Shown: positions 1 through 47,419 of the stretch, one piece after another
Position numbering within the stretch: position 1 is the first letter of the stretch
How the letters are laid out: every line of letters starts with the position of its first letter
Assembly (NCBI GenBank): GCA_000500915.1
Contig: AYNO01000007.1
Coordinates: 1-47,419 of the forward strand
From: Rhodobacter sp. CACIA14H1
Lineage (GTDB): Bacteria; Pseudomonadota; Alphaproteobacteria; Rhodobacterales; Rhodobacteraceae
Reading direction: 5' to 3'
Length of the DNA: 47,419 bases
The notes under the pieces: model-generated
What the model was told of the DNA's origin: nothing
The model's input: the letters and a program-made list of their open reading frames with translations, nothing else
The model's database searches: none
Translations under genes and position numbers: made by a program

Positions 1-27
1 ATGGCTCGCCTGCGGCAGGTCGCGCAT
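1..27 (-). CDS. Start of an unidentified gene cut by the window edge
   Basis: An ATG at 27 on the minus strand follows a Shine-Dalgarno-like AGGGAAGGA at about 35-43. Only nine codons (MRDLPQASH) lie in the window, so nothing can be said of its function. It would be the next gene after the frameshifted E2 gene in the same direction, 76 bases downstream of that gene's stop. Confidence 0.35.
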
Positions 28-103
28 TCGTCGGTCCTTCCCTCGAAGATCAGATCAGGGGCGCGCGCCACGCGGGAGCGGCGCGGCGCGCACCATGCTC
101 GCC

Positions 104-1413
104 TCAGCCCGCCGAACGGACCGTGCGTGCAATCACGCTCTGCACCAGATCGGCAGCCTCGACCTGCGGCAGGTGGCCGACGCGGTCCAGACGGTGCAGC
201 GCGACATGGGCCGGAACCGCCGCCTCGATCTCGCGCAGCGGGACGATGGCATCGTCACGCCCTGCGATCACGGAACAGGGGCCGCGATAGGCCCGCAGCG
301 CCGCCGCCACGTTGAACAGTTGCGTGGACCCCTCGAACACGCCCCGCGCCACACGGGTTTGCGCAGGCACCAGCCCCGCCTCGTCCCGCGCCGCCAGCGT
401 CGCCCGCACCAGAACGGGCGCAAGGCTTGCCGGATCGGACACCAGCCGCCGCATCCATGCGGCCAGCGCGGCCTCGGACCTTGCCGACAGGAACCCGTCC
501 ACGAAATCGCCATCGACCGAAGCACCCAGCCCCGCCGGCGCGATCAGCGTCAGCGACCGCACATCCAGGTCGCCGCGCCCAGTCAGCGCCGCCGCGACGG
601 CAGCCCCCAGCGAATGGCCGACCAGATGCACCCCGCCATGCAGCGCCCGCAGCGTCGCGCCCACCGCATCGACCAGCGCCGCGAAATCGCTGCGCCGTGG
701 CGCTGCGATGCACCATGCCCCGGCAGGTCCAGCGCCATCATGGGCGACCCCAGACCGATCCGCGCCACCAAGGGCCGCCACGAGGACAGGTCCGCCCCGA
801 AGCCGTGGATGAAGACGACCGGCGTCCCCTGCCCGGATTGCAGCGTCCGCAACTCCAGCGCACCGCCTGCGGGGGCGGCAGCAACCGCCGCCTCCACATC
901 GCGCAGCACCACGGCGCCGCGCGGTCCGGTCCCGGCGATCCGCCCGATGGTCAACCCGTGATCCGCCGCCACCCTGCGGGCGACGGGCGAGGCACGGTCG
1001 CCCCCGGAAACCTTCGCCTCGACCTGCGGCTGCGCGGGCGGCTGTGCGGGCGCCGGGGCCGGCGCGTGCGCGGGTGTTGCGGAAACCGGCAAGGGGGCGT
1101 GCGTATGTACAGTTTGCGGTACAGCCGGCGGCACAGGGTCCGGTACGGCCATTCTGGCCTCTGCCACAACTTCGCCCTCGGCGCCGACATGCATCAGCGG
1201 CTCCAGCACGGTCGCCACATCGCCCACCTTCCAGGGCAGGGAAATCACCACCCCTTCGGAAAACGCCTCGACCTCGAAGCTGGCCTTCTCGCTCTCCACC
1301 ACGGCGACCAGATCACCCTTCTTCACCTTGTCGCCCAGCTTCACATGCAGCTCGACGACCTTCGCCTCGGTCAGGTCCTGCCCGACCTGCGGCACCAGAA
1401 TTGCCTCGGCCAT
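104..1413 (-). pseudogene. acoC: Acetoin dehydrogenase E2-like: lipoyl domain, E3-binding domain and alpha/beta hydrolase, frameshifted
   Basis: The 5' part (1413 down to about 715) has a biotinyl/lipoyl domain with the lipoylated lysine in ESEKASFE (Lys43), a Pro/Ala linker, a peripheral-subunit-binding domain at about 141-173 and the start of an alpha/beta hydrolase (oxyanion motif HGFG near 203, then LPGHGAS). The rest of the hydrolase, with nucleophile elbow GHSLG and the C-terminal GHLPQVE histidine, is in another frame (about 715 down to 104, TGA at 104-106). The frame change is equivalent to one missing base between about 690 and 735. AcoC proteins have this fused architecture: they carry the acyl group from E1 to CoA, and the hydrolase domain replaces the usual catalytic acyltransferase domain. 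Either a real inactivation or a sequencing error; the neighbouring transaldolase has the same kind of lesion. Confidence 0.85.
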
Positions 1414-1431
1414 TTGCCTTGTTTCCTTCCC

Positions 1432-2651
1432 TCAGGCTGCCTGCGACCGGGCGCTTTCCAGCGCACGGGCGACGAAATCCACCGTCCGCCGCGTCGCCGC
1501 GGCAAACTCGTTCGCGGTGGCGGCAAAGGCCGCGAAGCGGCTGAATTCGGCGGGCAACATCCCATCGAAATCATAGGCTTGCCGGAAATAGGGCAGCTGG
1601 CGCAGCTTCTCGATCACCTCGGCGGGCGCGTCCTCGTCGATGGCGGATGCCTCGAATTCCGGCAGCCGGTCCTCGGCCTGCATCAGTTGGGCGATGTATC
1701 CCGGCGGGCAGGTATAGACGAAATCCCCCCCGCGATCTTCGAGATATGCCAGCTCGACGCCGTGCCACCCTCGCCCTCGTCCTGCACCCGCATCGAACAT
1801 TGCAGCATCTTGGACGGATGCCCCGTCGCCTTGCCATGCCGGTAGGCGCGTTTCAGCACCGCCATCTCGCCGTGGAGAATTTCCTCCGGAGTCAAGGAGA
1901 TGCCGCGCAACTCGGCCTGCACCTTCAGATCACCCACATTGCCCAGACGGGCCGACATATGTGTGATGACCGACCGCCAGCGCGACAGGTCCACCCCCGC
2001 CGCCCGGGCCCGTTCCAGCCCGCGGCTGACCGCGTTCATGCATTCCACATACTGCGGCACGGTGAACGAGGTGGTGTTGTTCGTGGAAATCCCGCGCGCG
2101 GTCAGCTCCTCGATCACCCTGTAACCCTCGGCGCTGCCGGGGATTTTCACCATGACATTGCGGCCCAGCGCGGCCAGTTGCAGCCCCTGCGCCAGCATCA
2201 GGTCGAAGTCCGTGACGAAACGCGGATCGACCTGACCGGACAGATAACCATAGCGGCCATTGCTGGCATCATAGACCGGCAGGATCATCAGCGCGCTCTG
2301 GCGCACGACTTCCAGATAGGTCTTCCAGTAGATGCCCTCGACATCGTCCTGCGGGTTCTCCGCCGCGATCCGGCGGATTTCCTGCATCCAGAAGTCGGGA
2401 TCGTTCTGGATCGCCTGCAAGGACAAGGGCGGGTTGGTCGTCACCCCGCCAAAGCCCATGCGGCCCTCGGCATCGATCGTGGCCGGATCGAAGAGCCGCG
2501 TCAGCTGCGCCTCCCAATCGGCCTTCTTGGCGGCGGGTGCCGAAGCCAGCACCCCCTTCTTCCAGCTTTCATAGACCAGAGGCGAGCTGTCCCACCAGAT
2601 TTCGCAATCGGGGTTCGTCGAGGCCAGTTTTTCCAGTACGTGCAAGGTCAT
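1432..2651 (-). pseudogene. Transaldolase family protein, frameshifted
   Basis: The first frame gives a transaldolase barrel with TTNPPL at 71-76 and the Schiff-base lysine in MVKIPGSAEG (Lys169), then EELTARGISTNNTTSFT. The frame fails after the sequence encoding VQDEGEG, near 1768-1770. The protein continues in another frame from WHGVELAYLEDRGGDF to the stop at 1432. Adding one G to the GGG run (CCC on the plus strand at 1768-1770) would give ...DEGEGWHGVELAY..., which reads naturally, so a one-base homopolymer loss is the simplest explanation. Intact, it would be about 405 residues, longer than TalC-type enzymes because of a C-terminal extension. It lies between the E1 beta and E2 genes of an acyloin-cleaving complex, an unusual position that suggests it supplies or consumes that complex's substrate. 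The precise substrate is unknown. Confidence 0.82.
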
Positions 2652-2660
2652 GGCCGCCCC

Positions 2661-3668
2661 TCACTCTGCCGCCGCAGCCAGCGACTGGACGTGCAGCACG
2701 CGCTTTACAGCGGCGACCACGTCCTCTTTCTGCGGGACCGACGCCTTTTCCAGCGTCAGGTTGAACGGCACGGGAATGTCCATGCCCGCCACGATCTCGA
2801 CCGGCGCGTCCATCTCGTAGAAACATTCCTCCTGCACGATCGACGCTATGTCGGACGCCACGCCGCCGCGGCGGTTGGCTTCCTGCACGATGACGCAGCG
2901 GCGGGTCTTCAGCACCGACTTGATGATCATGTCGCGATCCAGCGGCACAAGCGTGCGCGGGTCGATCACCTCGACGCTGATCCCTTCGGCGGCCAGCGCC
3001 TCGGCGGCTTCCAGCGTGCGGGGGATCATGTTCGACCAGGCGATCACGGTCACATCCGACCCTTCGCGCTTGATGTCGCCCACGCCGAAGGGCACCACAT
3101 GCTCGCCATCCGGCACCGGACCCTTGGTCATGTAAAGGTGCTTGTGTTCCAGGAACATCACCGGATCTTCCTGACGCAGCGCGTATTTCAGCAGCCCCTT
3201 CGCATCCGCCGGGGTCGAGGGCATCACCACCCGCAGACCGGGGATGTGGTAGAACAGCGCCTCGAGCGACTGGGAATGCTGCGCGGCCACACCGCCGCCC
3301 GTGCCGCCCTGCGTCCGCATGATGAACGGCACCCGGCCATCGCCCCCCGTCATCAGACGGAACTTGGCGGCCTGGTTCACGATCATGTCCATGCCCAGCA
3401 TGGCGAAGTCCACATAGAGGATTTCCACGATGGGCCGCGCGCCGGCGATTGCCGCGCCTACACCCACACCGATCATCCCCGCCTCGGCGATGGGCGTGTC
3501 GCGCACGCGCTTCGGCCCGTATTTCGCCAGCAGCCCCTCGGTCACCTTGTAGGACCCGCCGCGTTCGGCGATCCCTTCCCCGATGATGAAGACCGTCGGG
3601 TTGGCGGCCATTTCCTCGTCGATCGCTTCGCGCAGCGCCTCGCGGTACATCAGTTCGCGTGTTGCCAT
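2661..3668 (-). CDS. acoB: Acetoin/2-oxoacid dehydrogenase E1 component, beta subunit
   Basis: 335 residues, full length for a transketolase-like pyrimidine-binding E1 beta subunit. Family motifs are visible: IGEGIAERGG near the N-terminus, RVRDTPIAEAGMIGVGVGAA, and the C-terminal domain with IDPRTLVPLD. E1 beta pairs with E1 alpha (next gene upstream in transcription) in an alpha2beta2 thiamine-diphosphate enzyme that decarboxylates a 2-oxoacid or cleaves an acyloin and passes the acyl group to lipoyl-E2. An E2 of AcoC architecture points to acyloin cleavage rather than pyruvate dehydrogenase. The start has a GGGAGG-type ribosome site. No E3 gene is in the window, so E3 may be shared with the housekeeping complexes. 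Confidence 0.9.
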   Translation of the reverse strand: MATRELMYREALREAIDEEMAANPTVFIIGEGIAERGGSYKVTEGLLAKYGPKRVRDTPIAEAGMIGVGVGAAIAGARPIVEILYVDFAMLGMDMIVNQAAKFRLMTGGDGRVPFIMRTQGGTGGGVAAQHSQSLEALFYHIPGLRVVMPSTPADAKGLLKYALRQEDPVMFLEHKHLYMTKGPVPDGEHVVPFGVGDIKREGSDVTVIAWSNMIPRTLEAAEALAAEGISVEVIDPRTLVPLDRDMIIKSVLKTRRCVIVQEANRRGGVASDIASIVQEECFYEMDAPVEIVAGMDIPVPFNLTLEKASVPQKEDVVAAVKRVLHVQSLAAAAE

Positions 3669-3694
3669 GATATGTCCTCCCTCTCCCCTGCGCC

Positions 3695-4681
3695 TCAGTA
3701 ACCGACCGCGAATTCGCGGAAGGACTCGGGCGTGACCTCGGGGCTGTTCTTCGAGAATTCGACCGCGTCGGCGAATTCGGCGGCGATTTCGGCCTCGATG
3801 GCGGCGATTTCCTCGTCGCTCACCCCGGCCATTTCCCTGAGCGCGTTCCGTGCGCGGTCAACCGGATCGCGGGCCTTGTAATAGGCCAGCTCCTCTTCGG
3901 GCATGTACTTGCCGGGGTCGTTCACATGGTGGCCCATGTGGCGATAGGTCTTTGCCTCGATCAGCACCGGCCCCTTGCCCGCGCGGCAGGTGGCCACGGC
4001 CTGTTCCATCACCGCGTGGACGGCCAGCGGATCGTTCCCGTCAACCTGATGGCTTTCCACGCCGATCGCCAGACCGCGCTTGTAGAGGTCGGTATCGCGG
4101 GTGGATTCCTCGATCCGGGTCGAAACGGCGTACTGGTTGTTCTCGATCACGAGGATGAAGTTCAGGTTCCAGATCGCCGCCAGGTTCAGGCTTTCGAGGA
4201 AGGTCCCGTTATTGGACGCCCCGTCGGTCGAGAAGGTGACCGTCACCGCATCCGACCCCTTGACCTGATTGGCCAGCGCAGCCCCGACGCCCAGCGGCGT
4301 GCCCGCCCCCACGATGCCGTTGGCGCCAAGGTTGCCCTTGGAGATGTCGGCGATGTGCATCGACCCGCCATAGCCGCGGCAGTAACCGGTTTCCTTCTGC
4401 AGAAGTTCGGCCACCATCTTGTTCACATCCGCACCCCAGGCGATGCAGTGCCCGTGGCCGCGATGGGTCGAGGCGATGAAATCGCCCTCGCTCAGCGCAG
4501 CGCAGACGCCCGTCGCGATGCCTTCCTGCCCCAGATAGGGGTGGAAGTATCCGCGGATCAGACCCTGACGGTACAGCTTGATCCCTTCGCTTTCGAAGAC
4601 GCGGATCTTGTAGGCAGTGCGGAAAAGTTTTTCCAAAAACTCGCGCGAAGGCGCGTTCTGCAACGAAGCAGCAGCTCCCAT
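3695..4681 (-). CDS. acoA: Acetoin/2-oxoacid dehydrogenase E1 component, alpha subunit
   Basis: 328 residues. The E1 alpha pattern is clear: RGYFHPYLGQEGIATGVC, HRGHGHCIAWG, the flexible GYCRGYGGSMH loop, and the thiamine-diphosphate/Mg motif as TDGASNNG...VIENN. The usual first glycine of GDG is threonine here, a mild deviation. First gene of the minus-strand operon; ATG at 4681 with a strong GGGAGGAAAG site. It reads away from a 292-bp divergent region shared with the MurR/RpiR regulator, which is therefore the probable local controller. Downstream come E1 beta, transaldolase and E2. Substrate specificity cannot be read from sequence; pyruvate-type or acetoin-type substrates are alternatives to a sugar-derived acyloin. 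Confidence 0.9.
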   Translation of the reverse strand: MGAAASLQNAPSREFLEKLFRTAYKIRVFESEGIKLYRQGLIRGYFHPYLGQEGIATGVCAALSEGDFIASTHRGHGHCIAWGADVNKMVAELLQKETGYCRGYGGSMHIADISKGNLGANGIVGAGTPLGVGAALANQVKGSDAVTVTFSTDGASNNGTFLESLNLAAIWNLNFILVIENNQYAVSTRIEESTRDTDLYKRGLAIGVESHQVDGNDPLAVHAVMEQAVATCRAGKGPVLIEAKTYRHMGHHVNDPGKYMPEEELAYYKARDPVDRARNALREMAGVSDEEIAAIEAEIAAEFADAVEFSKNSPEVTPESFREFAVGY

Positions 4682-4973
4682 CTTTCCTCCCGGTCGCCGT
4701 TAGATTCGGCTTAGACAGTTCATTGACTGGGTTTTTTCTAAGTTCGGATCACCATCTTGTCGAGAAAATTTTTTGCAAAATGAACGTGATCGGTGCGATT
4801 TTTGTGAAACCTTCTTTCACGAAGGGCGAGTGAAACAGAAAATATCTATACAGACCAGATGGTTACCGTGAATCCGGTCGCCCAGGGCCGGTGAAGTGCG
4901 CCGAAACCGGCGTGAAAACTTCTTCCGAAAGTTCTGGCCAATGCCTATCTTCACACGCAAAGAGGAGAAGCAG
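4682..4973. promoter_or_regulatory. Divergent promoter region of acoA and the RpiR regulator, with an operator-like palindrome
   Basis: This 292-bp AT-rich gap separates acoA (minus) from the RpiR gene (plus). At 4804-4820 it holds a perfect inverted repeat, GTGAAA-N5-TTTCAC, of the kind MurR/RpiR proteins bind. Overlapping it is a second repeat, CCTTC-N6-GAAGG (4810-4825). A half-site GTGAAACAGAAAAT follows at about 4830. The stretch GAAAATAT at about 4838 recurs in the promoter region of the sugar transporter operon near 17390. Assignment as the operator is inference from position and symmetry; no promoter hexamers are clear. Confidence 0.55.
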
Positions 4974-5876
4974 ATGCCCGACCCACTTACTCTGCAGGCT
5001 GGTGGCGATCTCGTTCAGAGGATCCAGGAACGCTACACCTCGCTCCGCAAGTCGGAACGCATCGTTGCGGATTACCTGCGCGACCATGCGGGAACGCGTC
5101 TCAGCCTGTCGATCACCGAGCTGGCCCAGACGCTTGGCCTGTCCGAAGCCACCATCAGCCGCGTCAGCCGCGCCCTCGGCTATTCCGGTTTCCCCGACCT
5201 GAAGCTCTCGCTGGCCGAAGGGGCCGTCACGCGGTCGTCCTTTTCCAACATCCCGGCCGAGATCGACCAGACCGACACGCTGATTGCCACATCGGCCAAG
5301 CTGGCAAACCTCCTGTCCACGGCGTTGCAGGGCACACAGCGTATGCTCGATTCCGAACGTATCGACGCCTGCATCCGCGCCATACGCGGGGCGCGGAAGG
5401 TCGTGCTGGTGGGTGTCGGCGGGGCGGCCGCGATCTGTGACGAGGCGGCGCACCTGTTCATGAAGGCAGGGCTCGACGCAACAGCCTGCGCGGACCATTA
5501 CACACAGGTGGTGCTGGCCGCGAACCTCGGCCCCGACTGCGTGATGATCGGCATCTCGCACACCGGCACGACGCAGGGGATCGCAAGCGCGCTGCGGCTG
5601 GCCCGCGAAAAGGGCGCGACGACCATCGCCATGACAAGCGACCCCACCTCGCCCGTCGCCCGTGCGGCGGAAACCACGCTGGTGACATGGAGTTCGGCCA
5701 CCCCGTCAGTGCCCCTCTACGGGGACTTCCTTGAAGGGCGGATCAGCCAGATCTATCTGGTGGACCTGCTCTATATCGGGCTTCTGTTCGAGGAAGAGGG
5801 CGACCGCTCCTCGAACCTGAAGAACACGGCCTCGGCGCTCGAACGGTTCTACCAGCGCATGGGGGGTGAGCCGTAG
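4974..5876 (+). CDS. MurR/RpiR family transcriptional regulator
   Basis: 300 residues from the ATG at 4974, chosen over an in-frame ATG at 4896 because AGAGGAGAAG lies just upstream. The N-terminal RpiR helix-turn-helix domain includes LSITELAQTLGLSEATISRVSRALGY; the C-terminal SIS domain (KVVLVGVGGAAAICDEAA ... ISHTGTTQGIASALRLARE) binds phosphosugars in this family. Such proteins usually repress sugar catabolic genes and respond to a phosphorylated intermediate. It is divergent from the acoAB-transaldolase-acoC operon and probably also controls the transporter/kinase operon starting at 17245. A phosphosugar effector fits the FGGY kinase in that operon. It ends three bases from the stop of the convergent LVIVD gene. 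Confidence 0.9.
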   Translation: MPDPLTLQAGGDLVQRIQERYTSLRKSERIVADYLRDHAGTRLSLSITELAQTLGLSEATISRVSRALGYSGFPDLKLSLAEGAVTRSSFSNIPAEIDQTDTLIATSAKLANLLSTALQGTQRMLDSERIDACIRAIRGARKVVLVGVGGAAAICDEAAHLFMKAGLDATACADHYTQVVLAANLGPDCVMIGISHTGTTQGIASALRLAREKGATTIAMTSDPTSPVARAAETTLVTWSSATPSVPLYGDFLEGRISQIYLVDLLYIGLLFEEEGDRSSNLKNTASALERFYQRMGGEP

Positions 5877-5879
5877 GGT

Positions 5880-7115
5880 TCAGCCCAGAAATTCCATCAC
5901 CGACAGACCCGCATTGAAGTCGGTCGCATAGACCAGCCCGTTGCGGTCCACATGCACGTCCGCCGAATGCAGGACCGGCGCACGGTTCGGGCGCGGGTCG
6001 ACCATTTGCGCGGGCGGCGGCGGGACACAGGCGCCCACCTCGACAGGGCGGAAGGGGTCTGTGATGTCATGCACCCGCACGCCGGCATTCTGCCAGGTTG
6101 AAAAGATCAGCGTTTCCGACTGGAAGGTGCCGGGGCGGTTCTCGTGGATGTTGTGCGGCCCGAAATGCCCGCCCACGGCATGATAGTCGCGGTCCGAAGG
6201 CGGCGGGAAGGTGGATATGCTGACGGGCTTTCCCTTGACCTGATTGTCGAAGACCCAGATCGGCTTGATCCCGTCCTCGCCATGGTCCAGCACGGTTTCA
6301 TCCACCACCACCAGCAGGTCCCGCCCCGGCAGCGGCAGGGCATTGTGCGTCCCCCCGCCAAAGGGCGGCGACCAGACGATGTGGTTCATAAGCTTCGGCG
6401 CGTGCCGGTCCGATACATCGACGATCGCAAGGCAGGCATCGCGCCAGCTGCAATAGGCGATGTCGCCCTGCACGATGGGATGGTGCAGCCCGAACCGCCC
6501 CGCAGGCAGCGGCCAGTCCGGCACCTCTCCCGCCGCTGCGTTCATGCCGGGCAGCCAGAAGCGCGACGCGAGGATGGGTTTCTCCGGCATGGCCATGTCG
6601 ATGACGATCAGGATGTAATCCGTGAACCCGTCCAGCAGCGCCGAGGCATAGGCCCAGCGCCCGCCCGTGTACCAGATGCGGTGCAGGCCCATGCCTTCCA
6701 CCTTCATGAAGCCGATCTGTCGGGGGTTTTTGGGGCGCGAGATGTCATAGACCGCCATCCCCGCCGACCAGTCGCGCGTGCCGCCCGCATGGTGGCTGAC
6801 CCCGCCCTTGTAATAGGCCTTTTCGTCGGCCATGTCGGACTGGGCGAACATGTCCTTGTTGTGGATCACCAGCAGCAGGTCGTCATGGGTCTGCAGATGC
6901 AGGTTCCATGTATTCGGCGGCGCGGGGATATGGGCCACGGGACGCGGGTTCACCGGATCGCGCAGGTCGATCACGCTGAAACCCTTGGAAAAGATGTGGC
7001 CCACATAGCCGTAACCGCGATGCACCATCAGTTGCACCCCGTCGGGTCGGCCGCCCTGATCGCTGACCGACAGCAGGCGCATGTTGCGGGCATGGGTGGG
7101 GGCAATTGCGCTCAT
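5880..7115 (-). CDS. LVIVD-repeat beta-propeller protein
   Basis: 411 residues built of recurring strands of the type VIDLRDPVNPRPVAHI, VYDISRPKNPRQIGF, IVDVSDRHAPKLMNHI and VHDITDPFRPVEVG. These are LVIVD-like propeller blades, giving a predicted six- or seven-bladed beta-propeller. No signal peptide is visible, so it is probably cytoplasmic, unlike many secreted LVIVD proteins. Histidines in conserved loops (GLHRIW, GLHHPI, HAVGGHFGPHNIH) might bind metal or substrate; an enzymatic role such as a lactonase is possible but unproven. It lies 20 bp beyond the terminator of the sugar operon in the same direction, so it is either read through or has its own promoter. Confidence 0.8.
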   Translation of the reverse strand: MSAIAPTHARNMRLLSVSDQGGRPDGVQLMVHRGYGYVGHIFSKGFSVIDLRDPVNPRPVAHIPAPPNTWNLHLQTHDDLLLVIHNKDMFAQSDMADEKAYYKGGVSHHAGGTRDWSAGMAVYDISRPKNPRQIGFMKVEGMGLHRIWYTGGRWAYASALLDGFTDYILIVIDMAMPEKPILASRFWLPGMNAAAGEVPDWPLPAGRFGLHHPIVQGDIAYCSWRDACLAIVDVSDRHAPKLMNHIVWSPPFGGGTHNALPLPGRDLLVVVDETVLDHGEDGIKPIWVFDNQVKGKPVSISTFPPPSDRDYHAVGGHFGPHNIHENRPGTFQSETLIFSTWQNAGVRVHDITDPFRPVEVGACVPPPPAQMVDPRPNRAPVLHSADVHVDRNGLVYATDFNAGLSVMEFLG

Positions 7116-7134
7116 GGCAGCGGTCCTTCGGGTG

Positions 7135-7162
7135 AAAAACCCCGCCCGAAGGTCAGGCGGGG
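7135..7162 (-). terminator. Rho-independent terminator of the sugar catabolic operon
   Basis: Read on the minus strand: CCCCGCC (7162-7156), a nine-base loop, GGCGGGG (7146-7140), then TTTTT (7139-7135). The seven-pair all-GC stem and T run sit 30 bp after the stop of the MBL-fold gene and 20 bp before the LVIVD gene. This marks the end of the operon beginning at 17245. Confidence 0.8.
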
Positions 7163-7191
7163 GCGAGGTTGCTTGACCCTCAGGGGAAGGT

Positions 7192-7881
7192 TCAGCGTGA
7201 CTGTTCGAAGACGAAGACGCGCGGTGCGCCGTCGGCGGGCAGCATTTCGGGCGTCAGTTCCATCTCGGACCCGCCGACCCGTGTGATGCTGTCGGCGGGA
7301 ACGCGGGCGAGGAAGCTTTCGACCGGTTCGATCTTCAGCACGCCCTTGGGACTGTAGTAATGCATCGGGATCACGGCCTTCGGCCCGATGACGCGGATCG
7401 CCTCGTCCAGATCGGGCAGCGGGATCGTCGCGTGGTCGCCGGTCAGCGCCAGCAGCACATCCACCTTGCCCTTCAGCGCCTGCAGATGCCCGTCAGGCAC
7501 CGCCGTGCCGATATCGCCCATATGCAGGAAACGCAGCCCGCCAAGCGTGAAGTGATATAGCGCATTGGCATCCGGATCGCGGCCATATTCCGTCTGGTAG
7601 TCGAAGGTCAGGCTTTCCGTCGCCGGATAGGACGTGACCTCGATCCCCTTGACCACGCGCCCGCCCGCCGGAATGGCCAGCGTGTTGACGACTTCGGGGT
7701 TGCCGGTGATGTGGCTGGGATCGGAATGGAAATCATCCGTGTCCGAAGACATCAGGACGATGTCCGCAGGTTCGTTGATCGGGTCGAAATGCGACTTCTC
7801 GCAGTTGAAGGGGTCGGTGATGACGGTCAGCCCGTCCCCTTCCAGCCGGAAACTCGCATGGGCATAGAACTTGATCTTCAT
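7192..7881 (-). CDS. MBL-fold protein with altered metal motif
   Basis: 229 residues starting MKIKFYAHASFRLEGDG, a typical UlaG-like beginning; the ATG at 7881 is preferred to the longer reading frame from 7926. The fold is recognisable from ITDPF, the LHMGD region, and a late histidine in IPMHYY. The canonical metal motif THxHxDH is replaced by SSDTDDFHSD: the first two histidines become Ser and Thr, Asp is kept, and the third His is shifted. It may bind a different metal set, one metal only, or be non-catalytic. UlaG-type relatives hydrolyse sugar phosphate lactones, which would suit this operon, but the changed motif makes that uncertain. It is the last gene before the terminator, 4 bp after the ABM gene. 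Confidence 0.78.
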   Translation of the reverse strand: MKIKFYAHASFRLEGDGLTVITDPFNCEKSHFDPINEPADIVLMSSDTDDFHSDPSHITGNPEVVNTLAIPAGGRVVKGIEVTSYPATESLTFDYQTEYGRDPDANALYHFTLGGLRFLHMGDIGTAVPDGHLQALKGKVDVLLALTGDHATIPLPDLDEAIRVIGPKAVIPMHYYSPKGVLKIEPVESFLARVPADSITRVGGSEMELTPEMLPADGAPRVFVFEQSR

Positions 7882-7885
7882 GGCC

Positions 7886-8170
7886 CTAGACCCTCTGTCC
7901 GGTGAACAGCGTCCAGTTGGCGACAAGCTCGTCCTGCCGGGCCGAAAACGCCTTGAGGTGCGGCGAATTCATATGGTCATCCCACAGCGGGCGGGTTTCC
8001 CATTCCTCGGTGAACATGAACAGGCCCGGCTCGTCATCGGATTTGTGCATGTCATAGAAGATGCAGCCCTTTTCGGCCCGCGTCGGCGCGATCAGCGCCT
8101 TGAGCACGACAAACAGCGCCTCTTCCTTGCCGTCCTTCGCCTTCAGCGTCGCATTGACGGTCAGCGGCAT
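7886..8170 (-). CDS. Antibiotic biosynthesis monooxygenase (ABM/LsrG/YgiN-like) domain protein
   Basis: 94 residues, starting MPLTVNATLKAKDGKEE at the ATG at 8170. It has the ABM ferredoxin-like fold pattern: a first strand, a helix with LKALIAPTRAEKGCIFYDMHKS, then FMFTEEWETRPLWDDHMNSPHLKAF. In this family the histidine in the HxxSxH-like segment is commonly active. Members are cofactor-independent monooxygenases or isomerases; LsrG, which rearranges phospho-AI-2, belongs here, which is notable beside a sugar kinase and an aldolase. Its start overlaps the end of the HAD gene by 10 bp, so the two are translationally coupled. Confidence 0.82.
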   Translation of the reverse strand: MPLTVNATLKAKDGKEEALFVVLKALIAPTRAEKGCIFYDMHKSDDEPGLFMFTEEWETRPLWDDHMNSPHLKAFSARQDELVANWTLFTGQRV

Positions 8171-8883
8171 TCGGTATCCTCCTCCACAATCAGGGCGCGG
8201 CACAGGTCAAGGTCGATGCCCTGATCCAGATGGTCCACGATCCGGTCCGCCCCGGTGAAATCCTCGTCGTGGGTATAGGTGGAACGGGTGACGACGCAGC
8301 GCATCCCCGCCCCTTTCGCGGCACGGAGGCCGATATGGCTGTCCTCCACCACCACGCAGGCGGCGGGGGTCAGGCACAGCGTCCTGGCCGCCAGCAGATA
8401 GATCGCGGGATCGGGTTTCTTCTTCGGCACCACATCGCCCGCAAAGACGGTGATGCGCGCCGCGCGGTCCGGTCCCAGTAGCACGCGAACCACGGTTTCC
8501 ACCGCCCGCTCGTTCGACGTGGAACAGACCGCCACCCGCATCCCCGCGCCCAGTGCGGCATCAACCATCCGCGCCACGCCGGGGCGCAGGGGCAGCGCAC
8601 CGCCCTCGATCAGCTCCATGAACAGGTCGGTCTTGCGCCGGTGCAGCCGCGCGATCAGCGCGTCACGGTCCCCGTCCGGCCAGCCCGTTTCGTCGAAATG
8701 CCGCCGCATCCGTTCCTTGCCGCCGCCGGTGGTCAGCAATTCGCCGTAGCGCTCCACCGACCACTCCACCGCCAACCCCTCGGCCGCGAAGGCCGCATTG
8801 AAGGCCACGCGGTGGCCGTCCCTTTCGGTATCGACCAGCACGCCGTCGCAGTCGAAGATCAGCGCTTCCATCTCAGGCCGCAT
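8161..8883 (-). CDS. HAD-superfamily phosphatase (CbbY/beta-phosphoglucomutase-like)
   Basis: 240 residues. HAD motifs are complete: motif I FDCDGVLVDTE, motif II STSN, motif III lysine in VVPKKKPDP, and motif IV VVEDS; a helical cap follows motif I. Such proteins dephosphorylate small sugar phosphates or act as phosphomutases. The ATG at 8883 is chosen because GGAGG lies six bases upstream; a second ATG at 8871 has no site at proper spacing. It overlaps the end of the class II aldolase gene by 11 bp and the start of the ABM gene by 10 bp. Within the operon it may recycle a dead-end sugar phosphate or release a product from phosphorylation by the FGGY kinase. Confidence 0.87.
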   Translation of the reverse strand: MRPEMEALIFDCDGVLVDTERDGHRVAFNAAFAAEGLAVEWSVERYGELLTTGGGKERMRRHFDETGWPDGDRDALIARLHRRKTDLFMELIEGGALPLRPGVARMVDAALGAGMRVAVCSTSNERAVETVVRVLLGPDRAARITVFAGDVVPKKKPDPAIYLLAARTLCLTPAACVVVEDSHIGLRAAKGAGMRCVVTRSTYTHDEDFTGADRIVDHLDQGIDLDLCRALIVEEDTECR

Positions 8884-9751
8884 GGGACGCCTCCGCGGCG
8901 CGACCGGCGGACCCGAAGGTGCGGATGCAGGCCATCACATCGGCCTTCATCGCGTCATGCTGGGCAGCGATGAAGGGCAGCGGCTCCTCCAGCTTGGGTT
9001 TTTCCGCCTTCAGCCCGACGAAACCGTCGATGAACAACCGCTTGTGCATGGTCGAGATGTTGACCTTGCCGCAGCCCAGCGAAATGCAGCGCCGGAACTG
9101 GTCATCCGTCAGCCCCGTTCCGCCATGCAGCGCGATGGGCGTGTCGATGGCCTTTGTGATCCGCTCCAGCAGGTCATAGGCGATCTTCGCCTCGCCGTTG
9201 TAGAACCCGTGCGCCGTGCCGATGGCGGGGGCAAAGACCGCAAGGTTGGGCATGGCCGCGACAAAGCGCAGGCATTCGTCGTAATCGGCAAGACGCGACT
9301 GGTCGTCATTGACGACCTTGTCATCCTCCACCCCGCCGATGGCGCCGATCTCTGCCTCCAGCCCCACACCCGCAGCCTCGGTCAAGGCGTAGACGAGCGA
9401 GGATTTCTCAAGGTTCTCGGCGAAAGGCAGGGCGGACCCGTCGAACATCACGCTGGTCCAGCCCGCATCGATGCAACGCTTGATGACGTCGATATCGGTG
9501 CAATGGTCCAGATGCAGCGCCACGGGAACCGGCGCATCCCCGGCCAGCATACGCACCCATGTCGCCACATGGGCATAGCCCCAGTGCTTCACCGTCTTGA
9601 CCGAGACCTGCACGATCACCGGCGCGGAAAGGTCCGTCGCACCCGCGATGATGGACCTCGCGGAATTGAAGTCGATCATGTTGTAGGCGGCGATGCCATA
9701 ACCATCCGCCCGCGCCCGACGCAACATCGGGCCCATTGACACGAGGGGCAT
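8873..9751 (-). CDS. Class II fructose-bisphosphate aldolase family protein
   Basis: 292 residues with the zinc class II aldolase layout: YGIAAYNMIDFNSA at the N-terminus, LHLDHC with a zinc histidine and the catalytic region, EAEIGAIGG with a zinc-side glutamate, GTAHGFY with a zinc histidine, and LHGGTGL near the C-terminus with the phosphate-binding loop and third zinc histidine. It cleaves or forms a C-C bond of a ketose phosphate, typically releasing dihydroxyacetone phosphate. The catabolic setting, next to an FGGY kinase and a HAD phosphatase, suggests a GatY/KbaY-like role with a non-fructose substrate rather than glycolysis. The substrate cannot be named. Confidence 0.88.
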   Translation of the reverse strand: MPLVSMGPMLRRARADGYGIAAYNMIDFNSARSIIAGATDLSAPVIVQVSVKTVKHWGYAHVATWVRMLAGDAPVPVALHLDHCTDIDVIKRCIDAGWTSVMFDGSALPFAENLEKSSLVYALTEAAGVGLEAEIGAIGGVEDDKVVNDDQSRLADYDECLRFVAAMPNLAVFAPAIGTAHGFYNGEAKIAYDLLERITKAIDTPIALHGGTGLTDDQFRRCISLGCGKVNISTMHKRLFIDGFVGLKAEKPKLEEPLPFIAAQHDAMKADVMACIRTFGSAGRAAEASHAA

Positions 9752-9806
9752 GAATTTTCCTTTCAGGTGGTGTCGGGGGGCGACCCACGCCCCCCGTATC
9801 TGCCGG

Positions 9807-10361
9807 TCAGATCAGCGTTTCTGCCGCACGCGAAGGGTCGAACAGGCGCCGGCGCCCGGCCTTTTTCGCTTCGTTGTCGAAGACCGTTCCGTTGGGCGAC
9901 GAGACGATCTCCAGTTGCAGCCCCCAGGGTGCCATGAAGTAGCACCATGTCAGGCCAAGGTTCGGCCCGTCGGTATAGGAGGTGGGCTCACCCAGCACCT
10001 TCACCCCGTTGTCCTTCAGGAATTTGATCGCCGCATCCATGTCATCGACATAGAAGGCCATGTGATGCCCGCCGATATCGGAATTCTTCAGCGGCCCCTC
10101 GGTCTTCTGGTCCGGCGCGGAATACTGGAAGACCTCAAGATTGGTGCCATTGCCAAGGCGCACATAGCGGAATTCCTTGATCTCGGACCGCGGATGCACG
10201 TTCAGATGTTCCGCCATCCAGTCGCCTTCGCCACGGAAGTCGGTCGCTGCGGTGAACAGCACTTCCGCGCCAAGGATGCGGGTGAAGAAATCGCAGGCTT
10301 CGTTGATGTCGGGCACGGTGATGCCCACATGTTCCATACCGCGGATACCAGGAATCGGCAT
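9807..10361 (-). CDS. VOC family protein (glyoxalase/bleomycin-resistance/dioxygenase fold)
   Basis: 184 residues with two beta-alpha-beta-beta-beta units. Likely metal ligands are visible: His in GMEHVGITV (about residue 11), Glu in LEVFQ, His in GGHHMAFYV and Glu in LQLEIVSS, which is the paired H/E pattern of metal-dependent VOC enzymes. Members isomerise, epimerise, or cleave small ketones and aldehydes. In this operon it may epimerise or rearrange a sugar-derived keto intermediate, but no subfamily can be assigned. It lies between the kinase and class II aldolase genes with 21- and 55-bp gaps. Confidence 0.82.
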   Translation of the reverse strand: MPIPGIRGMEHVGITVPDINEACDFFTRILGAEVLFTAATDFRGEGDWMAEHLNVHPRSEIKEFRYVRLGNGTNLEVFQYSAPDQKTEGPLKNSDIGGHHMAFYVDDMDAAIKFLKDNGVKVLGEPTSYTDGPNLGLTWCYFMAPWGLQLEIVSSPNGTVFDNEAKKAGRRRLFDPSRAAETLI

Positions 10362-10382
10362 TTCAAAGTCTCCCTTCAGTCG

Positions 10383-11945
10383 TCATTGGTATTTTTGCGA
10401 GAAGTCGGAAAGCGCGGCATATTGGCCCGACTTGGCAATAGCCTCGTAGATGCCGCGATAGATGGCGTGCTGTTCGCCATAGAGGTCCGCCAGCTTCGCA
10501 TTCGGCTCGAAGGTGCTTTCCACCTGCACCATCGCACCCACCGCCTCGTCGATCGAGGCAAAGGCGCCCGATCCGAAGGCACCAAGGATCGCCGCGCCAA
10601 GGGCGGTGCATTCGCGCTCCTTCGTGACGGTGGACGGCACGCCGATCACATCGGTCATGATCTGCACGAAGCCGTCGGATTTCGTCCCGCCCCCCGTCAG
10701 ACGGAAATCCGTGATCCCGCCGTCGATGTCGGACTGGAAACTGTCGAAGACCATCTTCATCTCGTGCGAGCAGCCTTCCAGCAGCGCGCGGATCAGGTCA
10801 TGCCGTTCGTGGTAAAGCCCCAGCCCGAGGAAGCCTCCCCGCGCCACCGCGTCGTAATAGGGTGTGACCTGGCTGGCCATGAAGCTGTGGAACATCGCGC
10901 CATTGGCGCCGGGCTTGGAATTCTGCGCCTGTTCGACCATGACGGAATAGACGCTGGTGTTGCGCCGCGCACTTTCGTCCAGCTCGTTGCGGCCCAGTTG
11001 GTCGCGCCACCAGCGCAGGGACGCGCCAAGGCTGAAGGCACCCCCTTCGATATCCCACGCGCCGGGCACGCCATGCCCGCCCCACCACAGCTTGTTGCCC
11101 TTGATGCGCTCCACGCTGTCCAGATGCGCCACCATGACGCCGGATGTGCCGACGGTGAACTCCGCCATACCCTGCCTGATGACACCCGCGCCGATCGCCG
11201 CGCATTGCTGGTCGCCCGCGCCACGGCACAGGATCACGCCTTCGGGCAACCCCGTCTCATGCGCCGCCGCCTTGGACAGACGCCCCACCATCGTCGCCGG
11301 GGTGCCCACGGGGGGCAGACGGTCGCGCCCGATGCCGCAGGCGGAAAGGACGCGGTCCGACCAGTCCAGCTTGGCGATATCCATCATCCCGTTCAGCGTC
11401 AGCGAGGCCGGGTCCGTCGCCCAGTCATCCGCGCCCATCCGCCACAGGAAATACTCCTGCCCGTTCACGAACCAGCGCGTGGCATCGAACAGGTCGGGCC
11501 GGTTCTCGCGCAGCCAGACGATCTTGGCCGCCGACCACAGCGGGCTGATGGTCATGCCGGTATGGGTCTGATGCTCTGCCGCGCCGAATTCGGACGAGAT
11601 CGCCTCGACACTCTTCAACGCGCGGCCGCAGTTCCACACCAGCGAGTTCATCAGCGGGCGGCGGTTCTCGTCCAGCAGCCCGAAGGTGCCGCGCTGGCTG
11701 GACAGACCCACGGAATGATAGGCCTCGGCCGGAAGACCCGCCTTTGCCACCGCCTGTTTCGTGGCCGAACAGATGCCCGCCCAGACCTCGTCCAGCGACT
11801 GTTCGATCCAGCCCGGCTGGGGCGACGAACAGTTGTATTCCTGATAGCCGTGGCCGACCGCGTTGCCCTTCTCGTCGAAGATCATCACGGTGCAGCCCGT
11901 CGTGCCGGCGTCTATGCCGACAAATACCTTCCCTTTACGCGACAA
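10383..11945 (-). CDS. FGGY family carbohydrate kinase, probable TTG start
   Basis: 520 residues from a TTG at 11945; GGGGGAGG lies at about 11951-11958 with a five-base gap, and the gene before it ends at 11975. An in-frame ATG at 12005 would overlap that gene by 31 bp and add 20 residues that align with nothing obvious. The N-terminal phosphate motif is FVGIDAGTTGCTV; GAGDQQCAAIGAG, TVGTSGVM and the adenosine motif LTGGGTKSDGFVQI follow, then CTALGAAILG. FGGY kinases phosphorylate polyols or ketoses such as xylulose, erythritol or AI-2. It is the committed step after import by the ABC transporter and would make the effector for the RpiR regulator. The exact substrate is unknown. Confidence 0.88.
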   Translation of the reverse strand: MSRKGKVFVGIDAGTTGCTVMIFDEKGNAVGHGYQEYNCSSPQPGWIEQSLDEVWAGICSATKQAVAKAGLPAEAYHSVGLSSQRGTFGLLDENRRPLMNSLVWNCGRALKSVEAISSEFGAAEHQTHTGMTISPLWSAAKIVWLRENRPDLFDATRWFVNGQEYFLWRMGADDWATDPASLTLNGMMDIAKLDWSDRVLSACGIGRDRLPPVGTPATMVGRLSKAAAHETGLPEGVILCRGAGDQQCAAIGAGVIRQGMAEFTVGTSGVMVAHLDSVERIKGNKLWWGGHGVPGAWDIEGGAFSLGASLRWWRDQLGRNELDESARRNTSVYSVMVEQAQNSKPGANGAMFHSFMASQVTPYYDAVARGGFLGLGLYHERHDLIRALLEGCSHEMKMVFDSFQSDIDGGITDFRLTGGGTKSDGFVQIMTDVIGVPSTVTKERECTALGAAILGAFGSGAFASIDEAVGAMVQVESTFEPNAKLADLYGEQHAIYRGIYEAIAKSGQYAALSDFSQKYQ

Positions 11946-11974
11946 GATTTCCTCCCCCCCGTCGTCTTTGTCCT

Positions 11975-12595
11975 TCAATCGGCCTGCGGCAGTCCCGCCA
12001 GCCATCCCGACAGAAGGGCAAGGAACCGCAACCGGCGCGCGCTGTCCGCCTCGGACAGTCCCGCCAGCAGCCTTGCCTTCGTGCCAAGCACATCCTCGTC
12101 CTTCGATCGCACGGTCACCTGCGCGATGGCCTGCCCGCTATCACCCGCGCCCTGCCATTCGCGCACGTCAAAGCCCCAGCGGCGCAGGGCCAGGGGCCAA
12201 GTCGCATCCAGCGCCGGCCCACCCTCCAGCCGGACGCGGCAATGGAAATCCACCACCCCGCCCGCGCGGACCATCTCCTGCAACTCCGGCGGCATGGTCG
12301 GATGCAGCGGGATGCCGCTGGCGAAATCGCCCTCGACGATCTCCACCACCGCCGCCTGCCCCATCCGGCGCAACAGATCGCGCAGCACCAGATGCTTGGC
12401 CGTGCAGGCCCCCCGCCCCGTCCGCAACGCCGCAAGCGGCGTCCGGTCCGGGCCAGAGAAATAGGGCATCGCCTGAACCGCGCGATACGCAGCGACGACA
12501 CCCCCTGATGCCACATGCGCCGCAAGGAAGGCGTCCAGCGCCTCCTGATAGGGGTCGCCCCCCTTCCCTGCGACTGTGGCCTCAGAAGTAGGCAT
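11975..12595 (-). CDS. Transglutaminase-like cysteine protein
   Basis: 206 residues from the ATG at 12595 (a GTG at 12604 is possible). Three segments fit the Cys-His-Asp triad of the transglutaminase/arylamine-N-acetyltransferase fold: GRGACTAKHLVLRDLLRRMG, VVDFHCRVRL and PALDATWPLALRRWGF. The spacing and the strand after His agree with the fold. I do not recognise the family more closely. It starts inside the last codons of the ATPase gene (14-bp overlap) and precedes the kinase, so it is co-expressed with a sugar transport and kinase operon. That is an unusual place for such a protein; it could hydrolyse an amide or ester of the imported compound. Confidence 0.65.
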   Translation of the reverse strand: MPTSEATVAGKGGDPYQEALDAFLAAHVASGGVVAAYRAVQAMPYFSGPDRTPLAALRTGRGACTAKHLVLRDLLRRMGQAAVVEIVEGDFASGIPLHPTMPPELQEMVRAGGVVDFHCRVRLEGGPALDATWPLALRRWGFDVREWQGAGDSGQAIAQVTVRSKDEDVLGTKARLLAGLSEADSARRLRFLALLSGWLAGLPQAD

Positions 12596-13676
12596 GTCCG
12601 TCACCCGCGTCGAAGACGTGCCACTTGTCGCGGTTCACGGTCAGATAGCAGGTCTCGCCCGGCTTGCCCGCGAATTCCGGCGTCGTCTTCACGCGGATGC
12701 GGCAGTCGTCAAGCTCCACTTCCACCAGCATGTCGCCGCCCAGCAGCTCGTTCACGAAGATCTCGCCACGGATCGCGGCCTCGGACGGTCTGGTCATGCT
12801 GATCGACATCGCATCGGGGCGCACGCCCATCCGCGCCACGCCGGTCTGCGCCGCGCCGTTCAACTGGCGCACCTGACCGGGCAGCAGCGGGATCTCGAAG
12901 TTCTTGTGCATCAGCGAGACGCCATCCCCCTCGCCCTTGATCCCGCAGGTCAGGAAGTTCATCGCGGGTTCCCCCACGAAGCCAGCAACCCAGGCGTTGA
13001 CGGGGTTGTTGAAGATTTCCGACGGTGTGCCCCACTGCTGCAACTCGCCGTCATGCATGACCGCGATGTAGTCGGCCATCGACAGCGCCTCGAGCTGGTC
13101 ATGCGTCACGTAGATCATCGTCGTGCCCAGCGTGCGCTGGAGGTGCTTGATCTCGCCCCGCATATGCGCGCGCAGCTTCGCGTCGAGGTGGGCGATGGGT
13201 TCGTCGAACAGGAACAGCTTGGGTTCCCGCACGATCGCCCGCCCGATCGCGACCCGCTGCTTCTGCCCGCCCGACAGCTCATGCGGACGGCGGCCCAGAA
13301 GGTGGCTGATCTCCAGAAGCTTCGCGGCCCCTTCCACCCGTTCCTTCACGGTGGACTCGCTGGCCCCGCGCAGACGCAACGGGTTCGCGATGTTTTCATA
13401 GACCGACTTGTGCGGATAAAGCGCGTAGTTCTCGAACACCATCGCCACGTCGCGGTCCTTCGGCGCCAGATCGTTCACGCGCTGCTCGTCGAACAGGATG
13501 TCGCCACTGCTGATATGCTCCAGACCCGCGATCATCCGCATGGTCGAGGATTTGCCGCAGCCCGACGGGCCAAGGATCGAAACGAAGCTGCCGTCAGGGC
13601 AAGTGATGTTCAGATCCTTCACGGCCGGTGTCTCGCCGTAATACTTCCACACGTTCCTGATGGTAACGGTCGCCAT
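12582..13676 (-). CDS. Sugar ABC transporter ATP-binding protein (MalK/UgpC type)
   Basis: 364 residues. Walker A GPSGCGKSS at 36-44, Q-loop ENYALYP, signature LSGGQKQRVAIGRA, Walker B LFLFDEP followed by IAHLDAKLR, H-loop VTHDQLEA, and a C-terminal TOBE/MalK regulatory domain (VRPDAMSI ... YLTVNRDKWHVFDA). It powers import of the substrate bound by the Tat-exported binding protein at 15719-17245 through the two adjacent permeases. The D-loop region IAHLD differs slightly from the usual LSNLD. Its 3' end overlaps the transglutaminase-like gene. Confidence 0.93.
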   Translation of the reverse strand: MATVTIRNVWKYYGETPAVKDLNITCPDGSFVSILGPSGCGKSSTMRMIAGLEHISSGDILFDEQRVNDLAPKDRDVAMVFENYALYPHKSVYENIANPLRLRGASESTVKERVEGAAKLLEISHLLGRRPHELSGGQKQRVAIGRAIVREPKLFLFDEPIAHLDAKLRAHMRGEIKHLQRTLGTTMIYVTHDQLEALSMADYIAVMHDGELQQWGTPSEIFNNPVNAWVAGFVGEPAMNFLTCGIKGEGDGVSLMHKNFEIPLLPGQVRQLNGAAQTGVARMGVRPDAMSISMTRPSEAAIRGEIFVNELLGGDMLVEVELDDCRIRVKTTPEFAGKPGETCYLTVNRDKWHVFDAGDGHAYF

Positions 13677-13711
13677 GGTGTAGTCCTCCCAGTTCGTTGG
13701 TATGGGCGCAC

Positions 13712-13736
13712 GGGCCGCCGGGGGCCCGCGCGGCCC
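13712..13736 (-). repeat. GC hairpin between permease and ATPase genes
   Basis: Arms GGGCCGC (13712-13718) and GCGGCCC (13730-13736) enclose an 11-base loop that can itself pair. It lies in the 63-bp gap between the second permease and the ATPase gene. It has no T run, so it probably acts as an mRNA stability or attenuation element rather than a full terminator. Confidence 0.45.
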
Positions 13737-13739
13737 GCA

Positions 13740-14618
13740 TCATTCCTTCACCGCGCCCATCGTCAGGCCGGCCACGAGGTATTTCCGGATCACAAGGCCC
13801 AGCAGCATCATCGGCGCGGTCGTGACGACACCTGCCGCCATGATCGACCCCCACTGGATGTTCTGCGGCTGCACCAGTTCGCGCGTCGCCACCGGCAGCG
13901 TCTTTGCCCCGCCCGACCCGATGATCGCCGCGAACAGGAAGTCGTTCCAGGCGAACAGCACGCAGAGCACGACGAAGGCACCGATCCCGGGGGCCACCAG
14001 CGGCAGGATGGACCGGAAGGCCTCGAACCGCGTGGCACCGTCCACCATCTGCGCCTCTTCGATCGCATAGGGGACGTTGTCGAAGAACCCCTTCAGCATC
14101 CAGATCGCGAAAGGCAGGTTGAAGGTGGTATAGGCCAGGATCAGCCCGGGCAGGGTCCCGACAAGGTCGAGACTGCGGAAGATCGCGTATAGCGGCACCA
14201 TCACCGCCACCACGGGCGCCATCCGGGTCGAGATGATCCAGAAGAACAGGTCCTGCTTGCCGCGGAAATCCACCCGGCTCAGCGAATAGGCCGCCAGCGA
14301 ACCGAAGATCACCGAGATCACCGCCGACCCGCCGGCTGCGATCAGGCTGTTCATGATGTAGGTGCCGAAGCTGTTTTCGGTAAACAGCGTGGTGTAATGC
14401 TTCAGCGTCGGCGAGAAGTCGAAAAAGACCGTCATCCCCGCCCAGTCACCCACCACCGGCAGCTTGAAGGCTTCCAGCATGTCCTTGAAGGACGACACGA
14501 ACATCACCACGAAGGGCAACAGCGTCCAGACAAGGTAGAAGGCGACAAAGACGGTGCCGAAGATGCTCAGCGCACGCGATAGCGGGGTATCGTAGGATAC
14601 GACGTCACGGGAAGCCAT
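13740..14618 (-). CDS. Sugar ABC transporter permease (MalG/UgpE type)
   Basis: 292 residues with six predicted membrane segments, the first in FGTVFVAFYLVWTLLPFVVMF. The EAA loop that contacts the ATPase reads EEAQMVDGATRFEAFRSILPLVAPG. Partner of the MalF-type permease encoded three bases upstream in the same operon. The substrate is set by the binding protein and is not known; the neighbouring kinase and aldolase genes imply a polyol or ketose. Confidence 0.92.
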   Translation of the reverse strand: MASRDVVSYDTPLSRALSIFGTVFVAFYLVWTLLPFVVMFVSSFKDMLEAFKLPVVGDWAGMTVFFDFSPTLKHYTTLFTENSFGTYIMNSLIAAGGSAVISVIFGSLAAYSLSRVDFRGKQDLFFWIISTRMAPVVAVMVPLYAIFRSLDLVGTLPGLILAYTTFNLPFAIWMLKGFFDNVPYAIEEAQMVDGATRFEAFRSILPLVAPGIGAFVVLCVLFAWNDFLFAAIIGSGGAKTLPVATRELVQPQNIQWGSIMAAGVVTTAPMMLLGLVIRKYLVAGLTMGAVKE

Positions 14619-14621
14619 GGT

Positions 14622-15620
14622 TCAGCCCTTTCCGCCCTGGGGTTTTTCAAAGACGCGGACAAGGAGCTTGCCCAGAAGGATGGTCACGATCAGCAGCGTC
14701 AGCGCGATGGCCGCGCCACGGCCCAGCTTGAAGAACTTGAAGGCGACCTCGAACAGATAGACCGGCAGGATCTTCGTCGCACTTCCCGGCCCGCCGCCCG
14801 TCAGGACAAGGATCGAGTCGATGAAGCGGAAGTTGTCCATGAACCGCAGCAGCACCGCGATCAGCAGGACCGGATAGAGGTTCGGCAGGATGATCGCGAA
14901 GAAGTTCCGCAGCGGCGAGGCACCATCCACCATATTGGCCTCCAGCTGGTCCCGCGGCACCCGCTTCAGACCGGCCAGCGCGATGATGGTGATCAGCGGC
15001 GTCCACTGCCACACATCCACCAGCACGATCGCATACATGGCGGTATCGGCACTGGCGAGGATGGACGCGCTGTCCAGGATTCCCGCGCTCTGCAGCACCC
15101 AGTGGTACCAGCCGAACGTCCCGTTATAGAGGAACAGCCACAGCAGACCCGCCACGGCAGGCGCCATCATCATCGGCATCAGCAGCGCCGTGACGAGGTA
15201 TTTCTCGTATTTCGAGCTGTTGACGACCACCGCCAGCGTCACGCCCAGCCCGACCTGCAGGCCAAGGCACATGACCGAATACTGCGCCAGCAGGATCCAG
15301 CCGTCGATGAAGCGGGCATCGGTGAACAGCTTCGTATAGTTCTTCAGACCGATCCATTCGCCCCCGCCGATATCGACGTCCTGCAGCGACATGATGATCA
15401 GCCAGAAGAACGGATAGAGCGAGATGAAGGCAAGGATCGCGATCGCCGGCGCCATCAGGTAATAGTAGTAATGCTTGGGCATCGGCGGGTTGAACTTGCG
15501 CGGCTTGTGCGTGATTTCGGCACGCGGACGCGCCTCGACCTCGACGGAATGGGCGCGTGCACGGAACAGCTTCGACGCCACTTCGCGCGAGGTTCCGGAA
15601 AGGGATGAGACATCTGTCAT
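14622..15620 (-). CDS. Sugar ABC transporter permease (MalF/UgpA type)
   Basis: 332 residues: a charged cytoplasmic N-terminus of about 50 residues, then six predicted membrane segments starting at YYYLMAPAIAILAFISLYPFF. The EAA loop is LEANMVDGASPLRNFFAIILPNLYPV. It forms the membrane channel with the MalG-type permease. It follows the binding-protein gene after a 98-bp gap that contains a strong hairpin, as in many binding-protein-dependent operons where the binding protein is made in excess. Confidence 0.92.
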   Translation of the reverse strand: MTDVSSLSGTSREVASKLFRARAHSVEVEARPRAEITHKPRKFNPPMPKHYYYYLMAPAIAILAFISLYPFFWLIIMSLQDVDIGGGEWIGLKNYTKLFTDARFIDGWILLAQYSVMCLGLQVGLGVTLAVVVNSSKYEKYLVTALLMPMMMAPAVAGLLWLFLYNGTFGWYHWVLQSAGILDSASILASADTAMYAIVLVDVWQWTPLITIIALAGLKRVPRDQLEANMVDGASPLRNFFAIILPNLYPVLLIAVLLRFMDNFRFIDSILVLTGGGPGSATKILPVYLFEVAFKFFKLGRGAAIALTLLIVTILLGKLLVRVFEKPQGGKG

Positions 15621-15682
15621 GTCGGTCGTCGCTCCTGCCTTGGGCCTTTGGCCGGGGGCGGCAATTCGGGATGGAAGGGGAA

Positions 15683-15707
15683 CCGGCGGCCCGCAGGGGG
15701 CCGCCGG
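15683..15707 (-). repeat. GC hairpin after the sugar binding-protein gene
   Basis: A perfect ten-pair stem, CCGGCGGCCC (15683-15692) with GGGCCGCCGG (15698-15707) and a five-base loop, just after the stop of the binding-protein gene on the minus strand. There is no T run. It probably stabilises the upstream message or partly ends transcription, so that the binding protein outnumbers the permeases. Confidence 0.6.
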
Positions 15708-15718
15708 GCGATGTGCGA

Positions 15719-17245
15719 TCAGACGCCGTTCAGGCCGTCGATCTGGTCCTTCAGCGAGGCGGCGGTGTCGGCCGGGCTCATCTCGCCCGACAGCATCCGC
15801 TGCGTTTCCGACGCGATGAGCGAGTGGTACTCGTTCGCTTCGGTGATCTTCGGGCCCAGAACGAAGTTCGGGTCCTTGATGCCGAAGTTGTAAACCGCGT
15901 CGAAGGTCAGGGCGTTGGGCATCGCGCTCGGACGGCTCTTCGCGGCCTGCACCTCCGGAATATCCAGCACGGACTTGCGGGTGGGCGTGCCGCCCAGACC
16001 CTTCAGCACGTCATACTGGATGTTCTTCGAGGTGGACCAGATCGCAAACAGATAGGCCGCACGCTGCACGTCCTCGGGCGCGTTGGCGTTGATGCCGATG
16101 CCGCCGATGCCGCAGTTGGTGCCGTTCACCGCTTGACCGCCATTCAGGATCCAGCTCGCCTCGCCCTTCGGGCAGGGCGCATAGGCCGTCTTGCCACCCG
16201 CCGCGACCGAGGTCTTCTCGTCTTCGACCGAGGCCGCGAATTCGTGGTACTGGACCTGCATCGCGATGTTGCCCGACTGGTAGACGGTGTTCAGCTCCAG
16301 CGTGCCGTTGGCCAGGTTGTCGGGGTGCGACACATCGGCCAGCGCCTTGAACTTCTCCAGCATCAGGACGGACTGTTCGTCGCCCCAGTTGGTCGGACCC
16401 GGCTCTTTCGACCCGATCTTGTCGTCCATGTTGAAGTCGGTCCAGCGGCCATGCGCGAACATCATGCGCTGGATGTCCAGCTGCGTGGTCCAGGCAAAGC
16501 TGCCTTGGTGCTGGGCATAGCCATAGGGAACGTCCGCCCCGCCTTCTTTCAGCTTCTTGAAGAAGGTCGCGATGTCCAGCACGTTCTTCCAGGTGGAATT
16601 CTCGTTGTATTCCAGCCGGTAGCCATATTCGGCCTCGAAGTCCTTGGTGTACTTCTCGAACAGGTCCTGACGGTAGAAGGTCACCGCGATCGCCGCGTCA
16701 TAGGGCAGCGCGATGATCTTGTCCTCGGAATAGAAGCGCCCGCAGGCCGACAGGAAGTTGTCGAACCACGCATCGTCGCCATAGCCGTCCACGTCCTGCG
16801 GCAGCGTCTCGTCACCGAACATCTTGGACAGATCGACGTAGAAATCGGCGAAGGGCGCGCCGATCGGCTTGTCCTGGATGTAGTTCAGCACATAGTCCGA
16901 CTTGCCCGAACGCAGGTCGATCCCCGCCTTCTGCTGCACAACCGGCAGGTCGTCGGTCAGGATTTCGACCTCGATGCCGGTCAGGTCATAGAAGGCCTTG
17001 ATATTGTCGCGGATGGCAAAGGACGGCGGGGTGTTTTCCGACAGGAACGTCAGCTTGGACCCGGCATATTGCTTCCACTTGGCGTCATCGGACGAGGCCG
17101 CCTGAACCCGGCTCGACATGATGGTGGAGTTCAGGCCGACGGCCAGCGACCCCGTGCCCAGCATCGTGGCGCCATACCCACCCAGCTCGAGGAACCGGCG
17201 GCGACTGACGCGCGAGACCTGCGCATTCTTCGGTTTGTGAAACAT
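15719..17245 (-). CDS. Extracellular sugar-binding protein, Tat-exported
   Basis: 508 residues from the ATG at 17245, which has GGGAGAG upstream; a longer reading frame to 17326 lacks support. The N-terminus carries a twin-arginine signal, SRRRFLELGG at about 14-23, then a hydrophobic stretch to about residue 45 ending VQAAS. The mature part is a MalE-family (family 1) solute-binding protein, long for the group. Tat export implies folding before export, perhaps with a bound ligand or metal. First gene of the operon that includes permeases, ATPase, transglutaminase-like protein, kinase, VOC, aldolase, HAD, ABM and MBL genes. Confidence 0.92.
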   Translation of the reverse strand: MFHKPKNAQVSRVSRRRFLELGGYGATMLGTGSLAVGLNSTIMSSRVQAASSDDAKWKQYAGSKLTFLSENTPPSFAIRDNIKAFYDLTGIEVEILTDDLPVVQQKAGIDLRSGKSDYVLNYIQDKPIGAPFADFYVDLSKMFGDETLPQDVDGYGDDAWFDNFLSACGRFYSEDKIIALPYDAAIAVTFYRQDLFEKYTKDFEAEYGYRLEYNENSTWKNVLDIATFFKKLKEGGADVPYGYAQHQGSFAWTTQLDIQRMMFAHGRWTDFNMDDKIGSKEPGPTNWGDEQSVLMLEKFKALADVSHPDNLANGTLELNTVYQSGNIAMQVQYHEFAASVEDEKTSVAAGGKTAYAPCPKGEASWILNGGQAVNGTNCGIGGIGINANAPEDVQRAAYLFAIWSTSKNIQYDVLKGLGGTPTRKSVLDIPEVQAAKSRPSAMPNALTFDAVYNFGIKDPNFVLGPKITEANEYHSLIASETQRMLSGEMSPADTAASLKDQIDGLNGV

Positions 17246-17520
17246 TTTCTCTCTCCCTGTTATGCGGCGGCACACGGCCGGCCGTCGCACAGGTTCCCCC
17301 CACCCCGCCGGCTCCTCTTCCGACATCCGGGATAAACGAATCCTGCACAGCTTGAGTGTTAGCTATTCCGCCCCATTATGTAAAATATTTTCTTCATGCT
17401 CTACGCGCGAAAGAATGGCGCATTGGGCTTGATGCAGATCGGTGGGCTCTCGCGGCATTTTCGCATGGGTTTCTCGGTTTTTGGTAACAAAACATTACCA
17501 TTCGAACATCCCCAGCCGTC
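17246..17520 (-). promoter_or_regulatory. Promoter region of the sugar transport operon with two palindromes
   Basis: The upstream region of the binding-protein gene becomes AT-rich at 17370-17500. At about 17383-17398 there is GTAAAATATTTTC with the perfect palindrome AAAATATTTT; its minus-strand form GAAAATAT recurs in the acoA/RpiR promoter region. At 17482-17500 there is TGGTAA-N7-TTACCA, a perfect 6-bp inverted repeat with operator spacing. Either could bind the local RpiR protein or another regulator. This is positional inference; no promoter hexamers are assigned. Confidence 0.45.
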
Positions 17521-17963
17521 TTCTGAAAATTGTTTTCCGGCTGTGGCGTTGATGTCCAGCGCATTTCAGAAACCTATTTTCCTCGCGAATCCAGCGGCCT
17601 GCAAAGCGCAGCCGCTACCAACCGCAGCAGTGCCGCGAATATCCGTACCTTCCGCGAAACGCCGGCCATGGCCACCCGCCAACCCCGGCCGTGCAATCCC
17701 CCGATCACCCCACCGATCCCCGCCCGTTCAGGGCGCCGATCCGACACCCCGCCAGAGGCCCCGGACACCAGCCAAGATGCGCGATCCGAGCCGCCTCCAA
17801 CCCCAACCACCGCGCCCCCGACCGCCATGGGGTGCAGAGGACGGCCTCCCCCCCTCGCCGACGAAGCCGCCTACCCGCAGGCCATCGGGGATCATCCGCA
17901 CAGCCAGGCGGAGGTGGGTTGTGGGGATTGTCGAGCTCTTGCGGTGCGGGCAGCCAGAATGCC
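17521..17963. other. Stretch without a recognised gene
   Basis: About 440 bp of proline/alanine-codon-rich, GC-rich sequence. Open frames exist on both strands, including plus-strand frames reaching 17979 and 18031, but none has a convincing ribosome site or resembles a known protein, and several frames are open together, as expected from high GC. It lies on the host side of the tRNA-fMet scar. I see nothing functional in it. Confidence 0.5.
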
Positions 17964-17989
17964 AAAGGCCCAGCGTTAGCTGGGCCTTT
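17964..17989 (-). terminator. Hairpin terminator downstream of the tRNA-fMet fragment
   Basis: A perfect 11-pair stem, AAAGGCCCAGC (17964-17974) and GCTGGGCCTTT (17979-17989), with a four-base loop. It lies 18 bp beyond the CCA end of the tRNA-fMet fragment in the minus direction, where tRNA terminators normally sit, so it is most likely the original terminator of that tRNA gene. It could also work in the plus direction, where TTTT follows. Confidence 0.65.
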
Positions 17990-18006
17990 TGGGGTTTCGT
18001 TTGCTT

Positions 18007-18024
18007 TGGTTGCGGGGGCAGGAT
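18007..18024 (-). repeat. 3' end of tRNA-fMet: probable attachment-site scar
   Basis: On the minus strand the 18 bases ATCCTGCCCCCGCAACCA equal the last 18 of the alphaproteobacterial initiator tRNA: last two T-loop bases, 3' T-stem strand CCTGC, acceptor strand CCCCGCA, and ACCA. Identity stops at once upstream (18025 onward), where the rest of the T loop should be. The tRNA 5' part is not in the window. Tyrosine recombinases often insert into tRNA 3' ends and leave such a duplicated tail at one end of the island. It marks the left edge of the segment that carries the defence genes. No integrase is visible. Confidence 0.7.
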
Positions 18025-18310
18025 GCACTGAAGCCCCTACCCTGCAAGTCGCAGCATAGAAGCGTTGACCAGCGAACCACCAAGACACCCATGGGCCAGC
18101 CGACAAGAAACATACCCCAAACCAAATTACCAAGTGCCCAGCTCCCTTAGCAGACGTTCAAATTCGGTGCCCGTCGTCACGGTTTTCGTGCACGCCACTT
18201 AGCAAGATCGGCCCTTTGCGGCCGCTCGACCGCACAGAGGCCAACGTCCGCTTTCCCTAGCCAGATCGATGGCACGGCAACAGGGATGCTTGCAAAATAG
18301 CCTGCTACGC
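18025..18310. other. Gap between the tRNA scar and the helicase gene
   Basis: 286 bp with no convincing gene. It contains AACGTCCGCTTTCC at 18243-18256, which recurs in inverted form (one mismatch) at 22806-22819 beyond the other side of the nuclease-helicase pair. The rest shows nothing recognisable. Confidence 0.4.
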
Positions 18311-21300
18311 TCAGTCGTCGACCAGCAGCAGATACGCCCGCATGCGATCCACCACCGCAGGATACTCTTCCATGTTTGAGATCTCTGGCTCACGCTCGAT
18401 AGTGGCGGAATAGGCCTGATGCGTCTGAACGCGGCTCAAGAAGCCGCGCTTGATGTCGCTAAAGGCGAGCTTGTTCGGGGTGTCGAAGCCGCGTCTGACC
18501 CCGGCTGCAAGGCAGTCAATGACAGAGACCGGCGTAGCCGGTCCGTCGGCGACGGCAGGTATCTCGCTTGCCGTGCGCGCGGCTAGACCGGCAGCGAAGG
18601 AAAGGCTGAGCGGCACTAGCTGAGAGACTAGCTCACGGGCACGCGGGCAGATCGCTTTTTCAGCGGGGTCGCCGCCGAGTTGTCTTTCGATTTCGCGCAA
18701 GGGTTCGCCGCGTAGCCAGGCCAGAATTCCGGGTTCGAGGTTCTTTACGGCGTCGGCCGTCAGCGGTCCGTCCTTCTTGTTTCCGGTAGCGCCGAGAATT
18801 GCTCTACCATCACGGATCAGAATGGCATCGCGCGCATCCTGATCCTCTGCGAGCCAGTTGATGATCCAGGACGTCCAGTCCGGTATTGTCTGGGGTAGGC
18901 GTTCAATCTGATCCTCGATCCTTTGCCGCAGCGATTTGAGTATGCCGAGCGGCGCGCCGCTCTGGGTGGCAAGCTCCGCCAGGACCTGATCATCGGCCTC
19001 CTTCGCTCTCTCGCCGATAAGCTCGTTCAGTCGCGCGACTTTCGCATCGAACTCCGCCTTCTGGTTGATCCTTATGGCCGTGAAGGCAGCCAGTGACCGC
19101 CCTATCGAAAAGCGCGTCGTTGCCTCGGTTTCTGCTCCTTCAGGCGCGACCGCAGTGGCCAAGCGGTTCAGGGCATACTCGACATCGGGATCGGCAGTAG
19201 CCGCCACATTGATGCGATCAAGAATTGTCTGCAGGGGATCGCTCAGGGACAGGCAGCGGTCGTCCTCCGGCAGTACCGACTTCAGCTTGTCGAGCACCCC
19301 TTTTGTGAAGGGCCTACCTTGCCTGAATTGAAGCACGGCTTCAGGGATCAGGAGCACGATGCCGTTGGCGAGGTGACCGGCGCGCCCTGCACGGGCCGCA
19401 GCATTCAGTATCTCGTGCGCCTCCAGGTCTTCTCGCCCTCCTTCGTCCGGGTCGCTGCGCTTGTCCCCGGCAAGAATGGCAATATGAGCCGGAAGGTTGA
19501 GACCTTGCGCCAGCGTCGGTGTAGCGACGATGACCTTTGCCCCATCGGCACGGCGGAACAAGCGTTCTGCCAGATCGCGCTCCAGCCTGAGCATCAGCGC
19601 ATTGTGGGGCACGGCGGCGGCGGGACCGGGCAAGATCGCGTGTTCCAGCCCGCCAAGCTCAATCTCCAGCGCCTTCCATCGCTCTTCTTCATCTTGCGTT
19701 TGCTCTGGCGGATCACCCAGCAGCGCCGCGATTTCACGCGCAGTGGACGCGGCAGTATCCTTGCGGTTGACGAAGACGATGCCTTTCAGGCCGTTGCGCG
19801 CCGCAACAGCCGCAACTTGCGCGGCTACCTTGTTTACATTCGGCGTCAGATAGATCGAACCATCCCGGTTGAGCTTACCTGTTAACGTGACCGGCGCATC
19901 GGATATGGCCGTCAGGGTGCAGCTTGGCGCTGCACCGGCCAGCCAGTTGTGCTGAAGCCCGAAGAGAGCATGCGGCGGGCATTGCAGCGCTTCGGCAGCC
20001 GGTTTGCGCAGGTTCTTTGCGCGCTTTTTCTTTCGGGCATCCTCCGCGCGCTGAACGGCGATCGCGTTGCGTGTCATCTGCACGATGGCGGCACTCTCAT
20101 ACAGCAGGACGCCGCGCGCCTGTCGGCTCGGCTTCCAAAGCGGATCGGCAAAAACACAGGTGCGACCGGTGAGCTCTTCAATCCACTCTGCGAATGCAGC
20201 GCCATTATCGAGCATCGCGGAAAGAAACAGGAAGTCGGCTTCCGGTGCGATGCTATTGAAGGCAAGGACGCAGAACATTCCGTCCAGCGCCCGGCGGAGA
20301 TTCGAGACGGGGCTGAGGAGATGACATTCGTCAAAGACCAGCAGCCCCACGTTTTCAAAAGCCTCGGGCGAATATGACAGAAGCGCAAGACAGCGCTCCG
20401 GCGTCATGACCTCGATGCTTTCGAAGTTGGTGCCGGAAGCGAACAAGCGGTCGAAATCGCTCGAAACAACCGAACCTTCCAGCGATTCTGGGAAGACCTT
20501 CTGCAGATCGTCGGTGAGTTGATCCACAAGCGCGTGGGTTGGAGCTAAGAACACAACCGACTTGCCGCTTGCCAGTACAGCAGCAATCTTCAGGCAAGAG
20601 ACCGTCGTTTTTCCCGCGCCGGTCGGCAGAACGAGCACGGCGGACTTGCCGCTCTCGTGGAATCCTTTCGCTATGGCCACCCTATGATTGGGCCAGACGA
20701 AAGGTGCGGCATTCGCACGATGCCTCAGCCAGCTTCGCCAGTAATCCCCATCTGAACCATCGGGCGGCTGCAGGCGTGTAACCGCCGCGCCCGCAATGGA
20801 GTCATAGGCTGCCAGCAGCAGTGATGCGAGGTGACGCGGTCCCGGATAGGTGGTCTGGAAACTCTGGGACAAATCGCCGAGGCGACCGTGCTCGAGAGAA
20901 GAGAGGGCCAACACGCGGGCGAACGCCGCCCTTGCGCCGTCGAACCGCCCTGCCGCCTTCTCGGGCATATCTTCTGTCAGAACTTCCGCTGCAAACAACT
21001 CGACACCGACGACGAGGCTCTCGAAGAGCGCCGTTGTCCCCCGCTGTTCAAGCAATCCGCCGGAGAAGAACCCCTCCGGACGGCGCTGCGCGCGGTCAAG
21101 AATGCTCTGGAAATTGCCGCGCGCCAGGTCACGGATATCTTCGGCCAGAATGGTGCAGACATAGTCCTGCTCTCCATCTTCCGGCCTGATGAAGCGCGCG
21201 GCTTCGTGGGCGTCCGCATATTGCTCGGCCACCAGAAAAAGCACCGCCGCCGCGATCGCCGGATGGATGCGATCCCGATCCATGATGCCAACAGACCCGG

Positions 21301-21613
21301 CAGCATCGGTCTGCGCGAGGTCCTGCGCCAGAATTTGATGCGCCGTGCCGGCAACGAATGCCGCCGCCCTGCGGTAGTCGGCGTCGCGCCGGACGGACAC
21401 AACGATCTCATAGGCGTCGGCAATACGGGCGAGAGGCCATTCGCCGTCAGCAGCGCCGTCACCAGCCGCATCTTCAGCGCCTTCGACGCGTCTCATTCTG
21501 CGTGCAACCAGCTCTGCATACTGCGCTGTAAGCAACTGCGGCAGCTCGGCAGGATTCAGGCCTGGCAAGGCTGGCGCAGTACGCATGATTTCTGCTGTCA
21601 CCGGATCGAACAT
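18311..21613 (-). CDS. hamB: Superfamily 2 DECH-box helicase, Hachiman HamB-like
   Basis: 1100 residues. The N-terminal region of about 300 residues has no motif I recognise. The helicase core follows: Walker A PTGAGKTT at about 330-337, motif Ia APTHALVDQL, motif II DECH at about 428-431, motif III SAM near 465, and motif VI as NAAARAGRAGH near 755, a Ski2-like pattern. A C-terminal region of about 300 residues is unassigned. The gene begins in TAATG, sharing one base with the stop of the nuclease gene, so the pair is coupled. Nuclease first, helicase second, with these sizes, matches HamA-HamB of Hachiman, in which HamB senses aberrant DNA and releases HamA nuclease. Another helicase-nuclease defence pair is possible. 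Confidence 0.72.
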   Translation of the reverse strand: MFDPVTAEIMRTAPALPGLNPAELPQLLTAQYAELVARRMRRVEGAEDAAGDGAADGEWPLARIADAYEIVVSVRRDADYRRAAAFVAGTAHQILAQDLAQTDAAGSVGIMDRDRIHPAIAAAVLFLVAEQYADAHEAARFIRPEDGEQDYVCTILAEDIRDLARGNFQSILDRAQRRPEGFFSGGLLEQRGTTALFESLVVGVELFAAEVLTEDMPEKAAGRFDGARAAFARVLALSSLEHGRLGDLSQSFQTTYPGPRHLASLLLAAYDSIAGAAVTRLQPPDGSDGDYWRSWLRHRANAAPFVWPNHRVAIAKGFHESGKSAVLVLPTGAGKTTVSCLKIAAVLASGKSVVFLAPTHALVDQLTDDLQKVFPESLEGSVVSSDFDRLFASGTNFESIEVMTPERCLALLSYSPEAFENVGLLVFDECHLLSPVSNLRRALDGMFCVLAFNSIAPEADFLFLSAMLDNGAAFAEWIEELTGRTCVFADPLWKPSRQARGVLLYESAAIVQMTRNAIAVQRAEDARKKKRAKNLRKPAAEALQCPPHALFGLQHNWLAGAAPSCTLTAISDAPVTLTGKLNRDGSIYLTPNVNKVAAQVAAVAARNGLKGIVFVNRKDTAASTAREIAALLGDPPEQTQDEEERWKALEIELGGLEHAILPGPAAAVPHNALMLRLERDLAERLFRRADGAKVIVATPTLAQGLNLPAHIAILAGDKRSDPDEGGREDLEAHEILNAAARAGRAGHLANGIVLLIPEAVLQFRQGRPFTKGVLDKLKSVLPEDDRCLSLSDPLQTILDRINVAATADPDVEYALNRLATAVAPEGAETEATTRFSIGRSLAAFTAIRINQKAEFDAKVARLNELIGERAKEADDQVLAELATQSGAPLGILKSLRQRIEDQIERLPQTIPDWTSWIINWLAEDQDARDAILIRDGRAILGATGNKKDGPLTADAVKNLEPGILAWLRGEPLREIERQLGGDPAEKAICPRARELVSQLVPLSLSFAAGLAARTASEIPAVADGPATPVSVIDCLAAGVRRGFDTPNKLAFSDIKRGFLSRVQTHQAYSATIEREPEISNMEEYPAVVDRMRAYLLLVDD

Positions 21614-22512
21614 TAGTGATCGTCCTCCCCGAGCTCGTCTATGAAGGCGATCGCCCGACCGGCAATCTCGTCAAACCAGGTGCGCAGTTCCGAAGGCGGC
21701 AGGAATGTCGCCCCGATGCGCTGCGCCCCGGTGATCTTTTCAAGACCCTCATATCCTTTGAACAAAGCTGTGCGTCCCGCCTCCGAGTCGTGGTCAGGGT
21801 TGATCGTCAATCCGGCGCGGTAGGCCCTGTATGCCATATCCAGTACGCGCCCTGCAGCCTCCATGACCGCTTCGTCGGGAATCCTGCCGTCAAGCAGCGA
21901 AGATGTTGCCGCCACCAGCTCCGAAGCCCTTTTGCCCGCATGATAGTTTTGGAAGGCAGGCAGAACTTCGTCTCTGAATTTTCGCCGGGGGTCGTTCGAA
22001 CATTTGTCTTCGAGAATTGTCGCGCGGACGACCGTTTCACCTTTTTCGTCCAGTTCGATCATGAGCCCGTCAAGACCCTGTGTCGTCGCGCTGATGTGCG
22101 GGTCTCTCATGAGCACGTTGGCGGCAGCACCCTGTCGGGCGGCGATCCAAGAGATCGCCTCGAAGATCAGACCGTCGCGATGCCATCGGTGAGCGTCCTG
22201 CTTTTCCGGCGTTTCTCCGGTCACGGTCAGACGCTGCTTCGCATCGGCACGGAGCACGTCGATCGTCAAGGCCGGAACCGCTGGCTGCAGGTCCACGATA
22301 ATCCGCGCCGCGTGCTTCGCCTGTCCCATCGCGATGATCGCTATGAGCCGCGCCAATAGCTCGACGTCACCGACCGTCCAGTGATCGCCGACACAGTGCT
22401 CGTTGACCTTGCATGCCGCCGTCGAAATCGCCGTTGGGGACGCAGCTCCGGCCTCCGGCCCGGCGGAAATGGTCATCTTGTCGGGGCTGTCTGTCTCAAG
22501 GGCCTTGTTCAT
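21613..22512 (-). CDS. hamA: DUF1837/HamA-like nuclease of a helicase-nuclease defence pair
   Basis: 299 residues from the ATG at 22512 (a TTG at 22560 is possible; neither has a strong ribosome site). Candidate PD-(D/E)xK nuclease residues, in order: Glu118 in GLIFEAIS, Asp148 in GLDGLMIEL, and the ExK pair Glu168/Lys170 in ATILEDKCS, with FRDEVLPAF following. HamA of Hachiman is a DUF1837 protein with an essential ExK motif and about this length. The assignment rests on motif, size, order and coupling to a large helicase; overall sequence similarity is not obvious by eye. Base use is less extreme in GC than in the sugar operon, in keeping with acquired DNA. Confidence 0.62.
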   Translation of the reverse strand: MNKALETDSPDKMTISAGPEAGAASPTAISTAACKVNEHCVGDHWTVGDVELLARLIAIIAMGQAKHAARIIVDLQPAVPALTIDVLRADAKQRLTVTGETPEKQDAHRWHRDGLIFEAISWIAARQGAAANVLMRDPHISATTQGLDGLMIELDEKGETVVRATILEDKCSNDPRRKFRDEVLPAFQNYHAGKRASELVAATSSLLDGRIPDEAVMEAAGRVLDMAYRAYRAGLTINPDHDSEAGRTALFKGYEGLEKITGAQRIGATFLPPSELRTWFDEIAGRAIAFIDELGEDDH

Positions 22513-22857
22513 CTGGTTAAGACTCTCTAAGCGCGGCCGCTGCAGGCGCGTTCCTTTCAATGACAGCGCCGCGGATGCGCGACAACAAATACATGACTTT
22601 ATTTGGTTTTACGTGAGAAACCTACTTCAAGTTGCGCAATCTGTCCTGTGAAGTGGCTCGACGGGTAGCTCGCGATCGTGAACATCGGGAAGATTGCGGA
22701 CATTCGCGCTCACGGCAACGAACGTCCGTTCTCCGCCCAAAACGTGCTTTCCCACTCTTTGTGACCCCGAGGTCCACCGCCTTCCTCTGAGAGGCAGGAA
22801 AGGGCGGAAAGCGGACATTCGCATTTTAGACAACGCGCAGCCATGCACTGGCGAAAT
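22513..22857. other. Intergenic region upstream of the defence pair
   Basis: 345 bp with AT-rich patches around 22580-22620, probably holding the promoter of the nuclease-helicase operon. The 12-mer GCGGACATTCGC occurs twice (22696-22707 and 22811-22822) and a related AACGTCCGTTCTCC near 22728. No convincing gene: a minus-strand frame at 22627-22848 has no ribosome site or resemblance to anything. Confidence 0.45.
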
Positions 22858-23598
22858 TCAAGTTTTAGGCTGCTTTCCCTTGCCCTCGGGCTTCAAGGCG
22901 GGACGGGGACGGCCCGCAAGCTCCGTGGCAGCATTCGCGCCGATGCCTGTCATGCAGAGAAGCCTGACGATGATCTGGTCTGATGCGCTTGCGGGGACCT
23001 GACCGGTCGTGATCGCAAGGCTCGCGCCAATCAGCGCATGGGTCGTCAATCGCCAGACCAATTCGGCGTTCGAAACCTCAAAGCGACCAGCCTGTGATGC
23101 CAGCCGAAGGTCCCGGATGGCAAAGGGTCCCATCATGCGAAACATGGCATCAGCGATGACCTCGGACCGATTGAGCATCTGGGCCCAACGCAGATCGCTG
23201 GTCGCTGTGTCTAGAACGGTCCTTATGCCAAAGGCATAGACCTGCGCGGGATCCTCGAAGGTGTCGGTCACTTCCTCGATGCGGAGCGCAAGGTCATGCA
23301 TCAGGTTTTCCAGAACCGCGATGGCAAGCTCGTCCTTGGATTTGAAGTAATTATAAACCGTGCCCGCGCCAACATCTGCACGTTCGGCGATCTCGAGCAT
23401 CGTGGCGGCCTCGACGCCCTTGTCGGTCATGATGTCTCGCGCCGCAGCAATAAGCGCATCGCGATTGCGGCGCTGGCGGCGGGCGACCCGGCCTTCGGCA
23501 GCGGGATTCTCTGGCTCCTGATTCATGTCCGAATCATATTCAGTTTTCGAACCAAGCTCAACGGTAACCCCCGAACTTCCAAGATCATGTGAATTCAA
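22858..23598 (-). CDS. TetR family transcriptional regulator
   Basis: 246 residues from a TTG at 23598, chosen because AGGAGG lies seven bases upstream; an ATG at 23526 without such a site would give 222. The TetR helix-turn-helix is clear: AARDIMTDKGVEAATMLEIAERADVGAGTVYNYFKSKDEL. The C-terminal ligand domain is unassigned. It is divergent from the flavoprotein hydroxylase gene that opens the aromatic cluster; the 149-bp gap has a palindrome overlapping a promoter, so it is probably the cluster's aromatic-responsive repressor. A basic lysine/proline-rich tail (RPRPALKPEGKGKQPKT) closes the protein. Confidence 0.9.
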   Translation of the reverse strand: MNSHDLGSSGVTVELGSKTEYDSDMNQEPENPAAEGRVARRQRRNRDALIAAARDIMTDKGVEAATMLEIAERADVGAGTVYNYFKSKDELAIAVLENLMHDLALRIEEVTDTFEDPAQVYAFGIRTVLDTATSDLRWAQMLNRSEVIADAMFRMMGPFAIRDLRLASQAGRFEVSNAELVWRLTTHALIGASLAITTGQVPASASDQIIVRLLCMTGIGANAATELAGRPRPALKPEGKGKQPKT

Positions 23599-23747
23599 TA
23601 CCTTACCTCCTCATCGGAGTGACTTATTTTCAAACTTGACGATGATTCATTTTTGTTCAAGAATCATTTCAGATTGATCGTCACCCAAGAGATCGGGCGG
23701 CAGATCGACTGATCGTCCGTCAACGGACCGACCTTGGGAGGACAAGC
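23599..23747 (+). promoter_or_regulatory. Divergent promoter of tetR and the aromatic operon, with TetR operator candidate
   Basis: An inverted repeat ATGATTC-N12-GAATCAT spans 23642-23667. It covers the spacer and -10 area of a plausible plus-strand promoter with -35 TTGACG at 23636-23641 and a weak -10, AAGAAT, at 23659-23664. A bound repressor there would block the hydroxylase operon. A second symmetric GAAT-CAT-ATTC lies inside the start of the tetR gene near 23534. All are inferred from sequence symmetry. Confidence 0.55.
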
Positions 23748-25394
23748 ATGACCCGTGTTCCGGGCGTCGACGCGTTCGACGCCGATGTTGCCATCGTGGG
23801 CGCTGGCCCAGTCGGCACCCTTCTTGCCATCCTGCTCGCGAAGCGCGGAAAGCGGGTCACGCTGATCGAGCGGTGGTCACAGCACTACGCCCTTCCCCGC
23901 GCCGTGACCTACGACCACGAGATCGCCCGCATCTTCGCGACGCTTGGGATCGACTCGGAGAACGACCCGGCGATCAGCTACCACGACGAACTTTATTACT
24001 GGAAAAACCGAGATCGTCAGGACATCCAGATCGTTGACTGGCAAAGCCAATCGGCCTCTGGCTGGCGCGTGCGCTACTGGTTCAACCAGCCGATGATGGA
24101 ACAGCGCCTGCTGTCCATCGCCGCCACCCTGCCCCAGATCACTCTGCTGCGCGGTTGGCAGGGGATCGGTCTCGACCAAGACGCGAAGGGCGTCACGCTT
24201 TCGCTCCAGCGCAATCCCGAAGAAGTCGGACCGAACGGCGAGCGTCGCACACTGCGGGCGAAGTTCGTCGCCGGAACGGACGGCGCAAACAGCTTCGTGC
24301 GCGAGTCTCTGGGCATCGAGAACGAGGACAAGGGTTACTTCTTCGACTGGCTCATTCTCGACATGATCCCGTCCTTCGACTACGTCGCCAGCCGCGGTGG
24401 CGAGCCCGCTCAATGGCAACTCTGCGACCCCAAACGCCCCACGACCATCGTCCCCGGGGGCCCTGGTCCCGTCGCGGGTGGCCCTGCACGGCGGCGGTGG
24501 GAGTTCATGGTTCTGCCGGGTGAGTCGGCGCATGACCTGCAAAAGCCCGAACGGGCATGGGAGCTTCTGAAGCCTTGGGGCGTGACACCTGAGAACGCCG
24601 AACTGGAACGCAGCGCCGTCTATCGCTTTCAGGCCCGCTGGGCCAAGCAATGGAACAAGGGCCGTTGCGTGATCGGTGGCGATGCCGCCCATCTGATGCC
24701 GCCCTTCGCGGGCGAAGGGATGTGCGCCGGTGTCCGAGATGCGGTGGCAATGGCGTGGCGGCTGAACGGCATCCTCGAAGGGAAGTTCGGCATGGACGTG
24801 CTGGAAAGCTACACAACCGAGCGGGTCGAACACGCCAAGCACTACATCAACTTCAGTCAGGAACTGGGCCAGATCATCTGCATCGCGGATGAGGCCGTCG
24901 CAGCCGACCGCGACGCCCGCATGATGGCTGACCTTGCCGCGCGGGGTGGCACGCCGGTTCCGACCGACATCTGCCAGCTTGGCCACGGTGCATGGTGCAA
25001 CGAGAGCGCCCATGCAGGCGAGCTTTCGGTGCAGGGCATCGTCGAGGCGGACGGAAAGCGCGACCGTTTCGATCAGGTCGTCGGGCAGGGCTGGGTGCTG
25101 CTTGGCCATGATGCTAACCCGTCGGAAGCCCTGACCGAGGCGCAGCGCCGCCAGCTTGCCGCGTTGGAAGGGATCAGCCTGCGGCTTACCCCGAAAGGCG
25201 GGCAAGGCGGTGCTGTGGACAGCGATGGCACCATCGGCGCATGGCTGAACCGTATCGGCGCCCGTTACGTGCTGATCCGGCCCGACTTCTATGTTGCGCT
25301 GACGGCTGATAGGGCAGAAACGCTGCAAGCCCGCTTTGCCAAGGTCATGCGTGCGCTGCATCTGGCCGAACCGCAGGCCATGGCCGCCGAATAG
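23748..25394 (+). CDS. FAD-dependent aromatic hydroxylase (MhpA/resorcinol hydroxylase-like)
   Basis: 548 residues. FAD-binding GxGxxG is VAIVGAGPVGTLLAILLAKRG at about 14-34 with the acidic residue at IER; the middle motif is AGTDGANSFVRESLG and the second FAD motif RCVIGGDAAHLMPPFAGEGMCAGVRDA. This is the single-component flavoprotein hydroxylase family that includes 3-(3-hydroxyphenyl)propionate hydroxylase. It uses NAD(P)H and O2 to add a ring hydroxyl. As the first gene of a cluster whose dioxygenase resembles hydroxyquinol 1,2-dioxygenase, it likely makes hydroxyquinol or a precursor. A 7-bp GC hairpin follows at 25402-25420. Confidence 0.9.
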   Translation: MTRVPGVDAFDADVAIVGAGPVGTLLAILLAKRGKRVTLIERWSQHYALPRAVTYDHEIARIFATLGIDSENDPAISYHDELYYWKNRDRQDIQIVDWQSQSASGWRVRYWFNQPMMEQRLLSIAATLPQITLLRGWQGIGLDQDAKGVTLSLQRNPEEVGPNGERRTLRAKFVAGTDGANSFVRESLGIENEDKGYFFDWLILDMIPSFDYVASRGGEPAQWQLCDPKRPTTIVPGGPGPVAGGPARRRWEFMVLPGESAHDLQKPERAWELLKPWGVTPENAELERSAVYRFQARWAKQWNKGRCVIGGDAAHLMPPFAGEGMCAGVRDAVAMAWRLNGILEGKFGMDVLESYTTERVEHAKHYINFSQELGQIICIADEAVAADRDARMMADLAARGGTPVPTDICQLGHGAWCNESAHAGELSVQGIVEADGKRDRFDQVVGQGWVLLGHDANPSEALTEAQRRQLAALEGISLRLTPKGGQGGAVDSDGTIGAWLNRIGARYVLIRPDFYVALTADRAETLQARFAKVMRALHLAEPQAMAAE

Positions 25395-25401
25395 CCTGGA
25401 C

Positions 25402-25420
25402 GCGCGGGCATGTCCCGCGC
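25402..25420 (+). terminator. Hairpin after the hydroxylase gene, without a T run
   Basis: GCGCGGG (25402-25408) pairs with CCCGCGC (25414-25420) over a five-base loop, shortly after the TAG of the hydroxylase gene. With no T run it is a weak or partial terminator at best, or a message-stabilising end. Confidence 0.45.
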
Positions 25421-25438
25421 CGAACCGCTGTTAAGCAG

Positions 25439-25479
25439 ACCCGCCGCACAACATAACGAAAAGTCATATTGCGGCGGGT
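25439..25479 (+). repeat. 10-bp inverted repeat upstream of the Liv-type binding protein gene
   Basis: ACCCGCCGCA (25439-25448) and TGCGGCGGGT (25470-25479) are perfect inverted copies separated by 21 AT-richer bases. They lie in the 218-bp gap between hydroxylase and binding-protein genes. This may be a long-loop RNA hairpin attenuating read-through or an operator for a separate transporter promoter. Confidence 0.45.
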
Positions 25480-25612
25480 TCATGCGATCAAATGTGTCGC
25501 GATGTCATCGTAACATCCGGCTAGTCAAAGGTCCGCACCGTCAGGAGGAGACGGGACGGAACGGGCGGCACCCCCGCCCCTCGTGACGGACATCACCCAA
25601 GGGAGGACAGGA

Positions 25613-26890
25613 ATGATCACTCGTCGCAGACTGCTAAAATCGGGCGCGGCATTTGCCGCCGCCACCGCGTCGTCCGGGCTGGCACTGCCGGCCTTTGCGC
25701 AGGCCAAGAAGCTGAAGATCGGCTATGTCAGCCCACAGACGGGGCCGCTTTCGGCCTTTTCGGCAGCCGACTCCTTCATGGTCGAGAAGTTCCTTGCCAG
25801 CGCGCCGGGGCTTGGCCTCGATGTCGAGGTGATCGTCAAGGACAGCCAGTCGAACCCCAACCGCGCCGCCGAGGTGGCGAAGGAACTGATCAGCCGTGAC
25901 GAGGTGAACCTGATCCTCGTGGCCTCGACGCCGGAAACGACGAACCCCGTCTGTTCGATCGCGGAACAAGAAGAGATCCCCGTCATCTCCTCCGTTGCGC
26001 CGTGGCAGCCGTGGTTCATCGGCCAGCAGGGCAATCCGGGCGATCCGGCAAGCTGGCAGGAATTCGACTATGTCTACCACTTCTTCTGGGGGCTCGAGGA
26101 CAACGTCGCCACCTTCATGAACATGTGGAACTCCGTTTCCACCAACAAGAAGGTCGGCGCGCTCTGGCCGAATGACGGCGACGGCAACGCCTGGGCGTCA
26201 GAGGTAGGCATGCCGCCCGTCCTTGCCGCGCAGGGCTACGAGCTGACCGATCCGGGCCGCTATCAGAACCTGACCGACGATTTCAGCGCCCAGATCAACG
26301 CCTTCAAGCAGGCAGGCTGCGAGATCATGACGGGCATCCCGATCCCGCCCGATTTCACCACCTTCTGGACGCAGGCCAAGCAGCAGGGCTTCAATCCCAA
26401 GCTGGTCTCGGTCGCCAAGGCGCTTCTCTTCCCCGAAAGCGTCGCCGCACTGGGTGAGCTGGGCCACAACCTGACGGCCGAGGTCTGGTGGTCGCCGAAC
26501 CACCCGTACAAATCCTCGCTCACCGGCGAAAGCGCGGCCGAGATGGCGGCGGCCTTCGAGGCGGCGGCGCAGCGGCAATGGACGATGCCCGTCGGCTTTG
26601 TCCACGCGCTGTTCGAAGTGGCAGCGGACGCTATTTCCCGCGTCGACGATCCGACTGATGGCGATGCGCTGGCTGCGGCCATCGGGTCCACCAACCTCGA
26701 CACCGTGGTGGGCAAGGTCCAGTGGGGCCGCGACAACGTGCCCGAATTCGCCCGCAAGAACATCTCTAAGACCCCGCTGGTCGGTGGCCAGTGGCGGCGC
26801 AAGGAGGATGGCACCTTCGACCTTGTGATCGTCGAGAATGCGGGCGCACCGGAAATCCCGCTGGGCGGCACGCTGGAAACGCTGTCCTGA
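25613..26890 (+). CDS. Liv-type ABC transporter substrate-binding protein, Tat signal
   Basis: 425 residues from the ATG at 25613, with GGGAGGA at 25601-25607; the frame is open from 25583. The N-terminus MITRRRLLKSGAAFAAATASSGLALPAFAQA is a twin-arginine signal with an AxA cleavage site. The mature protein is a type I periplasmic-binding fold of the leucine-binding family (IGYVSPQTGPLSAFS, KDSQSNPNRAAEVAKELI, VASTPETTNPV). Neighbours are all aromatic catabolic genes, so the ligand is probably an aromatic acid or phenol, as for several characterised members, rather than an amino acid. Confidence 0.9.
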   Translation: MITRRRLLKSGAAFAAATASSGLALPAFAQAKKLKIGYVSPQTGPLSAFSAADSFMVEKFLASAPGLGLDVEVIVKDSQSNPNRAAEVAKELISRDEVNLILVASTPETTNPVCSIAEQEEIPVISSVAPWQPWFIGQQGNPGDPASWQEFDYVYHFFWGLEDNVATFMNMWNSVSTNKKVGALWPNDGDGNAWASEVGMPPVLAAQGYELTDPGRYQNLTDDFSAQINAFKQAGCEIMTGIPIPPDFTTFWTQAKQQGFNPKLVSVAKALLFPESVAALGELGHNLTAEVWWSPNHPYKSSLTGESAAEMAAAFEAAAQRQWTMPVGFVHALFEVAADAISRVDDPTDGDALAAAIGSTNLDTVVGKVQWGRDNVPEFARKNISKTPLVGGQWRRKEDGTFDLVIVENAGAPEIPLGGTLETLS

Positions 26891-26898
26891 CGAACGGT

Positions 26899-26921
26899 GG
26901 CCCCGGCTGACGGCCGGGGCC
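26899..26921 (+). repeat. GC hairpin after the Liv-type binding-protein gene
   Basis: GGCCCCGGC (26899-26907) pairs with GCCGGGGCC (26913-26921) over a five-base loop, 8 bp after the stop of the binding-protein gene. No T run follows. Probable stabiliser of the binding-protein message or partial terminator before the ATPase genes. Confidence 0.6.
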
Positions 26922-26954
26922 GCCCCTCCCTTCCCTGAAATTCGGGTCACGGTC

Positions 26955-27674
26955 ATGGCGATCCTGTCGCTTCAATCGGTGTCGAAGTCTTTCGGCGCGC
27001 TCAAGGTCACGGACGACGTCAGCTTCGACCTGAACGCAGGCGAGGCGCTTGGCATAATCGGCCCGAACGGCGCGGGGAAATCCACGCTGTTCAACCTGAT
27101 CACGGGCAACATCCAGCCGGATCGGGGCCGCGTGCTGATCGACGGTCAGGACGTCACGCGCCTGCCCCCGATGGATCGGGTCCGCGCGGGTATTGGGCGG
27201 TCGTTCCAGATCCCCCAGCCCTTCGGGCATCTGTCAGTCTATGAAAACCTCCTCGTGGCCGCGCGTTTCGGCGGCGAGATCCCGGCCAGCGAAGCGCCTG
27301 GCTTCTGCATGGACATACTGTCCCGCACGGGGCTGGCCACGGTGGCGGAAAAGCCGTCAGGCGGGCTACCCCTCTTGCAGCGCAAGCGTCTGGAACTGGC
27401 GCGGGCCATGGCCACCAGACCTCGGGTCATCCTGCTGGACGAGATTGCCGGTGGCCTCACCGATGCCGAATGCGTCGAACTGGTCGCAACGATCCGGTCC
27501 ATCCACGCCGAAGGCACGGCGATCATCTGGATCGAACATGTGCTGCACGCGCTCAATTCCGTCGTCGAACGGCTGATGGTGCTGAACTTCGGGCGGATGC
27601 TGATGATCGGCCAGCCCGACCAAGTCATGGCCTCGCCCGAGGTGCGGGAAATCTATCTGGGAATCGAGGCATGA
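26955..27674 (+). CDS. Liv-type ABC transporter ATP-binding protein (LivG-like)
   Basis: 239 residues from the ATG at 26955; the same frame is open from 26838 inside the upstream gene. Walker A GPNGAGKST, Q-loop RSFQIPQPF, a LivG-type degenerate signature in GGLPLLQRKRLELARAMA, Walker B VILLDEIAGGLT, and H-loop IEHV. It forms the heterodimeric motor with the LivF-like protein whose ATG overlaps this gene's TGA. Part of the aromatic import system. Confidence 0.92.
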   Translation: MAILSLQSVSKSFGALKVTDDVSFDLNAGEALGIIGPNGAGKSTLFNLITGNIQPDRGRVLIDGQDVTRLPPMDRVRAGIGRSFQIPQPFGHLSVYENLLVAARFGGEIPASEAPGFCMDILSRTGLATVAEKPSGGLPLLQRKRLELARAMATRPRVILLDEIAGGLTDAECVELVATIRSIHAEGTAIIWIEHVLHALNSVVERLMVLNFGRMLMIGQPDQVMASPEVREIYLGIEA

Positions 27675-28384
27675 CCACCTTGCTCGACATCGCGGGACTG
27701 ACCGCTCATTACGGCGACTTCCAGGCACTCTTCGGCGTCGACCTGACGCTGGCTGAGGGCGAAACCGTCGCTATCATCGGCGCGAACGGCGCAGGCAAGA
27801 CGACGCTCATGCGCGCTATAACAGGCGTCGCCAAGGTGACCGCCGGTTCGGTCATGCTGGCCGGCGAGGATATCACCCGCCTGCCCGCCCCCGACATCAT
27901 GACCCGTGGCATCGCGATGGTTCCCGAGGGGCGCCGCCTCTTCCCGTCACTGTCGGTCGAGGAAAACCTGCTGATTGGCGCGCATGCGCGTCGCGGCAAC
28001 GGGTACTGGACGCTGGAGCGGGTGCAGACGCTGTTTCCCATCCTGAAGGAGCGCCGCCACAATCCCGGCACGGCGCTGTCGGGCGGCCAGCAGCAGATGG
28101 TCGCCATCGGCCGCGCCCTGATGAGCAATCCGTCCGTCCTTCTGTGCGACGAACTCAGCCTCGGCCTCGCGCCCGTCATCATCAAGGAAATCTACGCCGC
28201 CTTCCCGCAGATCAAGGCAAGCGGCACGTCGATCATCGTGGTGGAGCAGGACATCGGGCAGGCACTGCGCGTGGCCGACCACGTGCATTGCATGATGGAA
28301 GGCCGCATCACCCTGTCGGGCCGCCCCGCCGACCTGTCGCGCGACGCGATCCACGACGCCTATTTCGGAGTGAGCCACGCATGA
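27671..28384 (+). CDS. Liv-type ABC transporter ATP-binding protein (LivF-like)
   Basis: 237 residues. Walker A GANGAGKTT, Q-loop MVPEGRRLFP (typical LivF), signature LSGGQQQMVAIGRAL, Walker B VLLCDELSLGLAP, switch region VVEQDIGQAL. Start ATGA overlaps the LivG stop, and its own end overlaps the permease start in the same way, so the genes are translationally coupled. Confidence 0.93.
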   Translation: MTTLLDIAGLTAHYGDFQALFGVDLTLAEGETVAIIGANGAGKTTLMRAITGVAKVTAGSVMLAGEDITRLPAPDIMTRGIAMVPEGRRLFPSLSVEENLLIGAHARRGNGYWTLERVQTLFPILKERRHNPGTALSGGQQQMVAIGRALMSNPSVLLCDELSLGLAPVIIKEIYAAFPQIKASGTSIIVVEQDIGQALRVADHVHCMMEGRITLSGRPADLSRDAIHDAYFGVSHA

Positions 28385-29244
28385 TGCTGATTGACACACT
28401 CGCGCAGGGGCTGCTCCTGGGCGGGCTTTACGCGCTTTTTGCAGCGGGGCTGAGCCTTGTCTTCGGGATCATGCGGCTGGTCAATCTGGCGCATGGCGAC
28501 CTGATCATTCTCGGCGCCTACCTGATCCTGACGATCACCACGGCGACGGGGCTGAATCCCTTCCTTGCAGTGCTACTTGCCGCGCCAGTCATGTTCGGTC
28601 TGGGCTGGTTCCTGCAGACGCATCTGCTGAACCGGGTGCTCGGCGCCGACATCCTGCCGCCGCTTCTCGTGACCTTCGGCCTGTCGGTCGTGATCCAGAA
28701 CGCACTTCTGTCGGGGTTCAGCGCCGACAGCCAGAAGCTGGCCGCAGGCACGATCGAGGCGCAGTCCGTCGATCTAGGCATCGTGACGCTCGGCGTGATG
28801 CCGCTGCTGACCTTCGCCTCGGCCGTGGCGGTGGTCTTCGCGCTGAACCAGGTGTTCTACCGCACCGCCCTCGGCCGCGCCTTCCGTGCGACCTCGGACG
28901 ATCAGACCACCGCGCAGCTGATGGGCATCCGCCCGCAGAACATCTTCGCCATCGCCACTGGCATCGCGCTGGTGGTGGCGACCATCGCCGCGCTCTATCT
29001 CGGGACACGAGCGAACTTCGACCCCTCCATCGGCCCGGCCCGCCTGCTCTATGCCTTCGAGGCGGTCATCATCGGCGGCCTCGGCAGCCTCTGGGGCACG
29101 CTGGCGGGCGGCATCGTCATCGGCATGGCGCAGGCATTGGGCGCATCGATCAATCCGGAATGGCAGATCCTGTCGGGCCACATCGCCTTCGTGATCGTCC
29201 TTCTGATCCGGCCGCGCGGGCTGTTCCCGCGGGCAAATGACTGA
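28381..29244 (+). CDS. Liv-type ABC transporter permease (LivH-like)
   Basis: 287 residues, strongly hydrophobic, with the LivH opening TLAQGLLLGGLYALFAAGLSLVFGIMRLVNLAHGDLIILGAYL. The ATPase-contact loop includes LGRAFRATSDDQTTAQLMGI. About eight membrane segments are predicted. It begins at ATGA overlapping the LivF stop. Membrane partner of the LivM-like permease that follows. Confidence 0.93.
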   Translation: MMLIDTLAQGLLLGGLYALFAAGLSLVFGIMRLVNLAHGDLIILGAYLILTITTATGLNPFLAVLLAAPVMFGLGWFLQTHLLNRVLGADILPPLLVTFGLSVVIQNALLSGFSADSQKLAAGTIEAQSVDLGIVTLGVMPLLTFASAVAVVFALNQVFYRTALGRAFRATSDDQTTAQLMGIRPQNIFAIATGIALVVATIAALYLGTRANFDPSIGPARLLYAFEAVIIGGLGSLWGTLAGGIVIGMAQALGASINPEWQILSGHIAFVIVLLIRPRGLFPRAND

Positions 29245-29253
29245 GGTGTGAAG

Positions 29254-30303
29254 ATGACCTTGAACCGGAACCTCGGTCTCTGCCTTGCCTTCCTGGCGCT
29301 GACCGCCCTTTACGCCCTGCCCGCCATTGCGCCCAGAGCGATGGTGCAAGACCTGTTCGGTATCCTCACGCTGCTTGTTCTGGCGATGAATTGGAACCTG
29401 TTGGCCGGTTTCGCCGGTCTCGTCTCGGTCGGACAGCAGGCCTTCGTCGGGATCGGGGCCTATGCCATGTTCGCCGCGATCATACTCGCCGGCCTCGACC
29501 CGCTGGTCGGCGTTTTGATCGGCGGGATCGCGGCGGCCCTCTTCGCCGTCCCGATGGCCTTCTTCGCCTTCCGCCTGAACGGCGCATATTTCGCCATCGG
29601 AACCTGGGTCGTGGCCGACATCGCGCGCCTTGCCATCAGCCAGTGGAAGGCACTTGGCGGCGGCACAGGCACCTCGCTGCCCAAGGGCACGGCCAAGGAG
29701 ATGGCCTTCGTCGATCAGATCAAGGAGTTGCTCGACGTGTCCAGCGCGGCGGCCGCAGACGCCCTGACCTACTGGCTGATGCTGTCGCTCGCCGTTGGCG
29801 TCCTAATTGCTTCCTACGTCTTCCTGCGCTCGCGCATGGGGCTTGGCCTCCAGGCAATCCGCGACAATGAGAACGCCGCCCGTTCCGTGGGCGTGGACCC
29901 AGTGAAACTGAAGGCGCTCGTCTTTTTGCTTACGGCTTTCGGCACAGGCCTTTGCGGTGCGCTCGCCTTCATCCAGATCACGCGCGTCACGCCAGACGCC
30001 GCCTTCTCGGTCATCGATTGGACGGCCTTCGTCATCTTCATCACCGTGATTGGCGGGATCGGCACGCTGCCCGGTCCTATCGTTGGCGTGGCTGTCTTCT
30101 ATCTGCTGCAGCGCCTGTTGGCCGATTATGGCACGATCTACCTGATCGTCCTCGGCTGCCTGGGCATCGCGGTGATGCTGTTTGCCCGCCGCGGCCTCTG
30201 GGGGCTCTTCATCGACCGCACAGGCATTGACCTACTGCCACTCACCCATCGTCCGCCGCGCATGGTGGCCTCCCGACCCGCAGCCCACCGGCGCTCCGCC
30301 TGA
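29254..30303 (+). CDS. Liv-type ABC transporter permease (LivM-like)
   Basis: 349 residues from the ATG at 29254 (a GTG two codons earlier is possible), 9 bp after livH. Typical LivM features: LAMNWNLLAGFAGLVSVGQQAFVGIGAYAMF, the ATPase-contact loop SRMGLGLQAIRDNENAARSVGVDPVKLKALVFL, and GGIGTLPGPIVGVAVFYLLQ. A cytoplasmic arginine- and proline-rich tail ends the protein. Completes the five-gene importer. Confidence 0.93.
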   Translation: MTLNRNLGLCLAFLALTALYALPAIAPRAMVQDLFGILTLLVLAMNWNLLAGFAGLVSVGQQAFVGIGAYAMFAAIILAGLDPLVGVLIGGIAAALFAVPMAFFAFRLNGAYFAIGTWVVADIARLAISQWKALGGGTGTSLPKGTAKEMAFVDQIKELLDVSSAAAADALTYWLMLSLAVGVLIASYVFLRSRMGLGLQAIRDNENAARSVGVDPVKLKALVFLLTAFGTGLCGALAFIQITRVTPDAAFSVIDWTAFVIFITVIGGIGTLPGPIVGVAVFYLLQRLLADYGTIYLIVLGCLGIAVMLFARRGLWGLFIDRTGIDLLPLTHRPPRMVASRPAAHRRSA

Positions 30304-30324
30304 TACGTTCCGAAGGACCGAACC

Positions 30325-31164
30325 ATGATCCAATACTTCTCCGAAGAGACCTCGGTAGAGACGGTCAACGCCCGGATGGGCACCACGACCACCCCGCGCA
30401 TGGCCGAAGTTATGTCCAGCCTTGTCAAACACCTCCATGCCTTTGCCAAGGAAGTCCACCTGACTCAGGCAGAATGGGACATCGGCATCGAGTTCCTCAC
30501 CAAGACCGGCCAGATCTGTTCGGGCGAACGGCAGGAATTCATCCTGCTCTCGGATGTGCTGGGCTTTTCCATGCTGGTCGATGCAATCAACAACCGCCGC
30601 CCGGCGGGCGCGACCGAGAACACCGTTTTCGGACCTTTCCATGTCGAAAATGCCCCGATCCGCACCATGGGGGAAAACATCAGCCTCGATGGAAAGGGCG
30701 AGTCCTGCCTCTTCGAAGGAAAAGTGCTTGATCTGCACGGCAATCCAATCGACGGGGCCTGTGTCGACGTCTGGTCGGACAATGCCGACGGCTTCTACGA
30801 CGTGCAGCAACCGGACATTCAGCCCAAGTGGAACAACCGAGGCCGCTTCATAACTGGGCGCGACGGATTATATGCCTTCCGTGGCATCAAGCCCACCTCC
30901 TATCCCATCCCCGACGATGGCCCGGTGGGCAAGATGCTGGCCCAGATGGGCCGTCACCCCTACCGGCCCGCGCACATGCATTTCCTCGTGACCGCGCCAG
31001 GTTTCCATAAGCTCGTCACCCACACCTTCGTGGGCGATGACCCCTATCTCGACAGCGACGCCGTCTTCGGCGTGAAGCAGACCCTGATCGCACCGTTTGA
31101 GCGGCTGGAGGATGCCGATACCCTGTGGCGCTCGCCCTTCGATTTCATGCTGACCCCCGAGTGA
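30325..31164 (+). CDS. Intradiol dioxygenase, probable hydroxyquinol 1,2-dioxygenase
   Basis: 279 residues; the ATG at 30325 follows GAAGGA. The N-terminal helical dimerisation domain of intradiol enzymes covers about 1-95. Fe(III) ligands are visible: Tyr158 in DGFYDVQ, Tyr193 in TSYPIPDDGPVG, and His217/His219 in RPAHMHF. The ring of hydroxyquinol (1,2,4-trihydroxybenzene) is cleaved between its vicinal hydroxyls to maleylacetate. The assignment over catechol 1,2-dioxygenase rests on the maleylacetate reductase and TfdB-like hydroxylase nearby and the absence of muconate cycloisomerase genes. It is cytoplasmic, in one operon with transporter and CoA-transferase genes. Confidence 0.9.
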   Translation: MIQYFSEETSVETVNARMGTTTTPRMAEVMSSLVKHLHAFAKEVHLTQAEWDIGIEFLTKTGQICSGERQEFILLSDVLGFSMLVDAINNRRPAGATENTVFGPFHVENAPIRTMGENISLDGKGESCLFEGKVLDLHGNPIDGACVDVWSDNADGFYDVQQPDIQPKWNNRGRFITGRDGLYAFRGIKPTSYPIPDDGPVGKMLAQMGRHPYRPAHMHFLVTAPGFHKLVTHTFVGDDPYLDSDAVFGVKQTLIAPFERLEDADTLWRSPFDFMLTPE

Positions 31165-31174
31165 GCGCCGCGCC

Positions 31175-31507
31175 ATGCCCAATGTGAAGATCTTCGTGGA
31201 CGAGACGCTCTATCCCGGCATCCGGGGCCCCCTGAGCGAGGCACTGGGTCCGATCCGCGCCATGCTCTGTCAGGACCTTGCGGTCGAGGTGCCCGCCTGC
31301 CAGTTCGCGGTGATGGCGGTGGGTGCCATGCCCGACCTGCCGCGCGTGAACGTGGAGATGGCGATCCTGCCCCGTCCCGAACGGACGCGAAACCTGATCC
31401 TGTCGGTCTGCGCCAAGCTGCGCGGGATGGTGGAGGACGCGACCCACACCCATGTCGCCGTGCGCGTCACGGCCTTGGACCCCGAAACCTACATCGCCTT
31501 GAAATAG
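31175..31507 (+). CDS. Small tautomerase-superfamily-like protein
   Basis: 110 residues starting MPNVKIFVDE. After Met removal the N-terminal proline could act as the general base, as in 4-oxalocrotonate tautomerase and 5-carboxymethyl-2-hydroxymuconate isomerase families. Two beta-alpha-beta-like halves can be drawn (1-55 and 58-110). Family assignment is tentative. The canonical hydroxyquinol route needs no tautomerase, though interconversion of keto/enol forms of maleylacetate or ring-cleavage product is a plausible role. It is 10 bp after the dioxygenase gene and 10 bp before the CoA-transferase gene. Confidence 0.6.
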   Translation: MPNVKIFVDETLYPGIRGPLSEALGPIRAMLCQDLAVEVPACQFAVMAVGAMPDLPRVNVEMAILPRPERTRNLILSVCAKLRGMVEDATHTHVAVRVTALDPETYIALK

Positions 31508-31517
31508 AGGGACCGGA

Positions 31518-32252
31518 ATGGACAAGACGCTTCCCGATCTCGCCACCGCCGTGGCGGGCATAGAGGACGGGGTGACCGTGATGATCGGCGGCTTTGGCGG
31601 CTCGGGCGCGCCGATCGAACTGATCCATGCCCTGATCGACCGCTTCCTTGCCACCGGCCATCCGCGCGACCTGACGGTGGTGAACAACAACGCGGGCAAC
31701 GGCCATGTCGGGCTGGCGGCGCTGATCGAGACGGGGATGGTGCGCAAGCTGATCTGCTCCTTCCCCCGCTCTGCCGATCCGGTCGTGTTCACCGAACGCT
31801 ATCTGGCGGGGCAGATCGAACTGGAACTGGTCCCGCAGGGAACGCTCGCCGAACGCATCCGCGCGGGCGGGGCGGGGATACCGGCGTTCTATACGCCGAC
31901 CAGCTATGGCACCGACCTTGCGCGCGGCAAACCGGTCGAAGTGTTCGAGGGCCGGCCCTATGTGCAGGAGCGCTGGCTCAAGGCCGACTATGCGCTGGTC
32001 AAGGCGCATCTGGGCGACCGGCTAGGCAACCTGACCTACCGGATGGCCGCACGCAACTTCAACCCGCTGATGTGCACGGCCGCCGCCACGACCATAGTGC
32101 AGGTCAGTCGCATCGTCGATGCAGGCGCGATCGGCCCCGAAGCCGTCATCACGCCGGGCATCTTCGTGCAAGGTGTGATTGAAGTGCCGAACCCCGCGCA
32201 GGAGGAAGACCTCAACCGCGCGCAGGCCCGCTATCCGGAGGTCGCGCAATGA
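31518..32252 (+). CDS. pcaI: 3-oxoadipate CoA-transferase subunit A
   Basis: 244 residues, full length for the alpha subunit of family I CoA-transferases: DGVTVMIGGFGGSGAPIELIHAL, VNNNAGNGHVGLAALIETGMVRKLICSF, GTLAERIRAGGAGIPAFYTPTSYGT. It transfers CoA from succinyl-CoA to 3-oxoadipate with subunit B. AGAGGGA precedes the ATG. ATGA overlap couples it to the next gene. A maleylacetate reductase nearby supplies 3-oxoadipate, which supports this over acetoacetate transferase. Confidence 0.92.
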   Translation: MDKTLPDLATAVAGIEDGVTVMIGGFGGSGAPIELIHALIDRFLATGHPRDLTVVNNNAGNGHVGLAALIETGMVRKLICSFPRSADPVVFTERYLAGQIELELVPQGTLAERIRAGGAGIPAFYTPTSYGTDLARGKPVEVFEGRPYVQERWLKADYALVKAHLGDRLGNLTYRMAARNFNPLMCTAAATTIVQVSRIVDAGAIGPEAVITPGIFVQGVIEVPNPAQEEDLNRAQARYPEVAQ

Positions 32253-32920
32253 CCGCGAAACTTTCCCCCACCCAGATCGCATGGCGCGCGGCGCAGGACA
32301 TCGCGGATGGCGCCTATGTCAACCTCGGCATCGGGTTTCCCGAGATGGTGGCAAAGTTCCAGCCCCCCGGCCGTCAGGCGATCTTCCACACCGAGAACGG
32401 CATCCTCGGCTTCGGCGAGGCGCCGCCCGCAGGTCAGGAAGACTGGGACCTGATCAACGCCGGAAAGAAGGCGGTCACGCTGAAGCCCGGCACGGCCTTC
32501 TTCCACCATGCCGACAGCTTCGCCATGGTGCGCGGCGGTCATCTGGATGTCGCCATCCTCGGCGCCTACGAGGTGGCCGAGAATGGCGATCTGGCCAACT
32601 GGTCCACGGGACCCAAGGGCGTGCCTGCCGTGGGCGGGGCGATGGACCTTGTCCACGGGGCCAAGCGCGTGGCGGTGATCACCGACCATGTGACCAAGGA
32701 CGGAAAGCCGAAGCTGGTGAAGCACTGCACCCTCCCGCTTACGGGGGTGGGCTGCGTCACCCGCGTCTATTCCAGCCTTGCCGTGATCGACATCGAAGGT
32801 GGCCGCTTCGTCCTGCGGGAAAAGCTTCCCTCGCTTTCGGTGGACGAACTGCAATCCCTGACGGGGGCGGAAATGCTGGTTCCCGCCCCCCCTGCCGACC
32901 TGATCGTGCCGGAGCTTTAA
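32249..32920 (+). CDS. pcaJ: 3-oxoadipate CoA-transferase subunit B
   Basis: 223 residues, the beta subunit of the same enzyme. The catalytic glutamate lies in HTENGILGFGEAPP, and NLGIGFPEMVAKF precedes it. MDLVHGAKRVAVITDHVTKDGKPKLVKHCTLPLTG is highly typical of PcaJ/ScoB proteins. The stop is followed two bases later by the thiolase start. Substrate is inferred from the pathway around it. Confidence 0.92.
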   Translation: MTAKLSPTQIAWRAAQDIADGAYVNLGIGFPEMVAKFQPPGRQAIFHTENGILGFGEAPPAGQEDWDLINAGKKAVTLKPGTAFFHHADSFAMVRGGHLDVAILGAYEVAENGDLANWSTGPKGVPAVGGAMDLVHGAKRVAVITDHVTKDGKPKLVKHCTLPLTGVGCVTRVYSSLAVIDIEGGRFVLREKLPSLSVDELQSLTGAEMLVPAPPADLIVPEL

Positions 32921-32922
32921 GA

Positions 32923-34122
32923 ATGAACCCCGTCTATATCTGCGACTACATCCGCACCCCGATCGGCCGCTTCGGGGGCGCGCTGTCCTCGGTCCGGGCC
33001 GACAATTTGGGGGCGGTCCCCCTGCGTGCACTGATTGTCCGCAACACGGGCGTCGACTGGGAGGCGGTGGACGATGTGATCTTCGGCTGCGCCAACCAGG
33101 CGGGCGAGGACAACCGCAACGTCGCGCGCATGTCGCTTCTGCTGGCGGGGCTGCCCGTGGGCGTGACGGGGACGACGATCAACCGTCTTTGTGGATCGGG
33201 GATGGATGCCGTGCTGACCGCCGCCCGGGCCATCGCGGCGGGCGAGGCGGAACTGGTGATCGCGGGCGGAGTGGAATCGATGTCCCGTGCGCCTTTCGTC
33301 ATGCCCAAGGCCGACACCGCCTTTTCCCGCAACGCCGAGATCTATGACACGACCATCGGCTGGCGCTTCGTGAATCCCGCGATGGACAGGGCCTACGGCA
33401 CGGACTCCATGCCACAGACGGGCCAGAACGTGGCCGACGATTACGGCATCGACCGCACAGCGCAGGACGGCATGGCGCTGGCCTCGCAGGCCAAGGCCGC
33501 CGCCGCGCAGGTCAACGGGCGGCTGGCGCAAGAAATCACCCCCGTCACGATCGTACAACGGAAGGGCGATCCCGTCACCGTGGAACGCGACGAACACCCG
33601 CGTGCGACCACCCTTGACGCTTTGGCCAAGCTGAAACCGCTGTTCCCGAACGGATCGGTGACGGCGGGCAATGCGTCCGGCGTGAACGACGGGGCGGCAG
33701 CACTGGTCCTTGCGTCAGAGGCCGCGATGAAGAAGCACGGCCTGCGCCCCATCGCGCGCATCCTTGGCGGGGCGACGGCGGGCGTTCCACCGCGCGTCAT
33801 GGGCATTGGACCCGCCCCCGCCAGCGCGAAGCTGATGGCGCGGCTGGGTCTGGCGCAATCCGACTTCGACGTGATCGAACTGAACGAGGCATTTGCCGCC
33901 CAAGGCATCGCAACCCTGCGGCAACTGGGCATCGCGGATGACGATGCGCGTGTGAACCGCAACGGGGGCGCCATCGCGCTTGGCCATCCCCTAGGCATGT
34001 CGGGCGCGCGCATCACTGGAACGGCGGCGCTGGAACTGGCCGTAACGGGCGGGCGACGGTCGCTGTCGACCATGTGCATCGGCGTGGGACAGGGCATCGC
34101 CATCGCGCTGGAGCGGGTCTGA
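32923..34122 (+). CDS. pcaF: 3-oxoadipyl-CoA thiolase
   Basis: 399 residues from the ATG at 32923. Thiolase residues: nucleophile Cys90 in NRLCGSGMD, His in ELNEAFAAQG, His in GGAIALGHPLGMSGARI, and second Cys in TMCIGVGQG. The N-terminus (VYICDYIRTPIGRFGGALSSVRADNLGAVPL) is of the PcaF type. It cleaves 3-oxoadipyl-CoA with CoA to succinyl-CoA and acetyl-CoA, the last step of the pathway encoded here. It converges on the LysR gene with two bases between stops. Confidence 0.93.
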   Translation: MNPVYICDYIRTPIGRFGGALSSVRADNLGAVPLRALIVRNTGVDWEAVDDVIFGCANQAGEDNRNVARMSLLLAGLPVGVTGTTINRLCGSGMDAVLTAARAIAAGEAELVIAGGVESMSRAPFVMPKADTAFSRNAEIYDTTIGWRFVNPAMDRAYGTDSMPQTGQNVADDYGIDRTAQDGMALASQAKAAAAQVNGRLAQEITPVTIVQRKGDPVTVERDEHPRATTLDALAKLKPLFPNGSVTAGNASGVNDGAAALVLASEAAMKKHGLRPIARILGGATAGVPPRVMGIGPAPASAKLMARLGLAQSDFDVIELNEAFAAQGIATLRQLGIADDDARVNRNGGAIALGHPLGMSGARITGTAALELAVTGGRRSLSTMCIGVGQGIAIALERV

Positions 34123-34124
34123 CC

Positions 34125-35075
34125 CTACCCCGCCGCTGCGTCACCTGACCTTCGTGCTGGATGCGGGCGTTCCAGCAAAGTGAACTCGTCGCGCAGGAAG
34201 CCCGCGAACTGCCGCTGCGCGGGCGGGTGCGTTGCGCCGTTGAAGGTCAGCATCCCCAGTTGGCGGTCGGGGTGTTCGATCTTCAGCCGCAACGCCTCCA
34301 GCCCCGAGAATTTGCGCGTCAGGAACACGACCGAATAGGGCAGCACGGTCAGCGAATCCGACCCGCCGAGGATCGAGATGATCGACGCCAGCGTCCCCCC
34401 CGAAAAGCTGACTCGGAAATCCTCTTTCCCGATGGATTTCAGGGCGCGTTGCAGGTCGCGGTAGAGCGGACTGTCGGCAGGGGGCGCGATCCACGGATAG
34501 GGGTCGATATCGGCCAGCGTGATCGTGCTTTTGCGCGTCAGCGGGTGCCCTGCCCGCGCGGCAATGACGTTCCGCCCCGGCAGCAGCGGGACAAAGGTCA
34601 TGTCGGATGGCACGCTGCCGTGATGAAGCGGCACGATGGCCATGTCGAGCGAGCCGTTGCGCAGGCTGACAGCCAATTGGTCGAAGTAACCATAGGACTG
34701 CGCAATCTGGACATCGGGGTGGCGGGTCTGGAAATCCGCAATGAAGGTTGACACCACGCCATCCATGAAGATCGGCGTCCCCGCGATCCTGAGGCGGCCC
34801 GTATGCCCCTTGCGGTAGCTTTGGACCAGACGGCTTGCCTCGGCGTTCAAAGCGTGGATGCGGGTACCAAGGCGGGCAAGCTGTTCGCCCAGTTCCGTCG
34901 GGCGCAGCGGGCGCTTGCCGGGTTCGAAAAGTGGCGCGCCGATCCGGTCCTCCAGCAGCGCCATCGTGCGCGAGACGGAGGGTTGCGACTTTCCCAAAGC
35001 CTCGGCCCCTTCGGTCAGGCCACCTTTCTCGACGATCAGGGCGAGGATCTCGAGATGTTCGCTATCGATTTTCAT
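34125..35075 (-). CDS. LysR family transcriptional regulator of the hydroxyquinol genes
   Basis: 316 residues. N-terminal winged helix: LEILALIVEKGGLTEGAEALGKSQPSVSRTMALLEDRIGAPLFEPGKR; C-terminal co-inducer domain (RLRIAGTPIFMDGVVSTFIADFQTRHPDVQI...). It is divergent from the maleylacetate reductase gene across 92 bp that contain an 8-bp inverted repeat suited to LysR binding. Probably an activator responding to an aromatic intermediate. It gives the cluster a second regulator besides the TetR protein at its left end. Confidence 0.92.
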   Translation of the reverse strand: MKIDSEHLEILALIVEKGGLTEGAEALGKSQPSVSRTMALLEDRIGAPLFEPGKRPLRPTELGEQLARLGTRIHALNAEASRLVQSYRKGHTGRLRIAGTPIFMDGVVSTFIADFQTRHPDVQIAQSYGYFDQLAVSLRNGSLDMAIVPLHHGSVPSDMTFVPLLPGRNVIAARAGHPLTRKSTITLADIDPYPWIAPPADSPLYRDLQRALKSIGKEDFRVSFSGGTLASIISILGGSDSLTVLPYSVVFLTRKFSGLEALRLKIEHPDRQLGMLTFNGATHPPAQRQFAGFLRDEFTLLERPHPARRSGDAAAG

Positions 35076-35167
35076 AACATCGGATCATATTATCCAATCA
35101 CGATCCGATCAATATCGCCTTTTCTGCCGGATACGATGCTCGAAAGAAGCGGAAAGGCCCGATACGC
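35076..35167 (+). promoter_or_regulatory. Divergent LysR/maleylacetate reductase promoter with inverted repeat
   Basis: ATCGGATC (35079-35086) and GATCCGAT (35102-35109) are perfect inverted copies separated by 15 bp, the interrupted dyad expected of a LysR recognition site. They lie just outside the LysR ATG, where binding could both autoregulate and activate the reductase-hydroxylase operon. Assignment is inference from symmetry and location. Confidence 0.6.
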
Positions 35168-36241
35168 ATGTCCCTGTTTCAAGATACGTTCACCACCACC
35201 ATTCCCGGTGTGCGCGTGCGCTTCGGCGCGGGCGTCCGCCACAAGGTCGCCGAGGAGATGGAGGCGATGGGCCTGTCCCGCGCCCTGATCCTGACCACGC
35301 CGCAGCAGGCGGATACGGGGGCGGAATTTGCGGCACTGTTGGGGGTGAAGTCGGTCGGGGTCTATGCGGGCGCTGCGATGCACACGCCTGTCGCCATCAG
35401 CGAAGAGGCGACGGCCAAGGCGCTAGAACTGGGCGCGGATTGCATCCTTGCCGTGGGCGGCGGCTCGACAACGGGTCTGGGCAAGGCCATCGCGCTGCGC
35501 ACTGACCTTCCCCAGATCGTCGTCCCGACCACCTATGCGGGGTCCGAGGCGACGGGGATCCTCGGCCAGACCGAGGGGGGGCGGAAGACCACGATCACGA
35601 CGCCCAAGGTCCAGCCCGAGGTGATCCTTTACGATGCCGAACTGGTCCGCACCCTGCCCGTCGCGATGACCGTGACCAGCGCAATCAACGCGATGGCCCA
35701 TGCCGCCGAAGGGCTTTACGCGCAGAACCGCTCGCCCATCTCTACACTCATGGCGATCGAGGGGCTGCGGGCCTTTCGCGACGCGCTGCCGCGCGTTCTC
35801 GACAACCCCTCCGACTTGCATGCGCGGGGCGAGACGCTTTACGGCGCGTGGCTGTGCGGCACCGTTCTCGGCACGGTCGGGATGGCGATCCATCACAAGC
35901 TTTGCCACACGCTGGGCGGCAGCTTCGACCTGCCCCATGCCGAAACCCATTCTGTAATCCTGCCCCATGCCATCGCATATAACGAAAAGGCGGCGGCGCA
36001 GGCGCTTGCCCCGGTCGCCGAAATCTTCGGCGAGGCATCGCCCGGTCAGGCTCTGCATGACTTTGCATTGCGGATGAAGGCCCCCCTCGCGCTGCGGGAT
36101 CTGGGCCTGAAGGAGACCGATCTGGACCGCGCCACCGAAATCGCAACGCAGAACGCCTACTGGAATCCGCGGCCTGTCGAGGCGGGCGCGCTGCGGCAGC
36201 TCCTGCAACGCGCATGGGCAGGCGACGCCCCGCAGGCGTGA
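35168..36241 (+). CDS. Maleylacetate reductase (iron-containing alcohol dehydrogenase family)
   Basis: 357 residues. Nucleotide-binding pattern LAVGGGSTTGLGKAIALRT with VVPTTYAGSEATGILGQTEGGRKTT, and metal-type histidines in AIHHKLCHTLGGSFDLPHAETHSVILPH, are typical of maleylacetate reductases. The enzyme reduces maleylacetate to 3-oxoadipate with NAD(P)H, linking the dioxygenase product to the CoA-transferase. First gene of a plus-strand operon with the TfdB-like hydroxylase, divergent from lysR. Confidence 0.93.
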   Translation: MSLFQDTFTTTIPGVRVRFGAGVRHKVAEEMEAMGLSRALILTTPQQADTGAEFAALLGVKSVGVYAGAAMHTPVAISEEATAKALELGADCILAVGGGSTTGLGKAIALRTDLPQIVVPTTYAGSEATGILGQTEGGRKTTITTPKVQPEVILYDAELVRTLPVAMTVTSAINAMAHAAEGLYAQNRSPISTLMAIEGLRAFRDALPRVLDNPSDLHARGETLYGAWLCGTVLGTVGMAIHHKLCHTLGGSFDLPHAETHSVILPHAIAYNEKAAAQALAPVAEIFGEASPGQALHDFALRMKAPLALRDLGLKETDLDRATEIATQNAYWNPRPVEAGALRQLLQRAWAGDAPQA

Positions 36242-36264
36242 CAAGACATCCAAGGGAGGAACAC

Positions 36265-38022
36265 ATGGCAGACATCACCACAGAGGTGCTGATCATCGGC
36301 ACGGGTCCGTCGGGCGCGGCCACGGCGGCGCTGCTGTCGACCTATGGCATCCAGAACATGGCGGTCAACCGTTACCGCTGGCTGGCCAACACGCCCCGCG
36401 CCCACATCACCAACCAGCGCGCGATGGAGGTTTTGCGCGACCTCGGCCGCGATGTCGAAGACGAGGCCTACATGTTCGCCACCCATCAGGACCTGATGGG
36501 CGAGAACATCTTCTGCGAAAGCATCGCGGGCGAAGAGATCGGGCGGATGAAATCATGGGGCAACCACCCCTTGAGCCGCGCCGAACACCTGATGTCGTCA
36601 CCCACCAAGATGAACGACCTGCCGCAGACCTTCATGGAGCCACTCCTGTTCAAGACGGCCTGTTCGCGCGGCACGCAGGCGCGGATGTCGACCGAATATG
36701 TCAGCCACGAACAGGACGCCGAAGGCGTCACCACCACCTGCCGCGATCGCCTGACGGGGAAAGAGATCACGATCCGGTCGAAATACCTGATCGGGGCGGA
36801 TGGCGGCAAATCGCTCGTGGCCGAACATGCGGGCCTGCCCTTCGAGGGCAAGATGGGCGTCGGCGGGTCGATGAACATCCTGTTCCGTGCGGATCTGTCC
36901 AAATACGTCGCGCACCGCCCCAGCGTCCTTTACTGGGTGATGCAGCCGGGCGCGGATGTGGGCGGGATCGGCATGGGTCTGGTGCGGATGGTCCGGCCGT
37001 GGAACGAATGGCTGATCGTATGGGGCTATGACATCAACGGGCCGGAGCCCGAGGTCACGCCCGAATTCGCCACGGGGGTTGCGCGCCAGCTGGTGGGCGA
37101 TCCCGATCTGGAGATCGAGCTGCTCTCGGCCAACACATGGACGGTGAACAACCGCTATGCCACCCGCACCGCCAATGGCCGTGTCTTCTGTATGGGGGAT
37201 GCCATCCACCGGCACCCGCCGTCGAACGGGCTGGGTTCCAACACCTCGATCCAGGATGCGTTCAATCTGGCTTGGAAATTGGCGATGGTGCTGAAGGGTC
37301 AGGCGGGCGAACAGCTGCTGGACAGCTATGACGCCGAACGCGCCCCCATTGCCAAGCAGATCGTGACCCGCGCCAACCAGTCCATCGCCGAGTTCGGCCC
37401 GATCTTCGAGGCGCTCGGCATGGGCGAGGGTGTCGATCCTGTGCAGATGCAGAAGAACCTGAACGCCCGCACAGAAGGGACCGAGGCCGCCGAACGCCAG
37501 CGCGAGGCGATCCGCAAGGCCATCGCATTCAAGAAGTACGAATTCGACGCCCATGGGGTGGAGATGAACCAGCGCTACCGCTCGTCGGCGGTGGTGACTG
37601 ACGGGCAAATCGAACCCGCCTTCGCGCTGGATGCCGATCTGCACTACCAGCCCACCACATGGCCCGGCGCGCGCCTGCCGCATGCCTGGCTCTACCGCCA
37701 CGACACTGGGGCGGAGGTGTCCACGCTGGACCTGTGCGGCCACGGGCGTTTCACACTGCTGACGGGGCTGGGCGGAGAGGCATGGGTGGCTGCGGCCAAT
37801 GGGGTTGCGGCGGAACTGGGCATCGATCTTGCGACTCATGTCATTGGCCCGCGCCAGACCTTCACCGACCACAGCGGGGACTGGGCGCGCGCCAGCGAGA
37901 TCCGCGACAGTGGTTGTCTGCTGGTCCGCCCCGATCACCATGTCTGCTGGCGTGCCGAGGCCCTGTCGCAGACGCCAAAGGCCGACCTGCTGCGGGTGAT
38001 GCGCGCCGTGCTTGCCCGCTGA
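36265..38022 (+). CDS. FAD-dependent phenol hydroxylase (TfdB/2,4-dichlorophenol 6-monooxygenase-like)
   Basis: 585 residues from the ATG at 36265 with AAGGGAGGA just upstream; an open frame extends back to 36214. FAD motif VLIIGTGPSGAATAALLSTYG at 8-28, then LIGADGGKSLVAEHAG, and the second FAD motif RVFCMGDAIHRHPPSNGLGSNTSIQDAFNLAWKLA, which is typical of the TfdB group. A thioredoxin-like C-terminal domain follows from about 430. It hydroxylates a phenol next to its OH group; resorcinol to hydroxyquinol would fit the pathway. It is the second flavin hydroxylase of the cluster. The arginine/asparagine context after the dinucleotide motif (NMAVNRYRW) differs from the usual acidic residue. 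Confidence 0.9.
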   Translation: MADITTEVLIIGTGPSGAATAALLSTYGIQNMAVNRYRWLANTPRAHITNQRAMEVLRDLGRDVEDEAYMFATHQDLMGENIFCESIAGEEIGRMKSWGNHPLSRAEHLMSSPTKMNDLPQTFMEPLLFKTACSRGTQARMSTEYVSHEQDAEGVTTTCRDRLTGKEITIRSKYLIGADGGKSLVAEHAGLPFEGKMGVGGSMNILFRADLSKYVAHRPSVLYWVMQPGADVGGIGMGLVRMVRPWNEWLIVWGYDINGPEPEVTPEFATGVARQLVGDPDLEIELLSANTWTVNNRYATRTANGRVFCMGDAIHRHPPSNGLGSNTSIQDAFNLAWKLAMVLKGQAGEQLLDSYDAERAPIAKQIVTRANQSIAEFGPIFEALGMGEGVDPVQMQKNLNARTEGTEAAERQREAIRKAIAFKKYEFDAHGVEMNQRYRSSAVVTDGQIEPAFALDADLHYQPTTWPGARLPHAWLYRHDTGAEVSTLDLCGHGRFTLLTGLGGEAWVAAANGVAAELGIDLATHVIGPRQTFTDHSGDWARASEIRDSGCLLVRPDHHVCWRAEALSQTPKADLLRVMRAVLAR

Positions 38023-38035
38023 AGGCAGCGCCGAA

Positions 38036-38072
38036 GACCGCCGGATCGGCCCTGCGGGTCTATCCGGCGGTC
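38036..38072 (+). terminator. Hairpin at the end of the reductase-hydroxylase operon
   Basis: GACCGCCGGAT (38036-38046) and ATCCGGCGGTC (38062-38072) pair perfectly over a 15-base loop, 14 bp after the hydroxylase stop. No T run follows, so termination may be partial or Rho-assisted. It closes the aromatic cluster. Confidence 0.6.
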
Positions 38073-38106
38073 TGCCGGGCCATTTGCGTCAACTGACCCG
38101 CCCCAA

Positions 38107-38283
38107 CCAGCGCGGCCAGGCCTGCCATTGTGCCCAACCGAAGGCCTGACTGCGCAGGATTACCTCGACCTGCCGAACGTAATCAGTGTCGGCGGGTCTT
38201 GGATGAGCCCGAATAGCTCGCTGCAGACGGGAAATTTGGCACCGATCAGCCTGTTGGCTGAAGATGCTGCTAAACTCTGCTCC
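38107..38283 (+). pseudogene. eda: Remnant of KDPG aldolase (Eda), C-terminal part only
   Basis: Read on the plus strand, this segment gives CPTEGLTAQDYLDLPNVISV then GGSWMSPNSSLQTGNLAPIS and LLAEDAAKL. That is the end of 2-dehydro-3-deoxy-phosphogluconate aldolase: family members have CPTGG, a DYLAL.NV segment, the conserved GGSW, and a final helix with LAREA. Only about 55-60 of roughly 210 residues remain, there is no start, and a CPTGG glycine is changed to Glu. The frame runs on with unrelated residues to a stop near 38374. The upstream part is missing and the aromatic operon lies there instead, so it marks a rearrangement or insertion boundary. Confidence 0.7.
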
Positions 38284-38425
38284 GCAATTCCAGCAGGCCG
38301 CAACAAATCGTCCGTCTGCTTTGGGCCGCGAGCGACTTACCCGACGCTTCGGGCGGATAGCGGACACTGCTGATCTCGGTATGTCGGACAAACACAGTGG
38401 ATTGCCGCCGACAGTATCCGCTGAG
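38284..38425. other. Gap between the eda remnant and torT
   Basis: No gene seen. It holds AGCGGACACTG at 38359-38369, present in exact inverted form at 47341-47351 beyond the other end of the TMAO module. Confidence 0.35.
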
Positions 38426-39502
38426 TCAGGGGTTGGGCTCCCGACCTCCACGCATCGTGAAGATCGGTGCGAAGCTGGCAGGGGCGAGCGATCCTTCAGA
38501 CCCTATGGCGTCCACGCTTGCGAGCGTAACAACCTCAATCCTCGGGCCGGCATGCACGACGGTAAGGTTACCTTCGATAGCCCGGACCGCCATTTCCACA
38601 GCCAGTCTGCCCTGCACGACCGGAAAATCGGTCGGCGCGGCGAGGATGCGGCCTCGGGCGATACCGCGATAGACTGCATGGCTGAGGTAGGTGGAAACGA
38701 TCTTCACATCGTCGGACAATCCCCGCGCACGGAGGATGGAGACGGCAGCCTCGGCCGCTGGACCGCTGCCGACGAGGTAGTCGATCCTGTCACGGGCATC
38801 CAGCACCTCCTCCACCAGAAGGACCTGTTGCTCGAGCCCCGTATCCCCAAATTTGGTTGCCACGAGGCGGGCCGACGATTTCGCCAGTTCCGCGTGGAAG
38901 CCCTCTTCGACGAACCTTACCCAGCCTGCGCCCTCCGGTCCGGGGAACCATGCCACGTTGACCGGTGCGCTTCCTGCAGGATTCAGCCCTGCGATGAACC
39001 GTCCCGCAGCAGCGCCCATCTCGCGCCATGGGACGCTGGCCTTTGCCATGATGCCCCGGTCGTCGATGTCATTGACCGTGGCGATGACCGGCTTCAGCGC
39101 GGCGATACGTTCGACCTCCTCCGTCAGACCATCGTATGAGACGGTGCCGAGGATGACTGCATCGAAGGCCCCATCCGCGCAGGCGGAAAGCTGCTCGCGT
39201 TGACGGTCGAGGTTCGGATACCCGCCCGCTTCGAACAGGTCGAAAGAGACGCCAAGGCGTCGCGCCTCTTCCACCATGCCGTAGTTCACGCTCAGCCAGT
39301 AGGCATCTTTCAGATGCGGGTAGAGGATGCACAGCCGCCACGGCTTGGCGGCGCGGTCGAGGGCGGCGTAATCCAGCGGGACAAGGGGGCTGGCGTCGTC
39401 GAATGGCACGGTCGGCGCGACGAGCGGCCAGCGTTCCTCGGCCTCGGCTGGAACCGAGGCTGCTCCTGCGGCAACCATGAGGGTGAGGCAGAGGCGGAAC
39501 AA
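38426..39502 (-). CDS. torT: TMAO-sensing periplasmic protein TorT
   Basis: 358 residues from a TTG at 39502 with AGGGGAG eight bases upstream. The start yields a full signal peptide, MFRLCLTLMVAAGAASVPAEA; a start at a later ATG would cut into it. The mature part is a type I periplasmic-binding fold (LCILYPHLKDAYWLSVNYGMVEEARRLGVSFDLFEAGGY ... VILGTVSYDGL), as in TorT. TorT binds trimethylamine N-oxide and signals through TorS, whose gene is divergent 64 bp away. TorR lies on the far side of TorS, so the full system is present. Confidence 0.88.
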   Translation of the reverse strand: MFRLCLTLMVAAGAASVPAEAEERWPLVAPTVPFDDASPLVPLDYAALDRAAKPWRLCILYPHLKDAYWLSVNYGMVEEARRLGVSFDLFEAGGYPNLDRQREQLSACADGAFDAVILGTVSYDGLTEEVERIAALKPVIATVNDIDDRGIMAKASVPWREMGAAAGRFIAGLNPAGSAPVNVAWFPGPEGAGWVRFVEEGFHAELAKSSARLVATKFGDTGLEQQVLLVEEVLDARDRIDYLVGSGPAAEAAVSILRARGLSDDVKIVSTYLSHAVYRGIARGRILAAPTDFPVVQGRLAVEMAVRAIEGNLTVVHAGPRIEVVTLASVDAIGSEGSLAPASFAPIFTMRGGREPNP

Positions 39503-39566
39503 CGGTTTTTCTCCCCTGAGGCCGAATCGGTGCTAGCCTTGGCGGGCGGCGCATCGGAGGGAAGAG

Positions 39567-42401
39567 TTGCGAAAACCCGGCTTCAAGTCGAGTCTCGGAG
39601 GGAAGCTGTTGCTGGCGATCGCCGTGATCGCGGGCTTTCCGGCGACGACCGCAATCCTGGGTTGGTTCGAGTTGCAGGACGTGGCGCGGACACAATCCAG
39701 CGTGGTGACCGAAGCGATCCCCGCCATTTCCGAAGTCCGTGCAGTGGCCGAAGGGACCAGCCGCGTCGTCGCAATGGCCCCCGAACTCGCCGCCGTCACG
39801 ACCGAGAAGGACCGGACTGAAAGGTCCGAATACCTGATGGCGCAGGTGGATGCGCTGCGGTCCCGTCTTGAGCGCTATTCCACGGGCGTTGATGGTGCAT
39901 CCATTCAAGCTCTGGCAGCTGAACAGCAGGTAAGATCGTCGATCCGGGCTCTGGAGCGGTTGGTGGGACAGAGGATCGCACTGGTGGCCCGGCGGGATGC
40001 GCAGTTGCAGGACGGTCTGGCAGCGGCCCGAGAGTTGACGGAAATCGCCGACACTCTGGTTGCCAATGCCGAAATGGGAACCGCCGCCGTCATCTCGAAC
40101 CTCTATGAGATCGAGGCCGGCAAACCGGGCGACCGCGAAGCACGACTTGATGCGCTGGACAAGCTGATCGAGGTGGACCTGTTCCAACTCGGGCTGATGA
40201 CGGAACTGCGCGCCCATGCGGCAGAAATCGGGCTGCTTCTGAACCGGGTTGCGGCTGTCGGCACTCCGCAGGAACTAGCTGCCCTTCGGAACGAGCTGAA
40301 CGGTCGGCTGAAGATCGTCACCCGCCGCATCCTAGCCGTGAACGATCCACGCAGGGCCGAGCGGGCGCTGGATCTGTTGCGCATGGTCGGCACGGGAACC
40401 GCTGCCCCCCCGCAATCCGACGGCCTGTTCGAGACGGCGGGCGTGGTCCTCGACCTCAACCGGCGTATCGACGCGGCGCAGGGCGATCTGAGAAGCGCCG
40501 CCATGGCGCTGGAAGAAGCGGCTGCCAGCCTCGCCGACCGGATAGAAGCAAGGGCGGTGACGGCAGGTTCGCGGGCGGCCGAGGCGATTGCCGCGACCCA
40601 ACGGCTCTATGCACTCTCGTCGATCGTTGCGCTGGCGCTGTCGCTGGCGGTGATGTGGTTCTATGTTCGCGGCAACCTGATCCGGCGTTTGGACCGCCTG
40701 AGTGCCGGGATGTTCCGGTTGGCCGAAGGCGGGCAGATCGCGCCCATCGTTCCCAAGGGCGCGGACGAGATCGCGCGCATGGAAGGCGCTGTGGAGTATT
40801 TCCGCCGCCAGTCGCTGGCCAATCTGGCCTTCGAGGAGGAGCGCGGACGCCACCTGATCGAATTGCAGGCTCACCGGAACGAATTGCAGCGTCTGGTCGA
40901 TGAACGCACAATCCAGCTGCGTGGCGAAGTGGCCGCGCATGATGCCGCCCGCGCGCGGGCCGAGGATGCCGACCGCGCGAAGTCGGAATTCCTTGCGATG
41001 ATGAGCCACGAGGTGCGCACCGCGATGAACGGGGTGCTCGGAATGCTGCGCGGCCTTGGGCGGGGACGCCTGCAGCCACGCCAGAAGGCGCAGTTGGATG
41101 TCGCTCTCGCATCCGGGGAAAGTCTGATGGGTCTGCTCAACAGCATCCTCGACCACGCCAAGCTGGAAGGCGGCATGGTCGCGCTTGAGGAGGCCCCGTT
41201 CGATCTTCGGTCCATACTGAAAGATGTCGAACTCCTCATGGGACCGATCGCAGACGAAAAGGGCCTCACCCTGGGCGTAGAGGGCCCCTCAGGTCCACAG
41301 CCGCATCTGTACGGCGATGTGGGCAAGCTGCGGCAGATCCTGTTCAACCTGGTCTCCAACGCATTGAAATTCACGCAGGCTGGCGGCGTAACCGTCTCGG
41401 TCCGACCTCTCGACAGCGCGGGACATTATCGGTTCAGCGTGCAGGACAGCGGCAAGGGCATCGCCCCCGACGCGATGGAGCGTATCTTCGCCCCGTTCCA
41501 ACAGGAAGACGCGCAGACCGCGCGACATTTCGGGGGTACCGGCCTTGGTCTTTCCATATCGCGCCGTCTGGCGGGGCTTATGGGCGGCACACTTGGCGCC
41601 GAAAGTAAGGCAGGCAAAGGATCGAGCTTCCACCTCGACCTGACCTTCCGCCCAGTGGCCGCGCCTCAGGCAAAGACGGATGGCCACGGGACCGCCGCGC
41701 CCGCCCTGCGCCTGCTGGTCGTCGAGGACCACCCCGTGAACCAGACCGTGATCCGCAGTTGTCTCGAAGCGATGGGCCATGCCGTCACAATGGCCGGAAG
41801 TGGGGAAACCGCGCTGCAGGCAATCGGCGCCGCACAGTTTGATGCGGTGCTCATGGATGTAAGCCTGCCTGACATCTCTGGGATCGAAGTCACTCGCCGC
41901 ATCCAAGCCGTGACGCGGGTACCGGTCATCGGCATTTCGGCCCATGTCCAGCCGCGCGACATCGCCGCCTGCCAAGATGCGGGCATGGTCGAGGTGCTGC
42001 CCAAGCCGATCATGCCGGACCGGCTCGCGCTTGCGCTGTGTCGCCGTTGCGGTTCGCACGGGGTCGCACCCGCCGTCGCCGGGACATTGGCCGATCTGGG
42101 AGCCACGCAGACGCAGAGCCTCCTTGTGCTGATGCTCGACCGGCTGGATGTTGAAATGCCAGCACTCCTGGACGCCGTTGCCGCCGGAAACGCGGGGGAA
42201 CGCGCGCGCATCGCGCATCAACTGAAAGGCGCGTTCGGGAATTTCGACCTGCCGGACCTCGTCGCCCTGCTGGCCAGGGTAGAGGCCGGCGAGAAGGCTG
42301 CTGAGGGCGCCTTGCTCCCCGCCCTGCACCGCGCGCAGGCCGAGTTGCGGCGCAGCCTGGCCGCGCTTCAGGTCGAAACCTTCATGCCAGCGGCGCAGTG
42401 A
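39567..42401 (+). CDS. torS: Hybrid sensor histidine kinase TorS
   Basis: 944 residues from a TTG at 39567 with GGAGGGAAGAG just before it. Layout: membrane segment at about 12-32, large helical periplasmic sensor to about 345, second membrane segment about 350-370, HAMP, coiled coil, HisKA with phosphorylated His near 481 (MMSHEVRTAMNG), HATPase with NLVSNALKF near 594 and GTGLGLSISRRL, receiver domain with LVVEDHPVNQ and Asp near 762 (LMDVSLPD), and C-terminal HPt with His near 884 (IAHQLKGAFG). This four-step phosphorelay and tripartite design is that of TorS. HisKA has HEVRTAMNG where HEIRTPLNG is common. The end overlaps torR by 20 bp on the opposite strand. Confidence 0.9.
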   Translation: MRKPGFKSSLGGKLLLAIAVIAGFPATTAILGWFELQDVARTQSSVVTEAIPAISEVRAVAEGTSRVVAMAPELAAVTTEKDRTERSEYLMAQVDALRSRLERYSTGVDGASIQALAAEQQVRSSIRALERLVGQRIALVARRDAQLQDGLAAARELTEIADTLVANAEMGTAAVISNLYEIEAGKPGDREARLDALDKLIEVDLFQLGLMTELRAHAAEIGLLLNRVAAVGTPQELAALRNELNGRLKIVTRRILAVNDPRRAERALDLLRMVGTGTAAPPQSDGLFETAGVVLDLNRRIDAAQGDLRSAAMALEEAAASLADRIEARAVTAGSRAAEAIAATQRLYALSSIVALALSLAVMWFYVRGNLIRRLDRLSAGMFRLAEGGQIAPIVPKGADEIARMEGAVEYFRRQSLANLAFEEERGRHLIELQAHRNELQRLVDERTIQLRGEVAAHDAARARAEDADRAKSEFLAMMSHEVRTAMNGVLGMLRGLGRGRLQPRQKAQLDVALASGESLMGLLNSILDHAKLEGGMVALEEAPFDLRSILKDVELLMGPIADEKGLTLGVEGPSGPQPHLYGDVGKLRQILFNLVSNALKFTQAGGVTVSVRPLDSAGHYRFSVQDSGKGIAPDAMERIFAPFQQEDAQTARHFGGTGLGLSISRRLAGLMGGTLGAESKAGKGSSFHLDLTFRPVAAPQAKTDGHGTAAPALRLLVVEDHPVNQTVIRSCLEAMGHAVTMAGSGETALQAIGAAQFDAVLMDVSLPDISGIEVTRRIQAVTRVPVIGISAHVQPRDIAACQDAGMVEVLPKPIMPDRLALALCRRCGSHGVAPAVAGTLADLGATQTQSLLVLMLDRLDVEMPALLDAVAAGNAGERARIAHQLKGAFGNFDLPDLVALLARVEAGEKAAEGALLPALHRAQAELRRSLAALQVETFMPAAQ

Positions 42402-43086
42402 AGACGTAACCCTCGCCATGCGACGTGCCGAAGATGCGCGGGGTGCGTGGATCGTCGCCCAGCTTTGCCCGCAGCCGTTTGACCATCACATCCACCGTCC
42501 GCGTGTTCGTGCCGTTCTGGCGGTGCGTGATCGTGGCAAGCAGACGGTCCCGATCCATCACGATCCCGGGGTTCAGGACAAAGGCGCGCAAGAGTTCGTA
42601 TTCTCCCCGCGTCAGGGGGATCACCTCTCCCGCCCCATCCGTCAGGTGGCGCGAGGCCGTGTCGAAGGTGAAGCCCGCGAAATGCACCACCCGCCGCGCC
42701 AATTGGCGCATTGCGCTCGTGCGCCGCAGCAGGTTCTTCACCCTTGCCAGCAATTCGCGGCGGTTGAAGGGCTTGCAGACGTAATCGTCCGCCCCGATCT
42801 CCAACCCAACGATCCGGTCAACGTCATCCGTACGCCCCGACAGCAGGATGATACCCACCTCTGACCGCGCACGCTGCTCGCGCGTGATTTCCAGACCATC
42901 TTTCCCGGACAGGTTGATGTCAACGATCAGAAGATCCGGGTTCTCCTGCGCCAGCACACGCTCTGCCGCCTCGGCCCCGGCACATTCCGTCACGCGGTAG
43001 CCGAAGGATGTCAGATATCCCGCCAGCGCCGTGCGCGTGACAGGATCATCCTCGATCACGACGATATGGGCCGCCGCTGGGTTCAT
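42382..43086 (-). CDS. torR: Response regulator TorR (OmpR family)
   Basis: 234 residues from the ATG at 43086; a GTG at 43110 is less likely. Receiver domain with acidic pair IEDD near 13-16, phosphoacceptor Asp in LLIVDINLSG, and Lys in VCKPFNRRE. The C-terminal OmpR/PhoB winged helix includes LTRGEYELLRAFVLNPGIVMDRDRLL and TVDVMVKRLRAKLGDDPRTPRIFGTSHGEGYVF. In E. coli TorR activates TMAO reductase genes. Here its gene is divergent from tmoX across a 186-bp promoter region, so the likely target is the TMAO importer. Confidence 0.88.
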   Translation of the reverse strand: MNPAAAHIVVIEDDPVTRTALAGYLTSFGYRVTECAGAEAAERVLAQENPDLLIVDINLSGKDGLEITREQRARSEVGIILLSGRTDDVDRIVGLEIGADDYVCKPFNRRELLARVKNLLRRTSAMRQLARRVVHFAGFTFDTASRHLTDGAGEVIPLTRGEYELLRAFVLNPGIVMDRDRLLATITHRQNGTNTRTVDVMVKRLRAKLGDDPRTPRIFGTSHGEGYVFTAPLA

Positions 43087-44217
<1,131 letters not shown>

Positions 44218-44235
44218 TCCGCCAAAGCTTCTCCC

Positions 44236-44295
44236 GGTCACCCCGCGGGTGACCACATCCTCAACTTGCCACCCGGTCCGACCGGGTGGCCTTTT
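44236..44295 (+). terminator. Tandem hairpins between tmoX and tmoW; the second is terminator-like
   Basis: First hairpin: GGTCACCC (44236-44243) with GGGTGACC (44247-44254), three-base loop. Second: GCCACCCGGT (44268-44277) with ACCGGGTGGC (44281-44290), three-base loop, followed by CTTTT. The second has terminator form. Together they probably stabilise tmoX mRNA and let only part of transcription reach the ATPase and permease genes. Confidence 0.7.
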
Positions 44296-44311
44296 CCGGA
44301 CGGAGACGCGC

Positions 44312-45352
44312 GTGGCGGATCGGGACATGGTCATTTCCTGCAAGAACCTGTGGAAGGTCTTCGGCGACGGTGCCGAACGGCTGACCCTCACCCCCCGCAC
44401 CACGGTCGAGGAGTTGCGCCGCAGCGGCCATGTCGCCGCCGTGCGCGACGTGTCGCTCGATATCCGCAAGGGCGAGATGCTGGTGGTCATGGGCCTGTCC
44501 GGGTCCGGCAAGTCCACGCTGGTCCGGTGCCTCGCCCGCCTTATCGACGCCACGGCAGGCGCGGTGACGGTCGAAGGGCGCGACATCGGCCAGCTGTCGG
44601 AAACCGACCTGATCGACCTGCGCCGCCGCAAGATGGGCATGGTGTTCCAGAGCTTCGGCCTGCTTCCCCACCGCACCGCGCTGGAAAACGTGGCCTTCCC
44701 GCTGGAAATGCGCGGACAGGACCGCGCCTCGCGCATCGCCCGCGCGTCCGAGATGCTGTCGCTGGTGGGCTTGAAGGGACGCGAGGGCTATTTTCCCCGC
44801 GAACTCTCCGGCGGCCAGCAGCAGCGCGTGGGCATCGCCCGCTCGCTGGCCGTTGAACCCGACATCTGGTTCCTCGACGAACCCTTCTCCGCCCTCGACC
44901 CGCTGATCCGGCGGGAGATGCAGGATGAGTTCCTGCGGCTCAAGGGGATGATGGCCAAGACGATCGTCTTCATCACCCACGACTTCGACGAGGCGCTGCG
45001 ACTGGCCGACCGCATCGCGATCATGAAGGACGGGGCGGTCGAACAATGCGACACGCCCGAACGCATCGTCATGACCCCCGCCACCGGGTACGTGGCCAAG
45101 TTCACCTCGGCGGTCGACCGGTCGCGTGTCGTGCGCGCCGGGGCGCTGGCGCAGCCCGCATCGGGCGCGCAGGTGGAAGGTCAGCCCGTCGCAGCGGATG
45201 AAACTCTGCACGGTCTGGCGCGGATGCTGCTCTGCGATCCGCGCGCCCGCATCCCCGTGGCGGGGCGCGACGGCGCGCTGGTCGGGCTGATGGACCGCGA
45301 GGCGGCGGTGGACATCCTCCTCGGCCCGGCCGAGCCGGGGTCGGTGTTATGA
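44312..45352 (+). CDS. tmoW: TMAO ABC transporter ATP-binding protein TmoW (ProV family)
   Basis: 346 residues from a GTG at 44312, with CGGAG at 44301-44305; an ATG follows five codons later. Walker A GLSGSGKST, Q-loop VFQSFGLLPH, signature LSGGQQQRVGIARSLA, Walker B IWFLDEPFSALD, H-loop ITHDFDEAL, and a C-terminal CBS-like half (LHGLARMLLCDPRARIPVAGRDGALVGLMDREAAVDILL), as in ProV/OpuAA. It drives uptake of the compound bound by TmoX. ATGA overlap with the permease gene. Confidence 0.9.
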   Translation: MADRDMVISCKNLWKVFGDGAERLTLTPRTTVEELRRSGHVAAVRDVSLDIRKGEMLVVMGLSGSGKSTLVRCLARLIDATAGAVTVEGRDIGQLSETDLIDLRRRKMGMVFQSFGLLPHRTALENVAFPLEMRGQDRASRIARASEMLSLVGLKGREGYFPRELSGGQQQRVGIARSLAVEPDIWFLDEPFSALDPLIRREMQDEFLRLKGMMAKTIVFITHDFDEALRLADRIAIMKDGAVEQCDTPERIVMTPATGYVAKFTSAVDRSRVVRAGALAQPASGAQVEGQPVAADETLHGLARMLLCDPRARIPVAGRDGALVGLMDREAAVDILLGPAEPGSVL

Positions 45353-47304
45353 TGGAGGTGCGTGTCGCCAGGAATGGGCTGCGCCCCGTTCGGATCACCG
45401 TTGCCCGCGGCCTGCTGATCACCGCTGTGGCGCTGGTCTTGCTGAAGGGCCTGCTGCCCGACTGGGTCATGCGCCTGCCCGACGGCATGGTTCTTCCATT
45501 TGCAGACTGGATCAACGCGGGCTTTGCCTTCCTGCGCGACGATCTGGGACTGATGGCCTTCACCCGCGCCTTTGCCGAGGCGGTCGAATTCCTCCTCGAT
45601 GTGACCGCGAACCTGCTTTACGGAAAATCGCGCTGGCCTGGACTCGGGCCGATCCCGTGGGTGGTGATCGCCGGCACTATGGCGCTCGTCGGCCATGTGC
45701 TGGGCGGCTGGCGGCTGGCGCTACTCTCGGGTGGCACGTTCGTCTGGATCGCCGTCATGGGCCAATGGAAATGGGCGATGGAGACGCTGTCCGTCATCGT
45801 CGTTGCTGCCCCGCTTTCGGTGCTGCTGGGCCTTGTCTTCGGCATGGCGGCATGGCGCTGGCGCGGCGTGGAGCGGATTCTGAACCCGCTGCTGAACATC
45901 GCGCAATCGATGCCCCACTTCGCCTACATGATCCCTGTCGTCGTCTTCATCGGCGTGGGGCCCAAGGCCGGGGCCATCGTGACCATCATCTTCTCTGTCC
46001 CGCCCATGATCCGCATGACGATCCTCGGCCTGCGTGCCGTGTCTCCCGAAATCATCGAGGCCGGGAAGATGTGCGGCACCAACCGCCTGCAACTGATGAC
46101 GCGCGTACGCCTGCCTGCCGCGCGGACCGAACTGCTGATCGGGGTCAATCAGGTGATCATGCAAAGCCTCGCCATGGTGGTCCTTGCCTCCTTCATCGGG
46201 ATGCCGGGTCTGGGGCAGAAACTCCTGCAACTGCTGCAAGCCCTGAAGATCGGCCTGTCGGTCGAGATCGGCGTAACCATCGTCCTTCTCGCGGTCGTTC
46301 TGGACCGCCTGTCCAAGGCATGGGCGCATCGCCAACCCGTCCACCACGAAGTGGGCGCGTCGTTCGCTGCCCGCCACCGGATGCTGCTGATCTGGCTGGG
46401 CATCCTGATTGCAGGGACCATCCTCGCCCAACTCCACCCCTATTTCGTCGAGGTCGAACGCAAACAGGCCCTCAGCCTCGCAGGCCCCGTCGATGCCTTC
46501 ATGAACGAATTCATCGTCCTGATTTCGCCCGTCACGGACTGGCTGCGCTGGTTCCTGATCACATGGGTCCTGATCCCGCTGCGCGACGGCTTCCTCGCCC
46601 TGCCGGTGCTGGCCGTTCTGACCTTCCTCGCGGCCGTGGGCTGGCGGGTCGGCGGGCAAAGATCGGCGCTGTTCTGCCTCGCCTTCTTCCTGCCCATCGC
46701 CCTGTCGGGCTGGTGGGACCGCGCGATGATCACCGTATACATGCTGGCCGTCTCCGTCGCACTCGCCCTTGCCGTGGGCCTGCCGCTGGGTATCTTCGGC
46801 GCGGCCCGCCCCGCCCGCGCCGCCCGCGTGCTGCTGGTCTGCGACACGCTGCAGACCTTTCCCAGCTTCATCTATCTGATCCCCGTCATCATGCTTTTCG
46901 GGGTGAACGACGTGGCCGTGGTCGCCGCCGTCATGGTCTTCGCCACAGTCCCCATCGTCCGCTACACCATCGAAGGCCTGCGCAACGTCCCCCCGGAAGT
47001 GATCGAGGCGGCCGAGATGTCGGGCGCCAACCGCCGCCAACTGCTGTGGAAGGTGAAGATGCCGCTTGCCGTGCCGACCCTTCTGGTCGGGGCGAACCAA
47101 TCCGTGATGTTCGCCCTGTTCATGGTCATCATCGCGGCCTTCATCGGCACGCAGGACCTCGGTCAGGAGATGCAGCGCGCCCTGTCGACCACCGACGTCG
47201 GCAAGGGCCTCACACTGGGCTTCGCAGTGGCCTTCATCGGGCTGATGATAGACCATCTGCTGCTGACCTGGTCGCGCGAGCGAAGCAGGGACTTGGGGAC
47301 CTAG
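45349..47304 (+). CDS. tmoV: TMAO ABC transporter permease TmoV, double-length
   Basis: 651 residues, twice the usual ProW length. Two full permease domains are fused: each has the stretch MPHFAYMIPVVVFIGVG or FPSFIYLIPVIMLFGVN followed by an EAA loop (SPEIIEAGKMCGTNRLQLMTRVRLPA at about 238; PPEVIEAAEMSGANRRQLLWKVKMPL at about 555). One polypeptide can thus serve both ATPase subunits. About 12-14 membrane segments. Last gene in the window; no trimethylamine N-oxide demethylase or reductase follows before the edge. Confidence 0.9.
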   Translation: MMEVRVARNGLRPVRITVARGLLITAVALVLLKGLLPDWVMRLPDGMVLPFADWINAGFAFLRDDLGLMAFTRAFAEAVEFLLDVTANLLYGKSRWPGLGPIPWVVIAGTMALVGHVLGGWRLALLSGGTFVWIAVMGQWKWAMETLSVIVVAAPLSVLLGLVFGMAAWRWRGVERILNPLLNIAQSMPHFAYMIPVVVFIGVGPKAGAIVTIIFSVPPMIRMTILGLRAVSPEIIEAGKMCGTNRLQLMTRVRLPAARTELLIGVNQVIMQSLAMVVLASFIGMPGLGQKLLQLLQALKIGLSVEIGVTIVLLAVVLDRLSKAWAHRQPVHHEVGASFAARHRMLLIWLGILIAGTILAQLHPYFVEVERKQALSLAGPVDAFMNEFIVLISPVTDWLRWFLITWVLIPLRDGFLALPVLAVLTFLAAVGWRVGGQRSALFCLAFFLPIALSGWWDRAMITVYMLAVSVALALAVGLPLGIFGAARPARAARVLLVCDTLQTFPSFIYLIPVIMLFGVNDVAVVAAVMVFATVPIVRYTIEGLRNVPPEVIEAAEMSGANRRQLLWKVKMPLAVPTLLVGANQSVMFALFMVIIAAFIGTQDLGQEMQRALSTTDVGKGLTLGFAVAFIGLMIDHLLLTWSRERSRDLGT

Positions 47305-47419
47305 TCGAACCTGTCCAGACAGGCGCGCGGTCGTCCATGACAGTGTCCGCTTAGGGTCGACCTCGACTTACCGCATAGGCAAACAGCCTGCCGCGCCGCA
47401 GGAGGGCTGAACGTCGGCT
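47305..47419. other. Window end after tmoV
   Basis: 115 bp without a recognised gene. It holds CAGTGTCCGCT at 47341-47351, the inverted copy of the 11-mer near 38359. A weak dyad CCTGC...GCAGG lies at about 47389-47403. No clear terminator. Confidence 0.35.

Follow-up and report, generated by a model that had tools for sequence, protein, structure and literature searches.

What reaction sequence could bring together a ThDP-dependent dehydrogenase complex, a transaldolase, a sugar kinase, a class II aldolase and one sugar-type importer in a single bacterial locus? The locus in question lies in a 47,419-nucleotide stretch of Rhodobacter sp. CACIA14H1, referred to here as the window, which is identical with the whole contig. 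Searches of open-licence PMC papers, including those pairing transaldolase with acetoin or alpha-ketoacid dehydrogenase, found no published pathway for this combination. All gene classes that the initial annotation had named around the importer are present, and the gene content is genuine.

The importer, the only one in the locus, spans 12582-17326 (-) and consists of a solute-binding protein (SBP_bac_8; 15719-17326), two permeases (14622-15620 and 13740-14618) and an ATPase of the UgpC/MalK type (12582-13676). On the same strand are found a transglutaminase-like protein whose Cys, His and Asp are invariant (11975-12604), an FGGY carbohydrate kinase of a subfamily with no assigned substrate (10383-12005), a VOC-superfamily protein (9807-10361), a class II ketose-bisphosphate aldolase (8873-9751), a HAD phosphatase of the CbbY (xylulose-1,5-bisphosphate phosphatase) family (8161-8883), an ABM-domain protein (7886-8203), an MBL-fold metal-dependent hydrolase (7192-7926) and an LVIVD-repeat protein (5880-7115). 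An RpiR-family regulator (4896-5876, +) is divergent from the E1 operon, which encodes, again on the minus strand, a ThDP-dependent E1α that is of the acyloin type by motif (3695-4681), E1β (2661-3668), the transaldolase (1683-2651) and E2. These last four genes are referred to as the cassette.

Two cassette genes are disrupted in the window. E2 is spread over two frames, one (583-1413, -) encoding the lipoyl and E3-binding domains together with the start of the α/β-hydrolase domain and the other (104-781, -) the remainder of the latter, while the transaldolase, about 400-406 residues long in relatives, is missing about 97 C-terminal residues (309 of 406 matched). Both defects can be traced to one-base differences, near 688 and 1725 respectively, from a related locus (L032) in which E2 and the transaldolase are intact. 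The two loci share 94% DNA identity across the first 4.8 kb and 98% transaldolase protein identity across 309 residues. In L032, E2 is followed by genes for transketolase, LpdA and Gph (phosphoglycolate phosphatase); these fall outside the window because the contig begins directly past E2. The window genome is 88% complete.

Comparison with other genomes, based on 80 loci for gene counts, 38 of them with the complex, indicates that the cluster is more than a chance neighborhood, as both gene order and co-occurrence are repeated elsewhere. The order E1α-E1β-transaldolase-E2 is kept in all 33 loci in which the four genes were found, and the aldolase and HAD genes occur jointly in 27 of the 80, neither being found alone in any. 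Among 341 genomes of the window's order, kinase and transaldolase are present in the same two, one being the window's own. The solute-binding protein is conserved in L043, L061, L063 and G003/G006, and the VOC, MBL-fold, ABM-domain and LVIVD-repeat genes are found in 14, 8, 7 and 5 loci, respectively. Inheritance of the cluster is patchy.

An operator-like motif is located 5' of the E1 operon, the importer operon and, in relatives, the aldolase gene. Within the window four sites were counted against 0.03 expected. Perfect matches lie in the RpiR/E1α intergenic region (4764-4780, +) and 5' of the importer operon (17376-17392, -), and a further site near the importer has two mismatches (17521-17537). 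Across 32 loci the motif occurs 91 times (58 sites precede cluster genes, 29 fall within E1α, 3 within further genes of the cluster and 1 elsewhere), compared with a mean of 0.63 and a maximum of 7 for permuted motifs. The expectation that the two operons would co-occur in other genomes is borne out and, given their common motif, they look like one system. Judged by sequence comparison, the importer, FGGY kinase, aldolase, CbbY-type phosphatase and E1-transaldolase-E2 cassette are one conserved unit with a common upstream motif. The E1 operon, importer and associated genes would form one, apparently co-regulated regulon, probably controlled by the RpiR protein.

The complex resembles acetoin dehydrogenase (AcoABC with LpdA) in the STHRGHGHC motif of E1α and in the AcoC-type layout of E2, with lipoyl, E3-binding and α/β-hydrolase domains, and Shinella records name the cassette E2 as acetoin dehydrogenase E2. 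However, 17 cassette E1α rows form their own clade (100/99), apart from three acoA references named by their neighboring genes, and the cassette operon differs further in containing a transaldolase and in being linked to an importer, a sugar kinase, an aldolase and a CbbY-type HAD protein. Genes for acoX-like proteins, acetoin reductase and butanediol dehydrogenase, present in reference acetoin operons, are not annotated in two Shinella cassette loci and were not recognized in the window locus. The first fragment of the split window E2 reaches 117 bits against the acetoin E2 model, whose cut-off is 307. Against curated pyruvate dehydrogenase (PDH) models, E1α stays below both cut-offs (329 bits vs 394; 236 vs 411), while E1β reaches 399 bits on the broad E1β subfamily model (cut-off 321) and 375 on the equivalog (cut-off 454). 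The complex may differ from a plain acetoin or pyruvate dehydrogenase: the separate clade and two further E1α-like genes in the window genome speak for a difference, the acetoin-like motif of E1α and the subfamily score of E1β against it. Plain acetoin or pyruvate use is less likely in view of the clade and the additional E1α-like genes and is retained as a rival.

The transaldolase has a TAL_FSA domain (99.6 bits) and keeps the lysine that forms the Schiff base as well as the Ser-x-Arg phosphate motif, with K169, S233 and R235 invariant in A1. In two Sphingomonadales genomes the cassette enzyme is the only member of the family found. Sulfo-transaldolase and sulfo-transketolase pathways likewise use a transaldolase or a split ThDP enzyme in sugar catabolism. 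The cassette transaldolase family, however, reaches only 25 bits against the short BmSF-TAL, and no sulfosugar gene was recognized in the window locus.

The HAD protein scores 292 bits to Arabidopsis CbbY and 174 to that of R. sphaeroides, the next score being 53, and retains the DxDGV and GGKER motifs, indicating that both family membership and catalytic motifs are present. It is a close CbbY relative and a putative xylulose-1,5-bisphosphate (XuBP) phosphatase. Plant CbbY is described in one report as specific for XuBP (PMC10212915). In contrast to CbbY, the HAD protein belongs to a catabolic locus, where its partner is a class II aldolase. RuBisCO repair is unlikely to account for it in the window genome, where no match to the RuBisCO large subunit was found at 88% completeness. 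The same search gave no match in 11 of 27 other carriers; the other 16, which include the two nearest relatives (G003, G006), do have a RuBisCO-family match, so that RuBisCO repair or a RuBisCO-like protein may apply to them. The Gph proteins of L032 and L112 score above the TIGR01449 cut-off and below those of stricter models.

A second form of the locus, found in rhizobia, points to a possible substrate. Here the cassette is adjoined by genes closely related to those for EryC and EryH, enzymes of tetrulose-phosphate metabolism; the proteins are 62-65% and 64-71% identical, respectively, to the copies in three ery-type loci and 59-66% and 68-74% identical to those of R. johnstonii. The second-form kinase and dehydrogenase reach only 28-32% identity to EryA and EryB. 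Of the erythritol locus (eryABC-H-I) proteins, the second form has relatives of EryC and EryH only, and cassette loci differ in adding an E1-E2-E3 complex. EryI is absent from 84 loci, no ery genes were recognized in the window locus, and an EryC-like gene was not found in 15 of 22 genomes searched, that of the window among them; the full EryA/EryB/EryC/EryH/EryI set is therefore lacking in both forms. Because of the missing EryC-like gene, a four-carbon substrate is proposed for rhizobia only. Of 14 second-form genomes, 11 encode an EryI-like protein outside the locus, so that erythrulose 4-phosphate could take a route other than E1. The Shinella importer appears similar to the glycerol Glp system, and the kinase was first taken as GlpK; glycerol was dropped as the main reading because the kinase scores higher on XylB (212 bits) than on GlpK (93 bits) and because relatives of EryC and EryH lie downstream.

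We propose, with a probability of roughly 0.37, that the regulon serves to break down a sugar by way of a ketose phosphate, whose oxidative cleavage would yield glycolyl-CoA plus an aldose phosphate. In the window, importer and kinase would supply the ketose phosphate; in rhizobia, a kinase, a GlpD-like dehydrogenase, EryC and EryH would supply D-erythrulose 4-phosphate. E1 would attack the ketone in the manner of transketolase or acetoin E1, expelling a shortened aldose phosphate, which would be glycolaldehyde phosphate in the case of a tetrulose phosphate. E2 would carry the remaining two-carbon unit on its lipoyl arm during oxidation to glycolyl-CoA, and LpdA would produce NADH. The aldolase could then condense glycolaldehyde phosphate with DHAP to XuBP, which the CbbY-type phosphatase would convert irreversibly to xylulose 5-phosphate, while transaldolase and transketolase would carry carbon into central metabolism and Gph would dispose of 2-phosphoglycolate. 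A lipoyl-linked "oxidative transketolase" (E1-E2-E3) combined with aldolase/CbbY-type salvage of glycolaldehyde phosphate through XuBP outside photosynthesis is suggested tentatively. If correct, this would constitute a new type of reaction in sugar catabolism, direct oxidative cleavage of a ketose phosphate to an acyl-CoA, would give the CbbY family, known for RuBisCO repair, a catabolic role and would account for a two-carbon branch of four-carbon sugar use in rhizobia. Chemistry aside, a conserved, apparently co-regulated gene set is defined that is open to direct testing. Several observations were counted against the pathway, namely the E1β score above the PDH subfamily cut-off, the 88% completeness of the window genome, the RuBisCO-family matches of other carriers such as G003 and G006, the Gph scores below stricter cut-offs, the EryI-like genes elsewhere, the absences of EryC-like genes and two loci (L085, L103) that carry aldolase, HAD, dihydroxyacetone kinase and transaldolase genes without E1.

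The sugar could instead enter the pentose phosphate pathway via erythrose 4-phosphate, the known erythritol route, by the action of transaldolase, aldolase and transketolase, with the complex acting as an additional acetyl-CoA-forming pyruvate or acetoin dehydrogenase that only supports flux. The presence of tkt, fba and a class 1 fructose-bisphosphatase gene (fbp) in two of the three ery-type loci, the EryI-like genes elsewhere, the resemblance of E1α to PDH E1α and the E1β subfamily score are all consistent with this route. We nevertheless consider it rather unlikely, given that the transaldolase lies between E1β and E2 in all complete loci, that the phosphatase is CbbY-like and not FBPase-like, that cassette E1α forms its own clade, that the genome retains two further E1α-like genes and that the two Shinella loci lack annotated acetoin and butanediol genes.

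A further reading is an oxidative version of the phosphoketolase (bifid) shunt. E1 would split xylulose 5-phosphate, fructose 6-phosphate or sedoheptulose 7-phosphate, releasing glycolyl-CoA together with an aldose phosphate, and the ketose phosphates would be rebuilt through transaldolase, transketolase, aldolase and the phosphatase. In its favor, transaldolase, aldolase and a sugar-bisphosphatase-type HAD protein share a cluster, and transketolase follows E2 in L032 and was found in 12 of the 38 complex-bearing loci. It is doubtful, as transketolase was not found in the remaining 26, cut-short contigs included, and as the second-form link to EryC and EryH suggests a tetrulose phosphate. One reading in the initial annotation has the complex cleave a 1-deoxyketose-like acyloin into an aldehyde and an acyl-CoA, here taken as acetyl-CoA. 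Aside from the acetoin-type E1α and E2, this finds no support and is highly improbable: no recognized neighbor makes or handles a 1-deoxyketose, and the CbbY-type phosphatase, Gph in relatives and the rhizobial EryC and EryH relatives point rather to phosphorylated ordinary ketoses, together with a phosphorylated two-carbon compound.

PDB matches of the solute-binding protein were too weak to suggest any ligand (best E 0.008). Its reading frame opens at 17326 and relatives align only from about residue 23, so the true start may be nearer to 17245-17250. The transglutaminase-like and LVIVD-repeat genes were left unnamed at first reading. A structure search with the transglutaminase-like model returned zero matches at E < 0.001; the top-ranked structures (E 0.01 to 0.2) were mostly cysteine peptidases, transglutaminases and N-acetyltransferases. 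Of the 80 loci, 17 have the transglutaminase-like gene, and exactly these have the window-type FGGY kinase.

The locus is transcribed from the − strand and encodes, in order, a binding protein, two permeases and an ATPase of an importer, a transglutaminase-like protein, an FGGY kinase, a VOC protein, a class II aldolase and HAD, ABM, MBL and LVIVD proteins, followed by E1α, E1β, a transaldolase and E2 of a ThDP-dependent complex, with a divergent RpiR regulator gene on the + strand. The closest named loci are L032 (Rhodobacter amnigenus) and L033 (Gemmobacter straminiformis). In L032, a full transketolase, LpdA (E3) and a phosphoglycolate phosphatase (Gph) come after E2, and the window, which is a whole contig (C7), stops short of these genes. 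One-base frame breaks near 688 in the window E2 and near 1725 in the transaldolase, the latter within a run of C, are absent from L032 and may be assembly errors close to the contig end or real decay; the genome comprises 3.87 Mb in 236 contigs and is 88% complete. The transglutaminase-like protein (11975-12604), which adjoins the sugar kinase gene and has invariant Cys, His and Asp residues, gave a confident AlphaFold model for its L032 copy (mean pLDDT 90), and its relatives yielded only a sub-threshold Pfam match. Further along the window (18311-22560), a DEAD/ResIII helicase-like protein of 1100 aa is encoded beside an unassigned 315-aa ORF, with a TetR gene nearby.

Scanning named genomes with a transaldolase alignment identified 89 relatives, and the best 80 loci were retained. 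By threshold-based counts, in which genes beyond early contig ends are scored as absent, E1α, E1β or E2 adjoins the transaldolase in 38 of the 80 loci (E1α 35, E1β 36, E2 38), and RpiR is found in 32, Gph in 24, LpdA in 18 and transketolase in 12. Aldolase and HAD genes share an identical set of 27 loci, and the window-type kinase and transglutaminase-like genes an identical set of 17. The order E1α, E1β, transaldolase, E2 is constant in all 33 loci having the four genes, with all gaps within this cassette below 300 bases in 31 of them. The remaining 42 of the 80 loci, mostly Sphingomonadales by title, carry the transaldolase without the complex inside the available flanks. Two of these 42, L085 (6659-14256) and L103 (4897-9698), combine it with an aldolase, a CbbY-like HAD and dihydroxyacetone-kinase subunits, again without an E1 complex. 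The cassette-type protein is probably a true transaldolase, being the sole match to that family in both Sphingomonadales genomes tested.

The locus is rare among related genomes. Of 61 relatives, 4 gave strong transaldolase matches, the window's own genome included, as did 3 of the 385 genomes sampled from the class; the two besides the window's are Sphingomonadales, and the stretches analysed around their transaldolases show none of the other cluster genes. A separate sample of 341 genomes from the order contains window-type kinase and transaldolase in just two members, both genes together each time: the window genome and a second genome, in which their starts lie ~8 kb apart. Searches of open-access PMC papers turned up no description of this gene set. 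Locus L092 of a Chitinivibrionales MAG (6104-16801) encodes E1α, E1β and transaldolase at ~60% identity and a weaker E2, next to a PfkB kinase, two TIM-barrel proteins and a Gfo/Idh/MocA dehydrogenase; the cassette aldolase and FGGY kinase were not found there. On a Clavibacter plasmid, a distant transaldolase relative (L114, 11854-12978; 34%) adjoins an inositol (iol) cluster.

With 329 bits, E1α does not reach the 394-bit cut-off of its best-matching PDH E1α model, and E1β exceeds that of a PDH E1β subfamily model (399 bits, cut-off 321) while staying below the equivalog cut-off. The cassette resembles acetoin dehydrogenase in its AcoC-type E2 and in the STHRGHGHC motif of E1α, which is common to one acetoin-operon E1α and four other plasmid E1α proteins, but its E1α clade is separate: 17 cassette rows group together (support 100/99), apart from three references named acoA from their neighbour genes and three carrier-genome paralogues, in a tree whose output flags long branches and from which the paralogues L130, L131 and L132 are absent. 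Two further E1α-like matches are present in the window genome. Sinorhizobium and Aminobacter plasmids carry related E1αβ-E2 sets that adjoin an NAD(P)H-dependent oxidoreductase gene. L119 (4601-11815) has a sugar importer, LpdA and lipoyl synthase in addition, and L120 (4607-9341) has an RpiR gene together with an importer; these are perhaps another uncharacterised acyloin-cleaving system.

Fourteen loci, mostly of rhizobial kin plus one from Rhodobacterales (L058), represent a second form in which the window-type module is replaced, and an additional locus, L045, carries both forms. Where enough sequence is available (Shinella and Stagnihabitans L058), the second form encodes a GlpD-like dehydrogenase, a different importer and another FGGY kinase (58% identity between these two genera). 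EryH-like genes occur in 8 and EryC-like genes in 13 of the 80 loci, 68-74% and 59-66% identical to the R. johnstonii copies, respectively; the Shinella copies match their counterparts in three ery-type loci at 64-71% (EryH) and 62-65% (EryC) identity, and in those loci the names follow from gene order and the pathway described in PMC11508834, not from a named record. The second form shares EryC and EryH relatives with erythritol loci, whereas EryI is present in the latter only (3 of 3 reference loci) and absent from all 84 loci examined. A lipoyl synthase gene in the cluster region of Shinella sp. H4-D48 suits the need of a lipoyl-dependent complex; none was found in the rest of the 84-locus set, many members of which are too short to reach that position.

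Ketoses are acyloins, and an acetoin-type E1 could therefore act on D-erythrulose 4-phosphate, which would yield glycolyl-CoA and glycolaldehyde phosphate. We tentatively propose such oxidative cleavage of a ketose phosphate, in place of the 1-deoxyketose-like acyloin suggested in the initial annotation, and give it a probability of somewhat over one in three. This activity would account for EryC and EryH occurring without EryI in the second form, and for the XuBP-type phosphatase beside an aldolase, the transaldolase or transketolase and the phosphoglycolate phosphatase. Under the main rival reading, carbon would enter via erythrose 4-phosphate by the route known for erythritol, and the complex would be a helper only. 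EryI would make erythrose 4-phosphate, and an EryI-like gene (63-85% identical) lies elsewhere in 11 of the 14 second-form genomes; it was not found in R. alvei, R. wuzhouense and a Rhizobium MAG. Cleavage by E1 is weakest as an explanation for the window, whose genome is among the 15 of 22 searched that lack an EryC-like gene. The genome of L043, which has the window-type module, contains an EryC-like gene with one in-frame stop (G757, contig C10, 37648-38574), a possible relic of the second form.

The stereochemistry that class II aldolases produce when they join DHAP to aldehydes is that of xylulose 1,5-bisphosphate, which makes DHAP and glycolaldehyde phosphate fitting substrates for the aldolase-phosphatase pair. 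The HAD protein scores 292 bits to Arabidopsis CbbY and 174 to R. sphaeroides CbbY, with the next protein at 53, and its DxDGV and GGKER motifs are conserved without exception across 28 cassette HADs. Plant CbbY proteins are described as highly specific for removing the 1-phosphate of xylulose 1,5-bisphosphate (PMC10212915). The window genome (88% complete) gave no match to the RuBisCO large subunit; 16 of 27 other carriers did, including the near relatives G003 and G006 (218-219 bits), and 11 did not. Only a single match among the 16 scores above 256 bits; many of them may therefore be RuBisCO-like proteins. Gph passes TIGR01449 in L032 and L112 (184 and 192 bits, cut-off 180) and falls below the cut-offs of stricter phosphoglycolate phosphatase models.

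Comparison of the window's RpiR-E1α gap with the importer upstream region identified a shared AT-rich 17-mer, a putative operator to which the RpiR protein may bind. When two mismatches are allowed, the window contains four sites (0.03 expected), two upstream of the importer, one upstream of E1α and one inside the start of E1α. Across 32 cassette loci (567,542 bases), which are related to one another, this window-derived motif has 91 sites, compared with a mean of 0.63 and a maximum of 7 for 60 permuted motifs. Locus L063, covered by a further scan, has none. Fifty-eight sites are non-coding and at most 330 bases upstream of cluster genes (closest gene E1α 26, aldolase 13, RpiR 12, transglutaminase-like gene 4, binding protein 3), whereas the E1α gene itself contains 29, the remaining cluster genes 3, and one further site lies elsewhere. 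The copy inside E1α, at 4622-4638 in the window, might serve as a second operator or simply reflect conservation of the encoded peptide. The most independent support for a shared motif is its presence before the aldolase gene in ten loci, of which nine belong to rhizobial genera and one, L109, is unclassified.
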